From Steroidobacteraceae bacterium (GTDB lineage: Bacteria > Pseudomonadota > Gammaproteobacteria > Steroidobacterales > Steroidobacteraceae), in contig JAHCAM010000010.1 of NCBI GenBank assembly GCA_019634895.1, positions 1 to 64,000 of the forward strand: a stretch of 64,000 bases of DNA, read 5' to 3'. The position numbers and the translations under genes were made by a program. Positions 1-64,000 of this stretch are shown here, in pieces. Below the pieces are notes generated by a model. It was not told the DNA's origin. It worked only from the letters and a program-made list of their open reading frames with translations, and did no database searches. Every line of letters starts with the position of its first letter. The stretch's first letter is position 1.

Positions 1-2
1 AG

Positions 3-950
3 GAAATCGGCGGCGGCTACATGTGGTCGCCGAAGGTCAACAAGAACGGCAAGCTCAATCCGTACTATGAGTTCATGCGCGAGGTCGCGCCGGGCGATCT
101 TGTGTTTTCCTTTGCCGATACGCTGATCAAGGCGGTGGGCATCGCGACCTCGCCCAGCTACGACTGCCCGAAGCCGCCGGAGTTTGGGCCTGCGGGCAAG
201 GTGTGGGGCCAGTCAGGCTGGCGTGTGGACGTTCGCTGGCTCGAGCTGAAGAACCTGATCAAGCCCGCGCAGCACATGGCGACGATTGCCATGTATCTGC
301 CGGAGAAGTACTCGCCGCTGCAACCTTCCGGCGCCGGCCTGCAAAGCGTATACCTGACTCACGTGCCGGACAGCCTCGCCAACGAGCTGATCAACCTGAT
401 CGGATCCGAGGCCAGCCACGCTCGCGGCATGGCTCAGTTTTGGATATCGGACGTCACGGCTCCCGATACCCCGGCGCTGGCGCAGGCCGAATGGGAACAG
501 GACCTGGCGGAGGAGATCGATGCAAGCGCCGGTCTCACCGTCACGGAAAAGCGCCAAGTCATCCTCGCGCGCCGCGGGCAGGGCAAGTTCCGCGAGCGCG
601 TCGCGCGGATCGAGCACGCGTGCCGGATCACCGGCGTCAATCGGCCGGAACACCTGATCGCGAGTCACTGCAAGCCGTGGCGCGACTGCGCATCGAATGA
701 CGAGCGCCTGGACGGGGAGAACGGGCTGCTGCTGACGCCGACCGTGGATCACCTGTTCGATCGCGGGTTCATCTCATTCGAGAACAATGGCGATGTGCTG
801 GTATCGCCGGTGGCGCATCGCGAGTCGCTGAAGCGGATGGGGATCGAGGTCGCGGGAAGGGTGAACGTGGGGGCGTTTTCGGAGGGGCAGCGGCGGTACC
901 TGGAATTTCACCGGGAGGCGGTGTTCTTGGAGGCGAGGGTGAGGCGGTAA
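3..950 (+). CDS. HNH endonuclease, 5' end outside window
   Basis: The reading frame is open from base 3 (EIGGGY before the first Met at 21), so the true start lies upstream and the gene is 5'-truncated by the window. The N-terminal part (WSPK, REVAPGDLVFSFADT, about residues 7-45) resembles the EVE-like domain that precedes some HNH nucleases. The C-terminal part carries an HNH_2-type core: CRITG, then LIASHCKPW, then ENGLLLTPTVDHLFDRGFISF, which supplies the zinc/metal Cys and His residues. The family cuts DNA and the domain pairing suggests restriction of modified DNA; that role is inferred. It opens a patch of accessory genes that continues to about 4260. Confidence 0.85.
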   Translation, partial: EIGGGYMWSPKVNKNGKLNPYYEFMREVAPGDLVFSFADTLIKAVGIATSPSYDCPKPPEFGPAGKVWGQSGWRVDVRWLELKNLIKPAQHMATIAMYLPEKYSPLQPSGAGLQSVYLTHVPDSLANELINLIGSEASHARGMAQFWISDVTAPDTPALAQAEWEQDLAEEIDASAGLTVTEKRQVILARRGQGKFRERVARIEHACRITGVNRPEHLIASHCKPWRDCASNDERLDGENGLLLTPTVDHLFDRGFISFENNGDVLVSPVAHRESLKRMGIEVAGRVNVGAFSEGQRRYLEFHREAVFLEARVRR

Positions 951-1101
951 GTCGATTCCTGGAACGGTGAAAGAGTGCCGCGCTAGAACACCATATAAAT
1001 CAATGTGTTATTTATTTTAAGCCACATTTATTAAAGAACTCTGCCTTGTGATTTAATAACGCCGTCTGCAATTAAAGCCCCTGCACCTGGAGGCCAGCAA
1101 C
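951..1101. other. AT-rich intergenic stretch
   Basis: About 150 bases between the HNH gene and the Fic gene. Bases 990-1070 are much richer in A and T than the rest of the window, which fits a promoter region or horizontally acquired DNA. A CTGGAGG ribosome binding site lies at 1087-1093, in front of the GTG start at 1102. No further gene or clear hairpin was seen. Confidence 0.5.
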
Positions 1102-2262
1102 GTGAACCGAGGCCGAACTGGCCGGCTCGACAAGGTCACAACTGCTGGCGAAGCCGTGCACGCGTTCGTGCCGCATCCACTGCCGCCAGCGCCACCGATC
1201 GACATATCGGGTGCGCGGCAGAATCTGATGGCCCAAGCATTACTCGCCTGTGGACGCCTGGATGGCGTTTCCACACTCCTGCCTGACCCCGATTTGTTTC
1301 TCTACGCCTACGTCCGGCGCGAAGCCGTGCTGTCGTCGCAGATCGAGGGGACCCAGTCTTCGCTGTCCGACCTCCTTCTGTTCGAACTCGACGAGGCACC
1401 GGGCGCTCCCTTCGACGACGTGGTCGAGGTCTCCAACTACGTCACCGCGCTCGATCACGGGATTACGCGACTGCGGGAAGGAATGCCGGTCTCGAGCCGT
1501 CTGCTTCGGGAAGTTCACGGCAAGCTTCTGTCCCGCGGCCGAGGCGCCGATAAGCTGCCCGGAGAGTTCCGGCGAACCCAGAACTGGATTGGGGGCACAC
1601 GGCCCGGCAATGCGCACTTCGTACCCCCGCCGCCGGCAGCGGTTAATGACTGCATGAGCGATCTGGAGCGCTTCATCCACAGCAAGGACCCGATGCCCGC
1701 CCTTGTGCGAGCTGCGCTGGCGCACGTCCAGTTCGAGACGATCCACCCGTTTTTGGATGGCAATGGCCGGGTAGGGCGCCTGATGATCTCCCTGCTCCTG
1801 CATGACGCTGGAGTGCTGCGACAGCCGCTCCTGTACCTCAGCCTGTATTTCAAGCGGCATCGGGATGAGTACTACCGCCTGCTCGATGTCGTCCGGCGCG
1901 ATGGCGACTGGGAAGTGTGGCTGGACTTCTTCTTGGAGGGTGTCACGGAAACAGCGGGCGCCGCCGTCGAGACCGCGCACAGATTGCTCAGTCTCTTCCA
2001 GTCAGATGAGAAGCGACTGGCGGCTGAGGAACGTGGGGCAGCGAGTTTGCTGCGCGCCTACGGTGTCCTGAAAACGCGGCCCGTAGCGACCATTCAGGAA
2101 GTGGCCAGGCGATCCGGTGTGACTTTCCCTACTGCATCCAAGGCCGTCGAGATGCTTGTGTCTCTCGGCATCGCGCGAGAGTTGACGGGCGCCAAGCGCA
2201 ACCGCGTATTTGCCTACGACAGATATCTGGCCATATTGAATGAAGGCGCGGAGCCGATCTGA
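1102..2262 (+). CDS. Fic family protein (AMPylator-type) with C-terminal winged helix
   Basis: This 386-residue protein starts at GTG, 8 bases after CTGGAGG. Fic enzymes usually move AMP from ATP onto target Ser/Thr/Tyr side chains. The catalytic motif is complete: H215-PFLDGN-GRVGR226. An N-terminal SSQIEG motif (residues 78-83) fits the (S/T)xxxE(G/N) inhibitory helix, with E82 positioned to block the ATP site, so activity is probably self-restrained. The last 80 or so residues (IQEVARRSGVTFPTASKAV) look like a winged-helix DNA-binding domain, as in stand-alone Fic/DOC proteins that also act as regulators. It sits alone between the HNH and helix-hairpin-helix genes. The target is unknown. 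Confidence 0.93.
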   Translation: MNRGRTGRLDKVTTAGEAVHAFVPHPLPPAPPIDISGARQNLMAQALLACGRLDGVSTLLPDPDLFLYAYVRREAVLSSQIEGTQSSLSDLLLFELDEAPGAPFDDVVEVSNYVTALDHGITRLREGMPVSSRLLREVHGKLLSRGRGADKLPGEFRRTQNWIGGTRPGNAHFVPPPPAAVNDCMSDLERFIHSKDPMPALVRAALAHVQFETIHPFLDGNGRVGRLMISLLLHDAGVLRQPLLYLSLYFKRHRDEYYRLLDVVRRDGDWEVWLDFFLEGVTETAGAAVETAHRLLSLFQSDEKRLAAEERGAASLLRAYGVLKTRPVATIQEVARRSGVTFPTASKAVEMLVSLGIARELTGAKRNRVFAYDRYLAILNEGAEPI

Positions 2263-2361
2263 GCACTTCACAGCCAGGGCAATTGCATCACATGGCGGGC
2301 CCAGCCGCGAAGACGCGACCGATCGGGTTCACGGCGGACCTTGATTGAGATCTGGGTGTAG

Positions 2362-2649
2362 TCAGCGCTTCTCCGTCTCTCCGGTGACCTTGACGTACGG
2401 CGCGATGCTCTTGACCGTGTATGGCCCGATGCCCGGAATCGTCTCCAGCTCGTCCTGCGTCGCCGTATTGACGTTGACGATCAGGTCGCCTTCGCCCGGC
2501 GTCATCTCGGCGCGAATGTTGCGATACAGGTAGACGGCCCCGATCGCGAGCGGGATCCCGACGGCCGCGATACCCAGCCATTTCTGCCAGTCGAAGCGGC
2601 GCCTGGTCAGGTCCGGAAACCGAAGGTCCTGGTTGCTGCCGCCGGCCAT
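2362..2649 (-). CDS. membrane-anchored helix-hairpin-helix protein
   Basis: A small protein of about 95 residues, read from the ATG at 2649 (MAGGSNQ); an upstream ATG at 2694 is possible but adds a non-conserved tail. It has a short basic N-terminus (LTRRRFDWQKW), one transmembrane segment (LGIAAVGIPLAIGAVYLY, about residues 24-42) and a ComEA-like helix-hairpin-helix core (VNVNTATQDELETIPGIGPYTVKSI). Such cores bind DNA without sequence specificity in ComEA. Many short HhH proteins of this kind have no tested role. It points away from the nucleotidyltransferase gene across a 230-base gap. Confidence 0.7.
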   Translation of the reverse strand: MAGGSNQDLRFPDLTRRRFDWQKWLGIAAVGIPLAIGAVYLYRNIRAEMTPGEGDLIVNVNTATQDELETIPGIGPYTVKSIAPYVKVTGETEKR

Positions 2650-2842
2650 GATGCGGACTTTACGCTGGCACCCTCGTGTGTCGCCAAATGGCATCTTTGT
2701 AGGCCACGGTCGGGCGGGGGTAGCCCTTCAATTCTCGCACTATCGGGCCGATTGCCCCGAGGCGGACGCCTGCCCGAAGCGCCATGCTGCATCCAAGGAT
2801 GTGACGCTCGGCCATGTTTCAACCGCATCTTCAACCGATGGC

Positions 2843-2872
2843 TTGCCAATGCGATCCCGTAATGGGTACGAT
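2843..2872 (+). promoter_or_regulatory. possible promoter of the nucleotidyltransferase/HEPN pair
   Basis: A TTGCCA box at 2843-2848 and a TACGAT box at 2867-2872 are 18 bases apart, a fair match to a sigma-70 promoter. The -10 box lies inside the 22-bp palindrome, and transcription would begin only a few bases before the ATG at 2883. This is inferred from consensus matching only. Confidence 0.35.
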
Positions 2873-2882
2873 CGTACCCATT
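2861..2882. promoter_or_regulatory. perfect 22-bp palindrome abutting a start codon, likely operator
   Basis: The sequence has the core GGGTACGATCGTACCC and is perfectly symmetrical over all 22 bases, with its centre between 2871 and 2872. It ends one base before the ATG at 2883 and overlaps the putative -10 box. The product of the next gene has an N-terminal winged-helix-like segment, so autorepression through this site is the simplest reading. Confidence 0.75.
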
Positions 2883-3506
2883 ATGAGAACTAACGCTCAG
2901 AGCCTGAAGACCCGGCGGGCGACGAGTCTGGGGGACGCCCTTTTCAGCGGCACGCAGCAGCGCGTTCTCGGCCTGCTGTTTGGCAACCCGGGGCGCAGCT
3001 ACTACGCCCGGGAGCTGATTCGGCTGGCCGCGGGCGGTGCTGGCGCCGTGCAGCGTGAGCTCGAGCGCCTGAGCGAAAGCGGGCTGGTAACCGTGCGACC
3101 GATCGGCAACCAGAAGCATTACCAGGCGAACGAGGCATCACCGGTGTTCGCCGAGCTGTGCGCGGTCGCCAGAAAGACCTTCGCCCTGGCCGATCCGCTG
3201 CGCGAGGCGCTGATACCGCTCGCCTCACGGATCGAGGCCGCATTCATTTATGGGTCCGTTGCGAAGCGCGAGGATACGTCGGCGAGCGACGTCGACCTGA
3301 TGGTCATTGCGGATAAGCTCGCGTACGGCGAACTGCTGGAAGCGCTGGAGCCGCTGGCGGCGGTGATCGGCCGGCGCGTGAATCCCACGGTAATGTCCCG
3401 ACGCGAATGGGCGAAGCGCGTGAGTACCCGGAGCGCGTTCGCTTCTCGCCTGATGACGCAGCCCAAGATCTGGCTGATCGGGACCGAGGATGTCCTCCGC
3501 GCTTGA
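2883..3506 (+). CDS. winged-helix nucleotidyltransferase (MNT type)
   Basis: This 207-residue protein is read from the ATG at 2883, directly after the palindrome. Residues about 18-85 (RVLGLLFGNPGRSYYARELIRL, ERLSESGLVTV) form an ArsR-like winged helix. Residues about 115-160 carry a minimal nucleotidyltransferase core, G124-S125 followed by D136-V-D138, the GSx10DxD metal-binding pattern. In MNT/HEPN pairs such enzymes modify and silence the partner toxin; here the fused DNA-binding domain suggests that it also represses its own operon. The HEPN-like gene begins 17 bases before this one stops, which indicates translational coupling. Confidence 0.88.
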   Translation: MRTNAQSLKTRRATSLGDALFSGTQQRVLGLLFGNPGRSYYARELIRLAAGGAGAVQRELERLSESGLVTVRPIGNQKHYQANEASPVFAELCAVARKTFALADPLREALIPLASRIEAAFIYGSVAKREDTSASDVDLMVIADKLAYGELLEALEPLAAVIGRRVNPTVMSRREWAKRVSTRSAFASRLMTQPKIWLIGTEDVLRA

Positions 3507-3903
3507 GAATCTCTGTGGCCCGGGCAAGCCGCTGAAGGCCGAGCCGCCGGACGAGACCGAGATTGCGGGGCTACTTCGCTCGGCGCATGCCCGGCTGAAA
3601 GATGCCGCTAAACCAGACCTCGCCCTGGACAGCCGCTTCGATCTTGCCTATGGCGCCGCGCATGCGCTGTGCGTGGCCGCGCTTCGCCGCCAAGGCTATC
3701 GCGCAACGCAGCGCTACATCGTGTTCCAACTGCTGCCGCACACACTGGGCCTCGGCCCGGAGGTTTGGCGCGTCCTGTCCCGGTGCCACGACCTGCGGAA
3801 TCTCGCCGAGTACGAGGGCGAGTTGCAGGTCACGGAAGAATTGCTCCAGGAGCTGATCGCGATCTGCGGGCGGCTTATGGGGAAGATGGCTCCGACGGCG
3901 TAG
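3490..3903 (+). CDS. small all-helical HEPN-like protein
   Basis: A 137-residue protein overlapping the nucleotidyltransferase gene by 17 bases. It is predicted mostly helical. The stretch RVLSRCHDLRNLAEYEG (about residues 101-117) contains an Rx5H spacing and an RNLAEY segment like the RNase motif region of HEPN toxins, although the canonical R(x4-6)H is not at the usual place. Position, overlap and helical content make it the likely toxin or substrate partner of the upstream MNT. It could also be a non-catalytic HEPN protein. The family assignment is an inference. Confidence 0.6.
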   Translation: MSSALENLCGPGKPLKAEPPDETEIAGLLRSAHARLKDAAKPDLALDSRFDLAYGAAHALCVAALRRQGYRATQRYIVFQLLPHTLGLGPEVWRVLSRCHDLRNLAEYEGELQVTEELLQELIAICGRLMGKMAPTA

Positions 3904-3934
3904 CAGCCACGAATCCGCTAAATCGAGCCAGCGC

Positions 3935-4045
3935 ATGTACTTCACAGCATATGCCGTCAGGAGCATACGTCCGAATGTCGTGGGCCATTTTGTTGATTCC
4001 TATCTGACGAAGCTGTCCATTGAAAGCAAGGGCGAACATCGATGA
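3935..4045 (+). pseudogene. probable C-terminal remnant of a HigB/RelE-like toxin
   Basis: A 36-codon open frame (MYFTAYAVRSIRP...FVDSYLTKLSIESKGEHR) ends in a TGA that shares ATGA with the start of the next frame at 4042. Toxin-antitoxin operons of the HigB/XRE type often have this overlap, and the ending resembles the acidic/helical tail of such toxins. No toxin body is present upstream, because the HEPN-like gene ends at 3903. It is best read as a leftover tail. The resemblance is judged by eye and is weak on its own. Confidence 0.35.
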
Positions 4046-4257
4046 CTACGAGCCTGCGCGAAGTCGTTGACAGGCTTCCTGTCGCCGAACGCAAGGCGAT
4101 CGCGCGACGCTCGCGTATTGAGCAGCGCGGCGACCTGCTGCTCTCGACGCCGCGCGACTACGTGCAGCCCCTCGGCGGCGAGCTGGAGCTGCTATGCACG
4201 TTCAAAAACCGGGGCTTCGTGCGGATACGGACCGGGAAGGTCTCACGATTGGCTTAG
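4042..4257 (+). pseudogene. XRE-family antitoxin/regulator lacking its HTH core
   Basis: The 71-residue product keeps the two ends of a familiar XRE antitoxin. The start (TSLREVVDRLPVAERKAIARRSR) matches the usual opening, and the end (RGDLLLSTPRDYVQPLGGELELLCTF) matches the usual segment after the helix-turn-helix. The roughly 35-residue HTH between them is missing, with R25-I26 forming the junction. The gene therefore looks as though it suffered an in-frame internal deletion and should no longer bind DNA through an HTH. The remaining parts could still be made. This fits decay of the toxin fragment just upstream. Confidence 0.6.
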
Positions 4258-4264
4258 GCGCAGC

Positions 4265-5533
4265 TCAAGGCTCCTGCCGCGTCACCGGTTCGTTGCTGAT
4301 CCGCGGCGCAGGTTCCGGGTTCGATCGTTCGCGCACCGGCGGCGGACTGGACGGCCGCGGCGCAGGTTCGCTGCGCTGCGGCGGCGCGGCGACAGGCTCG
4401 CGATTGCCGCGCGGCGCATAGGTTCCGCCGCGCGGCCGTTCGTTCGACGCATTCTCGCGCGCGGGCGCGGGGCGCCGGTCCGGATCGACCCGGCGCGGAG
4501 CCGAAGGCGCGAGCGTCACGGGCGCCGGAGCGTTGCCGGCATTCGATCCCCGATCGGCGGTGCGCGGCGCGGATTCCGGAGTCCCGCGTGCGCGCGGGTA
4601 CCACTGCGGCCGGTCGTCGTCGGGCCTGGGGTGCCGCGGCCGATGCTGCGGCGCCGGGAGCCAGACCCAGCGATTGCGGTCGCGCAGGTACATCCAGCGG
4701 CCGCTGTAGTAGCTGAAGTAGCCCCAGGGCGCGGGGTCGTACCAGCTCCAGCCGTATCCGCTGCGTTGCCAGTACCCGCCGTAGGGCGACCAGCCGTAGT
4801 AATCGTAGCCCGGCATCCACACGCGCCCGTAGCGCGGCTCGTCGTACCACTCGCCGTAGCGGTCGAGGTCGTCGTAGCGGTCGCCCTGGTACGGCGTGTA
4901 GCGCGGCGGCTGCGCTTCGGCGAGGCGCAGTTCGCGCTCCAGCACCCAGTCGTCGAACTCGTCCGCCTGCAGCGGCGTCTCGAGCTGCGCGAATGCGGCG
5001 TCGCCGTCGAGGCGCACGCGCTGGCCGGCGGCGACGCGCAATGGACCGGCGGCGGTTGCGACTTCGGCGGAGCCGGTGTGCACGGTGAGCACGCTGAGAT
5101 CGCCGTCGTGCACGTCCACGCGGTACTCGCCCGGTTCCCTGAATGCGATGGCGGCGTTCGGCGTCACGATCTCGAAGGTCTCGTTCTCGGGCAGCTGGTC
5201 GAGGTACAGGCTCGCGGTACCGGCCGTGAGCTCGACGCGGATGGTGGTTTCGTCGAGATCGAGGATGGCGAGGTCGGTGTGCTCGTCGAGGCGGATGGTC
5301 GCGGTGCCGAGCGCGAGCTCGGCGCGGGCTTCGGGTCTCGTCGCGATGCGATCGCCGGGCTCGAGCGGGCGCTTGGGCAGCGTCGTGGTCGGGCGCTTGT
5401 GCGCGGCCTGGAACTCGGCTTCGCCCTCGACGTAGGTCAGGCGCGCGATGCGCTCGGGCGCGGGCGAGGCCGCGGCCCAGGCGAGGGCGGGCGCGGCGAG
5501 CGCGAGCAGCAGCAGGAGCGGGCGCAGTTTCAT
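4265..5533 (-). CDS. secreted FecR-domain protein with DUF6600-like Tyr/Trp-rich region
   Basis: A 422-residue exported protein with a signal peptide ending near ALAWAAA (residue 22). Residues about 30-190 form a FecR-like beta domain (VEGEAEFQ, GDRIATRPEARAELALG, FEIVTPNAAIAFREPGEYRVDV). Residues 225-305 are very rich in Tyr and Trp (GYDYYGWSPYGGYW, WYDPAPWGYFSYYSGRW), the hallmark of DUF6600 proteins. The last 110 residues are a Pro/Arg-rich low-complexity tail. It is probably periplasmic or surface-exposed. FecR domains elsewhere relay signals or bind cell-wall polymers, but no anti-sigma or TonB partner is adjacent, so the function is unknown. It converges on the antitoxin remnant. Confidence 0.75.
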   Translation of the reverse strand: MKLRPLLLLLALAAPALAWAAASPAPERIARLTYVEGEAEFQAAHKRPTTTLPKRPLEPGDRIATRPEARAELALGTATIRLDEHTDLAILDLDETTIRVELTAGTASLYLDQLPENETFEIVTPNAAIAFREPGEYRVDVHDGDLSVLTVHTGSAEVATAAGPLRVAAGQRVRLDGDAAFAQLETPLQADEFDDWVLERELRLAEAQPPRYTPYQGDRYDDLDRYGEWYDEPRYGRVWMPGYDYYGWSPYGGYWQRSGYGWSWYDPAPWGYFSYYSGRWMYLRDRNRWVWLPAPQHRPRHPRPDDDRPQWYPRARGTPESAPRTADRGSNAGNAPAPVTLAPSAPRRVDPDRRPAPARENASNERPRGGTYAPRGNREPVAAPPQRSEPAPRPSSPPPVRERSNPEPAPRISNEPVTRQEP

Positions 5534-5702
5534 GGCGGATTCATCTTACGCCTGTTGGACATGAACGGAGGCTGAAGGGTTCGGTGGGCGAGGGCGCTTA
5601 TGTATGGTGCCAATCAATTGATTTGAGGCAGAAAATCAGTGGGCGAGGACAGCCCTGGGATGAGAGATTGCCACAGTCAAAGCTGAACCGGCACCAGCGC
5701 CC

Positions 5703-6023
5703 ATGGACTACCTGTACACGCTGTATGATGCGTTGGTCAGCATCAATGTCCCTTCCGACAAGGCTCGGGCGGTCGTGGATGCGATGGAGCGCGACATGGG
5801 CACGACTCTGGCGACCAAGCAGGACTTGCGGTTCCTGACGACCAGGGAAGAACTGCTGCTGCTGAAACAGGATGTGGCGGTGCTCAGGCGTGAGATGGAG
5901 AATCGCTTCGCGCTCCAGGATCAGAAGATCGACACGCTCGAACTCAGGCTCACGGTCAAGCTCGGCTCGATGATGGCCGTCGGATTCGGACTGACGATTG
6001 CCGCCTTGCGGCTCTGGGCCTGA
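5703..6023 (+). CDS. small coiled-coil protein with C-terminal membrane anchor (DUF1640-like)
   Basis: A 106-residue protein. Residues 1-45 are helical (YLYTLYDALVSINVPSDKARAVVDAMERD), residues 45-85 form a heptad-rich coiled coil (LLLLKQDVAVLRREMENRFALQDQKIDTLELRL), and the end is a single hydrophobic segment (MMAVGFGLTIAALRLWA). This layout matches small tail-anchored proteins of the DUF1640/CCDC90 type, which tend to oligomerise. The specific role is unknown. Codon use and the clean frame support a real gene. No strong ribosome binding site precedes the ATG. Confidence 0.6.
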   Translation: MDYLYTLYDALVSINVPSDKARAVVDAMERDMGTTLATKQDLRFLTTREELLLLKQDVAVLRREMENRFALQDQKIDTLELRLTVKLGSMMAVGFGLTIAALRLWA

Positions 6024-6226
6024 ACGCCAGGCCTGGCGCAGCCCCAGCGACTCCAGCACAAGCCTTGCGAGCTCGCCTTTGGCGAGCGCGTCGGCGGTAA
6101 GTGCGCCCGCGAAGAACTCGCGGCGCTGCATGGCACCAAAAGGCTACACCCGAGTGGACGCAGCCGACGAGTGTGGGCGTATCCTGATAGCCGCATGCTG
6201 GGGCAGGTATTTGAAGGAGTGATGTC

Positions 6227-6574
6227 ATGAAGGCGATCGCTGTCCTTCTGGCCGGACTCTCGCTCGGGGCTGCTGCGACGGCAAGCGCCGATGCGCCGGC
6301 ACGCAAGTACGCGGTGTGCTTTGGGGAGTCAACGGGGAAGACCTATCTGACGCCCGTCATCATCGACGGGCCGCCGCGCCCGACGACCCTGGCGGGCGAG
6401 TTCTATGCCTACGTGCAGAAGAAGTACGGCATCAAGCTCCAGAATTCGGATTGCCAGCATTTCGCGACCGCGGCCGAGGCGCAGGCCTACCGCGACCAGG
6501 CGGCGCCGCAGGATCCGCAGTACCTGCCGTACTACGTCGAGACGGGCTGGAAGGGGCCGGGCACCGGAGGTTAG
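6227..6574 (+). CDS. small exported protein of unknown function
   Basis: A 115-residue protein with a clear signal peptide (MKAIAVLLAGLSLGAAATASA, cleavage near residue 21) and a GAAGGAGTG ribosome binding site just upstream. The mature part has two Cys (VCFGES and DCQHFA) that could form a disulfide, and the segment CQHFATAAEAQAYRDQ. A domain of this look occurs in small secreted proteins of proteobacteria, but I do not recognise a named family. The 200 bases before it hold no convincing gene. Confidence 0.65.
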   Translation: MKAIAVLLAGLSLGAAATASADAPARKYAVCFGESTGKTYLTPVIIDGPPRPTTLAGEFYAYVQKKYGIKLQNSDCQHFATAAEAQAYRDQAAPQDPQYLPYYVETGWKGPGTGG

Positions 6575-6604
6575 CTGCCATTACGGACTGGGAGTAACGG
6601 TAGA

Positions 6605-7084
6605 TTGGACGCCGCAGAACTCGAGTACGTTGGTTTCTGGGCGCGCGTGGGCGCGGCGCTCATCGACACGGTACTGGTGGCGCTGGTCTGCTGGCCGTTG
6701 CTGACCTGGATCTATGGCGCCGATTACTGGATCGCGGAGTCGTTGTCGATGGCGGATGTCTTCCGCGTGCACGGCCTGGCGGATGTCCTGTTGAACTGGG
6801 TGTTTCCGGCGATCGCGATCGTGCTGTTCTGGATGTACCGGCAGGCGACGCCCGGCAAGATGGCGATCCATGCGCGCATCGTGGACGCGAAGACGGGCGG
6901 CAAGCCCACCACCGGCCAGCTCGTCGGGCGCTACCTGGGCTATTACGTCTCCATCTTCCCGCTCTGCCTCGGGCTGCTCTGGGTGGCCTTCGATCCGCGC
7001 AAGCAGGGCTGGCACGACAAGCTGGCGGGCACGGTGGTGGTGCGGCCGAAAGTGCGTGGGCCGCACGCGGTCAAGTTCGAGTAA
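6605..7084 (+). CDS. RDD family membrane protein
   Basis: A 159-residue protein read from TTG at 6605. The start of the RDD fold is conserved (YVGFWARVGAALIDTVLVALVCWPLL), with R and D inside the first membrane segment. A second segment follows (VLLNWVFPAIAIVLFWMY), then the typical QATPGKMAIHARIVDAKTG loop, a third hydrophobic stretch, and the FDPRKQGWHDKLAGTVVV ending. RDD proteins are small inner-membrane proteins, some of which act as transporters, but most are untested. It follows the small exported protein by 30 bases and may share its transcript. Confidence 0.85.
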   Translation: MDAAELEYVGFWARVGAALIDTVLVALVCWPLLTWIYGADYWIAESLSMADVFRVHGLADVLLNWVFPAIAIVLFWMYRQATPGKMAIHARIVDAKTGGKPTTGQLVGRYLGYYVSIFPLCLGLLWVAFDPRKQGWHDKLAGTVVVRPKVRGPHAVKFE

Positions 7085-7099
7085 GGGACAAGGAGATCG

Positions 7100-7178
7100 G
7101 TGGGGCGCACCCCATTGGGCGACGCATCTTCAGGATAGATGGGGTGCGTGCCCATTCTTAATTGGACGCGTCCCCTTT
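7100..7178. repeat. dispersed palindromic repeat cluster (GGACGCGTCC family)
   Basis: Three related palindromic units lie between the convergent RDD and GGDEF genes: GGGGCGCACCCC near 7102, GGGGTGCGTGCCC near 7140 and the core GGACGCGTCC at 7164-7173. The position between two stop codons suits a two-way transcription terminator or REP-like element. Confidence 0.7.
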
Positions 7179-7179
7179 A

Positions 7180-8988
7180 TCAGGCGACGCGGTTGCGGCC
7201 GTCGCGCTTGGCGCGGTAGAGCTGCGCGTCCGCGGCTTCCATGAGCGCGGTGCTGTCGGCGCGGCCGTCCCACTGCCACACGCCGATGCTGACGGTCACG
7301 CGCAGCTGCGGATGCACGAAGCGCCACTCGTGCTGCTCGATCGCGCGGCGGATGCGTTCGCAGAACTCGGCGGCCGTTCCCAACGGCATGCCCGGCAGGA
7401 TCATCGCGAACTCCTCGCCGCCGATGCGCGCGACCAGGTCGGTGTCGCGGCACAGCTCGCGCATCAGCGCGGCGCTGCGCTTCAGCGCCTCGTCGCCGAC
7501 CGTGTGCCCGAGCCGGTCGTTGACGACCTTGAAGCGGTCGAGGTCGGCGATGGCGAGCGTCAGCGGCTGGCCGACCGCCTGCGCCACCTCGAACTCGGCG
7601 GCGAGACGCTGCAGGAAGTGGCGGCGGTTGGCGAGGCCGGTCAGCGCGTCCTCGCGCGACTCGCGCTCCAGCGCGCTGCTCTGCTCGCGCAGCGCGGCGA
7701 TCAGGCGCTCCTTGTCGCGGCCGGCCTGCTCCAGCTCCGCGGTGCGCTCGGCGACGCGCTCCTCGAGGCGCAGCCGGTAGTCCTCGAGGTCCTCGAACGC
7801 GCGGGCGTCCGCGATCGCGCCGGCGACGTGCTCGGCCAGGCGCTGCAGCAGGTTGAGGTCCGCCTTCGAGTAGATGCCGGGTTCGGTGTGCTGGACGCTC
7901 AGCAGGCCGGCGACCGCGCCGGCGTGGTGCAGCGGCACCGCCATCACCGATCCCGTCTCCTTGCCGGTGTCGAGCGCGCGCTCGCGCAGCTGCGCAGGCG
8001 CGCGCGGCCAGTCGGACACCAGCAGCGGATCGCCGGTCTCCACCACCCATCCGAACAGGCCTTCATGGATCGGCGCGCGCGCGGCGGGTTGGCGCTCGCC
8101 GCGCACCTCGTGCACGCGGAAGTCGAGGGCGCGCTCCTCGCGGTCCACCAGCACCAGGTAGAACTCGTCGAAGCGGAACAGCGGGCGCATCTCGGCGAGG
8201 ATGCGCTCGCCGAGCTCGTCCATGCGCCGGGCGCCGTGCAGCGCGCCGCCGGCCTTGAACAGGCGGGCCAGCGGGCTGCGCTCGGCGTCCTCGGCGGTGA
8301 GCACGCGGCCGATGCCGCTGAAGCTCAGCACGAACACCACCATGAGCGCCACGAACAGCGCGAAGGTGGCCGGGTCGCGGGCGTTGTAGAGCACCGCCGC
8401 CAGCACGCCGGCCGGCACGAAGATCAGGTCCATGACCGAGTAGACCGGCTTGATCAGCGCGCGCACGTCGCGCCGGTCGAACTTGTAGAACAGCGCCATG
8501 GACGCGACGTTCACCGCCTGCGCCGCGAGCGCCATCGCGGCGAGCGGCAGCAGGTCGGCGGCGCCGAAGCCGTCGAGGGGATGGCGGCCGCCGGCCGCTA
8601 GATAGGCGTAGCCGCCCGCGAGCAGCATCAGCGCAGTCATGGCGGCGTTGTGGACGGCGCGGATCCAGGCGACGGTCAGCGAGCCCTGGCTGTAGCCGCG
8701 GTTCAGCATTGGCCACAGCAGCGACGCGACCGCGCAGATGATCGCGGCGACCGGCGGGCTGAACACCAGCAGCAGGCCGATCTGCGGCAGGCGCTCCATC
8801 GAGGTGAGCCCGACCCAGGGCGTGGGGATGCCGAACTGGAACACGAACAGGTTGAAGCCGACGCACAGCGCCGCGATCCACAGCGCCGGGAAGTCGGCCG
8901 CCTGCGCCAGCTCCCAGGCCAGCCAGCTGCCGGTCGCGGCCGCGAGCAGCAGGCTGTAGGTCGCGAGCGGGCGGTAGCGGGGGATCAT
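7180..8988 (-). CDS. membrane-bound GAF-GGDEF diguanylate cyclase
   Basis: A 602-residue protein that should make cyclic di-GMP. The N-terminal 225 or so residues hold about seven hydrophobic segments (MASE-like sensor). A GAF domain covers about residues 245-395 (SVMAVPLHHAGAVAGLLSVQ), and a coiled coil (LEERVAERTAELEQAGRDKERLIAALREQ) links to the GGDEF domain, about residues 430-600. The active site is GGEEF at 523-527, and the product-inhibition site RDTD sits at 514-517, exactly five residues before it. The enzyme is therefore predicted active and feedback-inhibited. It is transcribed divergently from the oxygenase gene at 9046. The GAF ligand is unknown. Confidence 0.93.
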   Translation of the reverse strand: MIPRYRPLATYSLLLAAATGSWLAWELAQAADFPALWIAALCVGFNLFVFQFGIPTPWVGLTSMERLPQIGLLLVFSPPVAAIICAVASLLWPMLNRGYSQGSLTVAWIRAVHNAAMTALMLLAGGYAYLAAGGRHPLDGFGAADLLPLAAMALAAQAVNVASMALFYKFDRRDVRALIKPVYSVMDLIFVPAGVLAAVLYNARDPATFALFVALMVVFVLSFSGIGRVLTAEDAERSPLARLFKAGGALHGARRMDELGERILAEMRPLFRFDEFYLVLVDREERALDFRVHEVRGERQPAARAPIHEGLFGWVVETGDPLLVSDWPRAPAQLRERALDTGKETGSVMAVPLHHAGAVAGLLSVQHTEPGIYSKADLNLLQRLAEHVAGAIADARAFEDLEDYRLRLEERVAERTAELEQAGRDKERLIAALREQSSALERESREDALTGLANRRHFLQRLAAEFEVAQAVGQPLTLAIADLDRFKVVNDRLGHTVGDEALKRSAALMRELCRDTDLVARIGGEEFAMILPGMPLGTAAEFCERIRRAIEQHEWRFVHPQLRVTVSIGVWQWDGRADSTALMEAADAQLYRAKRDGRNRVA

Positions 8989-9045
8989 TTCCGGGGCAGT
9001 ATAAGCGTCGCAAGGGCCGGAAAACGTTTACCATTCGGCATTCCC

Positions 9046-9780
9046 ATGCTGCCCCTGCGCCTCAACCCCGACCTCGACACCGAGCGCCTGGCGCGCGAGT
9101 ACGCCGAGCGCAAATGCGTGCAGATCCCGGGTTTCCTCGAGGAGGCCTCGGCGGCGCAGCTGGAGGCCGTGATCCCGAGCCTGCCGTGGCGGCTGATCCT
9201 GCAGGACGACACGATCAGCAACCTGTACCTGACGCGCGAGGAATTCTCGGCCAAGCCGCCGGAGGAGCAGCGCCGGCTGATGGAGGGCATGCAGCGGCGC
9301 GCGGCGCAGGGCATCGGCCACCTGTACCTGGTGTACCCGATGATCAACGCGGCGCTGTTCGGCTGGGACGCGGGACACCCGATCCACGAGCTGACCGAGT
9401 TCCTGAACTCGAAGCCGGTGATCGAGTTCGCGCGCGCGATCTCGGGCAAGCCCGGCATCACCAAGCTCGACGCGCACGCCTCCTGCTTCCTGCCGGGTCA
9501 TTACCTGAACTCGCACGTGGACGACGGCGAGATCGACGAGCGGCAGGTGGCCTACACGATCGGCTTCACGCGCGGCTGGAAATCCGACTGGGGCGGCATG
9601 CTGCTGGTCTGGGACGAGCGCGGCGACGTGCGCTTCGGCCGCTGCCCGAGCTTCAACACCATGACCGTGTTCGACGGCCGCATTCCGCACTCGGTCTCGG
9701 CGATCGCGCCGTTCGCGCCGAAGCCGCGCTACACGGTGGCCGGCTGGTTCCGGGACGACCCGCCGGTGGGGAAGAAATAA
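9046..9780 (+). CDS. 2-oxoglutarate/Fe(II)-dependent oxygenase
   Basis: A 244-residue protein read from the ATG at 9046; the frame is open further upstream but that part is antisense to the GGDEF gene. The jelly-roll metal site is complete: H157-V-D159 and distal H215, with R228 (PRYTVAGWFR) placed to bind 2-oxoglutarate. The N-terminal part (IPGFLEEASAAQLEAVIPSLPW) matches the prolyl-4-hydroxylase-like group. The family hydroxylates proteins or small molecules; the substrate here is unknown. It lies between a GGDEF gene and an amino-acid permease, with no obvious operon link to either. Confidence 0.88.
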   Translation: MLPLRLNPDLDTERLAREYAERKCVQIPGFLEEASAAQLEAVIPSLPWRLILQDDTISNLYLTREEFSAKPPEEQRRLMEGMQRRAAQGIGHLYLVYPMINAALFGWDAGHPIHELTEFLNSKPVIEFARAISGKPGITKLDAHASCFLPGHYLNSHVDDGEIDERQVAYTIGFTRGWKSDWGGMLLVWDERGDVRFGRCPSFNTMTVFDGRIPHSVSAIAPFAPKPRYTVAGWFRDDPPVGKK

Positions 9781-9836
9781 TTGGGACGCGTCCCATTAAG
9801 CCATTCAGGAAGTCAAATGGGGTGCGTCCCCATTAA
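9781..9836. repeat. dispersed palindromic repeat (GGACGCGTCC family)
   Basis: The core GGACGCGTCC at 9784-9793 begins right after the oxygenase stop codon, and a related inverted unit (GGGGTGCGTCCCC) lies at 9819-9831, about 25 bases further on. It sits between two genes read in the same direction and so may end or dampen transcription into the permease gene. Confidence 0.75.
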
Positions 9837-9860
9837 ATTGCTTTGATATGCTCCGGCGGC

Positions 9861-11249
9861 ATGACCGAGCTGCGCCGCGACCTCACCCTGACCCACGGCA
9901 TCGCGATCGTCGTCGGCATCACGATCGGCACCGGCATCTTCCTCAAGTCCGCGCCCATGGCGCAGGCGGTCGGCTCGCCGTTCTGGGTCATGGCGGCGTG
10001 GGTGGTGGCGGGGCTGGTCGCGATCCTGGGCGCGCTGTGCTTCGCGGAGCTCGGCACGCTGATCCCGCGCGCCGGCGGCGAGTATCAGTATGTGCGCGCC
10101 GCCTTCGGCGACCTGCCCGGCTTCCTCTACGTGTGCATGAGCTTCATCGTCGGCGCGGCGAGCTTCGCGGCCTACGGCGCGGCGTTCTCGATCTTCCTGT
10201 CCGACATCGTCACCCTGCCGGGACCGTGGATCGAGCGCACGTTCGCGCTCTTCGGCCAGGACGTGAACTGGCAGTTCGGGCTGCGGCAGGCGATCGGCAT
10301 CGCGGTCATCGCCATTTTCACGGTGGTGAACCTCGCGGGCGTCGCCTTCGGCGGACGGGTGCAGACCTTCCTGACCTCGCTCAAGGTGCTGGCGCTCATC
10401 GGGCTGATCGGCGGCGTGTTCCTGTTCTCGGAGGACGCGGGCGTGGCGGCGGCCGCGGCGGCGCCGGTCGAAACGGCGGGCCCGGCGTTCGGCGTGAGCG
10501 CCTTCGGCTTCGCCATGCTGGCGGCGCTGTGGGCCTACAGCGGCTGGCAGTACCTGCCGATGACCGCGGCGGAGGTGCGCGACCCGGACCGCAACGTGCC
10601 GCGCGCGGTGATCGGCGGCGGGCTCCTGGTGGTGGCGCTCTACCTGCTGGTCAACTCGGCGTATTTCTTCGCGCTGCCGTTCGACCAGGTCGCGACGTCG
10701 AGTTCGACGCTCTACCCGAACGCGCCGGCGGTCGGCGTGCTGGCGGCGGAGACTTTCCTGGGGCCGAAGGCGATCTCGCTTGCGGCGCTGATCCTGCTGG
10801 TCTCGACGGTCGGCTCGCTGAACGGCGTGATGCTGACGCGCGCGCGCGTGCCGTACGCAGCCGCCCGCGACGGTCTGTTCTTCAAGGTCTTCGCCCGGCT
10901 GTCGCCGGGTGCGAGCGTGCCGGCGGCCTCGGTGCTGGCGCACGGCATCTTCGCGGCGCTGCTGGCGGCCAGCGGCACCTTCGACCAGCTCACCAACCTG
11001 GCAACGCTCAACTTCGTGCTGTTCTGGGCGCTGTCGGGGATCGCGCTGATGGTGCTGAGGCGGAAGATGGCGGATGCGCCGCGGCCGTACCGCGTGCCGC
11101 TGTACCCGCTGGTGCCGCTGGCTTTCGTGCTGATCATGGCGGGCGTGCTGGCGAGCACCGCGGTCGAGAGCCCGGCGGAGGCGGGGGCGGCGCTCCTGCT
11201 GCTGCTCGGCATCGGCCTGCCGCTGTATCCTTTCTTCCGGCGACGTTGA
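9861..11249 (+). CDS. APC superfamily amino-acid permease
   Basis: A 462-residue inner-membrane transporter read from the ATG at 9861. It opens with the APC signature (GIAIVVGITIGTGIFLKSAP) in the first membrane segment and shows about twelve hydrophobic segments. Conserved features include PRAGGEYQYVRAAFG after segment 2 and FGFAMLAALWAYSGWQYLPMTAAEVRDPDRNVPRAV around segment 6. This is the LAT/serine-threonine exchanger-like group of amino-acid transporters. The substrate cannot be told from sequence. No amino-acid catabolic genes are next to it. Confidence 0.9.
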   Translation: MTELRRDLTLTHGIAIVVGITIGTGIFLKSAPMAQAVGSPFWVMAAWVVAGLVAILGALCFAELGTLIPRAGGEYQYVRAAFGDLPGFLYVCMSFIVGAASFAAYGAAFSIFLSDIVTLPGPWIERTFALFGQDVNWQFGLRQAIGIAVIAIFTVVNLAGVAFGGRVQTFLTSLKVLALIGLIGGVFLFSEDAGVAAAAAAPVETAGPAFGVSAFGFAMLAALWAYSGWQYLPMTAAEVRDPDRNVPRAVIGGGLLVVALYLLVNSAYFFALPFDQVATSSSTLYPNAPAVGVLAAETFLGPKAISLAALILLVSTVGSLNGVMLTRARVPYAAARDGLFFKVFARLSPGASVPAASVLAHGIFAALLAASGTFDQLTNLATLNFVLFWALSGIALMVLRRKMADAPRPYRVPLYPLVPLAFVLIMAGVLASTAVESPAEAGAALLLLLGIGLPLYPFFRRR

Positions 11250-11251
11250 TT

Positions 11252-11297
11252 CGGGACGGACACCGATTGCCGGGCGGTAACTGGTGTCTGTCCCCAT
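11252..11297. repeat. inverted repeat GGGACGGACACC / GGTGTCTGTCCCC
   Basis: Twelve-base arms at about 11253-11264 and 11283-11294 with one G-T mismatch and an 18-base loop lie between the permease stop and the OmpA-like gene. It resembles a variant of the dispersed repeat family and could fold as a hairpin. Confidence 0.6.
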
Positions 11298-11313
11298 TCA
11301 GGGAGACGGCTTC

Positions 11314-12723
11314 ATGAAGCGGTGGATTCGCGCGATGGGATTGGTGCTGGCGCAGGCCTGCGTGCTGGCCGGTCCGGCCGCCGCGCAGCAACTCGAGCGC
11401 GACGTCGCGGTGCTGAGCGCGGACGTCGAGGGCCGGCTCGAGGGCTTCAGCTACCAGCAAGGGCCGGTGTCCAGGCTCGAGTTCTACGGCTCCTCGCTCG
11501 CGCTCGCGGCCAAGGGCGACGCCAAAGTCAAGTTCCAGGGCGGCCGCGCGCGCGTGGACGTGAGCGTGCGCGGGCTGCCGAACCCCTGGGCGCTCGGGCC
11601 GTTCTCGACCTACGTGCTCTGGGCGGTGACCGCGGACGGCCGCGCCAACAACCTCGGCTCGATCGCGCTGACGGAAGGCCGCGGGCAGCTGGCGGCGACC
11701 ACGCCGCTGTCGCAGTTCGCGCTGATCGTGAGCGCCGAGCCGCACTTCGCGGTGACCGCGCCCAGCAAGTATGTCGTGCTGCGCAACCTCGGCAAGTACG
11801 TGCGCGGGCAGAAGGTGATGATCGCGGGACTGACGGAGCGCATCGACTACGCGAACCTCGCGCCGCGCCCGATCGATCCGCGCGCGAAGCTGCCGATGGA
11901 CCTGATCCAGGCGCGTTACGCGCTCGACATCGCCCGCGGCGCGGAGGCCGACAAGTATGCGTCCGGCGAGTTCGCGAAGGCCGAGGAGCTTCTGGCCAGG
12001 GCCGAGGCCGCGCAGGCCAGCAAGAAGTACGCCATCCGCAAGACCGCGCCGCTGCTGGCGCGCGAGGCCGTGCAGTCCGGCGAGGACGCGCGCCGGCGCT
12101 CGATCCTGGGCCGGCAGGACGCCGATGCTGCCGCATTGGCTGCAGCCGAGGCCGCGAAGCGCGAGGAGGCGGCCGCGGCCGCGCGGCGCGACGCGGAGGA
12201 GAAGGCCCGCATCGAAGCGCTGGCGGCAGCCGAGGAAGCGAAGCGGCGGCAGATGCTGGCGGCGGAACAGGCGGCCCGCGAGGCGGCGGCGGAGGCGCAG
12301 CGCCAGGCGCGCGCGGACCTGGTCGCGCGCCTGAATCGCGCGCTGCCGACGCGCGAGACCGACCGCGGCATCGTCGCCGAGATCGCGGGCGTGCAGTTCG
12401 CCACCGGCGCCGCGACGCTGAACGCGGGCGCGCGCGAGGCGCTGGCGCGCTTCGCGGGCATCGTGGTGGTGTATCCGTCGCTCTCCTTCCGCATCGAGGG
12501 ACACACCGACAGCACCGGCAGCTACGAAACCAACCAGGCGCTGTCGCTGGCGCGCGCCGTGAGCGTGCGCGACTACCTCGTCGCGCAGGGCGTGGATGCG
12601 GCGTCCATCGCGGTCGAGGGGCTCGGACCCGACCGCCCGGTCGCCGACAACGAGACCGGCGAAGGGCGGGCGCGCAACCGGCGCGTGGAGATCATCCTGA
12701 GCGGCGACCTGATCACGGAATAA
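11314..12723 (+). CDS. exported OmpA-family protein with coiled-coil spacer
   Basis: A 469-residue protein read from the ATG at 11314 (MKRWIRAMGL), with a signal peptide ending near PAAAQQ. Residues 25-180 form an N-terminal beta-rich domain of unknown family. A long Ala/Glu/Arg-rich helical coiled coil spans about 190-330 (AAEAAKREEAAAAARRDAEEKARIE). The C-terminal 110 residues are an OmpA-like peptidoglycan-binding domain (FRIEGHTDSTGSYETNQALSLARA, GLGPDRPVADNETGEGRARNRRVEI). It probably tethers an envelope structure to the cell wall. It converges on the DUF6351-like gene through a perfect repeat. Confidence 0.85.
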   Translation: MKRWIRAMGLVLAQACVLAGPAAAQQLERDVAVLSADVEGRLEGFSYQQGPVSRLEFYGSSLALAAKGDAKVKFQGGRARVDVSVRGLPNPWALGPFSTYVLWAVTADGRANNLGSIALTEGRGQLAATTPLSQFALIVSAEPHFAVTAPSKYVVLRNLGKYVRGQKVMIAGLTERIDYANLAPRPIDPRAKLPMDLIQARYALDIARGAEADKYASGEFAKAEELLARAEAAQASKKYAIRKTAPLLAREAVQSGEDARRRSILGRQDADAAALAAAEAAKREEAAAAARRDAEEKARIEALAAAEEAKRRQMLAAEQAAREAAAEAQRQARADLVARLNRALPTRETDRGIVAEIAGVQFATGAATLNAGAREALARFAGIVVVYPSLSFRIEGHTDSTGSYETNQALSLARAVSVRDYLVAQGVDAASIAVEGLGPDRPVADNETGEGRARNRRVEIILSGDLITE

Positions 12724-12764
12724 AGGGGACGCGTCCAATTAATAATTGGACGCGTCCCCTTTAA
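12721..12764. repeat. near-perfect inverted repeat pair (GGACGCGTCC family), likely bidirectional terminator
   Basis: Two GGACGCGTCC cores (12727-12736 and 12748-12757) flanked by AAAGG and CCTTT form an almost perfect 43-base palindrome, and the left arm contains the TAA of the OmpA-like gene. Convergent genes on both sides and A/T runs at the arm ends suggest that it stops transcription from both directions. Confidence 0.8.
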
Positions 12765-12765
12765 C

Positions 12766-15084
12766 TCACCACTCCGGCGGCAGGCCGGCGTCGGGCTGGC
12801 TGTAGTCGCACACGCCCTGCGGGAAGATGGCGGCGAGCGCGGCCTGCTGCGCCGCATCCGGCACCCACACGCCGTAGAGGCCGCGGCTGATCGCGGTGCC
12901 GACCGGGATCAGCCGGCACTTGAACAGGCTCTGCTCGAACGGTCCGCCCGCCACGCGGCGCGAGGTGCTGAAGATCTGGAACTGCGAGGTGCAGGCGCCT
13001 GGCGGGCCGCCGTCCAGCACGCCGTCCCAGACGCCGGCGCCGCGCGCGATCTCCGCGCCCGCCTGGTCGAAGCAGCGGTCCACCGCGCGCGCCGGCCGGT
13101 TGCCGGCCGCGCCGGCCGCCGGGTTGGCGCGGATGTTGGCCATCCACTGGTCCATGACCTCGAGCGCCTCCGGCGTCTGGTCGAAGCGCACCGCCGGGTT
13201 GACGACATCGGTGAACCAGATCACCTGGTTGCCGGCGTCGCCGTCGGCATTCAGCATGCGCTGGCGCGCCGCGAACGACTGGTGCGAGTTGTGCATGTCG
13301 AGCTCGTCCTCGAGGTAGTGGCGCCAGTCGATGATCGGGATGTCGATGTCGCCCATGAACACCAGGCCGCTGCGGTAGACCGCGCGCATCGCCTCGAGGT
13401 CGCCGGCGGTGCGCGGCGCGGGGGCCAGCGGGTTGACGCTGAAGTTCTGGTTGCGCGCGCTCCAGGGGTCGAAGTTCGCGACCGTGTGCGGCGGCAGGAA
13501 CGGCGAGCCTTCCTGCACCATCGCGGACTGCGGCTTCCAGCCGCCGACCGCGCCGTTGACCATGAGGAACTCCGCCGGCGTGATCTGCCCGGTCGCGACG
13601 GAGCGCAGGCCGTACTGCACGCCGACGTTGTCCCAGTAGGAGCGCGCGTAGCCGTCCGCGCCGCGCCCGACGATGTTGACGATGTCCTCGAAGTGGGTCC
13701 AGTGGACCGCCGCGATCGCGGCCAGCGGCTCGAACAGGTTCATGTTCGCCGCCTGCCCGAAGCGCGGGTTGAGCGCCAGCGGCGACAGGCCGCGCCAGCC
13801 GGCGATGCACTCGCTGATGCCCGGGGCGCCGCCGCGATACGGGTTCGGCAGCACGTTGCTCGCGTTCATGCCTTCGAGCAGCGTGCGGTTGGTCCAGGTG
13901 GACCAGCGCGGGTTGGCCCCGTCCAGCGCGTCCATGTAGAACTCGAGCAGCTCGCAGTCGCCGACGTGCACCGCCTGCGTGACCATGTCGGGATAGGAGT
14001 ACTGCGGGATGCCCGCGTCCAGCAGGCCGGGATGGTTCTGCGCGTACACGTACTGCTGGATCGCGCCGCCGGAGCCGCCCACCGCGACCGTGTACAGCGG
14101 CAGGTCGTAGAGCTCGATGAAGCGCTCCTTCACCATCAGCGCGGTCTCGCCGCCGAGCTGCAGGTTGTAATGCGTGTTGGTGCGCGTGCCGGAGGAGTAG
14201 AGGATGGCGTAGCCGCGCGCGAGGCCGACGTCGTACAGCGCGCCGGAATTGCTGAGCGCGCCCTGGGTGCGCCCGATCGCCACGCCGCCGTCGAAGCGGA
14301 AGATCACGCGGCCGTTCCAGGCGTCGCGGCTGAGCGTGGCCGCGTCCGCGTCGCCGGGCGCGAGCATGGCGATGCTGTACAGGAAGCGGTTGATGGTGCC
14401 GCGCTCCCAGCGGACGATGAAGTCCACGGTCTTGCCGTCGATCGTGGTGGTCTGCGCCATGTCGGCGGGGCGCGCCTGCCCCGGCGTGTAGGGCGCGAAG
14501 GCGCCGCCGGTGGTGCGGTAGCGATACACGACCTGCGTCGGCGCCGAGCAATTGCGGCTGAAGCCGACGAGGTTGCCGGTGGCGTCGAACACGCGGGTGC
14601 CGGTCGCCGGGTCGTCCGGGATCGGCTGGCCGAGGCCCTGCGTCATGGTGGTGCAGACGAACGGATACTGGTGCGGGCCGGAGAAGACCGGGCCGGTAAT
14701 CGGATGGTTGGTGAGCGTCATGGCGACCGGAGCCGGGCGGCCGCCGCCCTGGCCATTGGCCTTGACGCGCAGGCTGTTGGCGCCGAGCGCGAGGCCGTCG
14801 ATCACGCCGGTGAGGCGGCGCGTGCCGGGGATCACGCTGAAATCGGCGCGGCGGTCGTGGCCGTTCACCCAGACCTCGACCTGGTGCAGCGGCACCGTGC
14901 GCGGCACGTCGATGTGCAGGCGCGCATCGCCGCCGGTGACCTGGTGGGGCGCGGAGGACACCACGCGGACGGCGAATTCGTCGCTCGCCGGGTTGTTGAC
15001 GGCCTTGGGCGGCGGCGCCGCGCCGGCGTGAATGGCGAAGAAACCGGCGGTGCTGGCGACCGCAGCCAGGATCGTGATCTTCAT
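12766..15084 (-). CDS. secreted DUF6351-like alpha/beta-hydrolase-type protein
   Basis: A 772-residue exported protein with a signal peptide (ILAAVASTAGFFAIHAGAA). Residues 35-125 form an immunoglobulin-like domain (VRVVSSAPHQVTGGDARLHIDVP). The large central region has a nucleophile-elbow-like VAVGGSGGAIQQY (about residues 336-348) and an ADMAQTTTIDGKTVDFIVRWERGTINR block typical of DUF6351. Several Cys may form disulfides in the periplasm or outside the cell. This group is related in outline to tannase and PHB-depolymerase-like hydrolases. A link to PHA breakdown would be attractive given the phaC locus, but it is not supported by proximity. Confidence 0.75.
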   Translation of the reverse strand: MKITILAAVASTAGFFAIHAGAAPPPKAVNNPASDEFAVRVVSSAPHQVTGGDARLHIDVPRTVPLHQVEVWVNGHDRRADFSVIPGTRRLTGVIDGLALGANSLRVKANGQGGGRPAPVAMTLTNHPITGPVFSGPHQYPFVCTTMTQGLGQPIPDDPATGTRVFDATGNLVGFSRNCSAPTQVVYRYRTTGGAFAPYTPGQARPADMAQTTTIDGKTVDFIVRWERGTINRFLYSIAMLAPGDADAATLSRDAWNGRVIFRFDGGVAIGRTQGALSNSGALYDVGLARGYAILYSSGTRTNTHYNLQLGGETALMVKERFIELYDLPLYTVAVGGSGGAIQQYVYAQNHPGLLDAGIPQYSYPDMVTQAVHVGDCELLEFYMDALDGANPRWSTWTNRTLLEGMNASNVLPNPYRGGAPGISECIAGWRGLSPLALNPRFGQAANMNLFEPLAAIAAVHWTHFEDIVNIVGRGADGYARSYWDNVGVQYGLRSVATGQITPAEFLMVNGAVGGWKPQSAMVQEGSPFLPPHTVANFDPWSARNQNFSVNPLAPAPRTAGDLEAMRAVYRSGLVFMGDIDIPIIDWRHYLEDELDMHNSHQSFAARQRMLNADGDAGNQVIWFTDVVNPAVRFDQTPEALEVMDQWMANIRANPAAGAAGNRPARAVDRCFDQAGAEIARGAGVWDGVLDGGPPGACTSQFQIFSTSRRVAGGPFEQSLFKCRLIPVGTAISRGLYGVWVPDAAQQAALAAIFPQGVCDYSQPDAGLPPEW

Positions 15085-15151
15085 GTTTCCCCCTCGCCCC
15101 GGGCGGCAGATTCTTGTCGTGCCCGGATCAGCGAATCATACGACTGTCGAG

Positions 15152-15236
15152 GAAAAAGGGGACAGGCACCTTTTTTGGCAGTGCAGAAAAGGCGCCGGAC
15201 ACCTTTTCAACTGTTAAATGGGGTGCGTCCCCGTTT
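15152..15236. repeat. mixed repeat block (GGGGACAGGCACC and GGGGTGCGTCCCC units)
   Basis: Three short dispersed-repeat-like units follow each other: AAAAAGGGGACAGGCACC with a T run near 15155, AAAAGGCGCCGGACACC with a T run near 15187, and GGGGTGCGTCCCC near 15219. They fill most of the 158-base gap between the DUF6351-like gene start and the lipoprotein stop at 15243. Confidence 0.6.
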
Positions 15237-15242
15237 GCAGGG

Positions 15243-16088
15243 TCAGTCTTTCTTGAGGACCGCGGTTTCGACGAAGCCGCGCCGGCAGGCGTTGCAGGGC
15301 GAGACGAACTGGTACGAACCGACGCGCGCGCTGCCGAGCACGACCACGGTGGTGCCCTCCGGGTATTCGTCGAGCACCGGCGCGGTCTTGCTCGGCGCCG
15401 TGCGCACGGCGGTGTCCGCGGTCAGCGTCCACAACCCGCCCGGCAGCACGTCCACCACATGGCCGCGGAAGTTGATCCAGGTGCGCTCGTAGCTCGAGCC
15501 CTTCCATTCGTAGTGCGTGAGCTCGGTGCACGGCCGCTCGCCGAGGCAGCCGCCGCGCAATGTCGCGTGCTCGCCCTGCCTGGCCGGCAGCAACTCGATC
15601 TTCGGCGCGTCGTCGGCGTTGATCGCGCCGATCTCGACCCAGGCGTCGCCGCGCGGCGCATAGAGGAAGTAGGGACAGCCGAGGCTGCCGCAGGAGAACA
15701 CGGACGGCGCGCCGTAGCAGATGAAGTTCTCGGTGAGATCCACCAGCACCTCGGACTGGCCGTCGGCGTTGGCGTCCAGCGCCCAGGCTTCCGGCTCCTC
15801 GTTCGCCTGCAGCGAGCCGCCGGACATGGCGCACTGCTGCACCATCCCGTCGAGCACCAGCAGGATGTAGGTCGGGCACTGGCTGTCCTCGACGTCGGCG
15901 GCCGCCGCCTGCTCCTCGAGGCAGAGGGCGAGCGGCAGGTTGCGCGTCAGTGTCGCGGTCGAGGCCGCCGGCACGTTCAATGCGGCGGCCTTTGCCTTCG
16001 CGGTCCTTTCCGCAGGCGTGGCAGCCTGGTCCTGGCCGCAGCCGGCGAGGGCGAGGACAACGGACAGGGCGAGAATTACCCGGCGCAT
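15243..16088 (-). CDS. Cys-rich lipoprotein of unknown function
   Basis: A 281-residue protein read from the ATG at 16088, with a lipoprotein signal peptide (LSVVLALAGCGQ; lipid-modified Cys about residue 17). The mature protein has at least nine Cys (CLEEQ, CPTY, CAMS, CYGAP, CGSLGCP, CLGERPC, CNAC), suggesting disulfides. The C-terminal part (VRTAPSKTAPVLDEYPEGTTVVVLGSARVGSY) resembles a bacterial SH3-like domain that binds cell wall. It follows another lipoprotein gene by 41 bases, with a repeat element between them, and the two may be cotranscribed. No enzyme motif was seen. Confidence 0.7.
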   Translation of the reverse strand: MRRVILALSVVLALAGCGQDQAATPAERTAKAKAAALNVPAASTATLTRNLPLALCLEEQAAAADVEDSQCPTYILLVLDGMVQQCAMSGGSLQANEEPEAWALDANADGQSEVLVDLTENFICYGAPSVFSCGSLGCPYFLYAPRGDAWVEIGAINADDAPKIELLPARQGEHATLRGGCLGERPCTELTHYEWKGSSYERTWINFRGHVVDVLPGGLWTLTADTAVRTAPSKTAPVLDEYPEGTTVVVLGSARVGSYQFVSPCNACRRGFVETAVLKKD

Positions 16089-16100
16089 GGAAACCCTCCG

Positions 16101-16127
16101 AAATCCGCGAATCCGCGACCCGGCACC
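16101..16127. repeat. 27-bp dispersed element ending in GACCCGGCACC
   Basis: This 27-base sequence (AAATCCGCGAATCCGCG followed by ACCCGGCACC) is identical to 26421-26447 inside the porin gene and closely related to the arms of the inverted repeat at 21313-21376. Here it lies between two lipoprotein genes. Confidence 0.75.
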
Positions 16128-16129
16128 GT

Positions 16130-16816
16130 TCAGTCGCCGGCAGCCGGATCGTAGAGCAGCAGCACCATGATCGCCACCGCGAGGCGCTCCTGGTCGCGCG
16201 GCGACACCGCCGGATCGAGCCAGACGCGGCCCTGGTTGATGACCTCGACCGCGGCGACCACGCGGCCGCCGCCTGTCAGCTCGTAGCCGAGCGGCGGGCC
16301 GCTGGGCACCGATGAGCCCTGGAAGCGATGCACGGAACTCAGCTCCCAGCGCGTGTCGCCGTAGTCGAGCGTGCCGGTTTCCTGGCCGAGCGCGGTCGCG
16401 TGCAGGCGCAGCGTGCCGTCGCCGCGGCCCCGGAAGGCGCAGGCGAATGCCGGCAGCTTGCCGAAGGCCGGGTCCACCGACAGGTTGCTGCGCGACAGCG
16501 TGAGCGCGCGCGCATGGCATTCCGCCTGGATCGGGTCGCCGCCCATCGACGCCACCACGCGGTAGGGCTGGGTCGCATAGCCCGCGGTCAGGCCCAGCAG
16601 CGGCAGCGCGAAGTCCCACTTCATGCCCTCGTACGCGACTTCGCTGCGCCAGGGCCCGAAGGCGAGCGGGGCATTCCACTTGCGCGGATTGGCGCCGCTG
16701 ACCGGCACGGCATCGAGCGCTGCGAGCGAGGGCGCGACCTGCATCTGCGCCACCTGGCAGGCGGGCAGGGCGAGGGCAGCGCACAGCGACAGGGCGATTT
16801 TTCGTAACGGGATCAT
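16130..16816 (-). CDS. lipoprotein of unknown function
   Basis: A 228-residue protein read from the ATG at 16816 (MIPLRKIALSLCAALALPACQ), giving a lipobox LPAC with Cys about residue 20. The mature part is beta-rich with no recognised motif (NAPLAFGPWRSEVAYEGMKWDFALPLLGL, LSVDPAFGKLPAFACAF). The ending VAIMVLLLYDPAAGD is hydrophobic. It is divergent from the GbsR/MarR regulator at 16944, with about 130 bases between them, so it could be a target of that regulator. Confidence 0.65.
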   Translation of the reverse strand: MIPLRKIALSLCAALALPACQVAQMQVAPSLAALDAVPVSGANPRKWNAPLAFGPWRSEVAYEGMKWDFALPLLGLTAGYATQPYRVVASMGGDPIQAECHARALTLSRSNLSVDPAFGKLPAFACAFRGRGDGTLRLHATALGQETGTLDYGDTRWELSSVHRFQGSSVPSGPPLGYELTGGGRVVAAVEVINQGRVWLDPAVSPRDQERLAVAIMVLLLYDPAAGD

Positions 16817-16907
16817 GGACCTGCCGGTGCCCGGCGACACGCCGGGATCGGCCCATAGTCTAGCGTGCCGGGCGCCGGCGGGCCTCAGCATCCGGCTCCG
16901 CCAGCGC

Positions 16908-16936
16908 TTGACAAATCGTTCATTGGGGTCTGTAAT
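16908..16936 (+). promoter_or_regulatory. strong sigma-70-type promoter, apparently leaderless
   Basis: TTGACA (16908-16913, 6/6) and TGTAAT (16931-16936, 5/6) are separated by exactly 17 bases. The expected transcription start, about seven bases after the -10 box, falls on 16943-16944, the A of the ATG of the regulator gene. The mRNA would therefore carry no leader. Confidence 0.7.
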
Positions 16937-16954
16937 TTCTGTCATGACAGAAAT
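16935..16954. promoter_or_regulatory. perfect 20-bp palindrome over the regulator start codon, likely operator
   Basis: ATTTCTGTCATGACAGAAAT is fully symmetrical and its centre contains the ATG at 16944. It overlaps the last bases of the -10 box and the predicted start of transcription, the ideal place for autorepression by the MarR-like product. Confidence 0.8.
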
Positions 16955-17546
16955 AGCAGATACTCCAGATCTCGTCGAATCCCCCTCCGCCGCGATCCCG
17001 CTGGCCCCCGCCGTGCAGCGCTTCGTGCTGCACTGGGGCAAGCTCGGCGACCGCTGGGGCGTCAACCGCTCCGTCAGCCAGATCCATGCGCTGCTCTACG
17101 TCGCCGAGCGGCCGCTCACGGCCGAGGAGATCGCGGACACGCTCGGCATCGCGCGCTCGAATGCCTCGACCTCGCTGCGCGAGCTGATGTCCTGGGAGCT
17201 GGTGCGCTCGGTGCCGGTGCTGCGCGACCGGCGCACCTTCTACGTCGCCGAGACCGACCTGTGGACGCTGGTCGCGCGCATTGCGGCGGGCCGCAAGGCA
17301 CGCGAGCTCGATCCCGCGGCCGAAGCCCTGCGCGAGTGCATCGGCGCGGCGCAAGGCGACCCGTCCGTGAGCCCGGTCGCAGCGCGCCGGCTCGGAGAGA
17401 TGCTCGATTTCGTGGAGCGTACCGGCCGCTGGTACGAGCAGATGATCAGGCTGCCGCGCGCGCAGATCACCGCGCTCATGAAGCTTGGCGCCGGCGTCGT
17501 GCGCCTGCTCGACCGCGGAAGCGCGAAGCGGACGGCCAGCCGATAA
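16944..17546 (+). CDS. GbsR/MarR-type transcriptional regulator
   Basis: A 200-residue DNA-binding protein. Residues about 25-110 form a winged helix (RFVLHWGKLGDRWGVNRSVSQIHALLYVAERPLTAEEIADTLGIARSNASTSLRELMSWELV), followed by the wing VPVLRDRRTFYVAE. The RWGVNRSVSQIHALLY opening is typical of GbsR-like MarR proteins. The C-terminal 80 residues are helical and probably dimerise. The start is set by the promoter and palindrome, which leave no room for a leader. Two small genes follow closely (17570 and 17907) and probably belong to the same operon. The signal it senses is unknown. Confidence 0.88.
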   Translation: MTEIADTPDLVESPSAAIPLAPAVQRFVLHWGKLGDRWGVNRSVSQIHALLYVAERPLTAEEIADTLGIARSNASTSLRELMSWELVRSVPVLRDRRTFYVAETDLWTLVARIAAGRKARELDPAAEALRECIGAAQGDPSVSPVAARRLGEMLDFVERTGRWYEQMIRLPRAQITALMKLGAGVVRLLDRGSAKRTASR

Positions 17547-17569
17547 CGTCATCGACCCGGGAGGTTGCC

Positions 17570-17896
17570 ATGAGCCAGCTCGTTCCCCTCGTCACCGCCA
17601 TCGCCGTCAGCCTCGCGCTGAGTTCCGCCATCCTCCTCGCGATCATCGGCCCGCTGCGCCGGGTGCTTGCCCTGCTGTGCAAGGACGGCGAGTCCACGCC
17701 TTTCTGGGTGGCATTCACGGCCGTGATGCTCTACATCGCACCGCTGTTCTTTGCCGTGTTCTGGACACCGATATACCAGACCAACCCGGTGCCGGCATTC
17801 CGCAGCGCGCTGATCGCGGCACTGTTCGGCGCGTTCGCGGGCATGCTGGTCATCGGTTACAAGATCGCAGGCGCGGTGGACGGCAAGCGGGCCTGA
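17570..17896 (+). CDS. small inner-membrane protein
   Basis: A 108-residue protein read from the ATG at 17570, preceded by GGGAGG at 17558-17563. It has three hydrophobic segments (LVTAIAVSLALSSAILLAIIGPL; FWVAFTAVMLYIAPLFFAVFW; FRSALIAALFGAFAGMLVIGYKI) with a cytoplasmic RRVLALLCKDGE loop. I do not recognise a named family. It lies 23 bases after the GbsR-like regulator and 10 bases before the DCC protein gene, so it is likely part of a three-gene operon controlled by that regulator. Confidence 0.75.
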   Translation: MSQLVPLVTAIAVSLALSSAILLAIIGPLRRVLALLCKDGESTPFWVAFTAVMLYIAPLFFAVFWTPIYQTNPVPAFRSALIAALFGAFAGMLVIGYKIAGAVDGKRA

Positions 17897-17906
17897 GGCG
17901 CCCGGC

Positions 17907-18275
17907 ATGGAGCGGGCGGTGCTCTACGACGGCTACTGCCACAGCTGCAGTGCACTGGTGCGTTTCCTGAAGAGGCGGCCCGCCAGTCCCCCGTTCGAGC
18001 TGATCCCGATGCAGGGCGTGCGCGGGCGCGCGATGCTCGCGCCTTACGGCATCGACCCGGACGACTCGGCGACCTTCCTGGTGCTGGACGGCGGGCAGGC
18101 GTACACGGAATCCGACGGCGTACTGCAGATCGCGCGCTCGCTCGGGCCGGGCTGGCGCGCGCTCGCCGCGGTGGGCCGCCTGGTGCCCAGGTCCTGGCGC
18201 GACGGTCTCTATCGCTTCCACGCAAGGAACCGCTTCCGGTGGTTCGGCCGGCGCGAGAGCTGCTACCTGCCGTAG
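17907..18275 (+). CDS. DCC-family thiol-disulfide oxidoreductase-like protein (DUF393)
   Basis: A 122-residue protein beginning with the family signature YDGYCHSC (residues 7-14), in which two Cys flank two residues as in thioredoxin-like active sites. Later conserved parts are FELIPMQGVRGRAML, TFLVLDGGQAYTESDGVLQIARSLG and RDGLYRFHARNRFRWFGRRESC. Members are predicted thiol-disulfide oxidoreductases with few tested examples. It is the last gene of the small GbsR-led group; the upstream membrane protein is a possible partner. Confidence 0.85.
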   Translation: MERAVLYDGYCHSCSALVRFLKRRPASPPFELIPMQGVRGRAMLAPYGIDPDDSATFLVLDGGQAYTESDGVLQIARSLGPGWRALAAVGRLVPRSWRDGLYRFHARNRFRWFGRRESCYLP

Positions 18276-18300
18276 CCTGGCACCATATGGCCGACCGCGG

Positions 18301-20433
18301 TCACGGATGCGATCGGTACTCGGCGTCGAAATCGGCGAGATTGCTCTCGTTGCAGCCCGCGGTGTAGGTGAAATAGTTGTCCATCGCGTCCTTGAGATTG
18401 AACATGCCGGCGCCGGACCAGGCGTTGTCCCAGGTGCTCTGGTCCGAATAGCCGTTCGCCAGCAGCCCGCCGTCGCGGGTCAGCCGGCCATGCCGCAGGC
18501 CGTAACGAACGATGCAGGACGCGAACATGTCGCCGGAGCCGAAGCCGCCTGCGCCGGGATACCAGGCTCCCACGGTATCGTGGTGCCGGCAGATCGCGTC
18601 GAAGCTGTCGAGGATGAGGTTCGTATTGCGGATGATGTCCTGGAATTCGGCGGGCCGGCCCTGGCCGCAGTACCAGCCGTAGTACGGCACCGGAACCGCG
18701 AATGCGGAGACGTGGTAGCAGTCGTTATCCGTCGCGTCGTCGAAGTCGATGCACTGCTGCTGCTTCTGGCTGTACAGCGCCGGCGTCGTGCGGTAGGGCG
18801 GCACCGGCACGTCCACCTTGAGCCGGAACTGCGTGACCCCGGCGCCGTAGGCCGGCGTGTTGTCCCACTCGCCGAAGATGCCGCTCTTGATGCGCAGCAC
18901 GCCGTCGTCGCGCAGGATGCCGATGCGGTTGCCCTGCAGCTGGAACTCGCGCACGCCGGAGGAGGCGAGCTGGGTCCAGGCGCCGCTGATGCCGTCCTTT
19001 ACCTGGAAGACTCCGCTCTCGAACAGGACGCCGATGCGGTTGCCCTCGAGCTCGTACTGGCGGATGGGATCGGTGGCGAGCACGGTCCAGGCGCCGCTGA
19101 TGCCGTCCTTGACGCGGAAAGTGCCGTCCGCCTGCAGCAGCGCGATGCGATTGCCGCGCAGCCGGAAGCCCGCGGCATCGCCGGCGAGCACCGTCCACGG
19201 GCCGGCGATGCCGTCCTTGACGCGGAAGGTGCCGTCGTCGTGCAGCACGCCGATGCGGTCGCCCGCGAGCTGGAACTCCGTGGCGCCGGCGGCCACCAGC
19301 ACGGTCCATGCGCCGCCGATGCCGTCCTTGACGCGGAACTCGCCGCCTTCGAGCAGCACGCCGATGCGGTTGCCCTCGAGCCGGAAGGCCTGCGTGCCGC
19401 CGGTCACCAGCACGGTCCAGGTGCCGCCGATGCCGTCTTTGACGCGGAACTCGCCGCCTTCGCGCGACACGCCGATGCGGTTTCCCTCGAGCTGGAAATC
19501 GGTCGCGGTCGCGATCACCAGGTTGCGCCACTCGCCGACGCGGTCGATGACCCGGAAGGTGCCGGCGCCGCCCGCCATGTCGGTGAGCAGCCCGATGCGG
19601 TTGCCTTCCCACTGGAACTTGTGGACCGTGTTGCGCGTCACCGACTGGCCCGGGAGCGTGTGCGGCCAGGGTGCGTGAGGATCTTCGTAGGATACGCTGC
19701 CGAGCACGTCGTCGGGCACGCGGAGCACGCCATTGACGATCAGCGCCGGTGCGATGTCGGTGCGCCCGAAGAAGATCGTGTACATGTAGCCGGGACGGTC
19801 GGCGACGTCGGCGGGAATGCTCGCCGTCACGAAATCCGAGGCCATGCCGGACTGCGCGGAGACGACGACGTTGCTGCCGCTGTTCATGGCGGTGGCGAGG
19901 CCGACGCCGTCCACCGCGATGACGCCGGCGTCGCTGGAGCTCCAGGTGACGGCTGCGTCCTGCACCGGGAAGCCATTGGCATCCGTCGCGGCGGCGGAGA
20001 ACTGGCGGCGCACGCCGATCCACGAGGCGCCGGCGGGCCAGTCGCCGGGCGAGATGGCGAGCGCCACCACCACCTGCTCGACCTCGATCCCGGTGCGGCC
20101 GCGCAGGTTGTTGTTGCCATGCACGGAGATCGTCGCCGTGCCGTTGCCGCGCGCCGTCACGAGGCCGCTGCCATTGACCGTGGCGACCGCGGGATTGCTG
20201 GTCGACCAGGTGAACTCGACGCCCGGGATCGGGCGGCCGTCCCTGTCGAGCGCGGTTGCGGTGAGTTGGCGCGTCTGGCCGAGTGCGGTGAGTGGCGGGT
20301 TCGCGCCGCTGACCGCGATGCCGCCGGTGGCGACCTGCGGCGGTTTCGAACAGGCCGCCAGCACGAATGCGATCGTCAGCAGCGCAATGCCTGCAGCCCG
20401 CACGAGCGGCGGGCGTTCCCCCTGCATCCCCAT
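18301..20433 (-). CDS. lipoprotein with Ig-like domains, tandem 37-residue repeats and a phospholipase A2-like domain
   Basis: A 710-residue protein with a lipobox (FVLAACSK, Cys near residue 28). Two Ig-like (Big2) domains follow, about residues 38-120 and 125-205. From about 270 to 550 there are seven or so copies of a 37-residue repeat with the pattern LEGNRIGVL..GG.FRVKDGI.G.WTVL, probably a beta-propeller-like surface domain. The C-terminal 130 residues carry Y588-C-G-Q-G592, like the calcium loop of phospholipase A2, and DSFDAICRHHD with H618-D619, like the PLA2 catalytic helix. A membrane-anchored or secreted lipase is the best reading. The PLA2 assignment rests on motifs and spacing only. 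Confidence 0.75.
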   Translation of the reverse strand: MGMQGERPPLVRAAGIALLTIAFVLAACSKPPQVATGGIAVSGANPPLTALGQTRQLTATALDRDGRPIPGVEFTWSTSNPAVATVNGSGLVTARGNGTATISVHGNNNLRGRTGIEVEQVVVALAISPGDWPAGASWIGVRRQFSAAATDANGFPVQDAAVTWSSSDAGVIAVDGVGLATAMNSGSNVVVSAQSGMASDFVTASIPADVADRPGYMYTIFFGRTDIAPALIVNGVLRVPDDVLGSVSYEDPHAPWPHTLPGQSVTRNTVHKFQWEGNRIGLLTDMAGGAGTFRVIDRVGEWRNLVIATATDFQLEGNRIGVSREGGEFRVKDGIGGTWTVLVTGGTQAFRLEGNRIGVLLEGGEFRVKDGIGGAWTVLVAAGATEFQLAGDRIGVLHDDGTFRVKDGIAGPWTVLAGDAAGFRLRGNRIALLQADGTFRVKDGISGAWTVLATDPIRQYELEGNRIGVLFESGVFQVKDGISGAWTQLASSGVREFQLQGNRIGILRDDGVLRIKSGIFGEWDNTPAYGAGVTQFRLKVDVPVPPYRTTPALYSQKQQQCIDFDDATDNDCYHVSAFAVPVPYYGWYCGQGRPAEFQDIIRNTNLILDSFDAICRHHDTVGAWYPGAGGFGSGDMFASCIVRYGLRHGRLTRDGGLLANGYSDQSTWDNAWSGAGMFNLKDAMDNYFTYTAGCNESNLADFDAEYRSHP

Positions 20434-20543
20434 CGTTCTTCTCCGTTTGCTTTCCGGAGACTGTAGCGGCTATGGGTCGCCGGCTGGCCGGCATTTAGCT
20501 GCCTGGCCGCAAGCCGCTGAAAATGCGGGTGTTTGTGCCGGCG

Positions 20544-21308
20544 CTAGAAGCGCAGCGACAGGCAGCTCAGGCCGCCATCCATCTTGCGGAACTCGGACAT
20601 CTCGAGGGCGATGGTCTCGTAGCCGTCGCGGTCGAGCATGGCGGCGACCTGCGGATAGCCGGCGGCGATCAGGATGCGGTCGTCGATGCGCACGCAGTTG
20701 GCCGCGTAGCGCTCGTGGTCCGGCACGACGAGCTGCTCGTAGGGCGCGAGCGCGTCGCAGGCCGGGACGTCGCGGGTGATCAGCATGCGCCCTTCGCCGA
20801 CGTAGGACAGGCCGGTCTTGAGGTGCAGCAGCCCGCGGATGGCGCGGATGTCGAGGGTCGAGGAGGGGTAGCCGAGCTCCGCGAGCCAGGCCGCGAGCTG
20901 GCGTGCGCCCTCCTCGTTGGTGCGCGCGGAGATGCCGATCAGGAAGTGGCCGTCGGCGTCGCAGACGTCGCCGCCGTCCACCGTGCCGGGCGGCATGATG
21001 CGCGCCAGATCCGGGTAGTGCACGCGCAGCGCGGCGGCGACGCTGTCCACCTCGCCCTGGCGCGAGGGGGCGCCGGGGCGCGTCGCGATCGCGCCACGCG
21101 GCGTGAGGATGGCGGTGTCCTCGACGAAGCAGCTGTCGGGGAAGGCGGGCTCCGCAGGTAGCACCGAAACCGCCAGCCCGCAGCGCTCGAGCGCGGCCGT
21201 GTAGGCCTGGTGCTGGGCGAGGGCCAGGGCGACGTCCGGTGCGCCTTCGCGCGACATCGTCTGCCCCTGCGCAAAAGTCGGCGGCGGCGGCCTCAGCAAT
21301 GCTTTCAT
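20544..21308 (-). CDS. dimethylarginine dimethylaminohydrolase (amidinotransferase fold)
   Basis: A 254-residue protein read from the ATG at 21308. DDAH enzymes turn methylated arginines into citrulline and methylamines. The family signatures are in order: SCFVEDTAI (substrate Asp/Glu), TVDGGDV, LLHLKTGLSYVG with the catalytic His, ANCVRI, and the C-terminal KMDGGLSCLSLRF holding the nucleophilic Cys. Length is normal. It follows the ten-gene redox operon on the same strand but is separated from it by a 26-bp inverted repeat, so it is probably transcribed on its own. Related arginine deiminase-like activity is possible but less likely. Confidence 0.9.
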   Translation of the reverse strand: MKALLRPPPPTFAQGQTMSREGAPDVALALAQHQAYTAALERCGLAVSVLPAEPAFPDSCFVEDTAILTPRGAIATRPGAPSRQGEVDSVAAALRVHYPDLARIMPPGTVDGGDVCDADGHFLIGISARTNEEGARQLAAWLAELGYPSSTLDIRAIRGLLHLKTGLSYVGEGRMLITRDVPACDALAPYEQLVVPDHERYAANCVRIDDRILIAAGYPQVAAMLDRDGYETIALEMSEFRKMDGGLSCLSLRF

Positions 21309-21312
21309 CAAT

Positions 21313-21376
21313 GGTGCCGGGTCGTAGATTCGTAGTTTACCGCGCCGCCAAAACTACGAATCTACGACCCGGCACC
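21313..21376. repeat. 26-bp perfect inverted repeat at the end of the redox operon
   Basis: Arms at 21313-21338 and 21351-21376 are perfectly complementary, with a 12-base loop. The arms belong to the GACCCGGCACC family. The right arm encodes the last codons and the TAG stop of the five-heme cytochrome, and the left arm begins five bases from the DDAH start. It can form a strong hairpin and probably ends operon transcription. Confidence 0.85.
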
Positions 21377-22642
21377 GAGGCGGGAGAGGAGGCGGGCGAA
21401 GCGGGCGGGGTCGTAGCGCTCGTCGTCCTGCAGGTCGGCGAACAGCGCCTCGATGCGCGGGTCGGAGTCGAGCGTGCGGCCGGAGGCGGCGAGCAGCAGC
21501 GTCACCGCCATGACCGCCTGCTCGGCGGCGGAATAGTCGGGAAACTCGCCGCGTCCGGCGGCGGCGAGGATGGCCGAGAGCATGGCATCGCGGTCGGCGG
21601 CGGCGAAGCGGCGCGCGCCCGACCATTGCCGCAGCGCCGGGATCTCCCGCTGCAGCGACTGCGCGGCCTCGCGCAGTGCCGGCATGCCCTCGTTCGCGGC
21701 GCGGTGCAGCCGCGTCGTCGCCTCGCGCAACGCCGCCCCGCGCTCGGGCTCGACGGCGTCCAGCACCACGGCCAGCATGACGAGCGCGCTGTCCTGCACG
21801 CGCAGGCTGCCCGGCGCGAGCCCGGGCGCGTCGCGCAAGCGCCTGAGCTTCATCGAGCGGTGGCAGCTGTAGCAGTTGAACAGGGCGAAGTCCGGGAACA
21901 CGCCGCGCGAATGGCGCTCGTCGGCGACGATCTCGAGCGTGCGCGAGGCGGACTCCAGCAGGCCCGTGAGCCACATCGAGACGCCGTCGGACTCGGTCTT
22001 GCGCCTCGCGTAATCCGTGTCCCGCCGGTAATGCTCGCGGCCGCCACTGGTGCGCCACAACTCGGAATAGGTATCGAGCTCGAAGGCGAGGCGCGGATGG
22101 CCGGCCGCCATCAGCGAGTGACCGGCCATGCGCGCGGCGGAGCCGACGTGGCATGCGGAGCAGACGCCCGCGCGCACGTCGGCGCGTTCGAGCGCGACCA
22201 GGCCCTGCGCGACGTTGTCGGCGTGCGTGACGCGCGGCGCGTCGTCGTGGCTCGCGATCCATTTCGAGGACGCGCCGTGGCAGGCCTCGCAGCCGACGCC
22301 GTCGTCGAGCTGGAAGCGCGCCCCGCGCCGGGCAGCGGGCACGTGCTCGGCGTGGCAGTCGAGGCACAGCGGCTCGCGCGCGGCGTCGGCGATGCCGAGC
22401 CGCGCGGCCATGCGGGTCGAGGCTTCCTCGCGCAGCGTGCGGAACGCCCCGGCGTGCGGGTCGAAGTGCGACCAGGTGACGTACTCGTTGCGCAGCACGT
22501 TCGCGTTCTCGACCGGCTTCGCGACGCCGTGGCAGACGCTGGAGGCGCAGGAGGCGACGCCGAGGTGGCTGGCCGGCGCGTCGGCCGCGAGCGCAGGCGC
22601 CGCGATGAGCGCACAGGACGCCGTCATGATCAGTCGCCGCAT
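21362..22642 (-). CDS. exported five-heme c-type cytochrome
   Basis: A 426-residue protein read from the ATG at 22642, four bases after the stop of the decaheme gene. The signal peptide is RRLIMTASCALIAAPALA. Five heme-attachment sites are visible: one CX4CH (CASSVCH), then CLDCH, CEACH, CSACH and CYSCH. The first site and its surroundings (VASCASSVCHG) and GVGCEACHG resemble cytochrome c554-like multihaem proteins. The C-terminal 170 residues are helical and heme-free. It closes the ten-gene redox operon and should act in the periplasm or at the outer membrane. The last codons and the stop come from a repeat element. Confidence 0.87.
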   Translation of the reverse strand: MRRLIMTASCALIAAPALAADAPASHLGVASCASSVCHGVAKPVENANVLRNEYVTWSHFDPHAGAFRTLREEASTRMAARLGIADAAREPLCLDCHAEHVPAARRGARFQLDDGVGCEACHGASSKWIASHDDAPRVTHADNVAQGLVALERADVRAGVCSACHVGSAARMAGHSLMAAGHPRLAFELDTYSELWRTSGGREHYRRDTDYARRKTESDGVSMWLTGLLESASRTLEIVADERHSRGVFPDFALFNCYSCHRSMKLRRLRDAPGLAPGSLRVQDSALVMLAVVLDAVEPERGAALREATTRLHRAANEGMPALREAAQSLQREIPALRQWSGARRFAAADRDAMLSAILAAAGRGEFPDYSAAEQAVMAVTLLLAASGRTLDSDPRIEALFADLQDDERYDPARFARLLSRLGAGS

Positions 22643-22646
22643 GCGG

Positions 22647-25600
22647 TCACCATTCATCCGGCACCACCCATGGCCTGCCATCGCGATCGAGGTAAAGCCG
22701 GCGCATCTCGGCGGCGTTGAAGGGCCGCGAACCGCGCCGCCCGAATACTGCGACCTGTCCGCCGGTCTCGTCCACCGCGCGGTCGCGCTCCAGCGGGCGC
22801 GACAGGGACAGCGCGGGGCGCCGGGTCGCGAATCTCGCGACCAGCTGCGGGCGCGGCTCGGGGCTGAAGCCGTAGAAGTTGGGCTGCGTGTCCGGCGCCG
22901 TGAGCTGGATCACCTTGAGCCCGCCCGCGCCGTCGGCGACGTAGGCGAACAGCGTGGCGTTGGTGGAGGCGACGACCACGTCGCGCGCGTCGCGGATCGC
23001 GCCGTCGCCGTCGAAATGCCGCAGCAGCGCCGGACGGGCCGGCCGCTCGACGTCCACGATGGCGAGGCCTTTCGCGCCATCGGCGACGTAGGCGTGGTTC
23101 CGGGATACGAAGACGCCGGCTGCCCGGGCGAGCGGCACCGTGGCATCGGCCAGCAGTTCCGGCTGCATCGGCCGGGTGACGTCCACGACGCGCAGCCCAC
23201 TGGCGTCGGTCACGAAGAGATAGCGGAACTGCAGCGCACTCGCGCGGCCGTCGCGCAGCGGCACCGGCGCCGCGGCCTTCGGCGCCAGCGGATCGCTGAG
23301 GTCCACGACCACGAGGCCGGCATCGGCGATCACGTAGGCGAAGTTGCCGCCGAGGGTCAGGTGCCGCGCGCCGGCAAGCAGGCCGCCGCCGTCCCAGGTC
23401 AGCGCGCGCTTCAGGCGGTTGTTCCTGAACTCGCCGTCGGCCAGCGTGTTGATGTCCACCAGGATCAGCCCTTCGGCCGCGTCGGTCACGACCGCGTAGT
23501 TGTAGATCGGCGCGAACGGCTGCTCGAGGTTGGCGACGCGCATCAGCTCGCCGGTGTTGCGCGCCGGGTGCACCGGCTGCGTGGTCGGCAGTGCGACGCA
23601 GGTGGCGTCGCGCGACTTCACGCGGGTGTCGTGGCCGAGCGGCGAGAACGGCGCGGTGATCAGCTTCTGGCTCACGCCCTTGTTGCCGATGCCGGCCGCG
23701 TCGTAGACGACCAGCCCGCGCGCGCCCTCGGCGACGTAGAGGTACTCGCCGCGCAGCTGCAGGCAGCGCGCCGGGCCGGAGGAGTGGGTCGAGGCGTTCT
23801 GCAGCGTCCGGCCGCGTTCCCCGTGCCGGCGGAACCAGTCGGGGTAGGCGTAGCGGTGCAGGTAACTGCCGATGACCGCCTGCGGCTCGTCCCATTCGGT
23901 CACCTGCACCGCCGCCACTTCGCCCTCGGTGCCGACCCAGGCGTGGAAGCCGATGAAGTTGATGAACTGCGTCCCGAGGCCGAGCGTCTGCGCCAGGATC
24001 GCGTTGTTGTCGCCGGCGTCCGAGAGATGGCAGTCGTTGCAGCGCCTGGTCTCGGTCTTGCGCTCGGTGTGCGGGTAATGCGGGTTCATCGCCTGCGAGC
24101 TGTAGCCCGAGGCCGCGATCGGCGGCTGCTGGACGTAGATGCGCTCGCGGTTGGCGTTGGTCGAGGACAGCACCAGCGCGGAGGACGAGCGCACCGGCGC
24201 GACCTTGCCGCCTTCGGTGGGCCCGCGCAGGCCGAGCATGAACACCTCGTCGCGCGCGACCTGCGGGTTGTAGCTCGACCAGTTGCGGAAGGTGCCGCCC
24301 TCGTAGCGGTGCGACCCGGTCTTCCAGTTGGCCTCGATCGGCAGGTGGCAGCCGCCGCAGGCCGTGGTCCAGGAGGTGTGGCAGGCGTAGCACTCCATCT
24401 GCTCGTCGGCATGCGCGAGATCGTCCGGCGCGACCTTCGGGCCCCAGGCGAGCGTCTGCGTGTCGCGCGACATCAGCTTGGCGCGCGCGGCCTTCTCGTT
24501 GTAGTGCGGGTTCGCCGGCGTGACGCTGTCCTTGACCAGCGAAATTTCCCATTCGCGCTGCGGGTCGAGGATGGAGCGCTGGATCAGTTTCCCGCCCAGC
24601 CACTCGAAGCGCCGGCGTCCGTCGGGGTTGCGCAGCACGGAGAGGTCGGAGCCGGAGGGTCCGGCGGCGGGGCCGGAAGTGCGCAGCGTCGGGTAGGCAT
24701 TCACCGTGCCGTGGCAGTCCTTGCAGTCGATCTCGACCGCCTGCGCGACCTCGCCGTAGAGATGGCCGTTGCCGTGCGAGTCCTGCGCGAAGTGGCAGTC
24801 CACGCAGTGCATGCCGGCATCCGCGTGCGAGGAGGAAAGATGCACGGCCTTCGCGAACTTCTGCGGGTCGTCGTTCGCGACCAGCCGGCCTTCGGCGTCC
24901 AGCAGGTTGCCCTTGCGGTCGCGCTTGAAGACGGCGCGGAAGTTCCAGCCGTGGCCGTGGTAGTCGGCGAACTGCGTGTCCTGCAGCTGCGGGTTGAGCT
25001 CCGAGACGCGTTTCAGGAACTCGAGGTCGCCCCAGAGCCCGCGTGCGGCCGCGCCCTCGGGGTTCCGGTCGTACACCGCGCGCGCCTCGGCGGCCGTCGG
25101 GTACTTCTGCTCCTTCGGCCACATGAAGGGCGCGTCGGACTCGTAGTCCCACATCGTGTAGCCGAGGTAGGTGTTCATGAACATGTTCGGCTGGTGCATG
25201 TGGCAGACCATGCACTGCGAGGTCGGGATCGCGCGCGAGAACGCGTGCGCGAGCGGATGGCCCGGGCGCTCGCGCGGGATGGTGGGATCCCTGGTCTGCG
25301 TGGTGCCGCCGTGGCCGTAGCGCGCGTAGGGCCCGGAATGCTTCGGGTCGCGGTCGTTGGCGTAGACCACGTGGCAGGCGGAGCAGCCGGAGGAGCGGTA
25401 GTCGCCGGGCTGGTCGTTGGTGCCGAGGAACCAGGCGAGCGGGTCGTTCAGGCGCGTCTTGTGGATGTTGAGCACCGGCACGGCGATGCGCGCGCCGGTG
25501 CCGGGGCCGCGGTTCGACTGGCGGATGTCGGGCCGCCCCGGTTCCTCGAGCCGCTGGACCTGGCCGGTCACGTTCGGCACGCCGGTCTCGGGGAACAGGT

Positions 25601-26363
25601 TCGTGAGGTTGCGGCCGCCGTCCTCGAACACGCGGAAGATGTCGGCGGGCTTCAGGTTCTGCCACGGCGGCAGCGGGTAGAGCTTCTCGAGGATGCCGTG
25701 GGCGGCGCGCTCCTCGGGCGTCGCCGGCGCGCCCTCGAGGATCGCGGCGCGGCCGTCGCGGGTGTAGGCCTCGCCGAGGATGTAGTTCTTGAACGGCAGG
25801 ATGCCGTTGTTGTACGCGGCGCCACCCCAGAACATGGCGTTGGTGGACATCAGGCTGCGCTCGGCGGCGACGATGACCTTCATGTGGCAGGCGCCGCAGG
25901 CCTCGCGCACCACGCGGTAGTCGGAGGGATTCACGAAGCGGATGAACTCGGGCGCCTCGCGGTTCAGCAGCGTGTAGCTGCGCACCGGATTCGCGCTCGC
26001 GGGCCAGCGCCAGTCGTCCGGGAAGCGCGGCAGCACGTGCGCGCGATCTCGCGCGGCGGCGTAGTCGGAGGTCGCTTCGACGGCCCGGCCCTGCCAGCGC
26101 ACCGCGGCGTTCCCGCCGTGGCAGTCGGTGCAGCCGAGCACGACGGCGGGGCTCGCGTGCATCGAGGGCTCGTCCGTCTCGCGGTGGCAGTCCATGCAGC
26201 CGGCGCTCTTCGCCGCCGCCTGTTCGCGCGTCTGCAGCGCCGGCGCACCGGGCGCGGTCATCCATTGCCGCTCGACGGGTTTGCCGTGCCGGTCGGCGGC
26301 GATGGCCGCGACTGCGAGCGCGATGGCGAGGCTGCCGGCGGCGGCGAGGAGATTGCGGCGCAT
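22647..26363 (-). CDS. decaheme c-type cytochrome fused to LVIVD-repeat propeller
   Basis: A 1238-residue exported protein (signal peptide RRNLLAAAGSLAIALAVAAIAA). Ten CXXCH sites lie in the first 800 or so residues: CMDCH, CTDCH, CGACH, CSACH, CMVCH, CVDCH, CKDCH, CYACH, CGGCH and CNDCH. The C-terminal 400 residues carry LVIVD-type repeats (GLVVYDAAG, GLILVDINT, GLVVVDLSDP, GLRVVDVTRP, GLAIVDVERP), predicted to fold as a beta-propeller that could dock a partner or surface. The porin gene lies two bases upstream in the same operon, so the pair could form an outer-membrane electron conduit comparable in principle to MtrCAB, without sequence identity to it. Electron direction is unknown. Confidence 0.88.
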   Translation of the reverse strand: MRRNLLAAAGSLAIALAVAAIAADRHGKPVERQWMTAPGAPALQTREQAAAKSAGCMDCHRETDEPSMHASPAVVLGCTDCHGGNAAVRWQGRAVEATSDYAAARDRAHVLPRFPDDWRWPASANPVRSYTLLNREAPEFIRFVNPSDYRVVREACGACHMKVIVAAERSLMSTNAMFWGGAAYNNGILPFKNYILGEAYTRDGRAAILEGAPATPEERAAHGILEKLYPLPPWQNLKPADIFRVFEDGGRNLTNLFPETGVPNVTGQVQRLEEPGRPDIRQSNRGPGTGARIAVPVLNIHKTRLNDPLAWFLGTNDQPGDYRSSGCSACHVVYANDRDPKHSGPYARYGHGGTTQTRDPTIPRERPGHPLAHAFSRAIPTSQCMVCHMHQPNMFMNTYLGYTMWDYESDAPFMWPKEQKYPTAAEARAVYDRNPEGAAARGLWGDLEFLKRVSELNPQLQDTQFADYHGHGWNFRAVFKRDRKGNLLDAEGRLVANDDPQKFAKAVHLSSSHADAGMHCVDCHFAQDSHGNGHLYGEVAQAVEIDCKDCHGTVNAYPTLRTSGPAAGPSGSDLSVLRNPDGRRRFEWLGGKLIQRSILDPQREWEISLVKDSVTPANPHYNEKAARAKLMSRDTQTLAWGPKVAPDDLAHADEQMECYACHTSWTTACGGCHLPIEANWKTGSHRYEGGTFRNWSSYNPQVARDEVFMLGLRGPTEGGKVAPVRSSSALVLSSTNANRERIYVQQPPIAASGYSSQAMNPHYPHTERKTETRRCNDCHLSDAGDNNAILAQTLGLGTQFINFIGFHAWVGTEGEVAAVQVTEWDEPQAVIGSYLHRYAYPDWFRRHGERGRTLQNASTHSSGPARCLQLRGEYLYVAEGARGLVVYDAAGIGNKGVSQKLITAPFSPLGHDTRVKSRDATCVALPTTQPVHPARNTGELMRVANLEQPFAPIYNYAVVTDAAEGLILVDINTLADGEFRNNRLKRALTWDGGGLLAGARHLTLGGNFAYVIADAGLVVVDLSDPLAPKAAAPVPLRDGRASALQFRYLFVTDASGLRVVDVTRPMQPELLADATVPLARAAGVFVSRNHAYVADGAKGLAIVDVERPARPALLRHFDGDGAIRDARDVVVASTNATLFAYVADGAGGLKVIQLTAPDTQPNFYGFSPEPRPQLVARFATRRPALSLSRPLERDRAVDETGGQVAVFGRRGSRPFNAAEMRRLYLDRDGRPWVVPDEW

Positions 26364-26365
26364 GG

Positions 26366-28174
26366 TCAGTACGCGAACACCAGGTTGCCGAGGATGGAAT
26401 AGGGCGTCTTCCTGCCGTACAAATCCGCGAATCCGCGACCCGGCACCAGGGCAGCGGCGGACAGGCGGACCACGATGTTCTGCGTGGCGAGCGGGCGCCA
26501 GGTGAGGGCGACCGAGAAGTCGAGGCCGATGTCGCGGCCGATGTCCGCCTGCATGCGCGCGGCCTCGAGCACCGCGGTGTCCGCGAACCAGAGGTAGTTG
26601 GCATTGACCGAGGCGCGCAATGTCGGCGTCAGGTCGAGGTCGCCGCCGGCGCCGACGAGCAGCAGGCCCGGATTGGTGAAATTGGACTGGCCGAACTCCT
26701 TGGAAGAGCGCAGCGAGTTCAGCACGCCGTTCCTGCCCGAGAGCGAGACGCGCCCGCCGCCGACCAGCGGCACCGGCTGGCGGATCCAGAAGCTGGTGTC
26801 GGCGCCCGCGATCAGCGGGTTCTCGAAGATGGCGTCGTAGCCCTGCGACACGTCGTCGAAGGGATCGTCGTCGCCGCTGGCGTAGAGCAGCGTGCCGCGC
26901 GCGCGGACCCAGTCGAAGTCGCGCGACAGCTCGGCGGCGCCGAAGAAGGCGCGGATGTCGGCGGACTGCGCCGTGAAGGTGCCGAGGTCCTCCTCGCCGA
27001 TGGCGCCGTAGGCGGAGACGCTCAGGTTCCACCGCCCGACGTGGCCGTCGCCGTTGTAGCCGAGGTAGGTCACGTCGTAGTCGCGCGCGCGCTCGAGGCC
27101 GAGCGAGGAGGGCCGCTGGATGAAGCGGTTGTCGTCGTAGAACTGGTCGCTGCCCTCGCGGTTCCGGTTGTGCGCCAGCACCAGCTGCGAGTTGTAGCCG
27201 AGCCAGGGCCAGTCCTGGCGGTAGAGGTTGGCGACGAACACGTCGTCGTCGCGGAACGCGTCGCCGCCGAGTTCGATCAGGTCGTTGAGGCCGCTGTTGG
27301 TGTCCTTCTCCAGGCGGCGGAACCAGGCGAGGTTGTACTGCCAGTGGTTGTTGTCGCGGGTGCCGAACAGGCGCACGCCGAAGGGGCTGTCCTGGAACAG
27401 GAAGCCGCGGAAGTCGGCGGTGAACGGCTGCACGCCGACGCGGATGCTGTCGAAGTCGTAGCGATCGGAGACGTTCCGCAGGTGCTTGTCCACGAACAGC
27501 GCCTGCACCCCGATCGCGCCGTCGCTGCGGGTGGTGCCGCGCGCCGGGTTCGCCCTCAGGATGCCGGGTTCGTTGACCGCCGCGTAGTTGAGGTTGAACA
27601 CCGGGGTGAAGCGGAACTCCCAGTCCGGCGGCTTGAACACGGTGCTGCCCTTGTACAGCACGAACTCGGCGGCCAGGCTCTGGGCGTAGACCTGCTGCTC
27701 GCCGTCGCCGATGGTGTCGAGGCTGCCGGGATCGCCGCTGTCGGCGGCGGCGACCGGCACCGGGAAGCGGCGCGGCTCGATCACGCTGTCGCTGACCAGG
27801 CCGAGGTTGAAGAACCAGTCCTCGCCGATGACGGGACGGTCGCCCTTGAGCCAGTTGTTGCCGTGGTAGGGATCGAGCAGGTTCTCGCGGTAGCCGAGCA
27901 GGCTGACGATGCGCCAGCGGTCGGGCAGCCCGGAGAACTCGTCGAGCGCGTTCGGGTCGGCGCCGGGCAGGCGCGCGGGATCGCAGGGCGTGGGCTCGAA
28001 GGGCAGCACCGGAACGCGCGGGCTGCGCCGATTCGGCCGCGCCTCCTCCTGCGGCGGGCACCGCTCATAAATGGGACGCGTCCCATTATCTTCGGCCTCA
28101 TTGCGGTAATTGGACGCGTCCCCTTTATCTGGGGCGAGGAGCGCGAGCGCGGCGATGAGGCTACTTGCCCGCAC
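26366..28174 (-). CDS. outer-membrane porin-like beta-barrel of the redox operon, with two repeat insertions
   Basis: A 602-residue protein read from GTG at 28174, overlapping the preceding gene by 14 bases. A short hydrophobic leader (LIAALALLAP) is followed at once by residues about 16-35 encoded by a GGACGCGTCC repeat element. The body has alternating aromatic beta-strands (WEFRFTPVFNLNYAAV, WQYNLAWFRRL, YDVTYLGYNGDG) and ends in ILGNLVFAY, a typical outer-membrane assembly signal with a terminal aromatic. Near the C-terminus VPGRGFADL is encoded by a second repeat family. Between two cytochrome-related genes, it is the best candidate for the outer-membrane pore of an electron conduit. Signal-peptide cleavage next to the insertion is uncertain. 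Confidence 0.8.
   Translation of the reverse strand: MRASSLIAALALLAPDKGDASNYRNEAEDNGTRPIYERCPPQEEARPNRRSPRVPVLPFEPTPCDPARLPGADPNALDEFSGLPDRWRIVSLLGYRENLLDPYHGNNWLKGDRPVIGEDWFFNLGLVSDSVIEPRRFPVPVAAADSGDPGSLDTIGDGEQQVYAQSLAAEFVLYKGSTVFKPPDWEFRFTPVFNLNYAAVNEPGILRANPARGTTRSDGAIGVQALFVDKHLRNVSDRYDFDSIRVGVQPFTADFRGFLFQDSPFGVRLFGTRDNNHWQYNLAWFRRLEKDTNSGLNDLIELGGDAFRDDDVFVANLYRQDWPWLGYNSQLVLAHNRNREGSDQFYDDNRFIQRPSSLGLERARDYDVTYLGYNGDGHVGRWNLSVSAYGAIGEEDLGTFTAQSADIRAFFGAAELSRDFDWVRARGTLLYASGDDDPFDDVSQGYDAIFENPLIAGADTSFWIRQPVPLVGGGRVSLSGRNGVLNSLRSSKEFGQSNFTNPGLLLVGAGGDLDLTPTLRASVNANYLWFADTAVLEAARMQADIGRDIGLDFSVALTWRPLATQNIVVRLSAAALVPGRGFADLYGRKTPYSILGNLVFAY
26421..26447. repeat. 27-bp dispersed element inside the porin gene
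   Basis: This is identical over 27 bases to 16101-16127. It is translated in frame as part of VPGRGFADL, about 20 residues before the porin C-terminus. Confidence 0.8.
28068..28127. repeat. GGACGCGTCC repeat pair inside the porin gene
   Basis: Cores at 28074-28083 and 28112-28121 are in inverted array with A/T flanks. The element is translated through as about 20 codons right after the signal peptide region of the porin and does not break the frame. Confidence 0.85.
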
Positions 28175-30137
28175 AGACGCCCTCCGCGGCGGAATCGAGG
28201 AACGGCGCCTGCGGGCAGTTGACGTAGCGCAGGCGGTTGCCGACCGGAACGAGAGTGTCGGCGCGCGCCGCTGCGGGCGCGTTGCCGATTGCGCCGCCGA
28301 GCTGCGCGGAGGCCTCGTGCAGTCCCAGGAACGCGATCATGTCGTCCTGGTCCACGCCGTCGCCGGAGACGCCGATGCCGCCGACCAGCGCGGCGCCGCG
28401 ATAGACGGGCACGCCGCCCGGGAAGATCTGCAGGCCGTTCGCCAGCTGCCCGAACGCGCCGCTGACGCCGAACCCGAGGTTGAACCCCTGCACGCCGGTG
28501 CAGTTCTGCGGCACGTCCGCGGCGAGCCCGGCGACGAAGGCGACGTGCTGGATGATGGCGTTGTGCGCCAGGTCGAGCTGCAGCCCGGTCGAGAACGGCG
28601 TCCACTCGCCGGCCGGCTTGGAGAGCGGACCGTGCGGCGCGCCATCCACGCCGTCCGGATAGAAAGGCCGCGCCAGGTTGCCGACCGCGCGCGTGCTGAA
28701 GGCGACCGCGCCGTCGGCGAGCGCATTGGGCAGGCCAGTAAATGCACGCAGGTCCGTGACGTACTGCCCGACCGGCTCGTTGCGCAGCACCACCAGCCCG
28801 CCGTCCAGGTACACGGCGTCCGGCACGCCGTTGAGCGCGGCGGCGGCGGCAGCCGAGGAGAGGAACGCCGCGCTGCGCGCCTTCTGCAGCGCGACGTCGA
28901 TGCCGAACAGGGGCGCATCGCGGCCGCGCGCAATGCCGAGGATCGCGCCGTTCGTGTCCACGACCGCGACCGTCACGCGCGCCGGACTGCCGAGCGGGCG
29001 GCGGATCTGCGCGCGCGCGCGATTGGCGATGCGCAGGGCCTCGGCGATGATGGTGCGCACCTCGGCGGCGCTGAGCGCGCCGGGACCATCGGTGCCCGCT
29101 GCCGGCCGGAAACGCTCGACATCCGCTGCGTCCACCATCACGAAGGCGTCGAGCCCCGGATAGTCGAGCGCATCGGCGCGCACGCCGGAGGCGGGCTGGC
29201 CGAAGGCGGTGCCCGCGATCACGGCGGCGGCCGAATACCCCGGCACCGCCACCAGCACGCCGGCGACGCCATTGAGCGCAGCGAAAGCCGGCGGCGCGCC
29301 CGTGTTCGCGACCAGATCGCCGAACAGCGCATCCGCGAGGCGCAGCAGCTTGCCATCCGCCGCGATGCGCTCGGCGCGGCGATCGTCCGGCGCGGCGCGG
29401 CCGAAGGTGGCGGCCAGCGCGATCAACTCGTCGAGGTCCGCATCCACGTCCTGTACGTTCGCATCGAGTCCGTAGATGCCGTCGGCGATCACGCCGACGC
29501 CGCCGACCGGCGTGCCGGCCTTGTACAGCGGCAGGCCGCCGGGATCCGCGGCCAGGCCCAGCGGCGAGCGCTTGGGGCCCGCGTCCGCCGCGCCGCCCGC
29601 GTAGCGTGCAGAAAGGTCGGAGCAGGGCAACTGGCTGAACTGCACGCCGAACAGGGGTCCGGCGGGGGCGAGGACCTCTCCGGGATTGAAGTGTTCCTGC
29701 ACGATCTGGCTCGCGGTGCGCGTGCCGAAGGCGTGGCCCTCGGTCGAGAGATAGGCCGCGGTGACCGCTTTCGCGATCGCAGCCAGGGTGTCCGGCACGA
29801 CGGCGACGCCCTCGAGCCCGCCGCTGGCGCCGTTCGACTGCACGGCGACGGTGGTCGCGGCGCCGTTCATGCGGAACACCGCCAGCACGTTGCCGGCGCG
29901 GTCCACGACTGCGATCGTCGCAGCCGCGCCGCGCGCCTGCGCTTCGGCCACCGCGCGCGCGATGACGGCCTCGACCTCGGCGACCGCGAGGAAGCTCGCG
30001 GGCCCGGCGCAGGAACCGTCGCAGCCCGCGGGCGGCGGATCGACCGCGCCTGGCGGCGACGACGCGGTCCCGCCGCCGCCGCAGGCCGAAACGGACGAAA
30101 CCAGCGCCAGCAGTGCGAGCGCGCGCATCGCGCTCAT
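28161..30137 (-). CDS. lipoprotein with two GlcG/HbpS-like domains
   Basis: A 658-residue protein read from the ATG at 30137, sharing ATGA with the upstream FHA-cytochrome gene. The signal peptide ends at a lipobox-like VSACGGG (Cys near 19). Two copies of a GlcG/HbpS-like domain follow. The first (about 48-300) contains VIARAVAEAQARGAAATIAVVDRAGNVLAVFRM. The second (about 335-640) contains IIAEALRIANRARAQ and RVTVAVVDTNGAILGIARGRDAP. HbpS-type proteins bind heme or sense oxidative stress. In this operon a role in heme handling or redox sensing next to the cytochromes is plausible but inferred. The gene overlaps the porin gene downstream. Confidence 0.82.
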   Translation of the reverse strand: MSAMRALALLALVSSVSACGGGGTASSPPGAVDPPPAGCDGSCAGPASFLAVAEVEAVIARAVAEAQARGAAATIAVVDRAGNVLAVFRMNGAATTVAVQSNGASGGLEGVAVVPDTLAAIAKAVTAAYLSTEGHAFGTRTASQIVQEHFNPGEVLAPAGPLFGVQFSQLPCSDLSARYAGGAADAGPKRSPLGLAADPGGLPLYKAGTPVGGVGVIADGIYGLDANVQDVDADLDELIALAATFGRAAPDDRRAERIAADGKLLRLADALFGDLVANTGAPPAFAALNGVAGVLVAVPGYSAAAVIAGTAFGQPASGVRADALDYPGLDAFVMVDAADVERFRPAAGTDGPGALSAAEVRTIIAEALRIANRARAQIRRPLGSPARVTVAVVDTNGAILGIARGRDAPLFGIDVALQKARSAAFLSSAAAAAALNGVPDAVYLDGGLVVLRNEPVGQYVTDLRAFTGLPNALADGAVAFSTRAVGNLARPFYPDGVDGAPHGPLSKPAGEWTPFSTGLQLDLAHNAIIQHVAFVAGLAADVPQNCTGVQGFNLGFGVSGAFGQLANGLQIFPGGVPVYRGAALVGGIGVSGDGVDQDDMIAFLGLHEASAQLGGAIGNAPAAARADTLVPVGNRLRYVNCPQAPFLDSAAEGVCAGK

Positions 30138-31762
30138 CGGACCGCGCCTTCCCAGGCCCCGTGCCGCGCGTCGTGGAAGCCGTGGCACATCGTGCAGCTG
30201 CTCTGCACGCGGTTCTGCGGGTTGCGGTGCCAGTCGCCGCTGCCGTGGCATTCGCGGCAGTCCTCGATCTTCGGCATGAGGACATCCGCGGCATCTTTCG
30301 AGCGGGCCGCGTCGTGGCACAGCCCGCATTCGGACAGCGCGGTGGAGTGGCGCGCGTGGTTGAAGCGCGCCTTCGGCATCCACGCCGTGCGCAGCTTCGC
30401 AGGTTCCACCTTCCACGGATCGTCCGGATCGCCGGTGGCGGCGATCTCGTGGCAGTCGTGGCAGCTGCGGCGCTCGAACAGGTCGCGCGCGACCGTGAAG
30501 GCGCGCTCGCGCGCCTGCTGCAGCAGCCGTGCCCGTTCGCGCGCATCGGTGACGCGGCCCGGCACGCGCGCCAGCCGCGCGGGCTGCGCCGTCGCCTGCG
30601 GATCGGGATAGAGCTCGAGGAAGCTGCGGCTGTAGTACTCGACCAGGCGGCGCAGCACGGTGCTGGCGTCCGTATGCGGCACCGTGGCGTCCGGGAAGGC
30701 GGGATCGAAGTCGAGGCGGTGGCAGTCGGCGCAGTGCGCCAGCATCGTCACCGGCTGCATGCGCCCGCCGTCCGCCTCGGGCCGGTGGCAGTCGCCGCAG
30801 GCCATCACCACGTCCTTGCCGTCCTTGCCCTCGATGCCCTCCGGGTCCAGGTGCACGTCGTGCGGGAACTTGAGGCGCTGGGGCCCGCCTGCGGCGAGGC
30901 GGAACTCCGGGTGCGCGTCGTGGAAGTCGGCGGCGTCCTCGATGCCGGCGCCGGCGCCCGCGACTGCGGCGATGTCCGCGTGGCAATCCGTGCACAGCGC
31001 ATCGTCGCGGCGCACCAGCGTCGCGGGCTCGTTGTGCTCGGCATGGCAGCCGGCGCAGCGCATCGTCTCGAGTCCGGTGACCGGCCCGTCGGCGGCGAAA
31101 TGGCGGCCGACGCCCGCGTGGCAGTCGGTGCAGGCGACGTTGCGCACGCGCTCGAAGGGCTGCTGGTGGCAGGTCTCGCAGCGCCAGCCCACGTTGTGAT
31201 GCGCCGGGGACAGCGGACCGCTGATCCAGAAGCCGTCGTCCGGCAGCGGACCGCCGCGCAGCCGGTCCTGCCAGCCCTCGTCCAGCAGCCCGGAGGCCGG
31301 GATGACGAGCGACAGCGCGAGCGTCGCGGCCGCGAGCGCCCAGTTGACCGGCGCGCGCCGCCAGGACAGCGCCTGGAAGTCGAGGCGCCTGGAGTCGAGG
31401 CCGGCGGCCTCGGCGGCGACCTCCGCATCGAGCTCGAAGCTGAAGCCGAGGTCGATGCCCGCCGGCGGCTCGAACACGCGCAGCACGTTGGCGCCGATGC
31501 GGACCGTGTCGCCCGCACGGAGCGCCGCGTCGCGGCACAGCGTGTCGTTGACGACGATGCCCGCCGGCGAGCGGCTGGCGATGACGGGGGTGCCGGCGCG
31601 CAGCGCGATGCTGGCATGCCGCAGGGCGACGCGGCGGTCCTTGAGCTGCAGCACCTGGTCGGTGGAACGGCCGAGCGTGAGCGCCTCGCCGTCGAACAGG
31701 CGCTCCTTCGCCTCCACCGCATTGGCCTGCCCGCGCCTCAGGAAGCGGATGAGGACCTTCAC
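30134..31762 (-). CDS. FHA domain - transmembrane helix - decaheme cytochrome
   Basis: A 542-residue fusion. Residues 25-100 form an FHA-like domain (LTLGRSTDQVLQL, with G31-R32, then VALRHASI, then VVND). The usual Ser-Arg before the His is Ala-Leu, so phospho-threonine binding may be weakened. A single membrane helix (about 137-158), preceded by WRR, puts FHA in the cytoplasm and the rest in the periplasm. The periplasmic part has ten CXXCH sites: CETCH, CTDCH, CAGCH, CTDCH, CGDCH, CADCH, CHDCH, CGLCH, CRECH and CTMCH. It could take electrons from the cytochrome b encoded just upstream and pass them across the periplasm. The domain order is unusual. Confidence 0.88.
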   Translation of the reverse strand: MKVLIRFLRRGQANAVEAKERLFDGEALTLGRSTDQVLQLKDRRVALRHASIALRAGTPVIASRSPAGIVVNDTLCRDAALRAGDTVRIGANVLRVFEPPAGIDLGFSFELDAEVAAEAAGLDSRRLDFQALSWRRAPVNWALAAATLALSLVIPASGLLDEGWQDRLRGGPLPDDGFWISGPLSPAHHNVGWRCETCHQQPFERVRNVACTDCHAGVGRHFAADGPVTGLETMRCAGCHAEHNEPATLVRRDDALCTDCHADIAAVAGAGAGIEDAADFHDAHPEFRLAAGGPQRLKFPHDVHLDPEGIEGKDGKDVVMACGDCHRPEADGGRMQPVTMLAHCADCHRLDFDPAFPDATVPHTDASTVLRRLVEYYSRSFLELYPDPQATAQPARLARVPGRVTDARERARLLQQARERAFTVARDLFERRSCHDCHEIAATGDPDDPWKVEPAKLRTAWMPKARFNHARHSTALSECGLCHDAARSKDAADVLMPKIEDCRECHGSGDWHRNPQNRVQSSCTMCHGFHDARHGAWEGAVR

Positions 31763-31766
31763 GGCA

Positions 31767-32648
31767 TCACCAGTACAGGAACACGACCAGCACGTGCGCG
31801 GCGAGCGCCGCCAGCAGCGCGCAGGTCGCCGGCACGTGCACGTAGAGCCAGGCGTCGAGCCAGCCGCGGATCTGCGCGTCGCGGCGCAGCCGTTCGAGCA
31901 GGCCCCGGCGCGTGTTGACCAGCGCCATCAGCTCGTGGATCAGCCGCGTGCGCTCGCCGTCGGTGCTGCCGGCGAGTTCGTGGCCCAGCCAGTCGACCAG
32001 CCTCGACTGGCCGGCGTTCGGCTGCGCGTGGCCGCCGCCATGCGCGCCCGGCAGCACCACGCGCGAGCGGTCGCGGCCCGCGAGGATCGCCCAGGCGGAA
32101 CCGCCGAGCGCGGCGCGGTCGCGCGCGCTGACGATGACGTCCGGGAACTCGCCGCCGAGCGCCGCGGCCTGCTTCGCGCACAGCCGGTCGAGGTCGGCGA
32201 GCTCGGCCAGCATCTGCTCGCGGGTCTCGCCGGCGCGGTTGCGGCTCATCTGCTCCGGATAGCGCAGGTAGAACCACACGCCCACGATGCCGCTCGCCAC
32301 CACGACGCAGGCGAGCGCGTAGGCGAGCGTGTGCACGTTCCAGCCGAACTGGAAGCCGGCGTGCAGCGTCATGACGACGAGCAGCGCGAGCCCCAGGTAG
32401 ACGTGCGCGGAGAGCCAGCCGCGCACGCTGCCGAGCGTGGAGGCGTAGGCGCGCTTGCGGATGCTGAAGGCGCCGAGCAGGAGCACCAGCGCCGCCGCGA
32501 TGCCGCCCAGCGTGTAGCCGAGCCAGGTGCCGCCGTTCGGCGGTTCGGGCGGGCGGTGCAGCGCATAGGCGAGGATGGCGGCGGCGGCCAGCGCCCCGGC
32601 CGCCCAGAGGTAGCGCATGCGGCGGTAGGCGAGCAGCGATTCCTGCAT
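31767..32648 (-). CDS. di-heme membrane cytochrome b-like protein
   Basis: A 293-residue inner-membrane protein with about five hydrophobic segments. Two of them carry an HX13H pair (HVYLGLALLVVMTLH and HVPATCALLAALAAH), the spacing that holds two stacked b-hemes across a membrane in cytochrome b proteins. A soluble loop of about 130 residues (EQMSRNRAGETREQMLAELADLDRLC...) lies between the helix sets. It follows the flavoprotein-ferredoxin gene by 9 bases and precedes the FHA-cytochrome by 4, exactly where a membrane electron shuttle would be expected. Sequence identity to named cytochrome b families was not seen; the heme assignment rests on His spacing. Confidence 0.75.
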   Translation of the reverse strand: MQESLLAYRRMRYLWAAGALAAAAILAYALHRPPEPPNGGTWLGYTLGGIAAALVLLLGAFSIRKRAYASTLGSVRGWLSAHVYLGLALLVVMTLHAGFQFGWNVHTLAYALACVVVASGIVGVWFYLRYPEQMSRNRAGETREQMLAELADLDRLCAKQAAALGGEFPDVIVSARDRAALGGSAWAILAGRDRSRVVLPGAHGGGHAQPNAGQSRLVDWLGHELAGSTDGERTRLIHELMALVNTRRGLLERLRRDAQIRGWLDAWLYVHVPATCALLAALAAHVLVVFLYW

Positions 32649-32657
32649 GGCGTGTAT

Positions 32658-34988
32658 TTACCGTTCCACGCGCGCGACCAGGTCCATGAGGCTCTCGGGG
32701 CCGACGCGGATAGCGGCGCCGGTCGGGCAGGCGCGCACGCAGGCGGGACCGCCCGAAAGGTCCTTGCACATGTCGCACTTGACGGCCTTCTTCGGACCCG
32801 ACTTCTCGGCCGCCGCCATCTGGATCACGCCGTAGGGGCAGTTCCGCTCGCAGTTGCCGCAGCCGATGCAGTTGTCGCGGATGTAGACCTCGCCGTTCGG
32901 CGCGCGCCGGATCGCGTCCGGCGGGCAGTCGGTCATGCAGTGCGGGTCCTCGCAGTGCCGGCAGGAGGTCGGCACGTGCAGGCGCGCGTAGGTCGGCCCC
33001 GCCTCGCGGTCGAGGCGCGAGGTGCCGTCGTGCGTGCCGGCGCAGGCCTTCTCGCAGTTGTCGCAGCCGATGCACAGCGACTCGTCGATCAGCAGCACGT
33101 CGGTCGCCTCGCCGAGGCCCTGCTGCATCAGGAAGGAGACGATGTCGCCGGTCTGCGGCTGCGCGGAGATGCGCGCGTTCTCGGCCAGGCGCTTGCGCAC
33201 CAGCGCCTGCACCTTCTGCCGGAGCTCGGGATTGCGCGCGAGCAGCGCGTCGAAATCGGCCGCCGACAGGCTCACGGTCTCGGTCGCGACGTTGGCGCGC
33301 ACGGTGGCCGCGCGCCGCGTGCGGCCCATCAGGCCCATCTCGCCGACGTAGTTGCCGGCCGCGACGTAGGAGGTGACGATCTCGCGCCCGCCGATGTTGC
33401 GCGAGACCGCGACCGAGCCGCTGCGGATCAGGTGCAGGGTGTCGGCCTCGTCGCCCTCGGCGAAGATCACCGTCCCCGGCTTCCAGTCGTTGACCCTCGC
33501 GCGCGCGGCGACCGCCTCGAGTTCCTCGTCGGAGGCATTGGGCGCGAACGCGGTCTGGATCGCGCGGATCACGAAGTGCCGGTCGATGTGGTGGCGCACC
33601 GCCTCGATCGAGTTGATCAGCTTCAGCACCTCGCGCCGCGGCGACTCGACCAGCACGCAGCCTGCGGAGGCATAGGCGGTGGCGGACCGGCGCCGCCCCG
33701 ACAGCAGGCTCATTTCCCCGAAGAACTGTCCGGGGCCGAGCTTGAGGCGATAGGGGTTCTCCTCGCCGATCTCGATCTCGACCGTGCCGTCCACGATCGT
33801 GAAGAAGCTGTCGGTGTAGTCGTTGCGGCGGAAGATCACCGCGCCCGCCTCGGGACGGTGCACCGCGCTTCCCAGCATGAACTCGCGGAACTGCAGCGGG
33901 TTGACCTCGCGGTAGAGCGGGATGCGCTCCTGGATCAGCGCGAGCGTGTCGTCCACCGTGAGGCCGAAGCGCAGCTTCGCGAACTTCTCCTCGAACAGCG
34001 GGTGGTCGGCCGGGCGCAGGTCGCGGCCGAGGATGTACTCGACGACCTCGTAGCCCTGGTTCATCGCCTGCTTGATCAGCGGGTAGCCGCCGAGCGCGCC
34101 GATCACGTACAGGCCGGGCACGCTGGACTCGTAGCGGCCGGAGAGCGCCGGCAGCGCCATCGGATCGGCGCTGGGGAAGGCGATGCCGCAGGACTCGACG
34201 AACCGGCGCGGCGGGATGGCGCCGATGCGCGCGATGATGCGGTCGCAGGCGATGCGGGCCTCGCCTTCGGCGGTGTTGAGCACCAGCACGTAGGGCCGCG
34301 CGGCGCCGGCCTCCGCGCGCTCGACGGCGGCGACGCCGCTGCGGTACCAGCAGCCGATGCGCCCGGACTCGATGGACTTGAGGATCAGCTTGAGGTTGCC
34401 GTCCTTGACGCGCGCGAACTCGTCGATGCGGTTGACGATGGCGACCTCGTTGTTCGCGGCCAGCGCGACCGCGTTCTCGATGGCCGCGTCGCCGGCGCCG
34501 ACCACGACGATGACCTCGCCGCGGTACTCGTCGGGATCGTCGAGCTGGTACTGCACGCAGGGCAGGTCCGCGCCCGGCACTTCCAGCTGCCGCAGGTTGC
34601 CCTGCATGCCGATCGCGAACACGACGTGGTCGGCGGTGACCGAGCCGCCGTCCCGGAGGGACAGGCGGAAGGCGGCGCCATCCTTCGCGATGGCCGTGAC
34701 CTGGGCGCCGTAGCGGACGTTGGCGCCGGTGGCGTCGAGTCCTGCCCGCCAGCGCTCGAGCACGGTCTCGCGCGTGCCGGCCTCGAACGGCAGGTCGGCG
34801 CGCAACGGCAGCACCGGCGGCTCCGCCATGACGTGCTTGCCCTTCTGGTAGCGCTGGATCGTGTGCGCGTGCGCCGCGCTCGCCTCGAGCAGGACGTGGT
34901 CGACCCCGAGCCGTGCCGCGTGGGCTGCGGCGCTCAGGCCGCCGGGACCGGCGCCGACGATGGCGATCCGGTGGTGCCCGGCGTTCAT
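32658..34988 (-). CDS. flavoprotein fused to two cyclic-nucleotide-binding domains and a four-cluster ferredoxin
   Basis: A 776-residue cytoplasmic fusion. Residues 1-330 are a two-Rossmann FAD/NAD(P) oxidoreductase (IVGAGPGGLSAAAHAARLG at 10-28; VVVGAGDAAIENAVAL). Two cyclic-nucleotide-binding domains follow, about 375-480 and 495-610. Both keep the phosphate-binding Glu and Arg (FFGEMSLLSGRRRSAT; YVGEMGLMGRTRRAAT). The last 140 residues hold 16 Cys in four [4Fe-4S] sets (CIGCDNCEKAC; CRHCEDPHCMTDC; CIGCGNCERNC; CDMCKDLSGGPACVRAC), as in DmsB/HybA-type ferredoxins. It probably moves electrons between NAD(P)H and the membrane cytochrome b and is gated by cAMP from the cyclase encoded at the operon head. 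Confidence 0.92.
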   Translation of the reverse strand: MNAGHHRIAIVGAGPGGLSAAAHAARLGVDHVLLEASAAHAHTIQRYQKGKHVMAEPPVLPLRADLPFEAGTRETVLERWRAGLDATGANVRYGAQVTAIAKDGAAFRLSLRDGGSVTADHVVFAIGMQGNLRQLEVPGADLPCVQYQLDDPDEYRGEVIVVVGAGDAAIENAVALAANNEVAIVNRIDEFARVKDGNLKLILKSIESGRIGCWYRSGVAAVERAEAGAARPYVLVLNTAEGEARIACDRIIARIGAIPPRRFVESCGIAFPSADPMALPALSGRYESSVPGLYVIGALGGYPLIKQAMNQGYEVVEYILGRDLRPADHPLFEEKFAKLRFGLTVDDTLALIQERIPLYREVNPLQFREFMLGSAVHRPEAGAVIFRRNDYTDSFFTIVDGTVEIEIGEENPYRLKLGPGQFFGEMSLLSGRRRSATAYASAGCVLVESPRREVLKLINSIEAVRHHIDRHFVIRAIQTAFAPNASDEELEAVAARARVNDWKPGTVIFAEGDEADTLHLIRSGSVAVSRNIGGREIVTSYVAAGNYVGEMGLMGRTRRAATVRANVATETVSLSAADFDALLARNPELRQKVQALVRKRLAENARISAQPQTGDIVSFLMQQGLGEATDVLLIDESLCIGCDNCEKACAGTHDGTSRLDREAGPTYARLHVPTSCRHCEDPHCMTDCPPDAIRRAPNGEVYIRDNCIGCGNCERNCPYGVIQMAAAEKSGPKKAVKCDMCKDLSGGPACVRACPTGAAIRVGPESLMDLVARVER

Positions 34989-34993
34989 GCCCC

Positions 34994-35995
34994 TCAGCCG
35001 CCGCCTGGCGGCGGTGGATTGTTCGCGGGCGGCGGCGGCAGGTTGGTCGAAGGCGGCGGCAGCGACGGCGTTCCGGGCGGCGGATTGTTCGGGCTGCGCT
35101 GGTCCAGGGTCCCGCGCGTCAGGTCCACGGGCTGGCCATTGACCGTGCCGCGGACCGGCCGCTCGAGGCCCGCCTTGCCGTCAGGGCCCGGCGGATCCGG
35201 CGGCGCGGAATCCGCAGGAGCCGGACCCTCAGGCGGCCGGTGCGTGGCCGAGAAATCGGGCAGGCCCGCCTGGCCCTTGCCGACGTCTGCGCGCTGTCCG
35301 GTCTCGAGCGCTCCGGCGCCGTCGGCCGCGACCCATTCCGGCAGCTGGTCGAGCGGCTCGGGCAGGGCATCCGCCGCGGCGATGAAGATCGCCTGGCCCG
35401 CCTCGACCACGGCCTCGCGATTGCCGTAGCGGAACACGATCGCGCCGGAGTGGGTCGCGAGGTACATGCCGTTGCGCGCCGGCGCCGCGGCGGGGACGTC
35501 CGCGCAGTCGCCCTGGCACCAGACCGCCGTGTAGTCGGTGCCGCGGATGCCGAGCGTGCCGATGGGCGTGCGCACCTCGTAGGTGCCGGCGCCTTCCTTG
35601 CCGATCGCGCCGGTGGAACTGCGGAACCCGCCCTTCAGCAGCGTCGTCACCGACACGCCCTGCGCCTGGACCGCGGTCGCCTGCGTGGCCGCGCCGACCG
35701 TCGCCGGCAGCGCGAACTCGTCCACGCGCCAGCGCGAATTGGCCCGCAGCGCGACGCGCGCGCCGTCGTTCATCAGGATCTGCGCACGGGACTTGTCGCC
35801 GGTCGCCACGGTGTCGCCGGCCTGCACCGCGTCGCCCTGCGCGAGGGCGACGGGCGGCGCGCGCTCGAGGGCGACGCTGCCGGCGACGAACAGCGCCTTG
35901 CCAGCCTCCTTCGCGGCGGCGGCGCCGGCCGCGAAGGCGAGCGCGAGGGCGAATGCCGCGGTGACGGCGCGGATGCTCGATCTCTCTGGCGTCAT
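34994..35995 (-). CDS. exported FecR-domain protein with proline-rich tail
   Basis: A 333-residue protein read from the ATG at 35995, with a signal peptide (AVTAAFALALAFAAGAAAA). Residues about 35-165 form a FecR domain (GDAVQAGDTVATGDKSRAQILMNDGARVALRANSRWRVDEF, VRTPIGTLGIRGTDY). The last 50 residues are nearly all Pro, Gly and Asn. FecR proteins next to a CHASE2 cyclase and a TPR-barrel gene are a recurring set, which suggests an envelope sensor feeding the cyclase. It lies 5 bases before the flavoprotein gene and 8 bases after the barrel gene. The ligand is unknown. Confidence 0.85.
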   Translation of the reverse strand: MTPERSSIRAVTAAFALALAFAAGAAAAKEAGKALFVAGSVALERAPPVALAQGDAVQAGDTVATGDKSRAQILMNDGARVALRANSRWRVDEFALPATVGAATQATAVQAQGVSVTTLLKGGFRSSTGAIGKEGAGTYEVRTPIGTLGIRGTDYTAVWCQGDCADVPAAAPARNGMYLATHSGAIVFRYGNREAVVEAGQAIFIAAADALPEPLDQLPEWVAADGAGALETGQRADVGKGQAGLPDFSATHRPPEGPAPADSAPPDPPGPDGKAGLERPVRGTVNGQPVDLTRGTLDQRSPNNPPPGTPSLPPPSTNLPPPPANNPPPPGGG

Positions 35996-36003
35996 GGCGT
36001 CCC

Positions 36004-37323
36004 TCACTGGCGGAACGGACGCGTGAGCGTCAGTCCGGCCTCGAAGCGGTGGTATTCGTAGAGCGCGACGTTCGAGCGGTTCACCGTCCAGCCGACCCGC
36101 GGCACGAGCGTGAAGCCGCGCGCCGGCCAGTCGCGGATCCCGACGGTGAAGGCCGCGGACCAGTGGGTGTCGGAGCGGTCCATGCCGCCGAAGAAGCCGG
36201 GCGTGCCGTCGAAGTCCACGTCCTGCCATGCGAACAGCATGCCGACGTCGTGGCCGGCGGCGCTGCGCTTGCCGCCGTAGAGCTGCAGTCCCAGTCGCTC
36301 GTTGCCGAACGGCGAGGCGGACTCCCGCGCGTCGTCGCTGCCGTGGAACAGCGTGACGCCGAAGTGCCCCTCGTCGTCCGCGCGCTGCAGCGCGACGGCG
36401 GCCATGAACTGGTCCACGTCGCGGATCGAGAGGCCCGGGAACTCGCCCGTCTCGTAGCGGAGCTGGCCGCCGCGCAGCATGCCGGTGGCGCGCCAGCCGT
36501 CGCCGAAACCATGGCTCAGCGACAGGTCGAGGTTCAGGCTCCAGTGATGCGGGTCGCCGTGCAGCAGCCCGTACCAGCCGCCCAGGCCGACGCCGAACAC
36601 GGTCGGCCCGTCTCCGAAACGCAGTTGCGTGCCGAGCGAGGCGATGGTCTGGTCCACCCAGTCGGCATCGGGGTTCCAGCGGTGGCTGAGGCGGCCGCTG
36701 GTCTCGAGGCGGCCGCCGCCGAGGCCGGCCGAATGCCCGAACCAGCCGGCGCCGGTCATGAACGCGGAGGACTGCTCGACGCTGGTCGGGTCGAGCGTGA
36801 TGCCGAGGAAGGTCTCGTCTTCGGTCGAGGCGTTGGCGTTGCTGTCGAAGCCGGCGCCGAACTCGTAGCCGCCGCGCAAGCCGCCGGCAGCGGCGGCCGC
36901 CGGCGCCTGCGTCGAACGCAGCCAGGCTTCGGCGGATGAGCGCACGGCCGGCGGGGGATCGAGCGCGAGCGCCTCGCGGAACTGGCGCTCGGCGGCGGTG
37001 CGCTCGCCGGCAGCCCGGTAGGCGCGGCCGAGTTCGAGTCGTGCCGCTGCGGAGCGCGGATCGTTCGCGACCACGCGCTCCAGCGCGCGAGACGCGGCCT
37101 GCGGCTGGCCCGCGTCCAGCGCGGCGACTCCATATAGATAGTCGTAGAGCGCCGAGCCCGCGTATGCGGCCTCGTGCCGGGCGAGCAGGCGCCAGGCCTC
37201 GGCGCCGCGGCCGTCGCGGATCAGGCGTTCCGCGTCGGCGAGCACGGCGGCGGATTCGGAGAAAGCGGCGGCGGGTACGAAGGTGCACGCCAGCGCGATG
37301 CAGCGGATGAGTCGTCTGCCCAC
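36004..37323 (-). CDS. TPR protein with C-terminal outer-membrane beta-barrel
   Basis: A 439-residue exported protein (signal peptide RCIALACTFVPAAAFS). Residues 25-135 hold tetratricopeptide repeats (YDYLYGVAALDAGQPQAASRALERVVANDPRSAAARLELGRAYRAAGERTAAERQFREAL). From about 150 on, the sequence is beta-barrel-like with alternating strands (GGYEFGAGFDSNANAS, SLNLDLSLSHGFGDGWRATG, TLVPRVGWTVNRSNVALYEYHRFEAGLTLTRPFRQ). The layout resembles Slam/DUF560-type proteins, in which a periplasmic TPR is joined to an outer-membrane barrel. It could sense or assemble surface components for the redox operon. It is second in the operon, 36 bases after the cyclase gene. Confidence 0.8.
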   Translation of the reverse strand: MGRRLIRCIALACTFVPAAAFSESAAVLADAERLIRDGRGAEAWRLLARHEAAYAGSALYDYLYGVAALDAGQPQAASRALERVVANDPRSAAARLELGRAYRAAGERTAAERQFREALALDPPPAVRSSAEAWLRSTQAPAAAAAGGLRGGYEFGAGFDSNANASTEDETFLGITLDPTSVEQSSAFMTGAGWFGHSAGLGGGRLETSGRLSHRWNPDADWVDQTIASLGTQLRFGDGPTVFGVGLGGWYGLLHGDPHHWSLNLDLSLSHGFGDGWRATGMLRGGQLRYETGEFPGLSIRDVDQFMAAVALQRADDEGHFGVTLFHGSDDARESASPFGNERLGLQLYGGKRSAAGHDVGMLFAWQDVDFDGTPGFFGGMDRSDTHWSAAFTVGIRDWPARGFTLVPRVGWTVNRSNVALYEYHRFEAGLTLTRPFRQ

Positions 37324-37359
37324 AAGCCCCCCAGCAACGACGCGCCGGCGCGCGCCGTA

Positions 37360-39588
37360 TTATTTAACCTCGAAGGTGAAAACACCATCCCAATCGGGCG
37401 CCGGCGGCTGCGCCCGGAAGTGCCGGATGCGCCCGAGATAGAGCCGGTAGAGAGCATGCGGTGACGCCGCATCCAGTTCCGTGACCAGCGTCTCGGCGCC
37501 GTCCCAGTCGCGGGCCCGGTAACGCGCGAGCGCCTCGGCGAAGCGCTGCGCGGCGGGCTCCTCCGCCGGCGCGATCGGCTCGAAGATGCCCACCGGCTCC
37601 TTCTTGCCCTTGACGCGCACGCGGTCGAGCTCGCGGTACTTCAGTTCCGGCGCCAGCGCCACGGTCCGTTCGCTGACGATGATGTTGACGCCGTAGGTCT
37701 TGGTGAGGCCCTCGAGGCGCGAGCCGAGGTTCACGGCGTCGCCCAGCACGGTATAGGCGGCGCGGAACTGCGAGCCCATGTTGCCGACGTTCATCTCGCC
37801 GCTGGAGATGCCGACGCCGATCTCGATCGCCGGCCAGCCGCGGGCCTCGAAAGCGGGCCGCAGCGCGCGCATCTCGGCGACCATCGCCTGCGCCGCCTGC
37901 ACCGCGTGCGCCGCATGCGCCGGATCCGGCAGCGGCGCGCCCCAGAAGGCCATCACCGCGTCACCCATGTACTTGTCGATGGTGCCGCGATGGCGGTGGA
38001 TCGCGGCGGTGATCGGCGTCAGGAACTCGTTCATGAGCTGCGTCAGCTCGCGCGCGCCCAGGCCCTCGGAGATCGTGGTGAAACCGCGCACGTCCGAGAA
38101 CAGCACCGACATCTCCCGGCTCTCGCCCTCGAGCGAAACCTCGGCGCCGCCGGCGTCGAGCTCGCTGACGATCTCCGACGGCACGTACTGGCCGAAGATG
38201 CGCGACAGGCGCTGCCGGCGGCGGGTGGCGGTGAAGTATCCCCAGGTGAGCTGCAGCAGCGCCGCGGCCGCGGTGTAGACCAGCACGCCGGCGAGCGGCA
38301 GCACCAGGCCGTAACGCGCCCACAGCATCAGGTTGAGCCCGAGGGCCGCGCCGACCAGCAGCAGGAACAGGCCGAAGCCGGCCAGCGGCGCGAGGCGCGG
38401 CAGCAGCAGCGCCGTGACCCCTGCGACCAGCAGCAGCGCGAGGATCTCCGCGAGCGCCGACTGCCGCGGCCGGAACGGGATCGTGCCGTCGAGGAAGCCC
38501 GAGACCAGGTTGGCGTGCGCCTCGACGCCGATGTACTCCTTGGCGACCGGCACCGCGCGCACGTCCTGCAGTCCCGGCGCGCTCGCGCCGACCAGGACGA
38601 TGGCGTCCTCGAGGGCCTCCGCCGGCGCCCGCTGGTTCAGGACGTCGGTCGCGGAGACGTAGCGGAAGCTGCCGAGCGGGCCGCGGAAGGGTATGAGCAC
38701 CGCGCCCTGGCCGTCGACCGGGATCCGGGTCGCGCCGAGCAGCAGGTGCACCAGGCGCTCGGGGCGGTCCGGATCGAATGCGAACTGCACCGGCGGCGCG
38801 CGCTGCGCAAGGCGGGCGAGCGCAAAGGCGAGCGATTCGTAGAGGTTGCCGTCGTAATGCTGCAGCAGCGGGACGCGGCGCACGACGCCGTCCTCGTCGG
38901 TCAGCGGCGTGTCGAAGAAGCCGCCGGCGGCGGCGGATTGCTGCAGCGCCGGCAGGTTGGCGGCGTAGCCCTTCGGCCGCAGCCAGCCTTGGTTGCGGAT
39001 GCGCGCGTCGCCGGAGGTGATCGGCGGCGGCAGCATGCCGGTGGCCGCCGGCTCGGACGGGCCGGGCGACTGCTTGAACACGTAGCCGAGCACGATGTCG
39101 CGCGCGACCAGCGATTCCGCCAGCAGCCGGTCGCCTTCGTGCTCGCGGCGGATCTTCTCCAGCTGCACGAGCCGCTCGGTGTCGCCGGCGAGCGGTCCGC
39201 TGGCGATGGCCTCGATCAGCCGGATCTCGGCGCTGCGCTCGGGCTCGCCGAACAGCACGTCGTAGCCCAGCGCGCGGATGCCGTAGCCGTCGAACAGCGC
39301 GTCGTTGAGGGCCGCGATCTTGCTGCGCGGCCAGGGCCACTGGCCCTCGGCGGCCAGGCTGGCCTCGTCGATGTCCACGATGACGACGCGCGGGTCGACG
39401 ACCTCCGGCATCATCCAGCCGACGCGCACGTCGTAGAGGTAGTTCTCGATGCGCTGCACGAACTCGAGCGGCAGGACGCCGGCGGCGTGCAGCACGAAGA
39501 ACAGCAGGGGGATTGCGGAGAGCAGGATGCGCTGCAGCGCCCGGCCTGCGGCCCTCCACGTCGCTGCAATCCGGGATGGCGCCCCCAT
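37360..39588 (-). CDS. CHASE2-domain class III adenylate cyclase
   Basis: A 742-residue membrane enzyme heading the operon. An N-terminal hydrophobic helix is followed by a periplasmic CHASE2 sensor (about 45-340: YLYDVRVGWMMPEVVDPRVVIVDIDEASLAAEGQWPWPRS), three membrane helices (about 370-440) and a cyclase domain (about 490-680). The catalytic metal residues D499 (FSDVRGFT) and D543 (DKYMGDAVMAF) are present. K539 and the later LGDAVNLGSRLEG segment fit adenine rather than guanine specificity, so the product should be cAMP. Its own operon encodes a protein with two cAMP-type binding domains, so the signal may act locally. Confidence 0.92.
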   Translation of the reverse strand: MGAPSRIAATWRAAGRALQRILLSAIPLLFFVLHAAGVLPLEFVQRIENYLYDVRVGWMMPEVVDPRVVIVDIDEASLAAEGQWPWPRSKIAALNDALFDGYGIRALGYDVLFGEPERSAEIRLIEAIASGPLAGDTERLVQLEKIRREHEGDRLLAESLVARDIVLGYVFKQSPGPSEPAATGMLPPPITSGDARIRNQGWLRPKGYAANLPALQQSAAAGGFFDTPLTDEDGVVRRVPLLQHYDGNLYESLAFALARLAQRAPPVQFAFDPDRPERLVHLLLGATRIPVDGQGAVLIPFRGPLGSFRYVSATDVLNQRAPAEALEDAIVLVGASAPGLQDVRAVPVAKEYIGVEAHANLVSGFLDGTIPFRPRQSALAEILALLLVAGVTALLLPRLAPLAGFGLFLLLVGAALGLNLMLWARYGLVLPLAGVLVYTAAAALLQLTWGYFTATRRRQRLSRIFGQYVPSEIVSELDAGGAEVSLEGESREMSVLFSDVRGFTTISEGLGARELTQLMNEFLTPITAAIHRHRGTIDKYMGDAVMAFWGAPLPDPAHAAHAVQAAQAMVAEMRALRPAFEARGWPAIEIGVGISSGEMNVGNMGSQFRAAYTVLGDAVNLGSRLEGLTKTYGVNIIVSERTVALAPELKYRELDRVRVKGKKEPVGIFEPIAPAEEPAAQRFAEALARYRARDWDGAETLVTELDAASPHALYRLYLGRIRHFRAQPPAPDWDGVFTFEVK

Positions 39589-39613
39589 CCGCCGCGATTG
39601 TAGACGCTACGGA

Positions 39614-39663
39614 TAAAGGGGACGCGTCCCATTAAGGAACCTTAATTGGACGCGTCCCCTTTA
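39614..39663. repeat. 50-bp near-perfect palindrome (GGACGCGTCC repeat pair)
   Basis: Cores at 39620-39629 and 39648-39657 sit in arms that match over 24 bases with one mismatch; the centre reads TTAAGGAACCTTAA. Unlike most copies it lies between divergent genes, upstream of the redox operon and of the small gene at 39716, so it is not placed as a simple terminator. Confidence 0.8.
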
Positions 39664-39715
39664 CAGGAGGCTGCGGGCTGGGATTACACTGCCGGGGCAA
39701 CCGGGGAGGACCCGC

Positions 39716-40075
39716 ATGAACATCCGCAGCCTCGCCAGGGGGCTTACTTACCGCGGCCAGGCCAGCGGCAAGCGCCAGACCTATTACGTGTTCGAGAGCG
39801 GCGACGTCTACGTGGTGATGTCGGCCTCGCGCACCAAGCGCGCCAGCGGGTACTTCAACCTGGTGAGCCGTGCGGCGGTCGACCGCATCCGCAGGAGCTA
39901 CGCCGGCAAGCAGGACGTCACCGCCAAGGCCCTCGCCGCGCGTTCCCGCGCCGCGGGGGTGCGCGACGCGCTGCAGGCCCTCAACATCCTCTACGTGCTG
40001 GTCGCGACCGGGGCCGCGAAGCGCGACGACCGCTACCAGGATACCCGGCTGCATTTCAACATCGCCGGGCGCTGA
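39716..40075 (+). CDS. small basic protein of unknown function
   Basis: A 119-residue protein with 20 or so Arg/Lys and no signal peptide (MNIRSLARGLTYRGQASGKRQTYYVFESGDVYVVMSASRTKRASGYFNLVSRAAVDRIRRSY). The beta-rich first half with YYVFESGDVYVV and the helical second half (QDVTAKALAARSRAAGVRDALQALNILYVLVATG) give the look of a small nucleic-acid-binding protein. I recognise no family, and this role is only a suggestion. It is divergent from the cyclase operon and followed by a strong hairpin at 40094. Confidence 0.65.
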   Translation: MNIRSLARGLTYRGQASGKRQTYYVFESGDVYVVMSASRTKRASGYFNLVSRAAVDRIRRSYAGKQDVTAKALAARSRAAGVRDALQALNILYVLVATGAAKRDDRYQDTRLHFNIAGR

Positions 40076-40093
40076 AGCCGCCGCACAGAAAGA

Positions 40094-40117
40094 AAGGCCC
40101 GCCTTGCGGCGGGCCTT
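40094..40117. terminator. bidirectional intrinsic terminator
   Basis: A 10-bp G/C-rich stem (AAGGCCCGCC / GGCGGGCCTT) with a TTGC loop lies between convergent genes. The A-rich run AGAAAGAAA on its left gives a U-run for minus-strand transcripts coming from the gene at 40144-40452. Confidence 0.8.
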
Positions 40118-40143
40118 CCGTCAGCCGCGTCCTTGGGCTTCGT

Positions 40144-40452
40144 TCAGGGCTTGAAGCGGTTCCACACGTTGCGGGAAATGACCGTCAGTGCTCCGCCGGC
40201 CGTCAGCGTGCCCGCCGCGCTGAAGATGCTGGTCAGGTAACGACCGACCTCCGGGATGTTCATCAGCACGTTGGCGAACGTCAGCAGGAACGCAGCCGTG
40301 ACGATCACGCGCACGCTGTCCTCGGTGGCGATCGAGACGCCGATGACGAGCCCGAGCAGCAGCAGGATCAGCGCCATGTATTCCCACTGGAAGAATGCGC
40401 TGACCACGCAGAGCGCGAGACCGATCAGACCCATGATCTTGAATGGATTCAC
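40144..40452 (-). CDS. small membrane protein, four hydrophobic segments
   Basis: A 102-residue protein read from GTG at 40452, because a GAGGGGGG ribosome binding site ends about five bases before it; an ATG at 40503 without such a site is less likely. Hydrophobic stretches (FKIMGLIGLALCVVSAFF, YMALILLLLGLVIGVSIA, VIVTAAFLLTFANVLM, and a weaker YLTSIFSAAGTLTAGGAL) suggest an integral inner-membrane protein. No motif or named family was recognised. Its transcript ends at the terminator 27 bases downstream. Confidence 0.7.
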   Translation of the reverse strand: MNPFKIMGLIGLALCVVSAFFQWEYMALILLLLGLVIGVSIATEDSVRVIVTAAFLLTFANVLMNIPEVGRYLTSIFSAAGTLTAGGALTVISRNVWNRFKP

Positions 40453-40642
40453 TGTTACCCCCCTCACTGAGCTTGTTATAGACGCGGCCCGGTCGGCCGG
40501 CACCGCTGCGCGATGCTACGCCCGGGGACGGCAGCAGGCCAAGCCACAACCCGGGTAAATGCTCAAGCCCTTGAATGTCATGGGATTAATAGAGACCTGA
40601 ACCGCCGCCGGCGGAACCGGTCCGATAGCGGACAGGCGGGGG

Positions 40643-41359
40643 ATGGAGCGGCCGTTGTCCTTCATTTGGAATCGGTCCAGGGCGACGGCGCTTGCGGTTA
40701 CGCTGCTGCTGCACGGCGTTGCGGCGATCTGGCTGCTGTCGGTGCGCGTCGAGGCACCGGTGCCGCTGTCCGTCCGCTCGGATCTCGTCTGGCTGCCGAT
40801 GCCTGAACCGCTGCAGCCGCAACCACGGTCGGAGCCGCCTGAACCCGCGCCGATCGTCGTGCCCGCGCCGGTTCCGTTGCCGGCCGTCGCCCTCGAGCCC
40901 GAGGATGAACCCGAGTCGAACGCCATCACGCTGCCGGACTGGGAGGGCGAGGCGCGTGCGGTGGCCAGGCAGTTCGCCGCCAGCAAGCCCGCGCCGCGGC
41001 GTTTCGGCCCGGAACCTGCCGGGGAACCGCCCGTGCTGAGGAGTGCGCGACCGCCGCATTCGGTCTTCGAGCGGCCGCTGCCGCGAGTCGGCACGGCCGT
41101 GCGCATGCCGGATGGCGAGCAGATCCTGTGGGTGTCCGACAACTGTTACCTCTCGCTCGATTCCCAGAGCCTGACGATGCGGGAGCACCACGCGCTCAAG
41201 CGCGGCATCACCAGCTGCCAGGTCGGCGTCGGCAAGCGCCAGGCGCGCGGCGACCTGTTCGACCCGATCAAGCGGAAAAGGGAGGCAGGCCCCATCCCGG
41301 GGGAACAGCAAGAACCGGGTTGCGGGCCGGGCGTGGGGGAACCACCCTGTGCGCCATGA
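40643..41359 (+). CDS. TonB-like membrane-anchored proline-rich protein
   Basis: A 238-residue protein with a short cytoplasmic start, one membrane helix with a histidine (ALAVTLLLHGVAAIWLLSV) as in TonB, and then a Pro/Glu-rich periplasmic stretch (PMPEPLQPQPRSEPPEPAPIVVPAPVPLP). The C-terminal 90 residues hold Cys pairs (DNCYLSL, TSCQVGVG, GCGPGVGEPPC) and no clear TonB C-terminal fold. It could be an energy transducer for an outer-membrane receptor such as the one at 43409, but exbBD genes are not nearby. It overlaps the DUF1203 gene by ATGA. The last codons contain a 19-base repeat shared with 51564. Confidence 0.6.
   Translation: MERPLSFIWNRSRATALAVTLLLHGVAAIWLLSVRVEAPVPLSVRSDLVWLPMPEPLQPQPRSEPPEPAPIVVPAPVPLPAVALEPEDEPESNAITLPDWEGEARAVARQFAASKPAPRRFGPEPAGEPPVLRSARPPHSVFERPLPRVGTAVRMPDGEQILWVSDNCYLSLDSQSLTMREHHALKRGITSCQVGVGKRQARGDLFDPIKRKREAGPIPGEQQEPGCGPGVGEPPCAP
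41305..41323 (+). repeat. 19-bp repeat, copy 1
   Basis: The sequence ACAGCAAGAACCGGGTTGC is repeated exactly at 51564-51582. This copy lies inside the 3' end of the TonB-like gene, where it encodes part of EQQEPGC. Confidence 0.65.
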
Positions 41360-41826
41360 CATTCGAGATACGCGGACTCGAACCTGCGCAGTTCCAGCCG
41401 CTATTCGACCTGGCGGACGCCGAACTCGCCGCCCGCGGGATGCAGCGCATGCGGGTGGACGCGGCGGTCGGGTATCCCTGCCGGGTGTCGCTCGAGGACG
41501 CGCCGGTCGGCGCGGAGGTGCTGCTGCTGCCGTTCATGCACCAGGACAGCCCGTCGCCCTATCGCGCCTCGGGCCCGATCTTCGTGCGCCGGGGCATCGT
41601 CGAGGCACGACGGATCGTCGGCGAGCTGCCGGCCTACCTGACGCGCCGGCTGCTGTCGGTGCGCGCCTACGACGACGCCGGCATGATGGTCGCCGCGGAA
41701 GTGGTCGAGGGACGCGAAGCGGGGCCGCTGTTCGAGAGCCTGCTGTTGCGCACCGACGTCAGCTACCTGCACGTGCACTTCGCCAAGCGCGGCTGCTTCG
41801 CCTGCCGCGTCGGGCGCGCCGCCTGA
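41356..41826 (+). CDS. DUF1203 family protein
   Basis: A 156-residue protein starting in an ATGA overlap with the TonB-like gene. Conserved DUF1203 features are GYPCRVSLEDAPVGAEVLLLPF near residue 35, the block SPYRASGPIFVRRG, LLSVRAYDDAGMMVAAEVVEG, and the C-terminal HVHFAKRGCFACRVGRA with a CxxC. The length equals the family norm of about 150 residues. The fold is small and soluble, probably cytoplasmic; no biochemical function is established for the family. The overlap with the upstream gene implies co-translation. Confidence 0.85.
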   Translation: MTFEIRGLEPAQFQPLFDLADAELAARGMQRMRVDAAVGYPCRVSLEDAPVGAEVLLLPFMHQDSPSPYRASGPIFVRRGIVEARRIVGELPAYLTRRLLSVRAYDDAGMMVAAEVVEGREAGPLFESLLLRTDVSYLHVHFAKRGCFACRVGRAA

Positions 41827-41850
41827 GGAGGATTGGCCTCTCCGGGAAGC

Positions 41851-41872
41851 TTAATGGGACGCGTCCCCATTA
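41851..41872. repeat. single GGACGCGTCC repeat unit
   Basis: TTAATGGGACGCGTCCCCAT with the core at 41857-41866 lies between the DUF1203 stop and the GTG start at 41883. It is the only copy in the window without a nearby inverted partner, and it sits immediately before a ribosome binding region. Confidence 0.75.
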
Positions 41873-41882
41873 GAATGGCGAG

Positions 41883-43412
41883 GTGAGAGCCAGGATCAGC
41901 CGCCGGGGATTCCTGGCGGGATCGGCGTCGGCGTCGGTGGCCGCGGTGCTCGCAGCCGCCGCGGCGCGGCGGGCGCTGGCGGCGCCGCGCACGTCGTCGA
42001 GCATCCCCGGTCCGTACGGCCCGCTGCGGCCGGCGAGGGACCTGGAGACCGGGCTGCCGCTGATCCTGCTGCCCGAGGGCTTCGAGTACCGGACCTTCTC
42101 CTGGTCGGGCGACACCATGCCGGACGGCGAGCCGACGCCCGACGCGCACGACGGCATGGGCGTGATCCATGCCACCGCCGCCCACGGCGAAACCGAGCTC
42201 ACGCTGGTGCGCAATCACGAGCGCGCGTTCGCGCGGTCGATCCTGGCCCCGGCCCGCTACGACACCGCCGTACCCGGCGGGCAGCGATTCGCGCCCGGCG
42301 GCGGGACCACGACGCTGCGCTTCCGCGGCCGACGCTGGATCGACGCCCGGCCCTCGCTGGGTGGCACCATCTTCAATTGCGCGGGCGGCGTCACGCCCTG
42401 GGGCAGCTGGCTCAGCTGCGAGGAGACGCTCGTGGACCTCAGCGCCTCGGGCGGCCGCCGGCATGGCTACGTCTTCGAAGTGCGGCGCGATGCCCGCAGG
42501 ACGAGCGCGCGGCCGATCGTGGACATGGGCCGCATGATGCACGAGGCGGTCGCCATCGACCCGGCGACGAAGGTCGCCTGGCTGACCGAGGACAACCCGA
42601 GACGCTCCTGCTTCTACCGGTTCCTGCCGAAAGACCCGGGCGGCACGCCCGGCAGCTACGAGGCGGGCGGGCGCCTGCAGGCGGCGAAGGTCGCCGGCCT
42701 CGAACGCGCCGACCTGCTGACGCCGGCGCTCGGCGACCTGTATCCGATCGCGTGGGTCGATATCGGGAATCCGGACGCGCCGCCGGGATCCGCACCCGCG
42801 GGCCTGCCGGATGCGCCGAACGAGACCAGCGGTCCCTTCCTGCAGGCCTGGGCGAAGGGCGCCCTGCGCCTGAGCCGCGGCGAGGGCATCTGCTGGCATG
42901 ACGGCAAGGTCTTTCTCGTGGATACGGCCGCCGGGACCTCCGCCGACGGCCGCCGCGGCAGCGGCGACGGCGCGGTATGGGAATACGACCCGCGCGAGGA
43001 AACGCTGCGCGCGATCTTCGTGGCGGAAAGCCCGCTGGTGGCCGACAACATCGACAACATCACGGTGAGTCCGCAGGGCACGATCTTCCTCTGCGAGGAC
43101 GGCGACCCGGTGACCGACGAGTACGGACCGGGCACGCGCCTGCTCGGCCTGAGCCCGCGGGGCGATTCCTGGATCTTCGCCAAGAACAACGTCGCGCTCT
43201 CGCAGCCCGAGATCGCCGCGGCCGGGAAGCGCATCCTGCCCGGCGACTACCGCGGCGAGGAATGGGCCGGCGTCTGCTTCGACCCGGCGGGCGAGCTGAT
43301 GTTCGTCAACATCCAGCGGCCCGGGATCACGTTCGCCATCTGGAAAAAAGGCGGCGGTCCCGTGGGACCGCCGCCGCAGTGGGAACGGGATTTCCCGCTG
43401 AACCGGTCCTAG
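41883..43412 (+). CDS. Tat-exported PhoX-like (DUF839) protein
   Basis: A 509-residue protein read from GTG at 41883. The N-terminus has a twin-arginine signal (SRRGFLAGSASASVAAVLAAAAARRALAA). The body matches DUF839/PhoX-like beta-propellers: DAHDGMGVIHAT, LVRNHE, FNCAGGVTPWGSWLSCEET, MGRMMHEAVAIDP, YLTEDN-like AWLTEDNPRRSCFYRF, NIDNITVSPQGTIFLCEDG and GVCFDPAGELMFVNIQRPGITFAIW. PhoX enzymes are calcium/iron-dependent alkaline phosphatases. Whether this more distant member hydrolyses phosphate esters is unclear. It converges with the TonB receptor gene, overlapping it by four bases. Confidence 0.85.
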   Translation: MRARISRRGFLAGSASASVAAVLAAAAARRALAAPRTSSSIPGPYGPLRPARDLETGLPLILLPEGFEYRTFSWSGDTMPDGEPTPDAHDGMGVIHATAAHGETELTLVRNHERAFARSILAPARYDTAVPGGQRFAPGGGTTTLRFRGRRWIDARPSLGGTIFNCAGGVTPWGSWLSCEETLVDLSASGGRRHGYVFEVRRDARRTSARPIVDMGRMMHEAVAIDPATKVAWLTEDNPRRSCFYRFLPKDPGGTPGSYEAGGRLQAAKVAGLERADLLTPALGDLYPIAWVDIGNPDAPPGSAPAGLPDAPNETSGPFLQAWAKGALRLSRGEGICWHDGKVFLVDTAAGTSADGRRGSGDGAVWEYDPREETLRAIFVAESPLVADNIDNITVSPQGTIFLCEDGDPVTDEYGPGTRLLGLSPRGDSWIFAKNNVALSQPEIAAAGKRILPGDYRGEEWAGVCFDPAGELMFVNIQRPGITFAIWKKGGGPVGPPPQWERDFPLNRS

Positions 43413-46396
43413 AAGCCCATCCTCGCCCGCAGGAAGACGTAGCGCCCCAGGGCGTCGTAGGTCTGCGGGAAGGTGTTGCCGTTGCCGGTGGTGCCGACGC
43501 TGGCCGAGAGCGGCGGATCGTCATCCAGCACGTTGTTGATGCCGAGCGTGACCGCCGTCTTCTCCGTCACCGCCCAGTTGGCCGCCAGGTCGAAGTAGTT
43601 CTGCGCCGCGAACCTGCGGTCGATGCGGTTGGCCGCCAGCGGCACGTTCGGCGCCGCGAGGCCCACGGTCGAGCCATAGTGCCGCCAGGTGAACGACAGG
43701 TCGAGGTCCCAGGGCGTCTGCCAGCTGGTGCGGAACCGGTGGCGCCACTCGGCGGTCGGCGTGCCGGGCAGCACGTTGCTGCAGGCATTCGAGTAGTGCC
43801 CGACGCAGTCGTACGGCGCGAAGCCGCCGCCCGGATCGGTGACCAGCTCGTCCAGCAGCGTGCCGGTCAGGTTGAAGGCCAGGCTGCCGAAGCGGCCGAT
43901 CTCCAGTCCCGTGTACGACACGTTGAGGTCGTAGCCCTTGGTCTGCACCGACCCGATGTTGATGCCGGTGTCGAGCACGTTGCCCGGGCCGTTCCACAGC
44001 GAGCCGTTGCCCGGGTTGCGCTGGATGCGCGCGCAGGCGGCGGGATCGTTGTTGGTGTAGCAGGCCGCCCAGGTGTTCACCGACCCGAACGTCGCGATGG
44101 TGTCGTCGATCTTGATGTCGAAGTAGTCGATCGTCACCGCGAGTCCCGGCGCAAACCGCGGCTGCAGCACGATGCCGTAGGAGTACGTGTCGGACGACTC
44201 GGGCACCAGGTTCGGATTGCCGCCCTGCGTGAACTGGTACTGCCCGGCGGGGCTGTCCAGCGTCGCGCGCTGCGCGGCATCGTTGACGCCGTCGAAGAAC
44301 GAGGCCGGTACGCCCGTCGCGATGCACTCCGCCGCGGTCGCATTCGCGTTGGGCGCCGCGTTGCCGCAGGGATCGCCGTTCGCGTCGAACAGGTTGAAGC
44401 CCTGCGCCGTGAACAGCTCGACGATGTTGGCGGCACGGACCGCGCGCTGGTAGCTGCCGCGGAAGCGGATGTCGGCGACCGGCGCCCACTCGATGCCCAG
44501 CTTGTAGGTATCGGTCTCGACGTTGTTGCCGTAATCCGACCAGCGATAGGCGGTGTCGACCGAGAGGCTCTCGGCCATCGCCCGGTCCTGCGCGAGGGGC
44601 AGGCGGCCTTCGAAGAACAGCTCCTGCACCTTGGTCGAGCCGGTGATGCCGATGGTGGCGCCGCCGGTACCGGACAGCTGCGCCGCCTCCTGCAGCGCGT
44701 CCACCTTGTTGTCGAGGGAGTCGCGCCGGTACTCGCTGCCGAACACGACCTGCACGCCGTCGGACGCCCAGGGCGCCTTCCAGCCGTACCCGGTCATGTC
44801 GCCGCTCACCACCGCGTTGTAGATCTCCTGGTTCAGGCGCCCGATCTGGAGGCCCTTGGCCTGCAGGTAGTCGAGCTGCGCCTGGGTCACGCCGTTCGGC
44901 ACGAACGGATTCCAGGGGACGCAGTTCGGGTCGGAGTTGTCCACCACCGAACGGCAGGTCGGCACGCCGCCGACGTCGATCACGTCGAGTGCGCGCTTCA
45001 TGCGGTCGATCACGAAGTAGTTGAGCGTGGAGGCGCTGGCGGTCACGTTCGAGTACTGGGCCGACACGTCGTAGTCCCAGGCGTCGTTGATCGCGCCGCG
45101 CAGGCCGGTCACCGCGCGGAACGAGGAGTTGGCGAATGCCTGCTGTCGTCCGCCGCCTTCCACGTTGCGCCGCAGGATGTACATCGGCACCGTATCGCCG
45201 TTCGCGATCGCGGTCGCGTCGCAGCCGATGGTCGGCAGCACGCCGACGGGCAGCAGCGGGTTGTCGCAGTTGATGACGTTGGTGTCGCCGAAGTTGCCGC
45301 CCGGGGCGACCTGCGCGATCGACTCGTAGTCGGTGAACATCAGCTGGGCGTACACGTCGGCGCGCTCGCTGAATTCGTAGTGACCCATCGCGCCGATGCT
45401 GTAGCGGCGCTCCGGGCGCTGGTAGTGGTTCAGCGGGCCGAAGTTGTAGAGGTCGTTGCTCGCCGTGTTGGTCAGCGTGTCCGTGGGCCGCATGTTGGTC
45501 GCGGTGTCGGTCGTCAGCTGGTAGGTCGAGAAGTCCGTGAACGTACCCGTGGCATTGGTCGCGGAACCGCCGCAGGCGAAGGAGACGGTCGGACCGGCTG
45601 CCAGCGAGCAGGCCGAGAAGTCGCGGTCGCGCTGCAGCACCTTGGCGCTGTCGAACACGGTGGCGTAGGCGGTGATGTTGCCGCGCCCGTCGCCGCTGTT
45701 GACGCCCATCATGATCGAGATTTCCTTGCCCTCGCCGTCGGTGACGGTGTTGTCCGGCAGCTGGTACTGGGAAGGATTGGTCGCCGAGCGCGCGGCGATG
45801 ACGTCGCGCAGCTTGACGGCGCCGGGGCCGGTGAAGTCGTTCTCGTGCCAGTAGAAGTTGTACTGGCTGGTGATCTCGACGCCCTCGAAGTCCTTCTTCA
45901 TCACGAAGTTGACCACGCCGGCCACCGCGTCGGAGCCGTACACGGCCGATGCGCCGCCGGTGAGGATGTCGACGCGCTCGACCATCTGCGTCGGGATCTG
46001 GTTGATGTCCGCGGCCGAGTTGGTCACGCCGCCGTAGGGCATGCGCCGGCCGTCCACCAGCACCAGCGTGCGCGGCGAGCCGAGGCCACGCAGGTTCAGC
46101 GTGGCGGTGCCGGTGGCGCCGTTGGCGACCGTCACGTTCTGCGCCGCGAAAGCCTGCGGCAGCTGGTTGACGAGGTCCTCGATGCGGGTGACGCCCTGCG
46201 TCACCACGTCCGCCGCGGTGACCTGCGTCATCGGCGTCGTCGACTCGAGGTTGGCGGACTTGATGCGCGTGCCTGTGACGTACACCGCGCCGATCTCATC
46301 CTGCGCGAGCGCAGGTGCCGCAGCGCCGGTGGCTGCCACCGCGCCCATCATGAGCGCCTGGCGGACCGCCGTTGCGACCCGGTTGTTTCGTTCCAT
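43409..46396 (-). CDS. TonB-dependent receptor
   Basis: A 995-residue outer-membrane receptor with a signal peptide (AVRQALMMGAVAATGAAAPALAQ). A plug domain covers about residues 40-165 (VYVTGTRIKSANLESTTPMTQVTAADVVTQGVTRIEDLVNQLPQAF, LNLRGLGSPRTLVLVDGRRMPYGG, VDILTGGASAVYGSDAVAGVVNFVMKKDFEG). A 22-strand-type barrel follows, ending in YVFLRARMGF with a terminal Phe. A good ribosome binding site (GGGAGGACG) precedes the ATG. It is divergent from a TPR-sulfotransferase, a common arrangement in which the receptor's ligand is unknown. The substrate is not predictable. Confidence 0.95.
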   Translation of the reverse strand: MERNNRVATAVRQALMMGAVAATGAAAPALAQDEIGAVYVTGTRIKSANLESTTPMTQVTAADVVTQGVTRIEDLVNQLPQAFAAQNVTVANGATGTATLNLRGLGSPRTLVLVDGRRMPYGGVTNSAADINQIPTQMVERVDILTGGASAVYGSDAVAGVVNFVMKKDFEGVEITSQYNFYWHENDFTGPGAVKLRDVIAARSATNPSQYQLPDNTVTDGEGKEISIMMGVNSGDGRGNITAYATVFDSAKVLQRDRDFSACSLAAGPTVSFACGGSATNATGTFTDFSTYQLTTDTATNMRPTDTLTNTASNDLYNFGPLNHYQRPERRYSIGAMGHYEFSERADVYAQLMFTDYESIAQVAPGGNFGDTNVINCDNPLLPVGVLPTIGCDATAIANGDTVPMYILRRNVEGGGRQQAFANSSFRAVTGLRGAINDAWDYDVSAQYSNVTASASTLNYFVIDRMKRALDVIDVGGVPTCRSVVDNSDPNCVPWNPFVPNGVTQAQLDYLQAKGLQIGRLNQEIYNAVVSGDMTGYGWKAPWASDGVQVVFGSEYRRDSLDNKVDALQEAAQLSGTGGATIGITGSTKVQELFFEGRLPLAQDRAMAESLSVDTAYRWSDYGNNVETDTYKLGIEWAPVADIRFRGSYQRAVRAANIVELFTAQGFNLFDANGDPCGNAAPNANATAAECIATGVPASFFDGVNDAAQRATLDSPAGQYQFTQGGNPNLVPESSDTYSYGIVLQPRFAPGLAVTIDYFDIKIDDTIATFGSVNTWAACYTNNDPAACARIQRNPGNGSLWNGPGNVLDTGINIGSVQTKGYDLNVSYTGLEIGRFGSLAFNLTGTLLDELVTDPGGGFAPYDCVGHYSNACSNVLPGTPTAEWRHRFRTSWQTPWDLDLSFTWRHYGSTVGLAAPNVPLAANRIDRRFAAQNYFDLAANWAVTEKTAVTLGINNVLDDDPPLSASVGTTGNGNTFPQTYDALGRYVFLRARMGF

Positions 46397-46678
46397 TGTC
46401 TACGTCCTCCCGAGAACGGCGATGCCGTTCAGCGTCTTGAATTGAGTGGCCACGTCAAATCAAATTGAAAAACAAAAACCAAAGTGGCGAAATGCATACG
46501 CATGTCCGGCCGCTTTGGATGCGGCATCATAACAACATTGTTGTTTCGCGCAATACATGTTGCCGAAGGGCAACAGCCCTGAATTCCGGCTCTGCATAGC
46601 GCTTCGAGGCCTGTTCAAGCCAACCCAAATCGACAATGGGTAACGCTGCTTCCGCCGGTGCTGGAAAGGAGCTTTTCG
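46397..46678. other. divergent intergenic region
   Basis: About 280 bases separate the receptor and sulfotransferase genes. The middle (46465-46560) is AT-rich and contains the palindrome at 46531-46545. No small gene was seen. It should hold both promoters. Confidence 0.5.
46531..46545. promoter_or_regulatory. 15-bp palindrome in the divergent receptor/sulfotransferase promoter region
   Basis: AACAACATTGTTGTT is symmetrical around one central base and lies 135 bases upstream of both the receptor start and the sulfotransferase start. It is a candidate operator; no regulator gene is adjacent. Confidence 0.4.
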
Positions 46679-48658
46679 TTGCGCGATAGCAACACGCCTG
46701 CTGCGGAATTGCTGTCGCAGGCGGTCTCGCAGCATGAGGCTGGCCGCCTGCAGGAGGCGATCGAGGCCTACCGTGCGGTCCTCGAGCGCTCTCCGGCTGA
46801 TGCAGAGGTCGCGAGCCTGCTGGGTCTCGCCATGGCCCAGTCCGGGCAGCCGTCCGGCGGGGTCGAGTTCCTGGAGCGGGCAGTGACTGCCGAGCCGGAT
46901 CAGGCGGGCTTCAGGCTCAATCTGGCTCTCGGCCTGCTGCTGTCTGGCATGGAGGAAAGGGCCGAATCCGAAGCCAAAGCGGTCCTCCAGCTTGCGCCGG
47001 ACAACGCCAGGGCGCTGGAACTGCTCGGGGACATCGCGCTCAGGCGCCAGGATCCCGAAGGAGCCGCAGCATATTGGCGACAATCGTTTGCACTGCAGTT
47101 CACGCTTCCACTTGCAGTCAAATTATTGCGGCATCAGATCCGAGCACTCCAGTTCGACAAGGCGAAGGCTGCGTTGGCGGACTTGGTCCCCCACTTTCTT
47201 GACGATCCCGCCATCCATATCGTGAACTGCGAGTTGCAGGCCGCGTTGCGCGACTGGTCGCAACTCGAGCAGGTCGCCCGTTGGGTGACCAGCCGTTTTC
47301 CCGGTCGTCGCGACGGCTGGAAATGGCTGGCCACGGCCTGGTTCGAAACGGGACTGCACGCCGGAGCCATGGCCGCGTACCGCCGCGCATTCGAGCTGCG
47401 GGCTCCCGATGCCGACGAACTGGCGGCCTATGCCGGGCTCTGCATCCATGCGCTGGCCCTCGATGAAGCTGCCGCCGCGCTCGACTCGGCCGCCGCGCTT
47501 GACCCCGATCACGCCGGGATGCTGCGGCGTCGCGCACTGCTGCACCTGTATCACGGGCAACTGGAGGCAGCCGAGGCTTGTTGCCGCCGCTGCCTCGCCC
47601 GCGAACCTGGAAACGTTCCCGCCTACACGACACTCACGCGCGCGCGGCGCGGCCGGCTCGAAGACGAGGATCTCATGGTGCTGCTGCGTGTCGTGGATGA
47701 CGGGGCGGCGCCATTCGACAGTCGCATTGCCGCCGGATTTGCCGCCGGCCACGTGTACGACGCCCGCGACGAAGTTGGCAAGGCCATGGCCGCGTATGGC
47801 AAGGCGCATGCGCTGGCCGAGGAGCGCGACCGTGCGGAGGGCAGTCCTTACGATGGCACGGCGAGCGAAGCCCGCATGGCGCTGCTGGCCGCGCAACTCG
47901 AGGTGGAGCCGTTGCCGGAGCAGGCGCCGGGATCGCCGCGACCGGTTTTCATCGTCGGCATGCCGAGATCGGGCACGACGCTGGCCGAATGCGTGATCGG
48001 CGCGCATCCCGGCGTCGTTGCCTGCGGCGAACGGATGGAGATGCGGCGGGTGCTGCACGCCTGGCTCGCGCTGCAGGCCGAAGGGCGCACGCCAGACGCC
48101 GCGACACTCGGCGCCTGGCGCGACGCCGTGCTCGCATCGCTGCCGGACGCCGCAGGAGCCACGTACTTCACCGACAAGCACCCGCTCAACTTCGAGGGCG
48201 TGGGCCTCATCGCAAGGATGTTTCCGGATGCCGCCATCGTCTGGATGCGGCGTGATCCGGTCGAGACCTGCCTGTCCGTGTACCGGCAGGAGTTCGACAA
48301 GCGCTGGCAGTTCGTGCACCGGCTCGGGGACATCGGCCACTATTACGGCCTGCATGAGCGCGTGATGTCGCAATGGATGACGCGCCTTCCCGGCCGCATC
48401 TTCGAAGTCCGCTACGAGTCCTTCGCCGCAGACATCGCGCGGCAGGCGAGGGCGCTGGTCGAGGCCGTGGGCCTGGCGTGGGATCCGCGCTGCCTGGAGT
48501 TCCAGGCCAGCGGGCGGCCGATCATGACCTTCAGCGCAGTCGAGGCGCGCGAGCCCGTTTTCGTGCGCAGCGGCAGGGCGGCGCGCTACCGCCGCCATCT
48601 GGATGAGCTACTGTCCGCCCTCGCGGCGGCTGGCGTCGCCGCCGGCCGCGAAACCTGA
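46679..48658 (+). CDS. TPR-containing sulfotransferase
   Basis: A 659-residue protein. A TTG start at 46679 is chosen because AAAGGAG lies seven bases before it; a GTG at 46658 has no such site. Residues 1-330 hold TPR repeats (AVSQHEAGRLQEAIEAYRAVLERSPADAEVASLLGLA and others). The C-terminal domain begins with the PAPS-binding loop M428-PRSGTT434 and continues with CGERMEMRR, KHPLNFEGVGLIARMFPDAAIVWMRRDPVETCLSVY and RYESFAAD. It should transfer sulfate from PAPS to a protein or other acceptor. Proteobacteria often pair such genes with TonB receptors, as here. Its 3' end overlaps DUF192 by 51 bases. Confidence 0.9.
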   Translation: MRDSNTPAAELLSQAVSQHEAGRLQEAIEAYRAVLERSPADAEVASLLGLAMAQSGQPSGGVEFLERAVTAEPDQAGFRLNLALGLLLSGMEERAESEAKAVLQLAPDNARALELLGDIALRRQDPEGAAAYWRQSFALQFTLPLAVKLLRHQIRALQFDKAKAALADLVPHFLDDPAIHIVNCELQAALRDWSQLEQVARWVTSRFPGRRDGWKWLATAWFETGLHAGAMAAYRRAFELRAPDADELAAYAGLCIHALALDEAAAALDSAAALDPDHAGMLRRRALLHLYHGQLEAAEACCRRCLAREPGNVPAYTTLTRARRGRLEDEDLMVLLRVVDDGAAPFDSRIAAGFAAGHVYDARDEVGKAMAAYGKAHALAEERDRAEGSPYDGTASEARMALLAAQLEVEPLPEQAPGSPRPVFIVGMPRSGTTLAECVIGAHPGVVACGERMEMRRVLHAWLALQAEGRTPDAATLGAWRDAVLASLPDAAGATYFTDKHPLNFEGVGLIARMFPDAAIVWMRRDPVETCLSVYRQEFDKRWQFVHRLGDIGHYYGLHERVMSQWMTRLPGRIFEVRYESFAADIARQARALVEAVGLAWDPRCLEFQASGRPIMTFSAVEAREPVFVRSGRAARYRRHLDELLSALAAAGVAAGRET

Positions 48659-49117
48659 AGGCAGTTCCACGCGGTCACCGGCGCGCAGCCCGATGCGCTC
48701 GGCCGTTCCCGCGATCACCTCGAGCACGGCGATCACCGGCGCCGTGGACGGGATCGGCTGCAGCGAGCCGGGCGGCGCGCCGTGCACCACGTTCGACACC
48801 GTGCCGTCCCCGCGGATGAAGACGATGTCGAGCGACAGGAAGGTGTCCTTCATCCAGAAGGCGGTGAACTGCGGCCGCTCGAGGAGGAACAGCATGCCGT
48901 GGTCGGCCGGGAGCTTGCGTACGAACATCAGCCCGCGTTCGCGGCTTGCCGGGTCCGCGGCGATCCAGGCCTGGAAGCGGTGCGTGCCGGAGCTGGTCTC
49001 GACCTTGACCTCGGCTTTCGGCATTCCGGCCAGCAAGGGAGGCGGACGCCGGCCGGCCGCGTCGGCGACGTTCGCGGCGAGCAGGCCGAGCGCCACCGTG
49101 AGGACCAGCGGCTTCAT
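48608..49117 (-). CDS. exported DUF192 family protein
   Basis: A 169-residue protein with a signal peptide (LVLTVALGLLAANVADAAG). Residues 40-155 match DUF192: VETSSGTHRFQAWIAADPASRERGLMFVRKLPADHGMLFLLERPQFTAFWMKDTFLSLDIVFI, then NVVHGAPPGSLQPIPSTAPVIAVLEVIAGTAERIGLRAGDRV. The family is small and periplasmic with no fixed function. The start overlaps the stop of the upstream gene by four bases, and the 3' end lies over the convergent sulfotransferase gene by 51 bases, so their 3' ends may interfere with each other. Confidence 0.88.
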   Translation of the reverse strand: MKPLVLTVALGLLAANVADAAGRRPPPLLAGMPKAEVKVETSSGTHRFQAWIAADPASRERGLMFVRKLPADHGMLFLLERPQFTAFWMKDTFLSLDIVFIRGDGTVSNVVHGAPPGSLQPIPSTAPVIAVLEVIAGTAERIGLRAGDRVELPSGFAAGGDASRREGGQ

Positions 49118-49677
49118 CGTGCAGCCAGCGGTCCTGCCGAGCGGTTGTCGTCCTCATAGCTGACGCGTCCCGCGAAGTCGAAGCGCGTCAGCAGCACCGC
49201 GCCGTCGCCGTCGAGGGCGCGCGCCGGGCCGGTGCAGAAGCCGCGGCCTTCGACGCGGTAACTGCGCGGCGGCAGTCCGGGACCCTCGATCGGCTGCTGT
49301 TCGACCTCGTCGAGCACGCACAGGCGGTCGCCCTGCGTGCCGTAGATGCGCTGGCCGGCCTCGTCGAGCAGGGTGACGTTGACCGGCACGCCGCGCGCTG
49401 ACGCGCCCATCGCCAGTTCCGGCGCGGCGAACACGACCGCGAGCTCGCCGCCGTCATGCCGGCCGGCAAAACGCAGGCGCAGGCCGCGGCCGTCGGGACG
49501 CGACATCCCGGCGCAGTCGAGCTCGGGCTCCTGCCAGCGTATTTCCGCCTCGATGCTGCCGCGCAGCCGCATGGCCAGGAATCCCGCGTCGTCGGGCAGG
49601 CATCGTTCCGCCTCCGGCGGGGGTGGCGCGGCTGCGGGTTGCGCGAGTGCGAGCGCGAGGATCGCTGCCGGGGTCAC
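49114..49677 (-). CDS. exported protein of unknown function
   Basis: A 187-residue protein with a short signal peptide (AAILALALAQPAAA). Four Cys (RCLPDD, LDCAGM, LCVLDE, FCTGPA) could make two disulfides. The sequence is beta-rich (LRLRFAGRHDGGELAVVFAAPELAMGASARGVPVNVTLLDEAGQRIYG). No family recognised. It is translationally coupled to the DUF192 gene by an ATGA overlap and lies 13 bases after the HAAS membrane protein gene, so all four minus-strand genes (51021-48608) may form one operon. Confidence 0.7.
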   Translation of the reverse strand: MTPAAILALALAQPAAAPPPPEAERCLPDDAGFLAMRLRGSIEAEIRWQEPELDCAGMSRPDGRGLRLRFAGRHDGGELAVVFAAPELAMGASARGVPVNVTLLDEAGQRIYGTQGDRLCVLDEVEQQPIEGPGLPPRSYRVEGRGFCTGPARALDGDGAVLLTRFDFAGRVSYEDDNRSAGPLAAR

Positions 49678-49690
49678 GCGTCCTTCCGCC

Positions 49691-50611
49691 TCAGGCCGCG
49701 CCCGCGCGCGCGACCAGCAGGTGCTTGGCGAGCGTGCCGTGGGCGCGGCCGATGCCGCGGGCGAGGTGCATGACGGCGGTCAGCAGCAGCACGCCGAGGA
49801 CGATCAGCAGGGGCGCCGCCAGCGGCGAGGGCGAGAAGAAGATCTCGTTGTCGAGGCTGATCGTGCCGGAGCCGATTCCGGCCTCCATCAGCAGCCCCGC
49901 AATGGAGCCGAACACGAGCGACAGACTGACGGTGATGCCGATGACCGCGATCATGAAGTACAGGATGCCCAGCGGCAGCATGATCAGGAAGTAGAACATC
50001 GTCGTCCAGGTGCGACGGTCCACCAGCATCTCCTTGATGCGCTGCAGGATGGGAATGCCCTTGCTCGGGTAGACGGGACGGCGCGGCATGCGTTGCCCCA
50101 GCAGTCCCTCGACCAGCCGGCCCTCGGCCAGCGCCAGCACGCGCGTGAAGCCGACGAACAGCAGGAAGAATGGAATGCCGATGATCAGCATGATCAGGCC
50201 CGCGGACATCGACAGCCCGGTCACGACCGTCGTGAAGTAGAAGATGCCGGTCACCAGCGACAGCAGCATGAAGAACAGCGCGGTCCAGGTGCGCGAGTCG
50301 CCATAGACGCCGAAGAAGCGGCCGAGCAGGGTGCGTGGCGCCTGGCGCGGGGGCGGCGCGAGCGCCGTGCGCACCTGCTGCTCGGTCGTGCGGTAGGCGG
50401 CCGCGACTTCCTCGGGCACGCCATAGGTGGTCGCGATCAGCTCGAGCGTGTCGGCTTCGCTGCGGCCCGGGTTGGCGGCGACCTCGGCGCGCAGGTATTC
50501 CTCCGCGTCGTAGAGCGCATCCTGGACCAGCGCCGGGTCCTCGCCGGCGAGCGCCGCGCGCAACGCCGCGAGGTACTGCTCGATCGAGCGTGGGGCGGTG
50601 CGTTCGTTCAT
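49691..50611 (-). CDS. HAAS-type multi-pass membrane protein (PadR partner)
   Basis: A 306-residue membrane protein. The N-terminal 80 residues (IEQYLAALRAALAGEDPALVQDALYDAEEYLRAEVAANPGRSEADTLELIATTYGVPEEVAAAYR) match the HAAS/DUF1700 signalling helical domain that typically follows PadR-like regulators. The rest is a sensor-type region with two repeats of DSRTWTALFFMLLSLVTGIFYF / DRRTWTTMFYFLIMLPLGILYF and further helices. It overlaps the PadR gene by four bases. PadR-HAAS pairs often control membrane or envelope responses. The stimulus is unknown. Confidence 0.85.
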   Translation of the reverse strand: MNERTAPRSIEQYLAALRAALAGEDPALVQDALYDAEEYLRAEVAANPGRSEADTLELIATTYGVPEEVAAAYRTTEQQVRTALAPPPRQAPRTLLGRFFGVYGDSRTWTALFFMLLSLVTGIFYFTTVVTGLSMSAGLIMLIIGIPFFLLFVGFTRVLALAEGRLVEGLLGQRMPRRPVYPSKGIPILQRIKEMLVDRRTWTTMFYFLIMLPLGILYFMIAVIGITVSLSLVFGSIAGLLMEAGIGSGTISLDNEIFFSPSPLAAPLLIVLGVLLLTAVMHLARGIGRAHGTLAKHLLVARAGAA

Positions 50612-51021
50612 CGGCTTGCTCCCTCGGTCAGCGTGAATCCGTCGACGAAATCCCGCGTGCTGCGCCAGATGCCGCGCCAGTTTGCGAGCACCGCACGCCC
50701 GGCGTCGGTGATCCGGTAGTAGCGGCGTGGCGGGCCAGCGTAGGACGGCACGATGCGGCTCGCCAGCAGGCCATTGGCCGACAGCTGGCGCAGCACCGGA
50801 TAGAGTGCGCCCTGCTTGACCGGGGCGTGCCCGTCGGCCTCTCCCTGGAGGCGCTTCGCGATCTGGTAGCCGTAGAGGTCCTCGTCCGCCTGCTCGAGCA
50901 CGGCGAGCAATACCAGCCCGACGAGGCCGGCATTGAGTTCGCGCTGGAATTTCTGCGACAGTCGCTCCTGGTGGTCGGCGGGATTGTCGCCCACTTCCGG
51001 CATGGTGCTAGCTGTTTCCAC
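50608..51021 (-). CDS. PadR-family transcriptional regulator
   Basis: A 137-residue regulator. GTG at 51021 is preferred because AGGTGG lies upstream at a good distance; an ATG at 51003 is possible. The winged helix is conserved: LVLLAVLEQADEDLYGYQIAKRLQ, then VKQGALYPVLRQLSANGLLASRI, then GPPRRYYRITDAGRAVL. PadR proteins usually repress nearby genes and respond to membrane or phenolic stress. The gene shares ATGA with the HAAS membrane protein and is divergent from the LEA14-like lipoprotein, with a palindrome between them. Confidence 0.92.
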   Translation of the reverse strand: METASTMPEVGDNPADHQERLSQKFQRELNAGLVGLVLLAVLEQADEDLYGYQIAKRLQGEADGHAPVKQGALYPVLRQLSANGLLASRIVPSYAGPPRRYYRITDAGRAVLANWRGIWRSTRDFVDGFTLTEGASR

Positions 51022-51055
51022 GCGTCACCACCTGATTGGCAGCATTAGGAACTAA

Positions 51056-51065
51056 ATAGTACTAT
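51056..51065. promoter_or_regulatory. candidate PadR operator (ATAGTACTAT)
   Basis: A 10-bp palindrome overlaps the ATG at 51064, and a partial second copy (ATAGTAGT) lies at 51074-51081. Known PadR sites are AT-rich palindromes with an internal GTAC or TAC step, so control of both divergent genes is plausible. Confidence 0.5.
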
Positions 51066-51564
51066 GCACTCAATAGTAGTCAAGCATTTTCTCCCGGTTT
51101 TTTGGCTCGTCCTGGGGGCATTCGCCGGTTGCGCGGGCCTCGGCACCAAGCTGGAGTCGCCGCGCATCTCGGTAATCGGGGTCCGGGCGCTGGAGGCGAA
51201 CCTGTTCGAGCAGCGCCTCGAGGTGCGCCTGCTGGTGCGCAACCCCAACGCGCTGGACATCCCGGTTCGCGGGCTGGACGTGAGGATGGAGCTGGCGGAC
51301 GAGCCGTTCGCGCAGGGGACTTCCGCCCGCGAGTTCGTGGTGCCGGCCCGCGGGGAAGCGGAGTTCGACATGCTGGTGACCGCGAATGCGGCCTCGGCGC
51401 TGCTGCGCATCGCGACGGCCGGGCGCTCCGAGCGTGAGCAGATCGGCTACCGGCTGAGCGGAAAGCTGTCCACCCGCCTGGGCGTGCTGCGATCGATCCC
51501 GTTCGAGGAGACCGGCACGCTGGCGCTCGGCGACCTGGGCTCGAAGAAACGCAAGGGCGAGTGA
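51064..51564 (+). CDS. LEA14/WHy-domain lipoprotein
   Basis: A 166-residue lipoprotein (signal VFWLVLGAFAGCAGL; lipobox with Cys near 23). The rest is a single LEA14/WHy beta-sandwich domain: LEANLFEQRLEVRLLVRNPNALDIPVRGLDVRMELADEPFAQGTSAREFVVPARGEAEFDMLVTANAAS, containing the NP that gives the WHy name. Such proteins are tied to desiccation or stress tolerance in other organisms. A palindrome covers its start codon, and it is divergent from PadR, so stress-responsive control is likely. Confidence 0.85.
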   Translation: MHSIVVKHFLPVFWLVLGAFAGCAGLGTKLESPRISVIGVRALEANLFEQRLEVRLLVRNPNALDIPVRGLDVRMELADEPFAQGTSAREFVVPARGEAEFDMLVTANAASALLRIATAGRSEREQIGYRLSGKLSTRLGVLRSIPFEETGTLALGDLGSKKRKGE

Positions 51565-51582
51565 CAGCAAGAACCGGGTTGC
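51564..51582 (+). repeat. 19-bp repeat, copy 2
   Basis: Identical to 41305-41323. It begins at the stop codon of the LEA14-like gene and extends into the gap before the next gene. Confidence 0.65.
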
Positions 51583-51641
51583 CGCGCGGGGGCGCCGGAT
51601 CCAGTGTTGGCCGCAACGGGCCAACCAGGGGTGCGGGTGTC

Positions 51642-52493
51642 ATGATCGAAGCCATGCCGGGACAATCCGACAACTTCCGCCGGATCGGGAAGGTCATCGA
51701 GTACATCGACCGCCATCACGCGAGCCAGCCGGACCTCGACGAGCTGGCGCGCGTCGCGGGACTCAGCCCGTTCCATTTCTCGCGCGAGTTCCGCCGCTGG
51801 GCGGGACTGTCGCCGACGCGCTACCTGCGCACGGTCGCGCTCGCGGTCGCGAAGCGCGAACTCGACGATCGCGGGTCGGTGCTGGCCGCGGCCTGGGCCG
51901 CCGGGCTTTCCGGCGGCGGCCGGCTGCACGACCTGTTCGTGAACTTCGACGCGGTCACGCCGGGCGAGTACAAGGAAGGCGGCGCCGGCCTCGCGCTGCG
52001 CCACGGCTTCGCGCCATCGCCGTTCGGCCGCATCCATGCGGCGTTCTCGCCGCGCGGAGTCGCGCACCTGGCGTTCGTCGACGGCAGTGACGGCGCCGCC
52101 GTCGCGCGGCTCGCGGCGCGCTGGCCGAAGGCCACGCTCGGGCGCGACGATGCCGCTGCGGCCGCGCTGGCGCGGCAGGTGTTCGCCGAGCGGCGCGGCA
52201 GCATCACGCTGGCGCCGGCCGGCACCAACTTCCAGGTGAAGGTCTGGGAGGCGTTGCTCGATCTCGGCGCGCGCGGGCCGACCAGTTACTCGGAAATTGC
52301 GGCAGCGATCGGCAATCCGCGGGCGAGCCGCGCGGTGGGCCAGGCGGTGGGCGCGAATCCGGTCGCGTGGCTGATCCCCTGCCATCGCGTGCTGCGGCAG
52401 GATGGCCAGCTCGGCGGCTATCGCTGGGGCGTCGAGCGCAAGCGCGCGATGCTGGCCTGGGAACACGCGGCGGCGGTCCGCGCCAGCGCCTGA
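51642..52493 (+). CDS. AraC-type regulator fused to methylated-DNA-cysteine methyltransferase
   Basis: A 283-residue protein read from the ATG at 51642. Residues 10-105 are an AraC-type HTH (VIEYIDRHHASQPDLDELARVAGLSPFHFSREFRRWAGLSPTRYLRTVALAVAKRELDD). Residues 115-275 are an alkyltransferase domain with the acceptor site PCHRV (C247) and TSYSEIAAAIGNPRASRAVGQAVGANPVAWLIPCHR. It should remove O6-methylguanine and similar lesions by transferring the alkyl group to C247. The Ada N-terminal zinc domain that senses phosphotriesters is absent, so this is the shorter AraC-OGT form. It converges on phaR through a perfect repeat. Confidence 0.92.
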   Translation: MIEAMPGQSDNFRRIGKVIEYIDRHHASQPDLDELARVAGLSPFHFSREFRRWAGLSPTRYLRTVALAVAKRELDDRGSVLAAAWAAGLSGGGRLHDLFVNFDAVTPGEYKEGGAGLALRHGFAPSPFGRIHAAFSPRGVAHLAFVDGSDGAAVARLAARWPKATLGRDDAAAAALARQVFAERRGSITLAPAGTNFQVKVWEALLDLGARGPTSYSEIAAAIGNPRASRAVGQAVGANPVAWLIPCHRVLRQDGQLGGYRWGVERKRAMLAWEHAAAVRASA

Positions 52494-52602
52494 GGATAAA
52501 GGGGACGCGTCCCATTATTCGTCCGACAACCGCTTAGGAAACTTGGGGATGCGTAAATGCATCCGCCAGAACGGGTAATGGGACGCGTCCCCTTTATCCT
52601 CA
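52491..52602. repeat. 27-bp perfect inverted arms containing both stop codons (GGACGCGTCC family)
   Basis: Arms at 52491-52517 and 52576-52602 are perfectly complementary with a 58-base spacer. The left arm starts with the TGA of the methyltransferase and the right arm ends with the TCA that is the phaR stop on the other strand. The cores are GGACGCGTCC at 52503-52512 and 52581-52590. Confidence 0.85.
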
Positions 52603-53118
52603 GGCGGCGGACTTGTCGTCGGAACCGGCGTCGTCGCCGGGCTCGGGATTCGCGGCTGGCTTGCGGGCGGGGACCAGCATCGACAGCATGCTCTCCTGCA
52701 TGCGGTTCCACATTTCCATGTTCTGGCGCGTCAGCTCCGCCATCGCGTTGATCGGCGGCGGCGCGCTGTGCAGCACCTGCGAGATCTGCTGCTGCACCGT
52801 CTCCTGCTGGCGCATGAACGCGGCGACGCTCTGCTCGAGGTAGCGCGCCATGAACTCCTGCATCGGGCCGCCGTAGTAACGGATGATCGACTCGAGCAGC
52901 TGCGTCGTCAGGATGGGCTTGCCGAACTGTTCCTGCTCGGCGATGACCTGGAGCAGGATCAGCCGGGTGATGTCCTCGCCGGACTTGTCCTCCACCACCC
53001 TGATCTTCTCGCCGCGCACGATCAGGTCGCGGATGTCCTCGAGCGTCACGTGCTTGCTGATCGAGGCGTCGTAGAGACGCCGGTTCGCGTATTTCTTGAT
53101 CAGCCGTTCCCTGGACAT
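52600..53118 (-). CDS. phaR: polyhydroxyalkanoate synthesis repressor PhaR
   Basis: A 172-residue regulator read from the ATG at 53118 (MSRERLIKKYANRRLYD), the family's usual opening. The N-terminal DNA-binding segment is RLIKKYANRRLYDASISKHVTLEDIRDLIVRGEKIRVVEDKSGEDITRLILLQVIAEQE. The following part (PILTTQLLESIIRYYGGPMQEFMARYLEQSVAAFMRQQETVQQQ) binds PHA granules in known members. PhaR represses phasin and synthase genes until granules form and titrate it. Here the targets are probably the phasin and phaEC genes next door. An upstream Met at 53139 is possible. Confidence 0.93.
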   Translation of the reverse strand: MSRERLIKKYANRRLYDASISKHVTLEDIRDLIVRGEKIRVVEDKSGEDITRLILLQVIAEQEQFGKPILTTQLLESIIRYYGGPMQEFMARYLEQSVAAFMRQQETVQQQISQVLHSAPPPINAMAELTRQNMEMWNRMQESMLSMLVPARKPAANPEPGDDAGSDDKSAA

Positions 53119-53140
53119 GAACCGAGTGTAACGGATCATG

Positions 53141-53164
53141 CCGCAGTGCGTTAACGCACTGCGG
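53141..53164. promoter_or_regulatory. perfect 24-bp palindrome upstream of phaR
   Basis: The sequence, with core GCAGTGCGTTAACGCACTGC, is perfectly symmetrical over 24 bases. It lies 23 bases upstream of the phaR start, between phasin and phaR. It shares the GCAGTGC step with the palindrome at 53671, so it may be an autoregulatory PhaR site; a hairpin is the other reading. Confidence 0.6.
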
Positions 53165-53192
53165 TAGAACGGTTTTTCATGGCGTCATGACG

Positions 53193-53226
53193 AAAAAAAG
53201 GACGGCGACCCGAAGGTGCGCCGTCC
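53193..53226 (-). terminator. intrinsic terminator of the phasin gene
   Basis: On the minus strand an 8-bp G/C stem (GGACGGCG / CGCCGTCC, plus strand 53200-53207 and 53219-53226) is followed directly by seven T. It lies 25 bases after the phasin stop and separates phasin from phaR. Confidence 0.85.
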
Positions 53227-53250
53227 CGAGGGGGGAGGGTCGGAGTCCGT

Positions 53251-53610
53251 TCAGGCGGCCTTGCGGGCGGCCTTGGTGGACTCGGAAACGGTCTGGTCGA
53301 ACCACTTCGTCAGCTGGGCCTGCTGCTCCGAGTGCAGCTTGATCAGGTCCTGCGAGCGCTGCGTCGCCTTCTCGGCGAACTGCGTCGACAGCTCGATCTG
53401 GCGCGCGGTGAAGTCGTTGAAATCCTTCGCGCTGGTCGCGAGCTGCATCTGCTGCAGCGAGTAGTCGAGCATCTCGCCCGCGAAGGCGAGCTGCTGGCGT
53501 GCGATGCGCTCGAAGCCCTGGACCGACAGCTCGTTGAACTTGACGGCTGGCGCAAAGGCCTTCTTGCTGGCATCGAGGAAAGCATTGAAATCGAAAGTCT
53601 GGCTGATCAT
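53251..53610 (-). CDS. phasin
   Basis: A 119-residue protein. The ATG at 53610 is chosen because AAGGA lies about eight bases upstream; an ATG at 53619 would add three residues. The sequence is almost entirely helical and amphipathic (FDFNAFLDASKKAFAPAVKFNELSVQGFERIARQQLAFAGEMLDYSLQQMQLATSAKDFNDFTARQIELSTQFAEKATQRSQDLIKLHSEQQAQLTKWFDQ), typical of phasins that coat polyhydroxyalkanoate granules. It is divergent from phaEC across a 225-base gap with a likely PhaR site. Confidence 0.9.
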   Translation of the reverse strand: MISQTFDFNAFLDASKKAFAPAVKFNELSVQGFERIARQQLAFAGEMLDYSLQQMQLATSAKDFNDFTARQIELSTQFAEKATQRSQDLIKLHSEQQAQLTKWFDQTVSESTKAARKAA

Positions 53611-53670
53611 TTCTGGCATCCTTGGAAAGACATGGATTACCCGGCGATGGGCGCATCCTACAACCTTTTG

Positions 53671-53685
53671 TGTTGCAGTGCAACA
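53671..53685. promoter_or_regulatory. likely PhaR operator between phasin and phaEC
   Basis: TGTTGCAGTGCAACA is a palindrome with one central base, located 61 bases upstream of the phasin start and 150 bases upstream of phaE. PhaR sites described in other bacteria contain TTGCA/TGCAA half-sites of this kind. It can control both divergent promoters. Confidence 0.7.
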
Positions 53686-53834
53686 GAAACAGAAGACGCC
53701 CCGTATCGTGTCTGGCGTATGAATAAAAACACTTTAGTAATCAATATAGTAGACGATTCAATCAATACCGGTCCGGTCAACTTTCATGGCCCGCGATTTT
53801 GCGCTGCGTCTGCAGAGTCGGCCGCAAGCCTGTC

Positions 53835-54443
53835 ATGAAAGACCAGCCGCCGAATGCCTGGATGGGCCCATGGCTGGAGGCCGGGGACTCGCTCGCCGCA
53901 GCGGCCGCGGGGCCCGCCATCGCCCGCCAGCTGTTCGAGTTTGGCCAGGACTATGCGGGACTGGCGGCCATCTTCTGGCCACAGTCCGCCGGCCCCGGGC
54001 AGGCACCCCCGGGCTCCGCGTCCTGGCAGGGCACGGAGTCGATGCAGGCCGCGCTGGCGGATCACTATCGCCGGCTGTTTGCGCCCACGCTGCCGCCGGC
54101 CATCAGCGCGCTGCCGCCGCAGGAAGGAGCGGCCGCCGCAGTCGCACGCTGCCAGCGCGCGGTGCAGGCGCTGGCCGCGGAGGCGGGCACCATCGCGGCG
54201 GACGCCGCGGGTCGCCTGGTCGCGGAACTGGGCCGATCCGATGCCGGGGCCACGCCGATCCGGACGCTGGCCGAACTGCGGGCGCTGACGATCGAGTGCG
54301 GCGAGGCGGCCTGGGCCGCGGCAGTGCGCGAGGACGCCTACGCCACGGCGCAGGCGGAGTGGCTGGCTGCGCTGGTCGAACTGCATTTCGAACTGGGGCG
54401 TCTGCCGCCACCCGCGCCGTCCGCGGCCAGGCCGGCGCCATGA
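53835..54443 (+). CDS. phaE: class III PHA synthase subunit PhaE
   Basis: A 202-residue protein read from the ATG at 53835. It lacks a catalytic fold and is mostly helical, with WMGPWLEAGDSLAAAA and an Ala-rich middle, ending in a Pro-rich tail. PhaE is the non-catalytic partner that activates and stabilises class III synthases; sequence conservation is low in this family, so the call depends strongly on the gene's position. It overlaps phaC by ATGA. An N-terminal extension to 53799 is open but lacks support. Confidence 0.85.
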   Translation: MKDQPPNAWMGPWLEAGDSLAAAAAGPAIARQLFEFGQDYAGLAAIFWPQSAGPGQAPPGSASWQGTESMQAALADHYRRLFAPTLPPAISALPPQEGAAAAVARCQRAVQALAAEAGTIAADAAGRLVAELGRSDAGATPIRTLAELRALTIECGEAAWAAAVREDAYATAQAEWLAALVELHFELGRLPPPAPSAARPAP

Positions 54444-55528
54444 ACCGCCTGGCCATCGACCCCGCGCGCGCCGCGCTGGAGATGGCGGACTTCGGGCAGC
54501 GCATGGCGCGTGCCGCGGCGCTGGTGGCGACGCTCGACCTGCGCGCCGAGGCGGGCGCGCCGCGCGAGGAGTCCCTGCGGATCGGCAGGACCGTGCTGTG
54601 GCGCTACCGCGCGCAGGCGCCGGCCGCGGGCGCGGCGCCGCTCGTCATCTGCTACGCGCTGGTGAACCGCCCGACGATGATGGACCTGCAGCCGGACCGT
54701 TCGCTGATCCGCGCGCTGCTGGCCCGCGGGCTCGACGTGTGGCTGGTGGACTGGGGTTACCCGGACGCGGGCGATCGCGGGCTGTCGCTCGACGACTACG
54801 TGAACCGCATGCTCGGCGCCTGCCTCGACCAGGTGCGGCGCGCCTGCGGCGTGCCGGCCGTGAACCTGCTGGGCGTCTGCCAGGGAGGCACACTGTCGCT
54901 GTGCCACGCGGCGCTGCATCCGGAGCGCGTGCAGAACCTGGTCCTGATGGTGACGCCCGTGGATTTCCGCACGCCGGACAACCTGCTGTCGAAATGGGTG
55001 CAGCACGTGGACGTCGAGCGCATGGTCGAGGTCCTCGGCAACGTGCCCGGAGCGCTGCTGAACGCGGCCTTCCTGTCGCTGATGCCGTTGCGGCTCACGG
55101 CGCAGAAGTACGCCGGGCTCGCCGACATCGCCGACGATCGCGAAGCGCTCGCCAACTTCCTGCGCATGGAGCGCTGGATCCAGGACAGCCCGGACCAGGC
55201 CGGTCGCGCCTTCGCGGAGTTCGTGCGCAGTTTCTTCCGCGAGAACCGGCTGCTGCGCGGCGGCCTCACGATCGGCGGGCGCCAGGTGGACCTCGCGCGC
55301 ATCCGCTGCCCGGTGCTGAACGTGTTTGCGACCCGCGACCACCTGGTGCCGCCGGCAGCGTCGCGGGCGCTCGCCGGCCTGACCGGGAGCCCGGATTACT
55401 CGGAGTTCGCGTTCGACGGCGGCCACATCGGCATCTACGTGAGCCGCCGGGCGCAGGAACTCCTGCCGGCGAAGATCGCCCAATGGCTGGTGGACCGATC
55501 GGCCACCCCGGCACCGGCGATCGGGTAG
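54440..55528 (+). CDS. phaC: class III polyhydroxyalkanoate synthase PhaC
   Basis: A 362-residue enzyme, the size expected for class III synthases. It polymerises (R)-3-hydroxyacyl-CoA into PHA at the granule surface. The lipase-like box is GVCQGG with catalytic C147. D300 (ATRDHLVPP) and H329 (FDGGHIG) complete the triad. The substrate-entry region NRPTMMDLQPDRSLIRALLARGLDVWLVDWGYPD is well conserved. It forms a coupled pair with phaE. Genes for phaA and phaB are not in the window, so monomer supply must come from elsewhere. Confidence 0.96.
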   Translation: MNRLAIDPARAALEMADFGQRMARAAALVATLDLRAEAGAPREESLRIGRTVLWRYRAQAPAAGAAPLVICYALVNRPTMMDLQPDRSLIRALLARGLDVWLVDWGYPDAGDRGLSLDDYVNRMLGACLDQVRRACGVPAVNLLGVCQGGTLSLCHAALHPERVQNLVLMVTPVDFRTPDNLLSKWVQHVDVERMVEVLGNVPGALLNAAFLSLMPLRLTAQKYAGLADIADDREALANFLRMERWIQDSPDQAGRAFAEFVRSFFRENRLLRGGLTIGGRQVDLARIRCPVLNVFATRDHLVPPAASRALAGLTGSPDYSEFAFDGGHIGIYVSRRAQELLPAKIAQWLVDRSATPAPAIG

Positions 55529-55556
55529 CATCGTCCGGATAACCACGGAAGAACGA

Positions 55557-56630
55557 ATGACGGACCTGCCCCGACGGTTCCTGCCGGTTTCGATCCAGCT
55601 GCTTGCCGCGGCGGCGGTGCTGCTGCAGGGCTGCGGCGCGGACGGAGCCGGAGCCGGCCGCGGCACCGGTGCGGGGGCCGGTCCCGAGTCGGTCGCGGTC
55701 GTGACCGCGGCGGCGGTCGAGAAGCCGGTGGCCGTGGAAGTCGAGGCGCTCGGCACTGCGCGCGCCAACGAGGCGGTCGAGATCACCTCCAAGTCGGCGA
55801 ACACCGTGATCTCGGTGCGCTTCGAGGAGGGACAGCTGGTGCGCCGCGGCCAGCTGCTGGTCGAGTTCGACGGCGCCCAGGCGCGCGCCGACCTCGCGGC
55901 CGCCGAGGCCGCACTGGCCGAGAGCAGGAGCGCGTTCGCGCGCAGCAAGGACCTGTACACGCAGCAGGCGCTGTCGCAGGCGCAGCTCGAGACCATCGAG
56001 GCCACGCTGCTCGCCAATCAGGCGCGCGTGGCCGCGGCGCAGGCGCGACTCGCCGACACGCTGATCCGCGCGCCCTTCGACGGCCGCGTGGGTTTGCGCC
56101 GCGTCAGCGTCGGCGCGCTGGTGAACCCCGGCACGGTGATCACGACGCTGGACGACACCCGCACGATGAAGGTGGACTTCGACGTGCCCGAGGTGTTCCT
56201 GGCGGTGCTGAACCCGGGCCTCGGGGTCGTCGCACGCAGCGCGGCCTTTGCCAGCGAGGCTTTCGCCGGCGAGGTCGAGTCGGTGGACTCGCGCGTGGAC
56301 CCGGTCACGCGCTCGATCAAGGTGCGCGCCCGCATGCCGAATCCGGACGGCCGGCTGCGGCCCGGCATGTTCCTGACGGTGCGCGTGTCGCGCGACCCGC
56401 TGCCGGGCATCGTGGTGCCTGAGCAGGCGCTGGTGCCCGAGCGCGGCAAGACCTACGTCTTCGTGCTGGCGGACGGGCGCATCTCGCGGCGCGAGGTCGC
56501 GATCGGCCGGCGCACGCCGGGCGAGGTCGAGCTGACGCAGGGCATCGCGGCCGGGGAGCGGGTCGTGATCGAGGGCACGCAGAAGGTCCGCGAGGGCAGC
56601 GCGGCCCATGAGCTGGCGGCGCCGACATGA
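55557..56630 (+). CDS. RND efflux periplasmic adaptor (membrane fusion lipoprotein)
   Basis: A 357-residue adaptor with a lipoprotein-type signal (QLLAAAAVLLQGCGA, lipobox Cys near 22). The lipoyl/barrel-sandwich half (VEITSKSANTVISVRFEEGQLVRRGQLLVEFDGAQARADLAAAEAAL), helical hairpin (SRSAFARSKDLYTQQALSQAQLETIEATLLANQARVAAAQARL), and return lipoyl half (DTLIRAPFDGRVGLRRVSVGALVNPGTVITTLDD) are all present. It links an inner-membrane RND pump to an outer-membrane channel. It shares ATGA with the pump gene. No TolC-like gene is in the window. Confidence 0.94.
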   Translation: MTDLPRRFLPVSIQLLAAAAVLLQGCGADGAGAGRGTGAGAGPESVAVVTAAAVEKPVAVEVEALGTARANEAVEITSKSANTVISVRFEEGQLVRRGQLLVEFDGAQARADLAAAEAALAESRSAFARSKDLYTQQALSQAQLETIEATLLANQARVAAAQARLADTLIRAPFDGRVGLRRVSVGALVNPGTVITTLDDTRTMKVDFDVPEVFLAVLNPGLGVVARSAAFASEAFAGEVESVDSRVDPVTRSIKVRARMPNPDGRLRPGMFLTVRVSRDPLPGIVVPEQALVPERGKTYVFVLADGRISRREVAIGRRTPGEVELTQGIAAGERVVIEGTQKVREGSAAHELAAPT

Positions 56631-59600
56631 CGATTTCGGACATCTCGATCCGCCGTCCGGTCTTCGCCACGGTCATCAGCCTGATGCTGGTGATCCTCGG
56701 GCTGGTGTCGCTGACGCGCATCCCGGTGCGCGAGTTCCCCGAGGTGGACCCGGTGTTCGTGTCGGTCACGACCGACTACCGCGGTGCGGGCGCCGCCATC
56801 GTCGAGAACAAGATCACGCAGGTGATCGAGGACCGCATCGCCGGACTCGAGGGCATCGAGGCACTGCGCTCGAGTTCGCGCGACGGCCGCTCCGTCATCA
56901 ACATCGAGTTCTCCGCCGACCGCAACGTGGACGCGGCCGCCAACGACGTGCGCGACCGCGTCGGCCGCGTGCTCGACGACCTGCCGGAAGAAGCGAGCCC
57001 GCCCGAGATCCAGAAAGCCGAGGCGGGCCCCGAGGCGATCATTTTCCTGAACCTGTCCAGCGACCGCATGTCGGTGCTCGAGCTGACCGACTTCGCGGAG
57101 CGCGTGCTGATCGACCAGCTCTCGGCGGTGCCCGGGGTGTCGCGCGTCAACATCGGCGGCGAGCGCCGCCAGGCGGTGCGCATCTGGATCGACCGCCAGG
57201 CGCTGGCCGCCCGCGCGCTGACCGTCGCCGACATCGAGAGTGCGCTGCGGCGCGAGAACGTCGAGCTGCCGGCCGGCCGGCTGGAATCGACCGAGCGAGA
57301 GTTCGCGCTGCGCACCGACACGGGACTCTCGCGCGTCGAGGACTTCCGCCGCCTGCCGCTGGGGCGCGGGCCGGACGGCTACGTGGTGCGCCTGGGCGAG
57401 GTCGCGCGCGTGGAGCTCGCCGCCGAGAACGACCGCACCGTCGCCCGCACCATGGGCCTGCCGGGCATCAGCCTCGGCATCGAGCAGGTATCCAAGGCCA
57501 ACACGCTCGACGTCGCCAGGCAGGTGCGCGATACCGCGGCGCGCATCCAGTCCGGCCTGCCGGAAGGCACGGTGCTGTCCGTCAACTTCGACCGCGCCGT
57601 GTTCATCGAGGCCTCGCTGCGCGAGGTGCAGATCGCGCTCGGCATCTCGCTGACCATGGTGCTGGTCGTCATCTACCTGTTCCTCGGCAACCTGCGCGCC
57701 ACGCTGGTGCCGGCCGTGACCATCCCGGTCTCCATCATCGCGACCTTCCTGTTCATGGACGCGATGGGCTACTCGGTGAACGTGCTGACGCTGCTCGGCA
57801 TGGTGCTGGCGATCGGGCTGGTCGTGGACGACGCGATCGTGGTGCTCGAGAACATCTTCCGCCGCATCGAGGCGGGGCAGAAGCCGCTGCTCGCCGCGCT
57901 CGACGGCAGCCGCGAAATCGGCTTCGCGGTGATCGCGACCACGCTGGTGCTGATCTCGGTGTTCGTGCCGATCTCGTTCCTGCCCGGCGCCATCGGCCGG
58001 CTGTTCCGCGAGTTCGGCTTCACGCTGGCCGCGGCGGTCGCCTTCTCCTGCCTGGTCGCGCTGACGCTGACGCCGGCGATGGCGTCGCGCATGTTCCGCG
58101 ACCACGAACAGCGCAGCGGCGTCGCGCGCCGGCTCGACGCCTTCTTCCGCTCGCTGGCGAAGCTGTACGAAAAGCGGTTGCGCAGCCTGATCCGCCGCCC
58201 CTGGCTGGTGGTCGCCGGCACGGCGGGCCTGGTCGTCGTGGCCGCGCTCGCAATCAACGCGCTGCCGCGGGAGTTCGCGCCGGCCGAGGACCGCGGCGCC
58301 ATGCGCATCCAGCTGGTCGCCCCCGAGGGCTCGAGCCTCGAGTACACGGAGCGGCAGATGGCCGCCGCCGAGCAGATCCTGCTGCGCGAGAAGGATCGCT
58401 ACGGCGACATCCGCCGCTTCTCGCTGCGCATCGGCTCGGGCTTCGGCGGCGCCAGCGAGGTCAACGAAGCCAACGGCTTCCTCATCCTCGAGGACTGGCA
58501 CGACCGCGAGCGCAGCGCCGCCGAGGTCGCCGCATCGCTGTCGAAACAGCTCGCGCAGCTGCCGGGCGTGCGCGCGGACGTGTTCCTGCCGCAGGGGCTC
58601 GGCTCGCGCGGCGGCCGGCCGGTGCAGGTCGTGATCGGCGGCCCCGACTACGACACGCTGGCGCAGTGGAGCGACGTCCTGCTCGAGGCCGCGCGCGCGA
58701 ACCCCGGCCTCACCGGCGTCGACACCAACTACCGCGAGCGCAAGCCGCAGCTGCGGGTGTCGGTGGACCGCGACCGGGCGGCCGAGCTCGGCGTGTCGCT
58801 GGAGACCATCGGCCGCACGCTCGAGACCGTGCTCGGATCGCGCGTGGTGACCACCTACATCGACCGCGGCCGCGAATACCGCGTGATCCTGCAGGGACAG
58901 GCCGGCGACCGCGCCACGCCCACGGACCTGCAGAACCTCTACGTGCGCTCGACCCGCGGCAACGGACTGGTGCCGCTCGCCAACCTGATCACGATCGAGG
59001 AGACGGCCGGGCCGGTCCAGCTCAACCGCTTCGACCGGCTGCGCGCCATCACCATCAGCGCCGGCCTCGCGCCGGGCTACACCATGGGCCAGGCGGTCGC
59101 CTTCTTCCAGGACCTGGTGCGCGAGCGGCTGCCGCCCGCGGCGAGGCTGTCGTTCGACGGCGAGGCGCGCGAGTACCTGCGCACGCAGGGGCAGCTGTGG
59201 ACCACCTTCGTGTTCGCCGTCGCGATCGTGTTCCTGGTGCTGGCGGCGCAGTTCGAGAGCTTCAAGCACCCGGCGGTGATCATGACCACGGTGCCGCTCG
59301 CCGTAGTCGGCGCGTTCGTCGGCATGTGGATCTACAACCTGTTCGGCGCGCGCATGTCGCTCAACGTCTTCAGCCAGATCGCGCTGATCATGCTGATCGG
59401 CATCTCGGCGAAGAACGGCGTGCTGATCGTCGAGTTCGCCAACCAGCTGCGCGACCGCGGGCTCGAGCGCGTGGAGGCCGTGGTGCAGGCGGCGGCCATC
59501 CGCCTGCGGCCGGTGCTGATGACCAGCCTGTGCACGGCATTCGGCGCGACCCCGCTGCTGCTGGCCACCGGCGCCGGCGCCGAGCAGCGCGAGCCGATCG

Positions 59601-59791
59601 GCGTGGTGGTCTTCTTCGGCACCACCATCTCGGTGTTGCTGACTCTGTTCGTGGTGCCTTCGGTGTACGCCCTGGTCGCCGGCAGCCACCGCTCCCCGCG
59701 CTACCTGGCGGGACTCATTGACCGCCTGCGCCGGCTCGAGCCGGCGCCGGTGTCAACCCAAGATGGCCAGTCCCAAGTTACTGAAAAATAA
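56627..59791 (+). CDS. HAE1-family RND multidrug efflux pump
   Basis: A 1054-residue inner-membrane transporter of AcrB/MexF size with 12 membrane helices and two large periplasmic loops. The opening (ISDISIRRPVFATVISLMLVILGLVSLTRIPVREFPEVDPVFVSVTTDYRGAGAAIVENKITQVIED) is family-typical. Helix 4 contains GLVVDDAIVVLENIFRRIE, with the paired Asp residues for proton relay, and the end contains the LMTSLCTAFGATPLLLATGAGAEQREPIGVVVFFG block. It is translationally coupled to the adaptor. Drugs or lipids pumped cannot be told from sequence. Confidence 0.96.
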   Translation: MTISDISIRRPVFATVISLMLVILGLVSLTRIPVREFPEVDPVFVSVTTDYRGAGAAIVENKITQVIEDRIAGLEGIEALRSSSRDGRSVINIEFSADRNVDAAANDVRDRVGRVLDDLPEEASPPEIQKAEAGPEAIIFLNLSSDRMSVLELTDFAERVLIDQLSAVPGVSRVNIGGERRQAVRIWIDRQALAARALTVADIESALRRENVELPAGRLESTEREFALRTDTGLSRVEDFRRLPLGRGPDGYVVRLGEVARVELAAENDRTVARTMGLPGISLGIEQVSKANTLDVARQVRDTAARIQSGLPEGTVLSVNFDRAVFIEASLREVQIALGISLTMVLVVIYLFLGNLRATLVPAVTIPVSIIATFLFMDAMGYSVNVLTLLGMVLAIGLVVDDAIVVLENIFRRIEAGQKPLLAALDGSREIGFAVIATTLVLISVFVPISFLPGAIGRLFREFGFTLAAAVAFSCLVALTLTPAMASRMFRDHEQRSGVARRLDAFFRSLAKLYEKRLRSLIRRPWLVVAGTAGLVVVAALAINALPREFAPAEDRGAMRIQLVAPEGSSLEYTERQMAAAEQILLREKDRYGDIRRFSLRIGSGFGGASEVNEANGFLILEDWHDRERSAAEVAASLSKQLAQLPGVRADVFLPQGLGSRGGRPVQVVIGGPDYDTLAQWSDVLLEAARANPGLTGVDTNYRERKPQLRVSVDRDRAAELGVSLETIGRTLETVLGSRVVTTYIDRGREYRVILQGQAGDRATPTDLQNLYVRSTRGNGLVPLANLITIEETAGPVQLNRFDRLRAITISAGLAPGYTMGQAVAFFQDLVRERLPPAARLSFDGEAREYLRTQGQLWTTFVFAVAIVFLVLAAQFESFKHPAVIMTTVPLAVVGAFVGMWIYNLFGARMSLNVFSQIALIMLIGISAKNGVLIVEFANQLRDRGLERVEAVVQAAAIRLRPVLMTSLCTAFGATPLLLATGAGAEQREPIGVVVFFGTTISVLLTLFVVPSVYALVAGSHRSPRYLAGLIDRLRRLEPAPVSTQDGQSQVTEK

Positions 59792-59941
59792 GGGCTGATG
59801 TCCAGAATCCGGGCCCGCCGCCACCCCGGGCTGGTAGAATCCCACTCCGTTCCAACCCCGTCCGGACGAAGCTAGCGGGCCACGGCGCGCGCCGGGTCCG
59901 GGGGCCGGATTTCCGCCCCGCGGGGACCGCAGGAGAGACGC

Positions 59942-61444
59942 GTGGCGACTGGCTCACCCTACCAGCAGCTCGAGCAGGAGTTCCGCAGGCTGCACGCCTT
60001 CCGCGGCGTGCTTGCGCTGCTGCGCTGGGATGCGGCCGTGACCATGCCGCGCGGCAGCGCCGACCTGCGCGGCGACCAGCTCGCCGCGCTGCAGATCGAG
60101 GTGCACAACCTGCTGGTGTCGCCGCGCATCGCGCGGCTGCTCGACCGCGCCGACGCGGGCGCGGCGACGCTCGCCGGCTGGCAGGCGGCGAACCTGCGCG
60201 AGATGCGCCGACTGCACGACCACGCGATCGCGACGCCGCCGTCGCTGGTCGCGCGCATGGCGAAAGCCGTCGCGCGCGCCGAGGCGCGCTGGCGCGAGGC
60301 GCGCGAGGCCAATGACTTCGGCGTGCTCGCGCCGCAGCTCGACGAGACCGTCAAGCTGGTGCGCAGCAAGGCGGAACTGCTTGCGCAGCGCTTCTCGCTC
60401 GATCCCTGGGATGCGCTCGCGGACGAGTTCACGCCGGGACTGATGTCGAAGCACATCGACGCGATCTTCACGCCGCTGACGCAGCGGCTGCCGGGCCTGG
60501 TGACCGAGGCGATCGAGCTGCAGTCCGCCGCGCCTGCGCTGCCGATCGAGGGACGCTTCTCCGCAAGCCGCCAGCGCGGCCTGTGCACCGACGTCATGAA
60601 GGCGCTCGGCTTCCCGTTCGACCGCGGGCGTTTCGACGAGAGCGACCATCCCTTCACCGAGGGCGTCCCCGGCGACATCCGCATCACCACGCGCTTCGTG
60701 CAGAAGGACCCGTTCCAGGGGCTGCTGGGCGCGCTGCACGAGACCGGCCAGGCGCTCTACGACCTCGGGCTGCCGGCGGAGTGGCTGGACCAGCCGGTCG
60801 GGCAGGACCGCGGCATGGCGCTCGAGGAGAGCCAGTCGCTGCTGCTCGAGATGATGGTCGGCCGCAGCCGCGCGTTCGTGACCTTCCTGCGGCCGCTGCT
60901 CGAGAAGCACTACGGGGCGGCCGGTCCCGAGTGGGCAGAGGAAAACCTGTACCGGCGCCTCAACCGCGTCGAGCGCGGCACCAACCGCATGGACGCGGAC
61001 GAACTGACCTACCAGACGCACATCTGGATGCGCTACGAACTGGAGCGGCGCCTGCTGTCGGGCGAGCTCGCGGTGAAGGACCTGCGCGATGCCTGGAACG
61101 CGCTGTCGTCCGACCGCCTCGGGCTGGTGCCGGCCTCGGACCTCGAGGGCTGCCTGCAGGACATCCACTGGGCGGTCGGCTCGTTCGGGCACTTTCCGTC
61201 CTACGGCGTCGGCGCCGTGATCGCCGGCCAGCTCTGGGAAGCGATGCGCGAAGAGCAGCCCGGCCTGGAGGCCGAGATCGCCGGCGGGCAGTTCGCGGGG
61301 CTGTTCGGCTGGCTGCGCGAACGGGTCCATTCGATGGGCGCGAAGCTGCCGGTGCCGGCGCTGGTCGAGCACGCCACCGGGCGACCGCTGACGGCGACGC
61401 CCTTCCTGCGTTACCTCGAGCGCAAGTACGTCGCCGAGTTCTGA
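59942..61444 (+). CDS. M32-family carboxypeptidase-like protein with altered active-site His residues
   Basis: A 500-residue protein of normal M32 length, read from GTG at 59942. Family blocks are present: [46 protein letters not shown] and [26 protein letters not shown]. The metal motif HEXXH reads H266-E-T-G-Q270, so the second zinc His is Gln. The usual His in HESQ reads Glu (E295-E296-S-Q); the zinc-ligand Glu (E296) stays. It may be a low-activity or non-peptidase member, or may use another metal geometry. It is alone between the RND genes and ttcA. Confidence 0.88.
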
Positions 61445-61463
61445 CGCTTCCTATAATCGCGGG

Positions 61464-62279
61464 ATGATTCCGGCAATACAGGAACCCTCGGGCAACTTCC
61501 GGCGCCTCGCCGCGCGGCTGCGGGGCCTGGCGGGGAAGGCGATCGCCGACTTCGGCATGATCGGCGAGGGCGATCGCGTCATGGTCTGCCTGTCCGGCGG
61601 CAAGGATTCATACACGCTGCTCGACCTGCTGCTGTCGCTGCAGCGCGCGGCGCCCGTGCGCTTCGAGCTCGCCGCAGTCAACCTCGACCAGAAGCAGCCG
61701 GGATTCCCGGCGCAGGTGCTGCCGGAGCATTGCGCCGCGCTCGGCGTGCCGTTCCACCAGATCGAGCAGGACACCTACTCGGTCGTGAAGCGCGTGATTC
61801 CGGAGGGGCGCACGCAGTGCGGCCTGTGCAGCCGGCTGCGGCGCGGCGCGCTGTACCGCTTCGCGCGCGAGCACGGCTTCACGCGCATCGCGCTCGGCCA
61901 CCATCGCGACGACATCGTCGAGACGCTGTTCCTGAACCTGTTCCACGGCGGCCGTCTCAAGGCGATGCCGCCGAAGCTGCTGTCCGACGACGGCGCCAAC
62001 GTGGTCATCCGCCCGCTGTACTACGTGCCGGAGCGCGAGATCGCGCGCTATGCGCGCGCGCGCGGCTTCCCGATCATTCCCTGCACGCTGTGCGGCTCGC
62101 AGCCGAACCTGCAGCGCGAGGCCATCGCGCGCATGCTGGCCGCCTGGGAGCGCGAGAGCCCGGGCCGGGTCGACTCGATCTTCACGGCGCTGTGCAACGT
62201 GGATCCCTCGCACCTCGCCGACCCGGGTGCCTTCGACTTTGCGGCGCTCGAGCGCCGCGCAAGCGATGCGGACGGCTGA
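61464..62279 (+). CDS. ttcA: tRNA 2-thiocytidine synthetase TtcA
   Basis: A 271-residue enzyme that adds sulfur to C32 of some tRNAs. The ATP-binding PP-loop is SGGKDS (about residues 45-50). Two Cys pairs expected for the iron-sulfur cluster are present ([33 protein letters not shown]). [33 protein letters not shown] is fully family-like. The start at 61464 follows the M32 gene by 19 bases, and the stop overlaps the next gene by 14 bases, so they may be co-transcribed. Confidence 0.95.
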
Positions 62280-63801
62280 AGCGCCGCCGCCGCTGCCGAA
62301 CAGCTACTGGGTCGAGCCCGGCCGCATCCTCGCGGGCGAGTATCCCGCCGGCGCGGACGAGGAGGCGACGCTGGCGCGATTGCGGCGCCTGCTCGATGCC
62401 GGCATCGACTGCTTCATCGACCTGACCGAGCCCGGGGAGCGGCAGCCGTACGAGTCGTTCCTGCCCGGGCCGTACTCCAGCCGGCCGGTCGTCTACCAGC
62501 GCCTGCCGATCCGCGACCATGGGCTGCCGCGGTCGCCGGCCGAGATGCAGGAAATACTCGACGAGCTGGACGCTGCGCTGGCCGAGGGCCGGTGCGTCTA
62601 CCTGCATTGCCGCGCGGGCATCGGCCGCACCAACCTGGTCGCCGGCTGCTGGTTCGCGGCGGCGGGCATCGCCGGCGACGTCGCGCTGGCGAGGCTGAAC
62701 GCACGCTGGCAGGGCAGCGCGCGCGCGCAGAGCTGGCCGACCGTGCCGGAAACCGACGCGCAGAGCGACTACGTGCGCGGCTGGCAGCCGCTCGGTCCGC
62801 CGCGGCGCGATGCTGCCGCCGTGCTGCGGGCGCCCGTGGGCGAGGCGCCGCCCGCCGGCGGCCCGCGCGAGCGGGTGCGCGGCCTGATGCTCGGACTCGC
62901 GGCGGGCGATGCGCTCGGTCAGTCCGCCCGCGGCCTGCGCCCGGGCCAGGAACCGCCGTCCGGGGAATTCGCCGGCAATGCCACGCGCGGATTGCCGCCG
63001 GGGGCCTGGTCGGACAAGACCGCAATGGCGCTGTGCCTCGCCGAAAGCGTCGTGCAGTGCGGCGGCGCCGACGGTGCCGACCAGGTGCGGCGCTACCGCT
63101 CGTGGCAGCGCGACGGGCACTGGTCGAGCACCGGCGCCTGCGTCGGCATTTCGGCAGCGACGGCGAAGGCGCTCGCCACCGCACAGTGGACCGGCAATCC
63201 GTACTCCGGCTCGCACGACCCGGTATCCGCCTCGGCCGAGCCGCTTGCGCGCCTCGGTCCTGTCGTCGCCTGGTACCGCGCGGATGCGCGCGTGGCGCTG
63301 GACGCGGCCGCGAGCAGCGCGCGCGTCACGCACCAGGCGCCGCTGGTGCTCGATGCCGCGCGCTACCTCGCGGCGCTGCTGGTCGGCGCGCTCGCCGGCG
63401 CCGGCAAGGACGCACTGCTGGCGCCGATGTTCAGCCCGGAGCCCGGACTCTGGGAGGTCGTCGCGCTCAGGCCGCGCATCCGCGAGATCGCCGAAGGCTC
63501 CTGGCGCCGCCGGCGGCCGCGGCGGCTGGTCCCGCCGGGACAGGAGCCGGCGGTCGCGCTCGAAGCCGCGCTCTGGTCGTTCGGGCAGGGCCACGACCTG
63601 CGGCAGTGCCTGCAGGCAGCAGCGGGCCTGGGCGGCGAGGCCGACACCGTGGCCGCGATCACCGGCCAGCTCGCAGGCGCGCACTACGGCGAGTCCGCGC
63701 TGCCGGCGGGCTGGCGCGCCTGCCTCGCGCGCGGCGAGGAGATTGTCGCGCTGGCGGATGCGCTCTTCGCAGCGGCGCCGGCGGCGGCGGCGAAAGCATG
63801 A
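62266..63801 (+). CDS. dual-specificity phosphatase fused to ADP-ribosylglycohydrolase-like domain
   Basis: A 511-residue fusion read from the ATG at 62266. Residues 10-165 form a cysteine phosphatase ([49 protein letters not shown] with the HCX5R loop). Residues 200-500 form an ADP-ribosylglycohydrolase ([63 protein letters not shown]). The canonical metal-binding DDT is DKT here and the second GGD is GGE, so the magnesium site is altered. It may remove ADP-ribose from a target and phosphate from another, or work on a combined modification. It overlaps ttcA by 14 bases. Confidence 0.88.
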
Positions 63802-64000
63802 GCACCCGCAGCAGGCGCGAGCGGCGCGACCAGCCGGCCTGGGCGCATTACCCGGACCACCGGCTGCTCGACGTGCGCCTGTGCGACCTCGGGCTCGGCA
63901 TCGAGGGCACGCCGGTCGAAGGCCTGGTGCGGCGCCTGTACGGCGAACTGGCCGGGCAGGGACTGCCGCTGCGGCCGCATTGCTGGATCTCGCTCGAATG
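63798..64000 (+). CDS. putative zinc-binding metallopeptidase, 3' end outside window
   Basis: The gene begins with an ATGA overlap with the fusion gene and runs out of the window, leaving about 67 residues ([19 protein letters not shown], then RLLDVRLCDLGLGIEGTPVEGLVRRLYGELAGQGLPLRPHCWIS). The RLCDLGLxIEGTPVE block and the predicted helix-turn before RPHxW match the start of proteins annotated as putative zinc-binding metallopeptidases. The HExxH part would lie beyond 64000 and cannot be checked here. It appears to be the last gene of a four-gene run with M32, ttcA and the phosphatase fusion. Confidence 0.7.
   Translation, partial: MSTRSRRERRDQPAWAHYPDHRLLDVRLCDLGLGIEGTPVEGLVRRLYGELAGQGLPLRPHCWISLE

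Follow-up and report, generated by a model that had tools for sequence, protein, structure and literature searches.

The closest described relative of the gene cluster reported here is PCC4, a cluster in which an Fe-S protein is encoded upstream of an inner-membrane protein (IMP) and which has been proposed as an electron conduit (He et al. 2017, PMC5566968). It came to notice through iron oxidisers and metal-rich filters, and the same study proposed PCC3 and PCC4 for electron uptake; neither "cyclic" nor "FHA" occurs in its main text (PMC5566968). The Geobacter selenite/tellurite cluster ExtHIJKL-S (PMC5877670) likewise has a porin, c cytochromes and b/Fe-S proteins in common with the present locus, but no cyclic-nucleotide-binding (CNB), GlcG or LVIVD component is described for it. 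Literature searches on LVIVD, FHA-decaheme or CNB in such clusters found nothing specific. Relative to the known porin-cytochrome systems, the present cluster is best read as a further variant, sister to PCC4, and we put a probability of roughly 0.5 on its being a conserved, cAMP-gated system that exports electrons from NAD(P)H across the envelope.

The window is a stretch of 64,000 nucleotides from a Steroidobacteraceae bacterium (GCA_019634895.1, contig JAHCAM010000010.1), and the cluster comprises ten minus-strand genes between positions 39588 and 21362 (Table 1). Gene content, order and domains agree with the original prediction in coordinates, Pfam matches and motifs. The genes are tightly packed: gaps are 36 bp between cyclase and TPR genes, followed by 8, 5, 9 and 4 bp up to the FHA-decaheme gene; the FHA/GlcG and GlcG/porin pairs overlap by 4 and 14 bp, the porin and LVIVD genes are 2 bp apart, and the pentaheme gene follows after 4 bp, or overlaps if an earlier start is used. 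Pfam matches cover CHASE2 plus cyclase, TPR, FecR, Pyr_redox with two cNMP_binding and ferredoxin domains in the flavoprotein (FNR), FHA plus multiheme c, HbpS/GlcG-like, LVIVD and C554, and the three c cytochromes carry 10, 10 and 5 heme motifs. The b protein and the barrel (the latter at 0.01) had no Pfam match and were checked by motif and AlphaFold instead.

Table 1 The ten genes of the cluster in operon order, with positions in the window
Product	Position	Strand	Evidence
CHASE2 class III adenylate cyclase, 742 aa, accessory signalling gene	37360..39588	-	PF05226 1.6e-56, PF00211 2e-18
TPR + outer-membrane beta-barrel protein, 439 aa, CHASE2/FecR partner, accessory	36004..37323	-	TPR matches, weak SlipAM barrel
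Secreted FecR-domain protein, Pro-rich tail, 333 aa, accessory	34994..35995	-	PF04773 2.7e-9
NAD(P)H flavoprotein, two CNB and four [4Fe-4S] sites, 776 aa, core	32658..34988	-	Pfam, NCBIfam
Five-helix inner-membrane diheme b protein, core	31767..32648	-	two WX3HX13H, SGxxG; AlphaFold pLDDT 91.5
Degenerate FHA, one TM, periplasmic decaheme c, core	30134..31762	-	10 CxxCH
Lipoprotein, two GlcG/HbpS-like domains, lipobox SACGG, core	28161..30137	-	PF03928 1.6e-22
Outer-membrane barrel, ~18 strands, AlgE-like, GTG start, core	26366..28174	-	AlphaFold pLDDT 84.9
Secreted decaheme c, C-terminal LVIVD repeats, 1238 aa, core	22647..26363	-	PF08309 2.6e-24
Pentaheme c554-like cytochrome, core in most loci	21362..22642	-	PF13435 6.5e-10; 4 CxxCH + 1 CX4CH

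This gene order is shared far beyond chance. The full ten-gene arrangement, whose conservation elsewhere had been set as a test of the prediction, recurs in loci L018/L019, L020 and L022 (in L022 the cyclase is cut at the contig end) and is found in other families within the same taxonomic order. A core of seven genes, encoding FNR, diheme b protein, FHA-decaheme, GlcG lipoprotein, barrel, decaheme-LVIVD and pentaheme cytochrome, is spread over Alpha-, Beta- and Gammaproteobacteria in at least 548 loci, and the six core genes other than the pentaheme gene are complete in 33 of the 35 named loci with full flanks; the cluster is real and widely shared among bacteria. The CHASE2 cyclase-TPR-FecR trio is accessory to this core, occurring also in L013, L018, L020, L022 and L024, and in several lineages PP2C/FHA/kinase genes follow the core, in some of them replacing the cyclase cassette. 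Correlation is strongest between FNR and the FHA-decaheme (rho 0.75), followed by GlcG, porin and LVIVD proteins among themselves (rho 0.43–0.51), with lower values across the inner and outer groups (rho 0.20–0.40), which indicates two co-evolving modules.

The inner module ties the cluster to PCC4. The flavoprotein gene, which matches PF13247 (3.1e-13), lies directly upstream of the b protein gene as in PCC4, and both products are homologous to their PCC4 counterparts (hhalign 100% for the flavoprotein; 99.6%, E 1.8e-23, for the b protein). The b protein has the five TM helices, WX3HX13H on TM3 and TM5 and SGXXG on TM4 that characterise PCC4 IMPs; its H82/H96 and H271/H285 are invariant in 53 sequences, and AlphaFold predicts helices at 75–97, 105–138 and 231–292. 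A fold search gave only generic helical-bundle matches, with NarI far down the list, and thus no family assignment; a PDB sequence search found no relative, the weak matches being unrelated chains. The flavin domain is of the TrxR/YpdA type, lacks the redox CxxC and has a motif that favours NADPH over NADH, and the 16 Fe-S cysteines are present in 85 of the 85 homologues covering that region. Three IMP systems each include a flavin reductase: it is fused and TrxR-type here, a separate NqrF-like FAD/NAD/2Fe-2S protein of a different family in PCC4, and a Fer4-Pyr_redox protein in the PCC3-like locus L172; this recurrence favours NAD(P)H over quinone as the inner partner.

PCC4-type loci with 4-, 5- and 10-heme cytochromes were also found separately, and they encode homologues of the CNB/Fe-S protein, b protein, decaheme and tetraheme. 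The original prediction named no described conduit with this parts list; PCC4 is a described relative (PMC5566968). The two clusters further share a tetra- or pentaheme c554, a porin gene, intact CNB pockets and, beside some copies, a cyclase. We nevertheless rejected membership in PCC4 on heme numbers, 4, 5 and 10 there against 10, 10 and 5 here, and retained the cluster as a sister. PCC4 is also without GlcG and the LVIVD decaheme and ends in an unrelated cytochrome. The porins gave no HMM match at E 1e-3 and an hhalign probability of 0.3%, by methods that could miss distant kinship. In PCC3 the b protein again has five helices and these motifs, but the cytochromes have 13–21 or more hemes, and no CNB domain was seen in L172.

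The predicted capacity to bind cyclic nucleotides lies in the flavoprotein itself. As originally predicted, its pockets are intact: the phosphate-binding cassette of CNB1 keeps Glu in 85 of 86 homologues and Arg in all 86, while that of CNB2 keeps Glu in 71 and Arg in 81, its Glu being lost in about one sixth. The pockets are kept at loci without a nearby cyclase and in PCC4. The predicted ligand is cAMP or cGMP, and the cyclase residues read from the sequence (FSD, DKYMGD, GDAVN..SR) fit ATP, not GTP. A PF00211 search places a cyclase gene no more than 25 kb from the flavoprotein in 13 of the 21 genomes against 1.2 expected (P < 5e-6, with related genomes counted as independent); among the eight genomes without an adjacent cyclase, one (G055) has a copy truncated at the contig end that was left uncounted. 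CHASE2-cyclase/TPR/FecR genes also adjoin the PCC4 locus L179. The proposal that the operon both makes and reads its messenger thus holds only in some lineages, the cyclase front end being accessory.

The cytochromes and the outer module depart further from what had been proposed. The two cytochromes that look like wires conserve their c-heme histidines as 10+10 and 5+5: the FHA-decaheme has 10 CxxCH and exactly 10 other conserved His, and the pentaheme has a CX4CH as fifth motif, invariant in 64 sequences, with 5 heme and 5 other His conserved in 90% or more of them. The FHA domain itself is degenerate. Nearby PP2C/FHA/kinase genes prompted us to consider it as a phosphothreonine reader, which we rejected because the GR/SRxHA residues are lost (GRS, then VALRHA in the window; Ser lost throughout, Arg in several loci) and L116, L131 and L139 have no FHA domain. 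The decaheme-LVIVD protein has 10 CxxCH and 14 other conserved His, four more than ten hemes require, and is the slowest-evolving member (65% median identity vs 34–37% for the wires; 57% for the GlcG lipoprotein); conserved like an enzyme, it looks more like a catalytic or docking terminus than a wire. Its sequence has no lipobox, and PDB sequence searches with it and with the porin found no relative. As in MtrCAB, MtoAB and PioAB, a barrel accompanies decaheme cytochromes as a possible outer-membrane route. However, the barrel here is not PF11854 and has 18–19 predicted strands (AlphaFold), whereas about 26 strands surround the decaheme MtrA there, for an estimated geometric free width of ~23 Å at 18 strands vs ~37 Å at 26. 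It matches the structure of AlgE (Z 28.1, rmsd 2.8 Å, 366 residues) and also OprD-type substrate channels. We rejected an MtrAB-like porin on strand count and fold; a wire threaded as in MtrAB is doubtful, and the modelled barrel may fail to hold a decaheme. An MtrA/DmsE-family search gave no match above cut-off. A separate mtrCAB-like cluster is present elsewhere in the same genome, whose PF11854 gene is on another contig.

An envelope reductase, in which the barrel would pass soluble substrate or product, the decaheme-LVIVD, as an enzyme of the periplasm or outer membrane, would reduce the substrate and electrons would stay in the cell, could account for the substrate-channel fold, the surplus histidines and enzyme-like conservation, and a weak profile likeness to the ExtM protein from the selenite/tellurite operon (72 of 800 bits, far below cut-off). 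We consider it rather unlikely, since there is no known substrate-binding signature, a porin with multiheme cytochromes is typical context for conduits, and the sister PCC4 has been proposed as one (PMC5566968).

Inward flow, with electrons drawn from a cathode or from Fe(II)/Mn(II), would suit the habitats in which PCC4 was first noted and the one homologue (L081) from a biocathode Haliea MAG. It is improbable nonetheless, as an inner NAD(P)H-type flavoprotein would make that direction strongly uphill without a proton-coupled step, the operon contains no proton-coupled subunit, and many carriers are aerobic heterotrophs. Very improbable, in our estimate, is a genuine chain whose CNB domains are structural relics beside a sensory cassette that merely landed nearby. 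CHASE2/FecR cassettes are indeed general sensory modules, some lineages no longer have an intact CNB2 pocket, and in some PP2C/FHA/kinase genes stand in for the cassette, but the near-invariant CNB1 residues and the excess of linked cyclases speak against coincidence, as does the presence of both CNB domains and cyclase linkage in PCC4.

The most likely role of the cluster is to move electrons from inside the cell out to the outer envelope. Outward flow is energetically favoured by both redox potential and the membrane field. In the export model that we infer, cytoplasmic NAD(P)H, probably NADPH, would reduce FAD, from which electrons would pass through four [4Fe-4S] clusters to the two b hemes of the five-helix inner-membrane protein and on to the anchored FHA-decaheme and a pentaheme shuttle in the periplasm. 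Decaheme-LVIVD, AlgE-like barrel and GlcG lipoprotein would form a tight outer module that passes the electrons to an acceptor, either at the outer membrane or further out. The predicted NAD(P)H-to-exterior chain is coherent as far as the periplasm; outward direction, exit from the cell and an extracellular acceptor belong to the model. The two CNB domains, placed between flavin and Fe-S domains, would open or close the flavin-to-cluster step, sparing NAD(P)H when the acceptor is absent, and in the lineage of the window the signal would come from the CHASE2 cyclase, which would sense the envelope together with its FecR and TPR-barrel partners. By analogy only, signal-gated transfer from NAD(P)H through FAD to two b hemes (HX13H pairs) across the membrane resembles NOX and ferric reductases; in contrast to these, there is no Pfam FRD match, Fe-S clusters are interposed and the acceptors are multiheme c cytochromes.

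Known cAMP control of extracellular electron transfer is transcriptional, as with Crp and cyclase in Shewanella (PMC4417206), whereas in both sister systems here the binding domains lie within the enzyme by which electrons enter. With an entry flavoprotein apparently built to bind cAMP, electron export would be switchable at the protein level. PCC4 and the present cluster occur in about 3–12% of the proteobacterial genomes sampled, and cultured carriers include Steroidobacter agaridevorans, Parahaliea mediterranea and Limnobacter alexandrii. We tentatively suggest that both families hold cyclic-nucleotide gates in the feeding enzyme and that hundreds of mostly aerobic proteobacteria could by this means use cAMP to switch NAD(P)H-driven export, with the electrons going to a decaheme-beta-propeller/GlcG/AlgE-like complex of the outer membrane that had not been described before. 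The slow-evolving decaheme-LVIVD is a clear enzyme candidate. If the suggestion holds, electron export would be signal-gated in common aerobic bacteria of marine, soil and freshwater habitats.

Conservation across loci in other genomes (L-numbers) divides the operon into a core of seven genes, encoding a flavoprotein with Fe-S clusters and two cyclic-nucleotide-binding domains (CNB1, CNB2), a five-helix diheme inner-membrane b protein, an FHA-decaheme cytochrome, a GlcG lipoprotein, an outer-membrane barrel (porin), a decaheme-LVIVD cytochrome and a pentaheme cytochrome, and an accessory set of CHASE2 cyclase, TPR-barrel and FecR genes (the cyclase trio). The ten same-strand genes of the original prediction were confirmed, tightly packed with no gap larger than 36 bp and some short overlaps, and Pfam and NCBIfam agreed with its domain calls; the b protein and the barrel gave no match in the Pfam search, and other checks were used for both. 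The arginine-deiminase/DDAH-like gene 50 bp downstream of the operon was not seen as a recurrent core neighbour in the other loci. The porin gene holds, in frame between its signal-peptide-like and mature parts, a REP-like inverted pair (AAAGGGGACGCGTCC) with about 185 copies across the 2.87 Mb host genome (G000).

Coordinates of the operon and of associated features
Feature	Sequence	Position	Strand
Ten-gene operon	window	39588-21362	minus
Arginine-deiminase/DDAH-like gene	window	20544-21311	minus
REP-like inverted pair in porin gene	window	28069-28126	
Second flavo/CNB/Fe-S protein (L059)	G059:C17	45000-64999 (locus)	
mtrCAB-like cluster of host genome	G000:C78	147000-163000 (L189 9724-12976)	
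PCC4-type Fe-S protein	L185	7474-9159	

Flavoprotein homologues at 61–69% identity occur in 6 of 59 relatives, and the full ten-gene order, whose recurrence had been proposed as a check, was found in three of these six, all from outside the family of the window (L018/L019, L020 and L022, the cyclase of the last being cut off by the contig end). Genome G050 has the same ten genes but carries the cyclase trio behind the pentaheme gene, and in genome G460 the trio lies on the other strand, between the b protein and flavoprotein genes. An LVIVD-cytochrome profile scan covering 84,980 species genomes yielded at least 548 encoded relatives; the best 80 of these loci are spread over Alpha-, Beta- and Gammaproteobacteria and include isolates of Steroidobacter, Parahaliea, Pseudoteredinibacter, Duganella, Limnobacter and Oceanibacterium. 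Of 35 loci with full flanks, 33 have all six core genes other than the pentaheme gene, and 26 have the pentaheme gene as well. Evenly drawn samples contained flavoprotein carriers in 15/274 genomes of the class and 9/299 of the phylum, and the window-type b protein was present in 21/240 genomes of the class of genome G145 (taken as Alphaproteobacteria). Three loci labelled as Klebsiella pneumoniae, Vicinamibacteria and Marinimicrobia MAGs (L075, L139, L149) nevertheless have operons close to proteobacterial ones, likely through misnaming or misbinning. A few loci, e.g., L101 and L131, have beside the core, on its downstream or upstream side, a TPR-like gene resembling, by eye, the CcmI/CycH type of cytochrome c maturation.

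The window cyclase is naturally read as an adenylate rather than a guanylate cyclase, because its motifs FSDVRGFT, DKYMGD and GDAVNLGSR hold the metal Asp pair and the adenine-specifying Lys/Asp. Flavoprotein carriers have few class III cyclase genes per genome; one lies within 25 kb of the flavoprotein gene in 13 of 21 genomes (1.2 expected by random placement) and within 10 kb in 7 of 21 (0.5 expected), each at P < 5e-6, a value that is optimistic because membership of one order makes the genomes non-independent. Arrangement and distance vary between lineages, and in genomes G145 and G272 the sole cyclase is the nearby one, 19–21 kb away. In Haliea/Steroidobacter/Pseudoteredinibacter-type lineages without the cyclase cassette, its place is taken by genes for a PP2C phosphatase and a two-FHA protein after the pentaheme gene (L082-L085, L087, L091, L099, L103, L124 and others), in a few cases with a Ser/Thr kinase. 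At L059, a second flavo/CNB/Fe-S protein has no other core genes nearby and a cyclase about 4 kb away.

The flavoprotein was compared across 86 homologues: every sequence that covers the Fe-S region has all 16 cysteines, and the pocket Glu and Arg are kept in 85 and 86 sequences for CNB1 and in 71 and 81 for CNB2. The flavin domain lacks a redox CxxC, and its NAD(P) motif is similar to the Arg-rich NADPH motif of thioredoxin reductase; a preference for NADPH is suggested. The b protein is modelled with five membrane helices (pLDDT 91.5); across 53 sequences, its H82/H96, H271/H285, W78, W267 and SGxxG are retained with few or no exceptions. The FHA-decaheme (ten CxxCH and exactly ten other conserved His; median identity to the window 34%) and the pentaheme (five heme His and five others; 37%) both behave like bis-His wires, free to diverge, and the FHA domain of the former has lost the residues needed for phosphothreonine reading. 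The LVIVD cytochrome, with ten CxxCH, fourteen other conserved His and 65% median identity, shows a pattern suggestive of an enzyme or a tightly docked terminus.

Pairwise divergence indicates two co-evolving modules, flavoprotein/FHA-decaheme (rho 0.75) and GlcG/barrel/LVIVD (rho 0.43–0.51), with rho 0.20–0.40 between them; in loci such as L129 they form separate gene groups on opposite strands. In the proposed mechanism, electrons would pass from NAD(P)H through FAD, Fe-S clusters and b hemes to the decaheme, with a cAMP gate between flavin and Fe-S clusters, and this inner module would feed the conserved outer module, which would reduce an acceptor; energetically, the outward direction is the favoured one. 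The weakest link of the conduit idea is the barrel. Its AlphaFold model (18–19 strands, pLDDT 84.9) is closest to AlgE (Z 28.1, rmsd 2.8 Å, 366 residues), followed by OprD-type channels, and simple barrel geometry gives a free width of about 23 Å, compared with about 37 Å for a barrel of 26 strands such as MtrB, so that a decaheme wire threaded through the predicted barrel is doubtful.

The porin-cytochrome cluster PCC4 is described as a porin with cytochromes of 4, 5 and 10 hemes and a conserved protein of five helices that bears SGXXG and two WX3HX13H motifs, preceded in subgroup II by a PF13247 Fe-S gene (He et al. 2017, PMC5566968). Loci fitting this description (L173, L175-L185) were reached via weak b-protein profile matches in the class of G145. 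Their Fe-S protein (homologues in L173-L184) carries cyclic-nucleotide-binding domains, three in L185, with invariant pocket Glu and Arg; no mention of cyclic nucleotides was found in the main text of that paper. By hhalign, this protein and the C-terminal half of the flavoprotein in the window are homologous (100%), and so are the two b proteins (99.6%); the porins show no detectable relation (0.3%), and the match between the pentaheme and the LVIVD protein is only weak, over heme motifs. PCC4 has a separate NqrF-like reductase, whereas the flavin domain of the window lies within the flavoprotein. Beside the PCC4 locus L179 lies a cassette of CHASE2 cyclase, TPR and FecR genes. The PCC3-like L172 encodes a ferredoxin-Pyr_redox flavoprotein and a b protein; 13- and 21-heme cytochromes adjoin the latter, and cytochrome c maturation genes are present. 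A flavin reductase, Fe-S clusters and the same b protein thus recur, with a different flavoprotein family in PCC4, which argues for NAD(P)H as the inner partner, contrary to the quinone in the model of He et al. (PMC5566968).

The host genome encodes a separate mtrCAB-like cluster, with a PF11854 barrel (432.8 bits) and two decahemes of 310 and 766 aa, the latter a lipoprotein by its lipobox. It is thus probable that the window system is not the only outward route of the host, and its purpose may be a different one.
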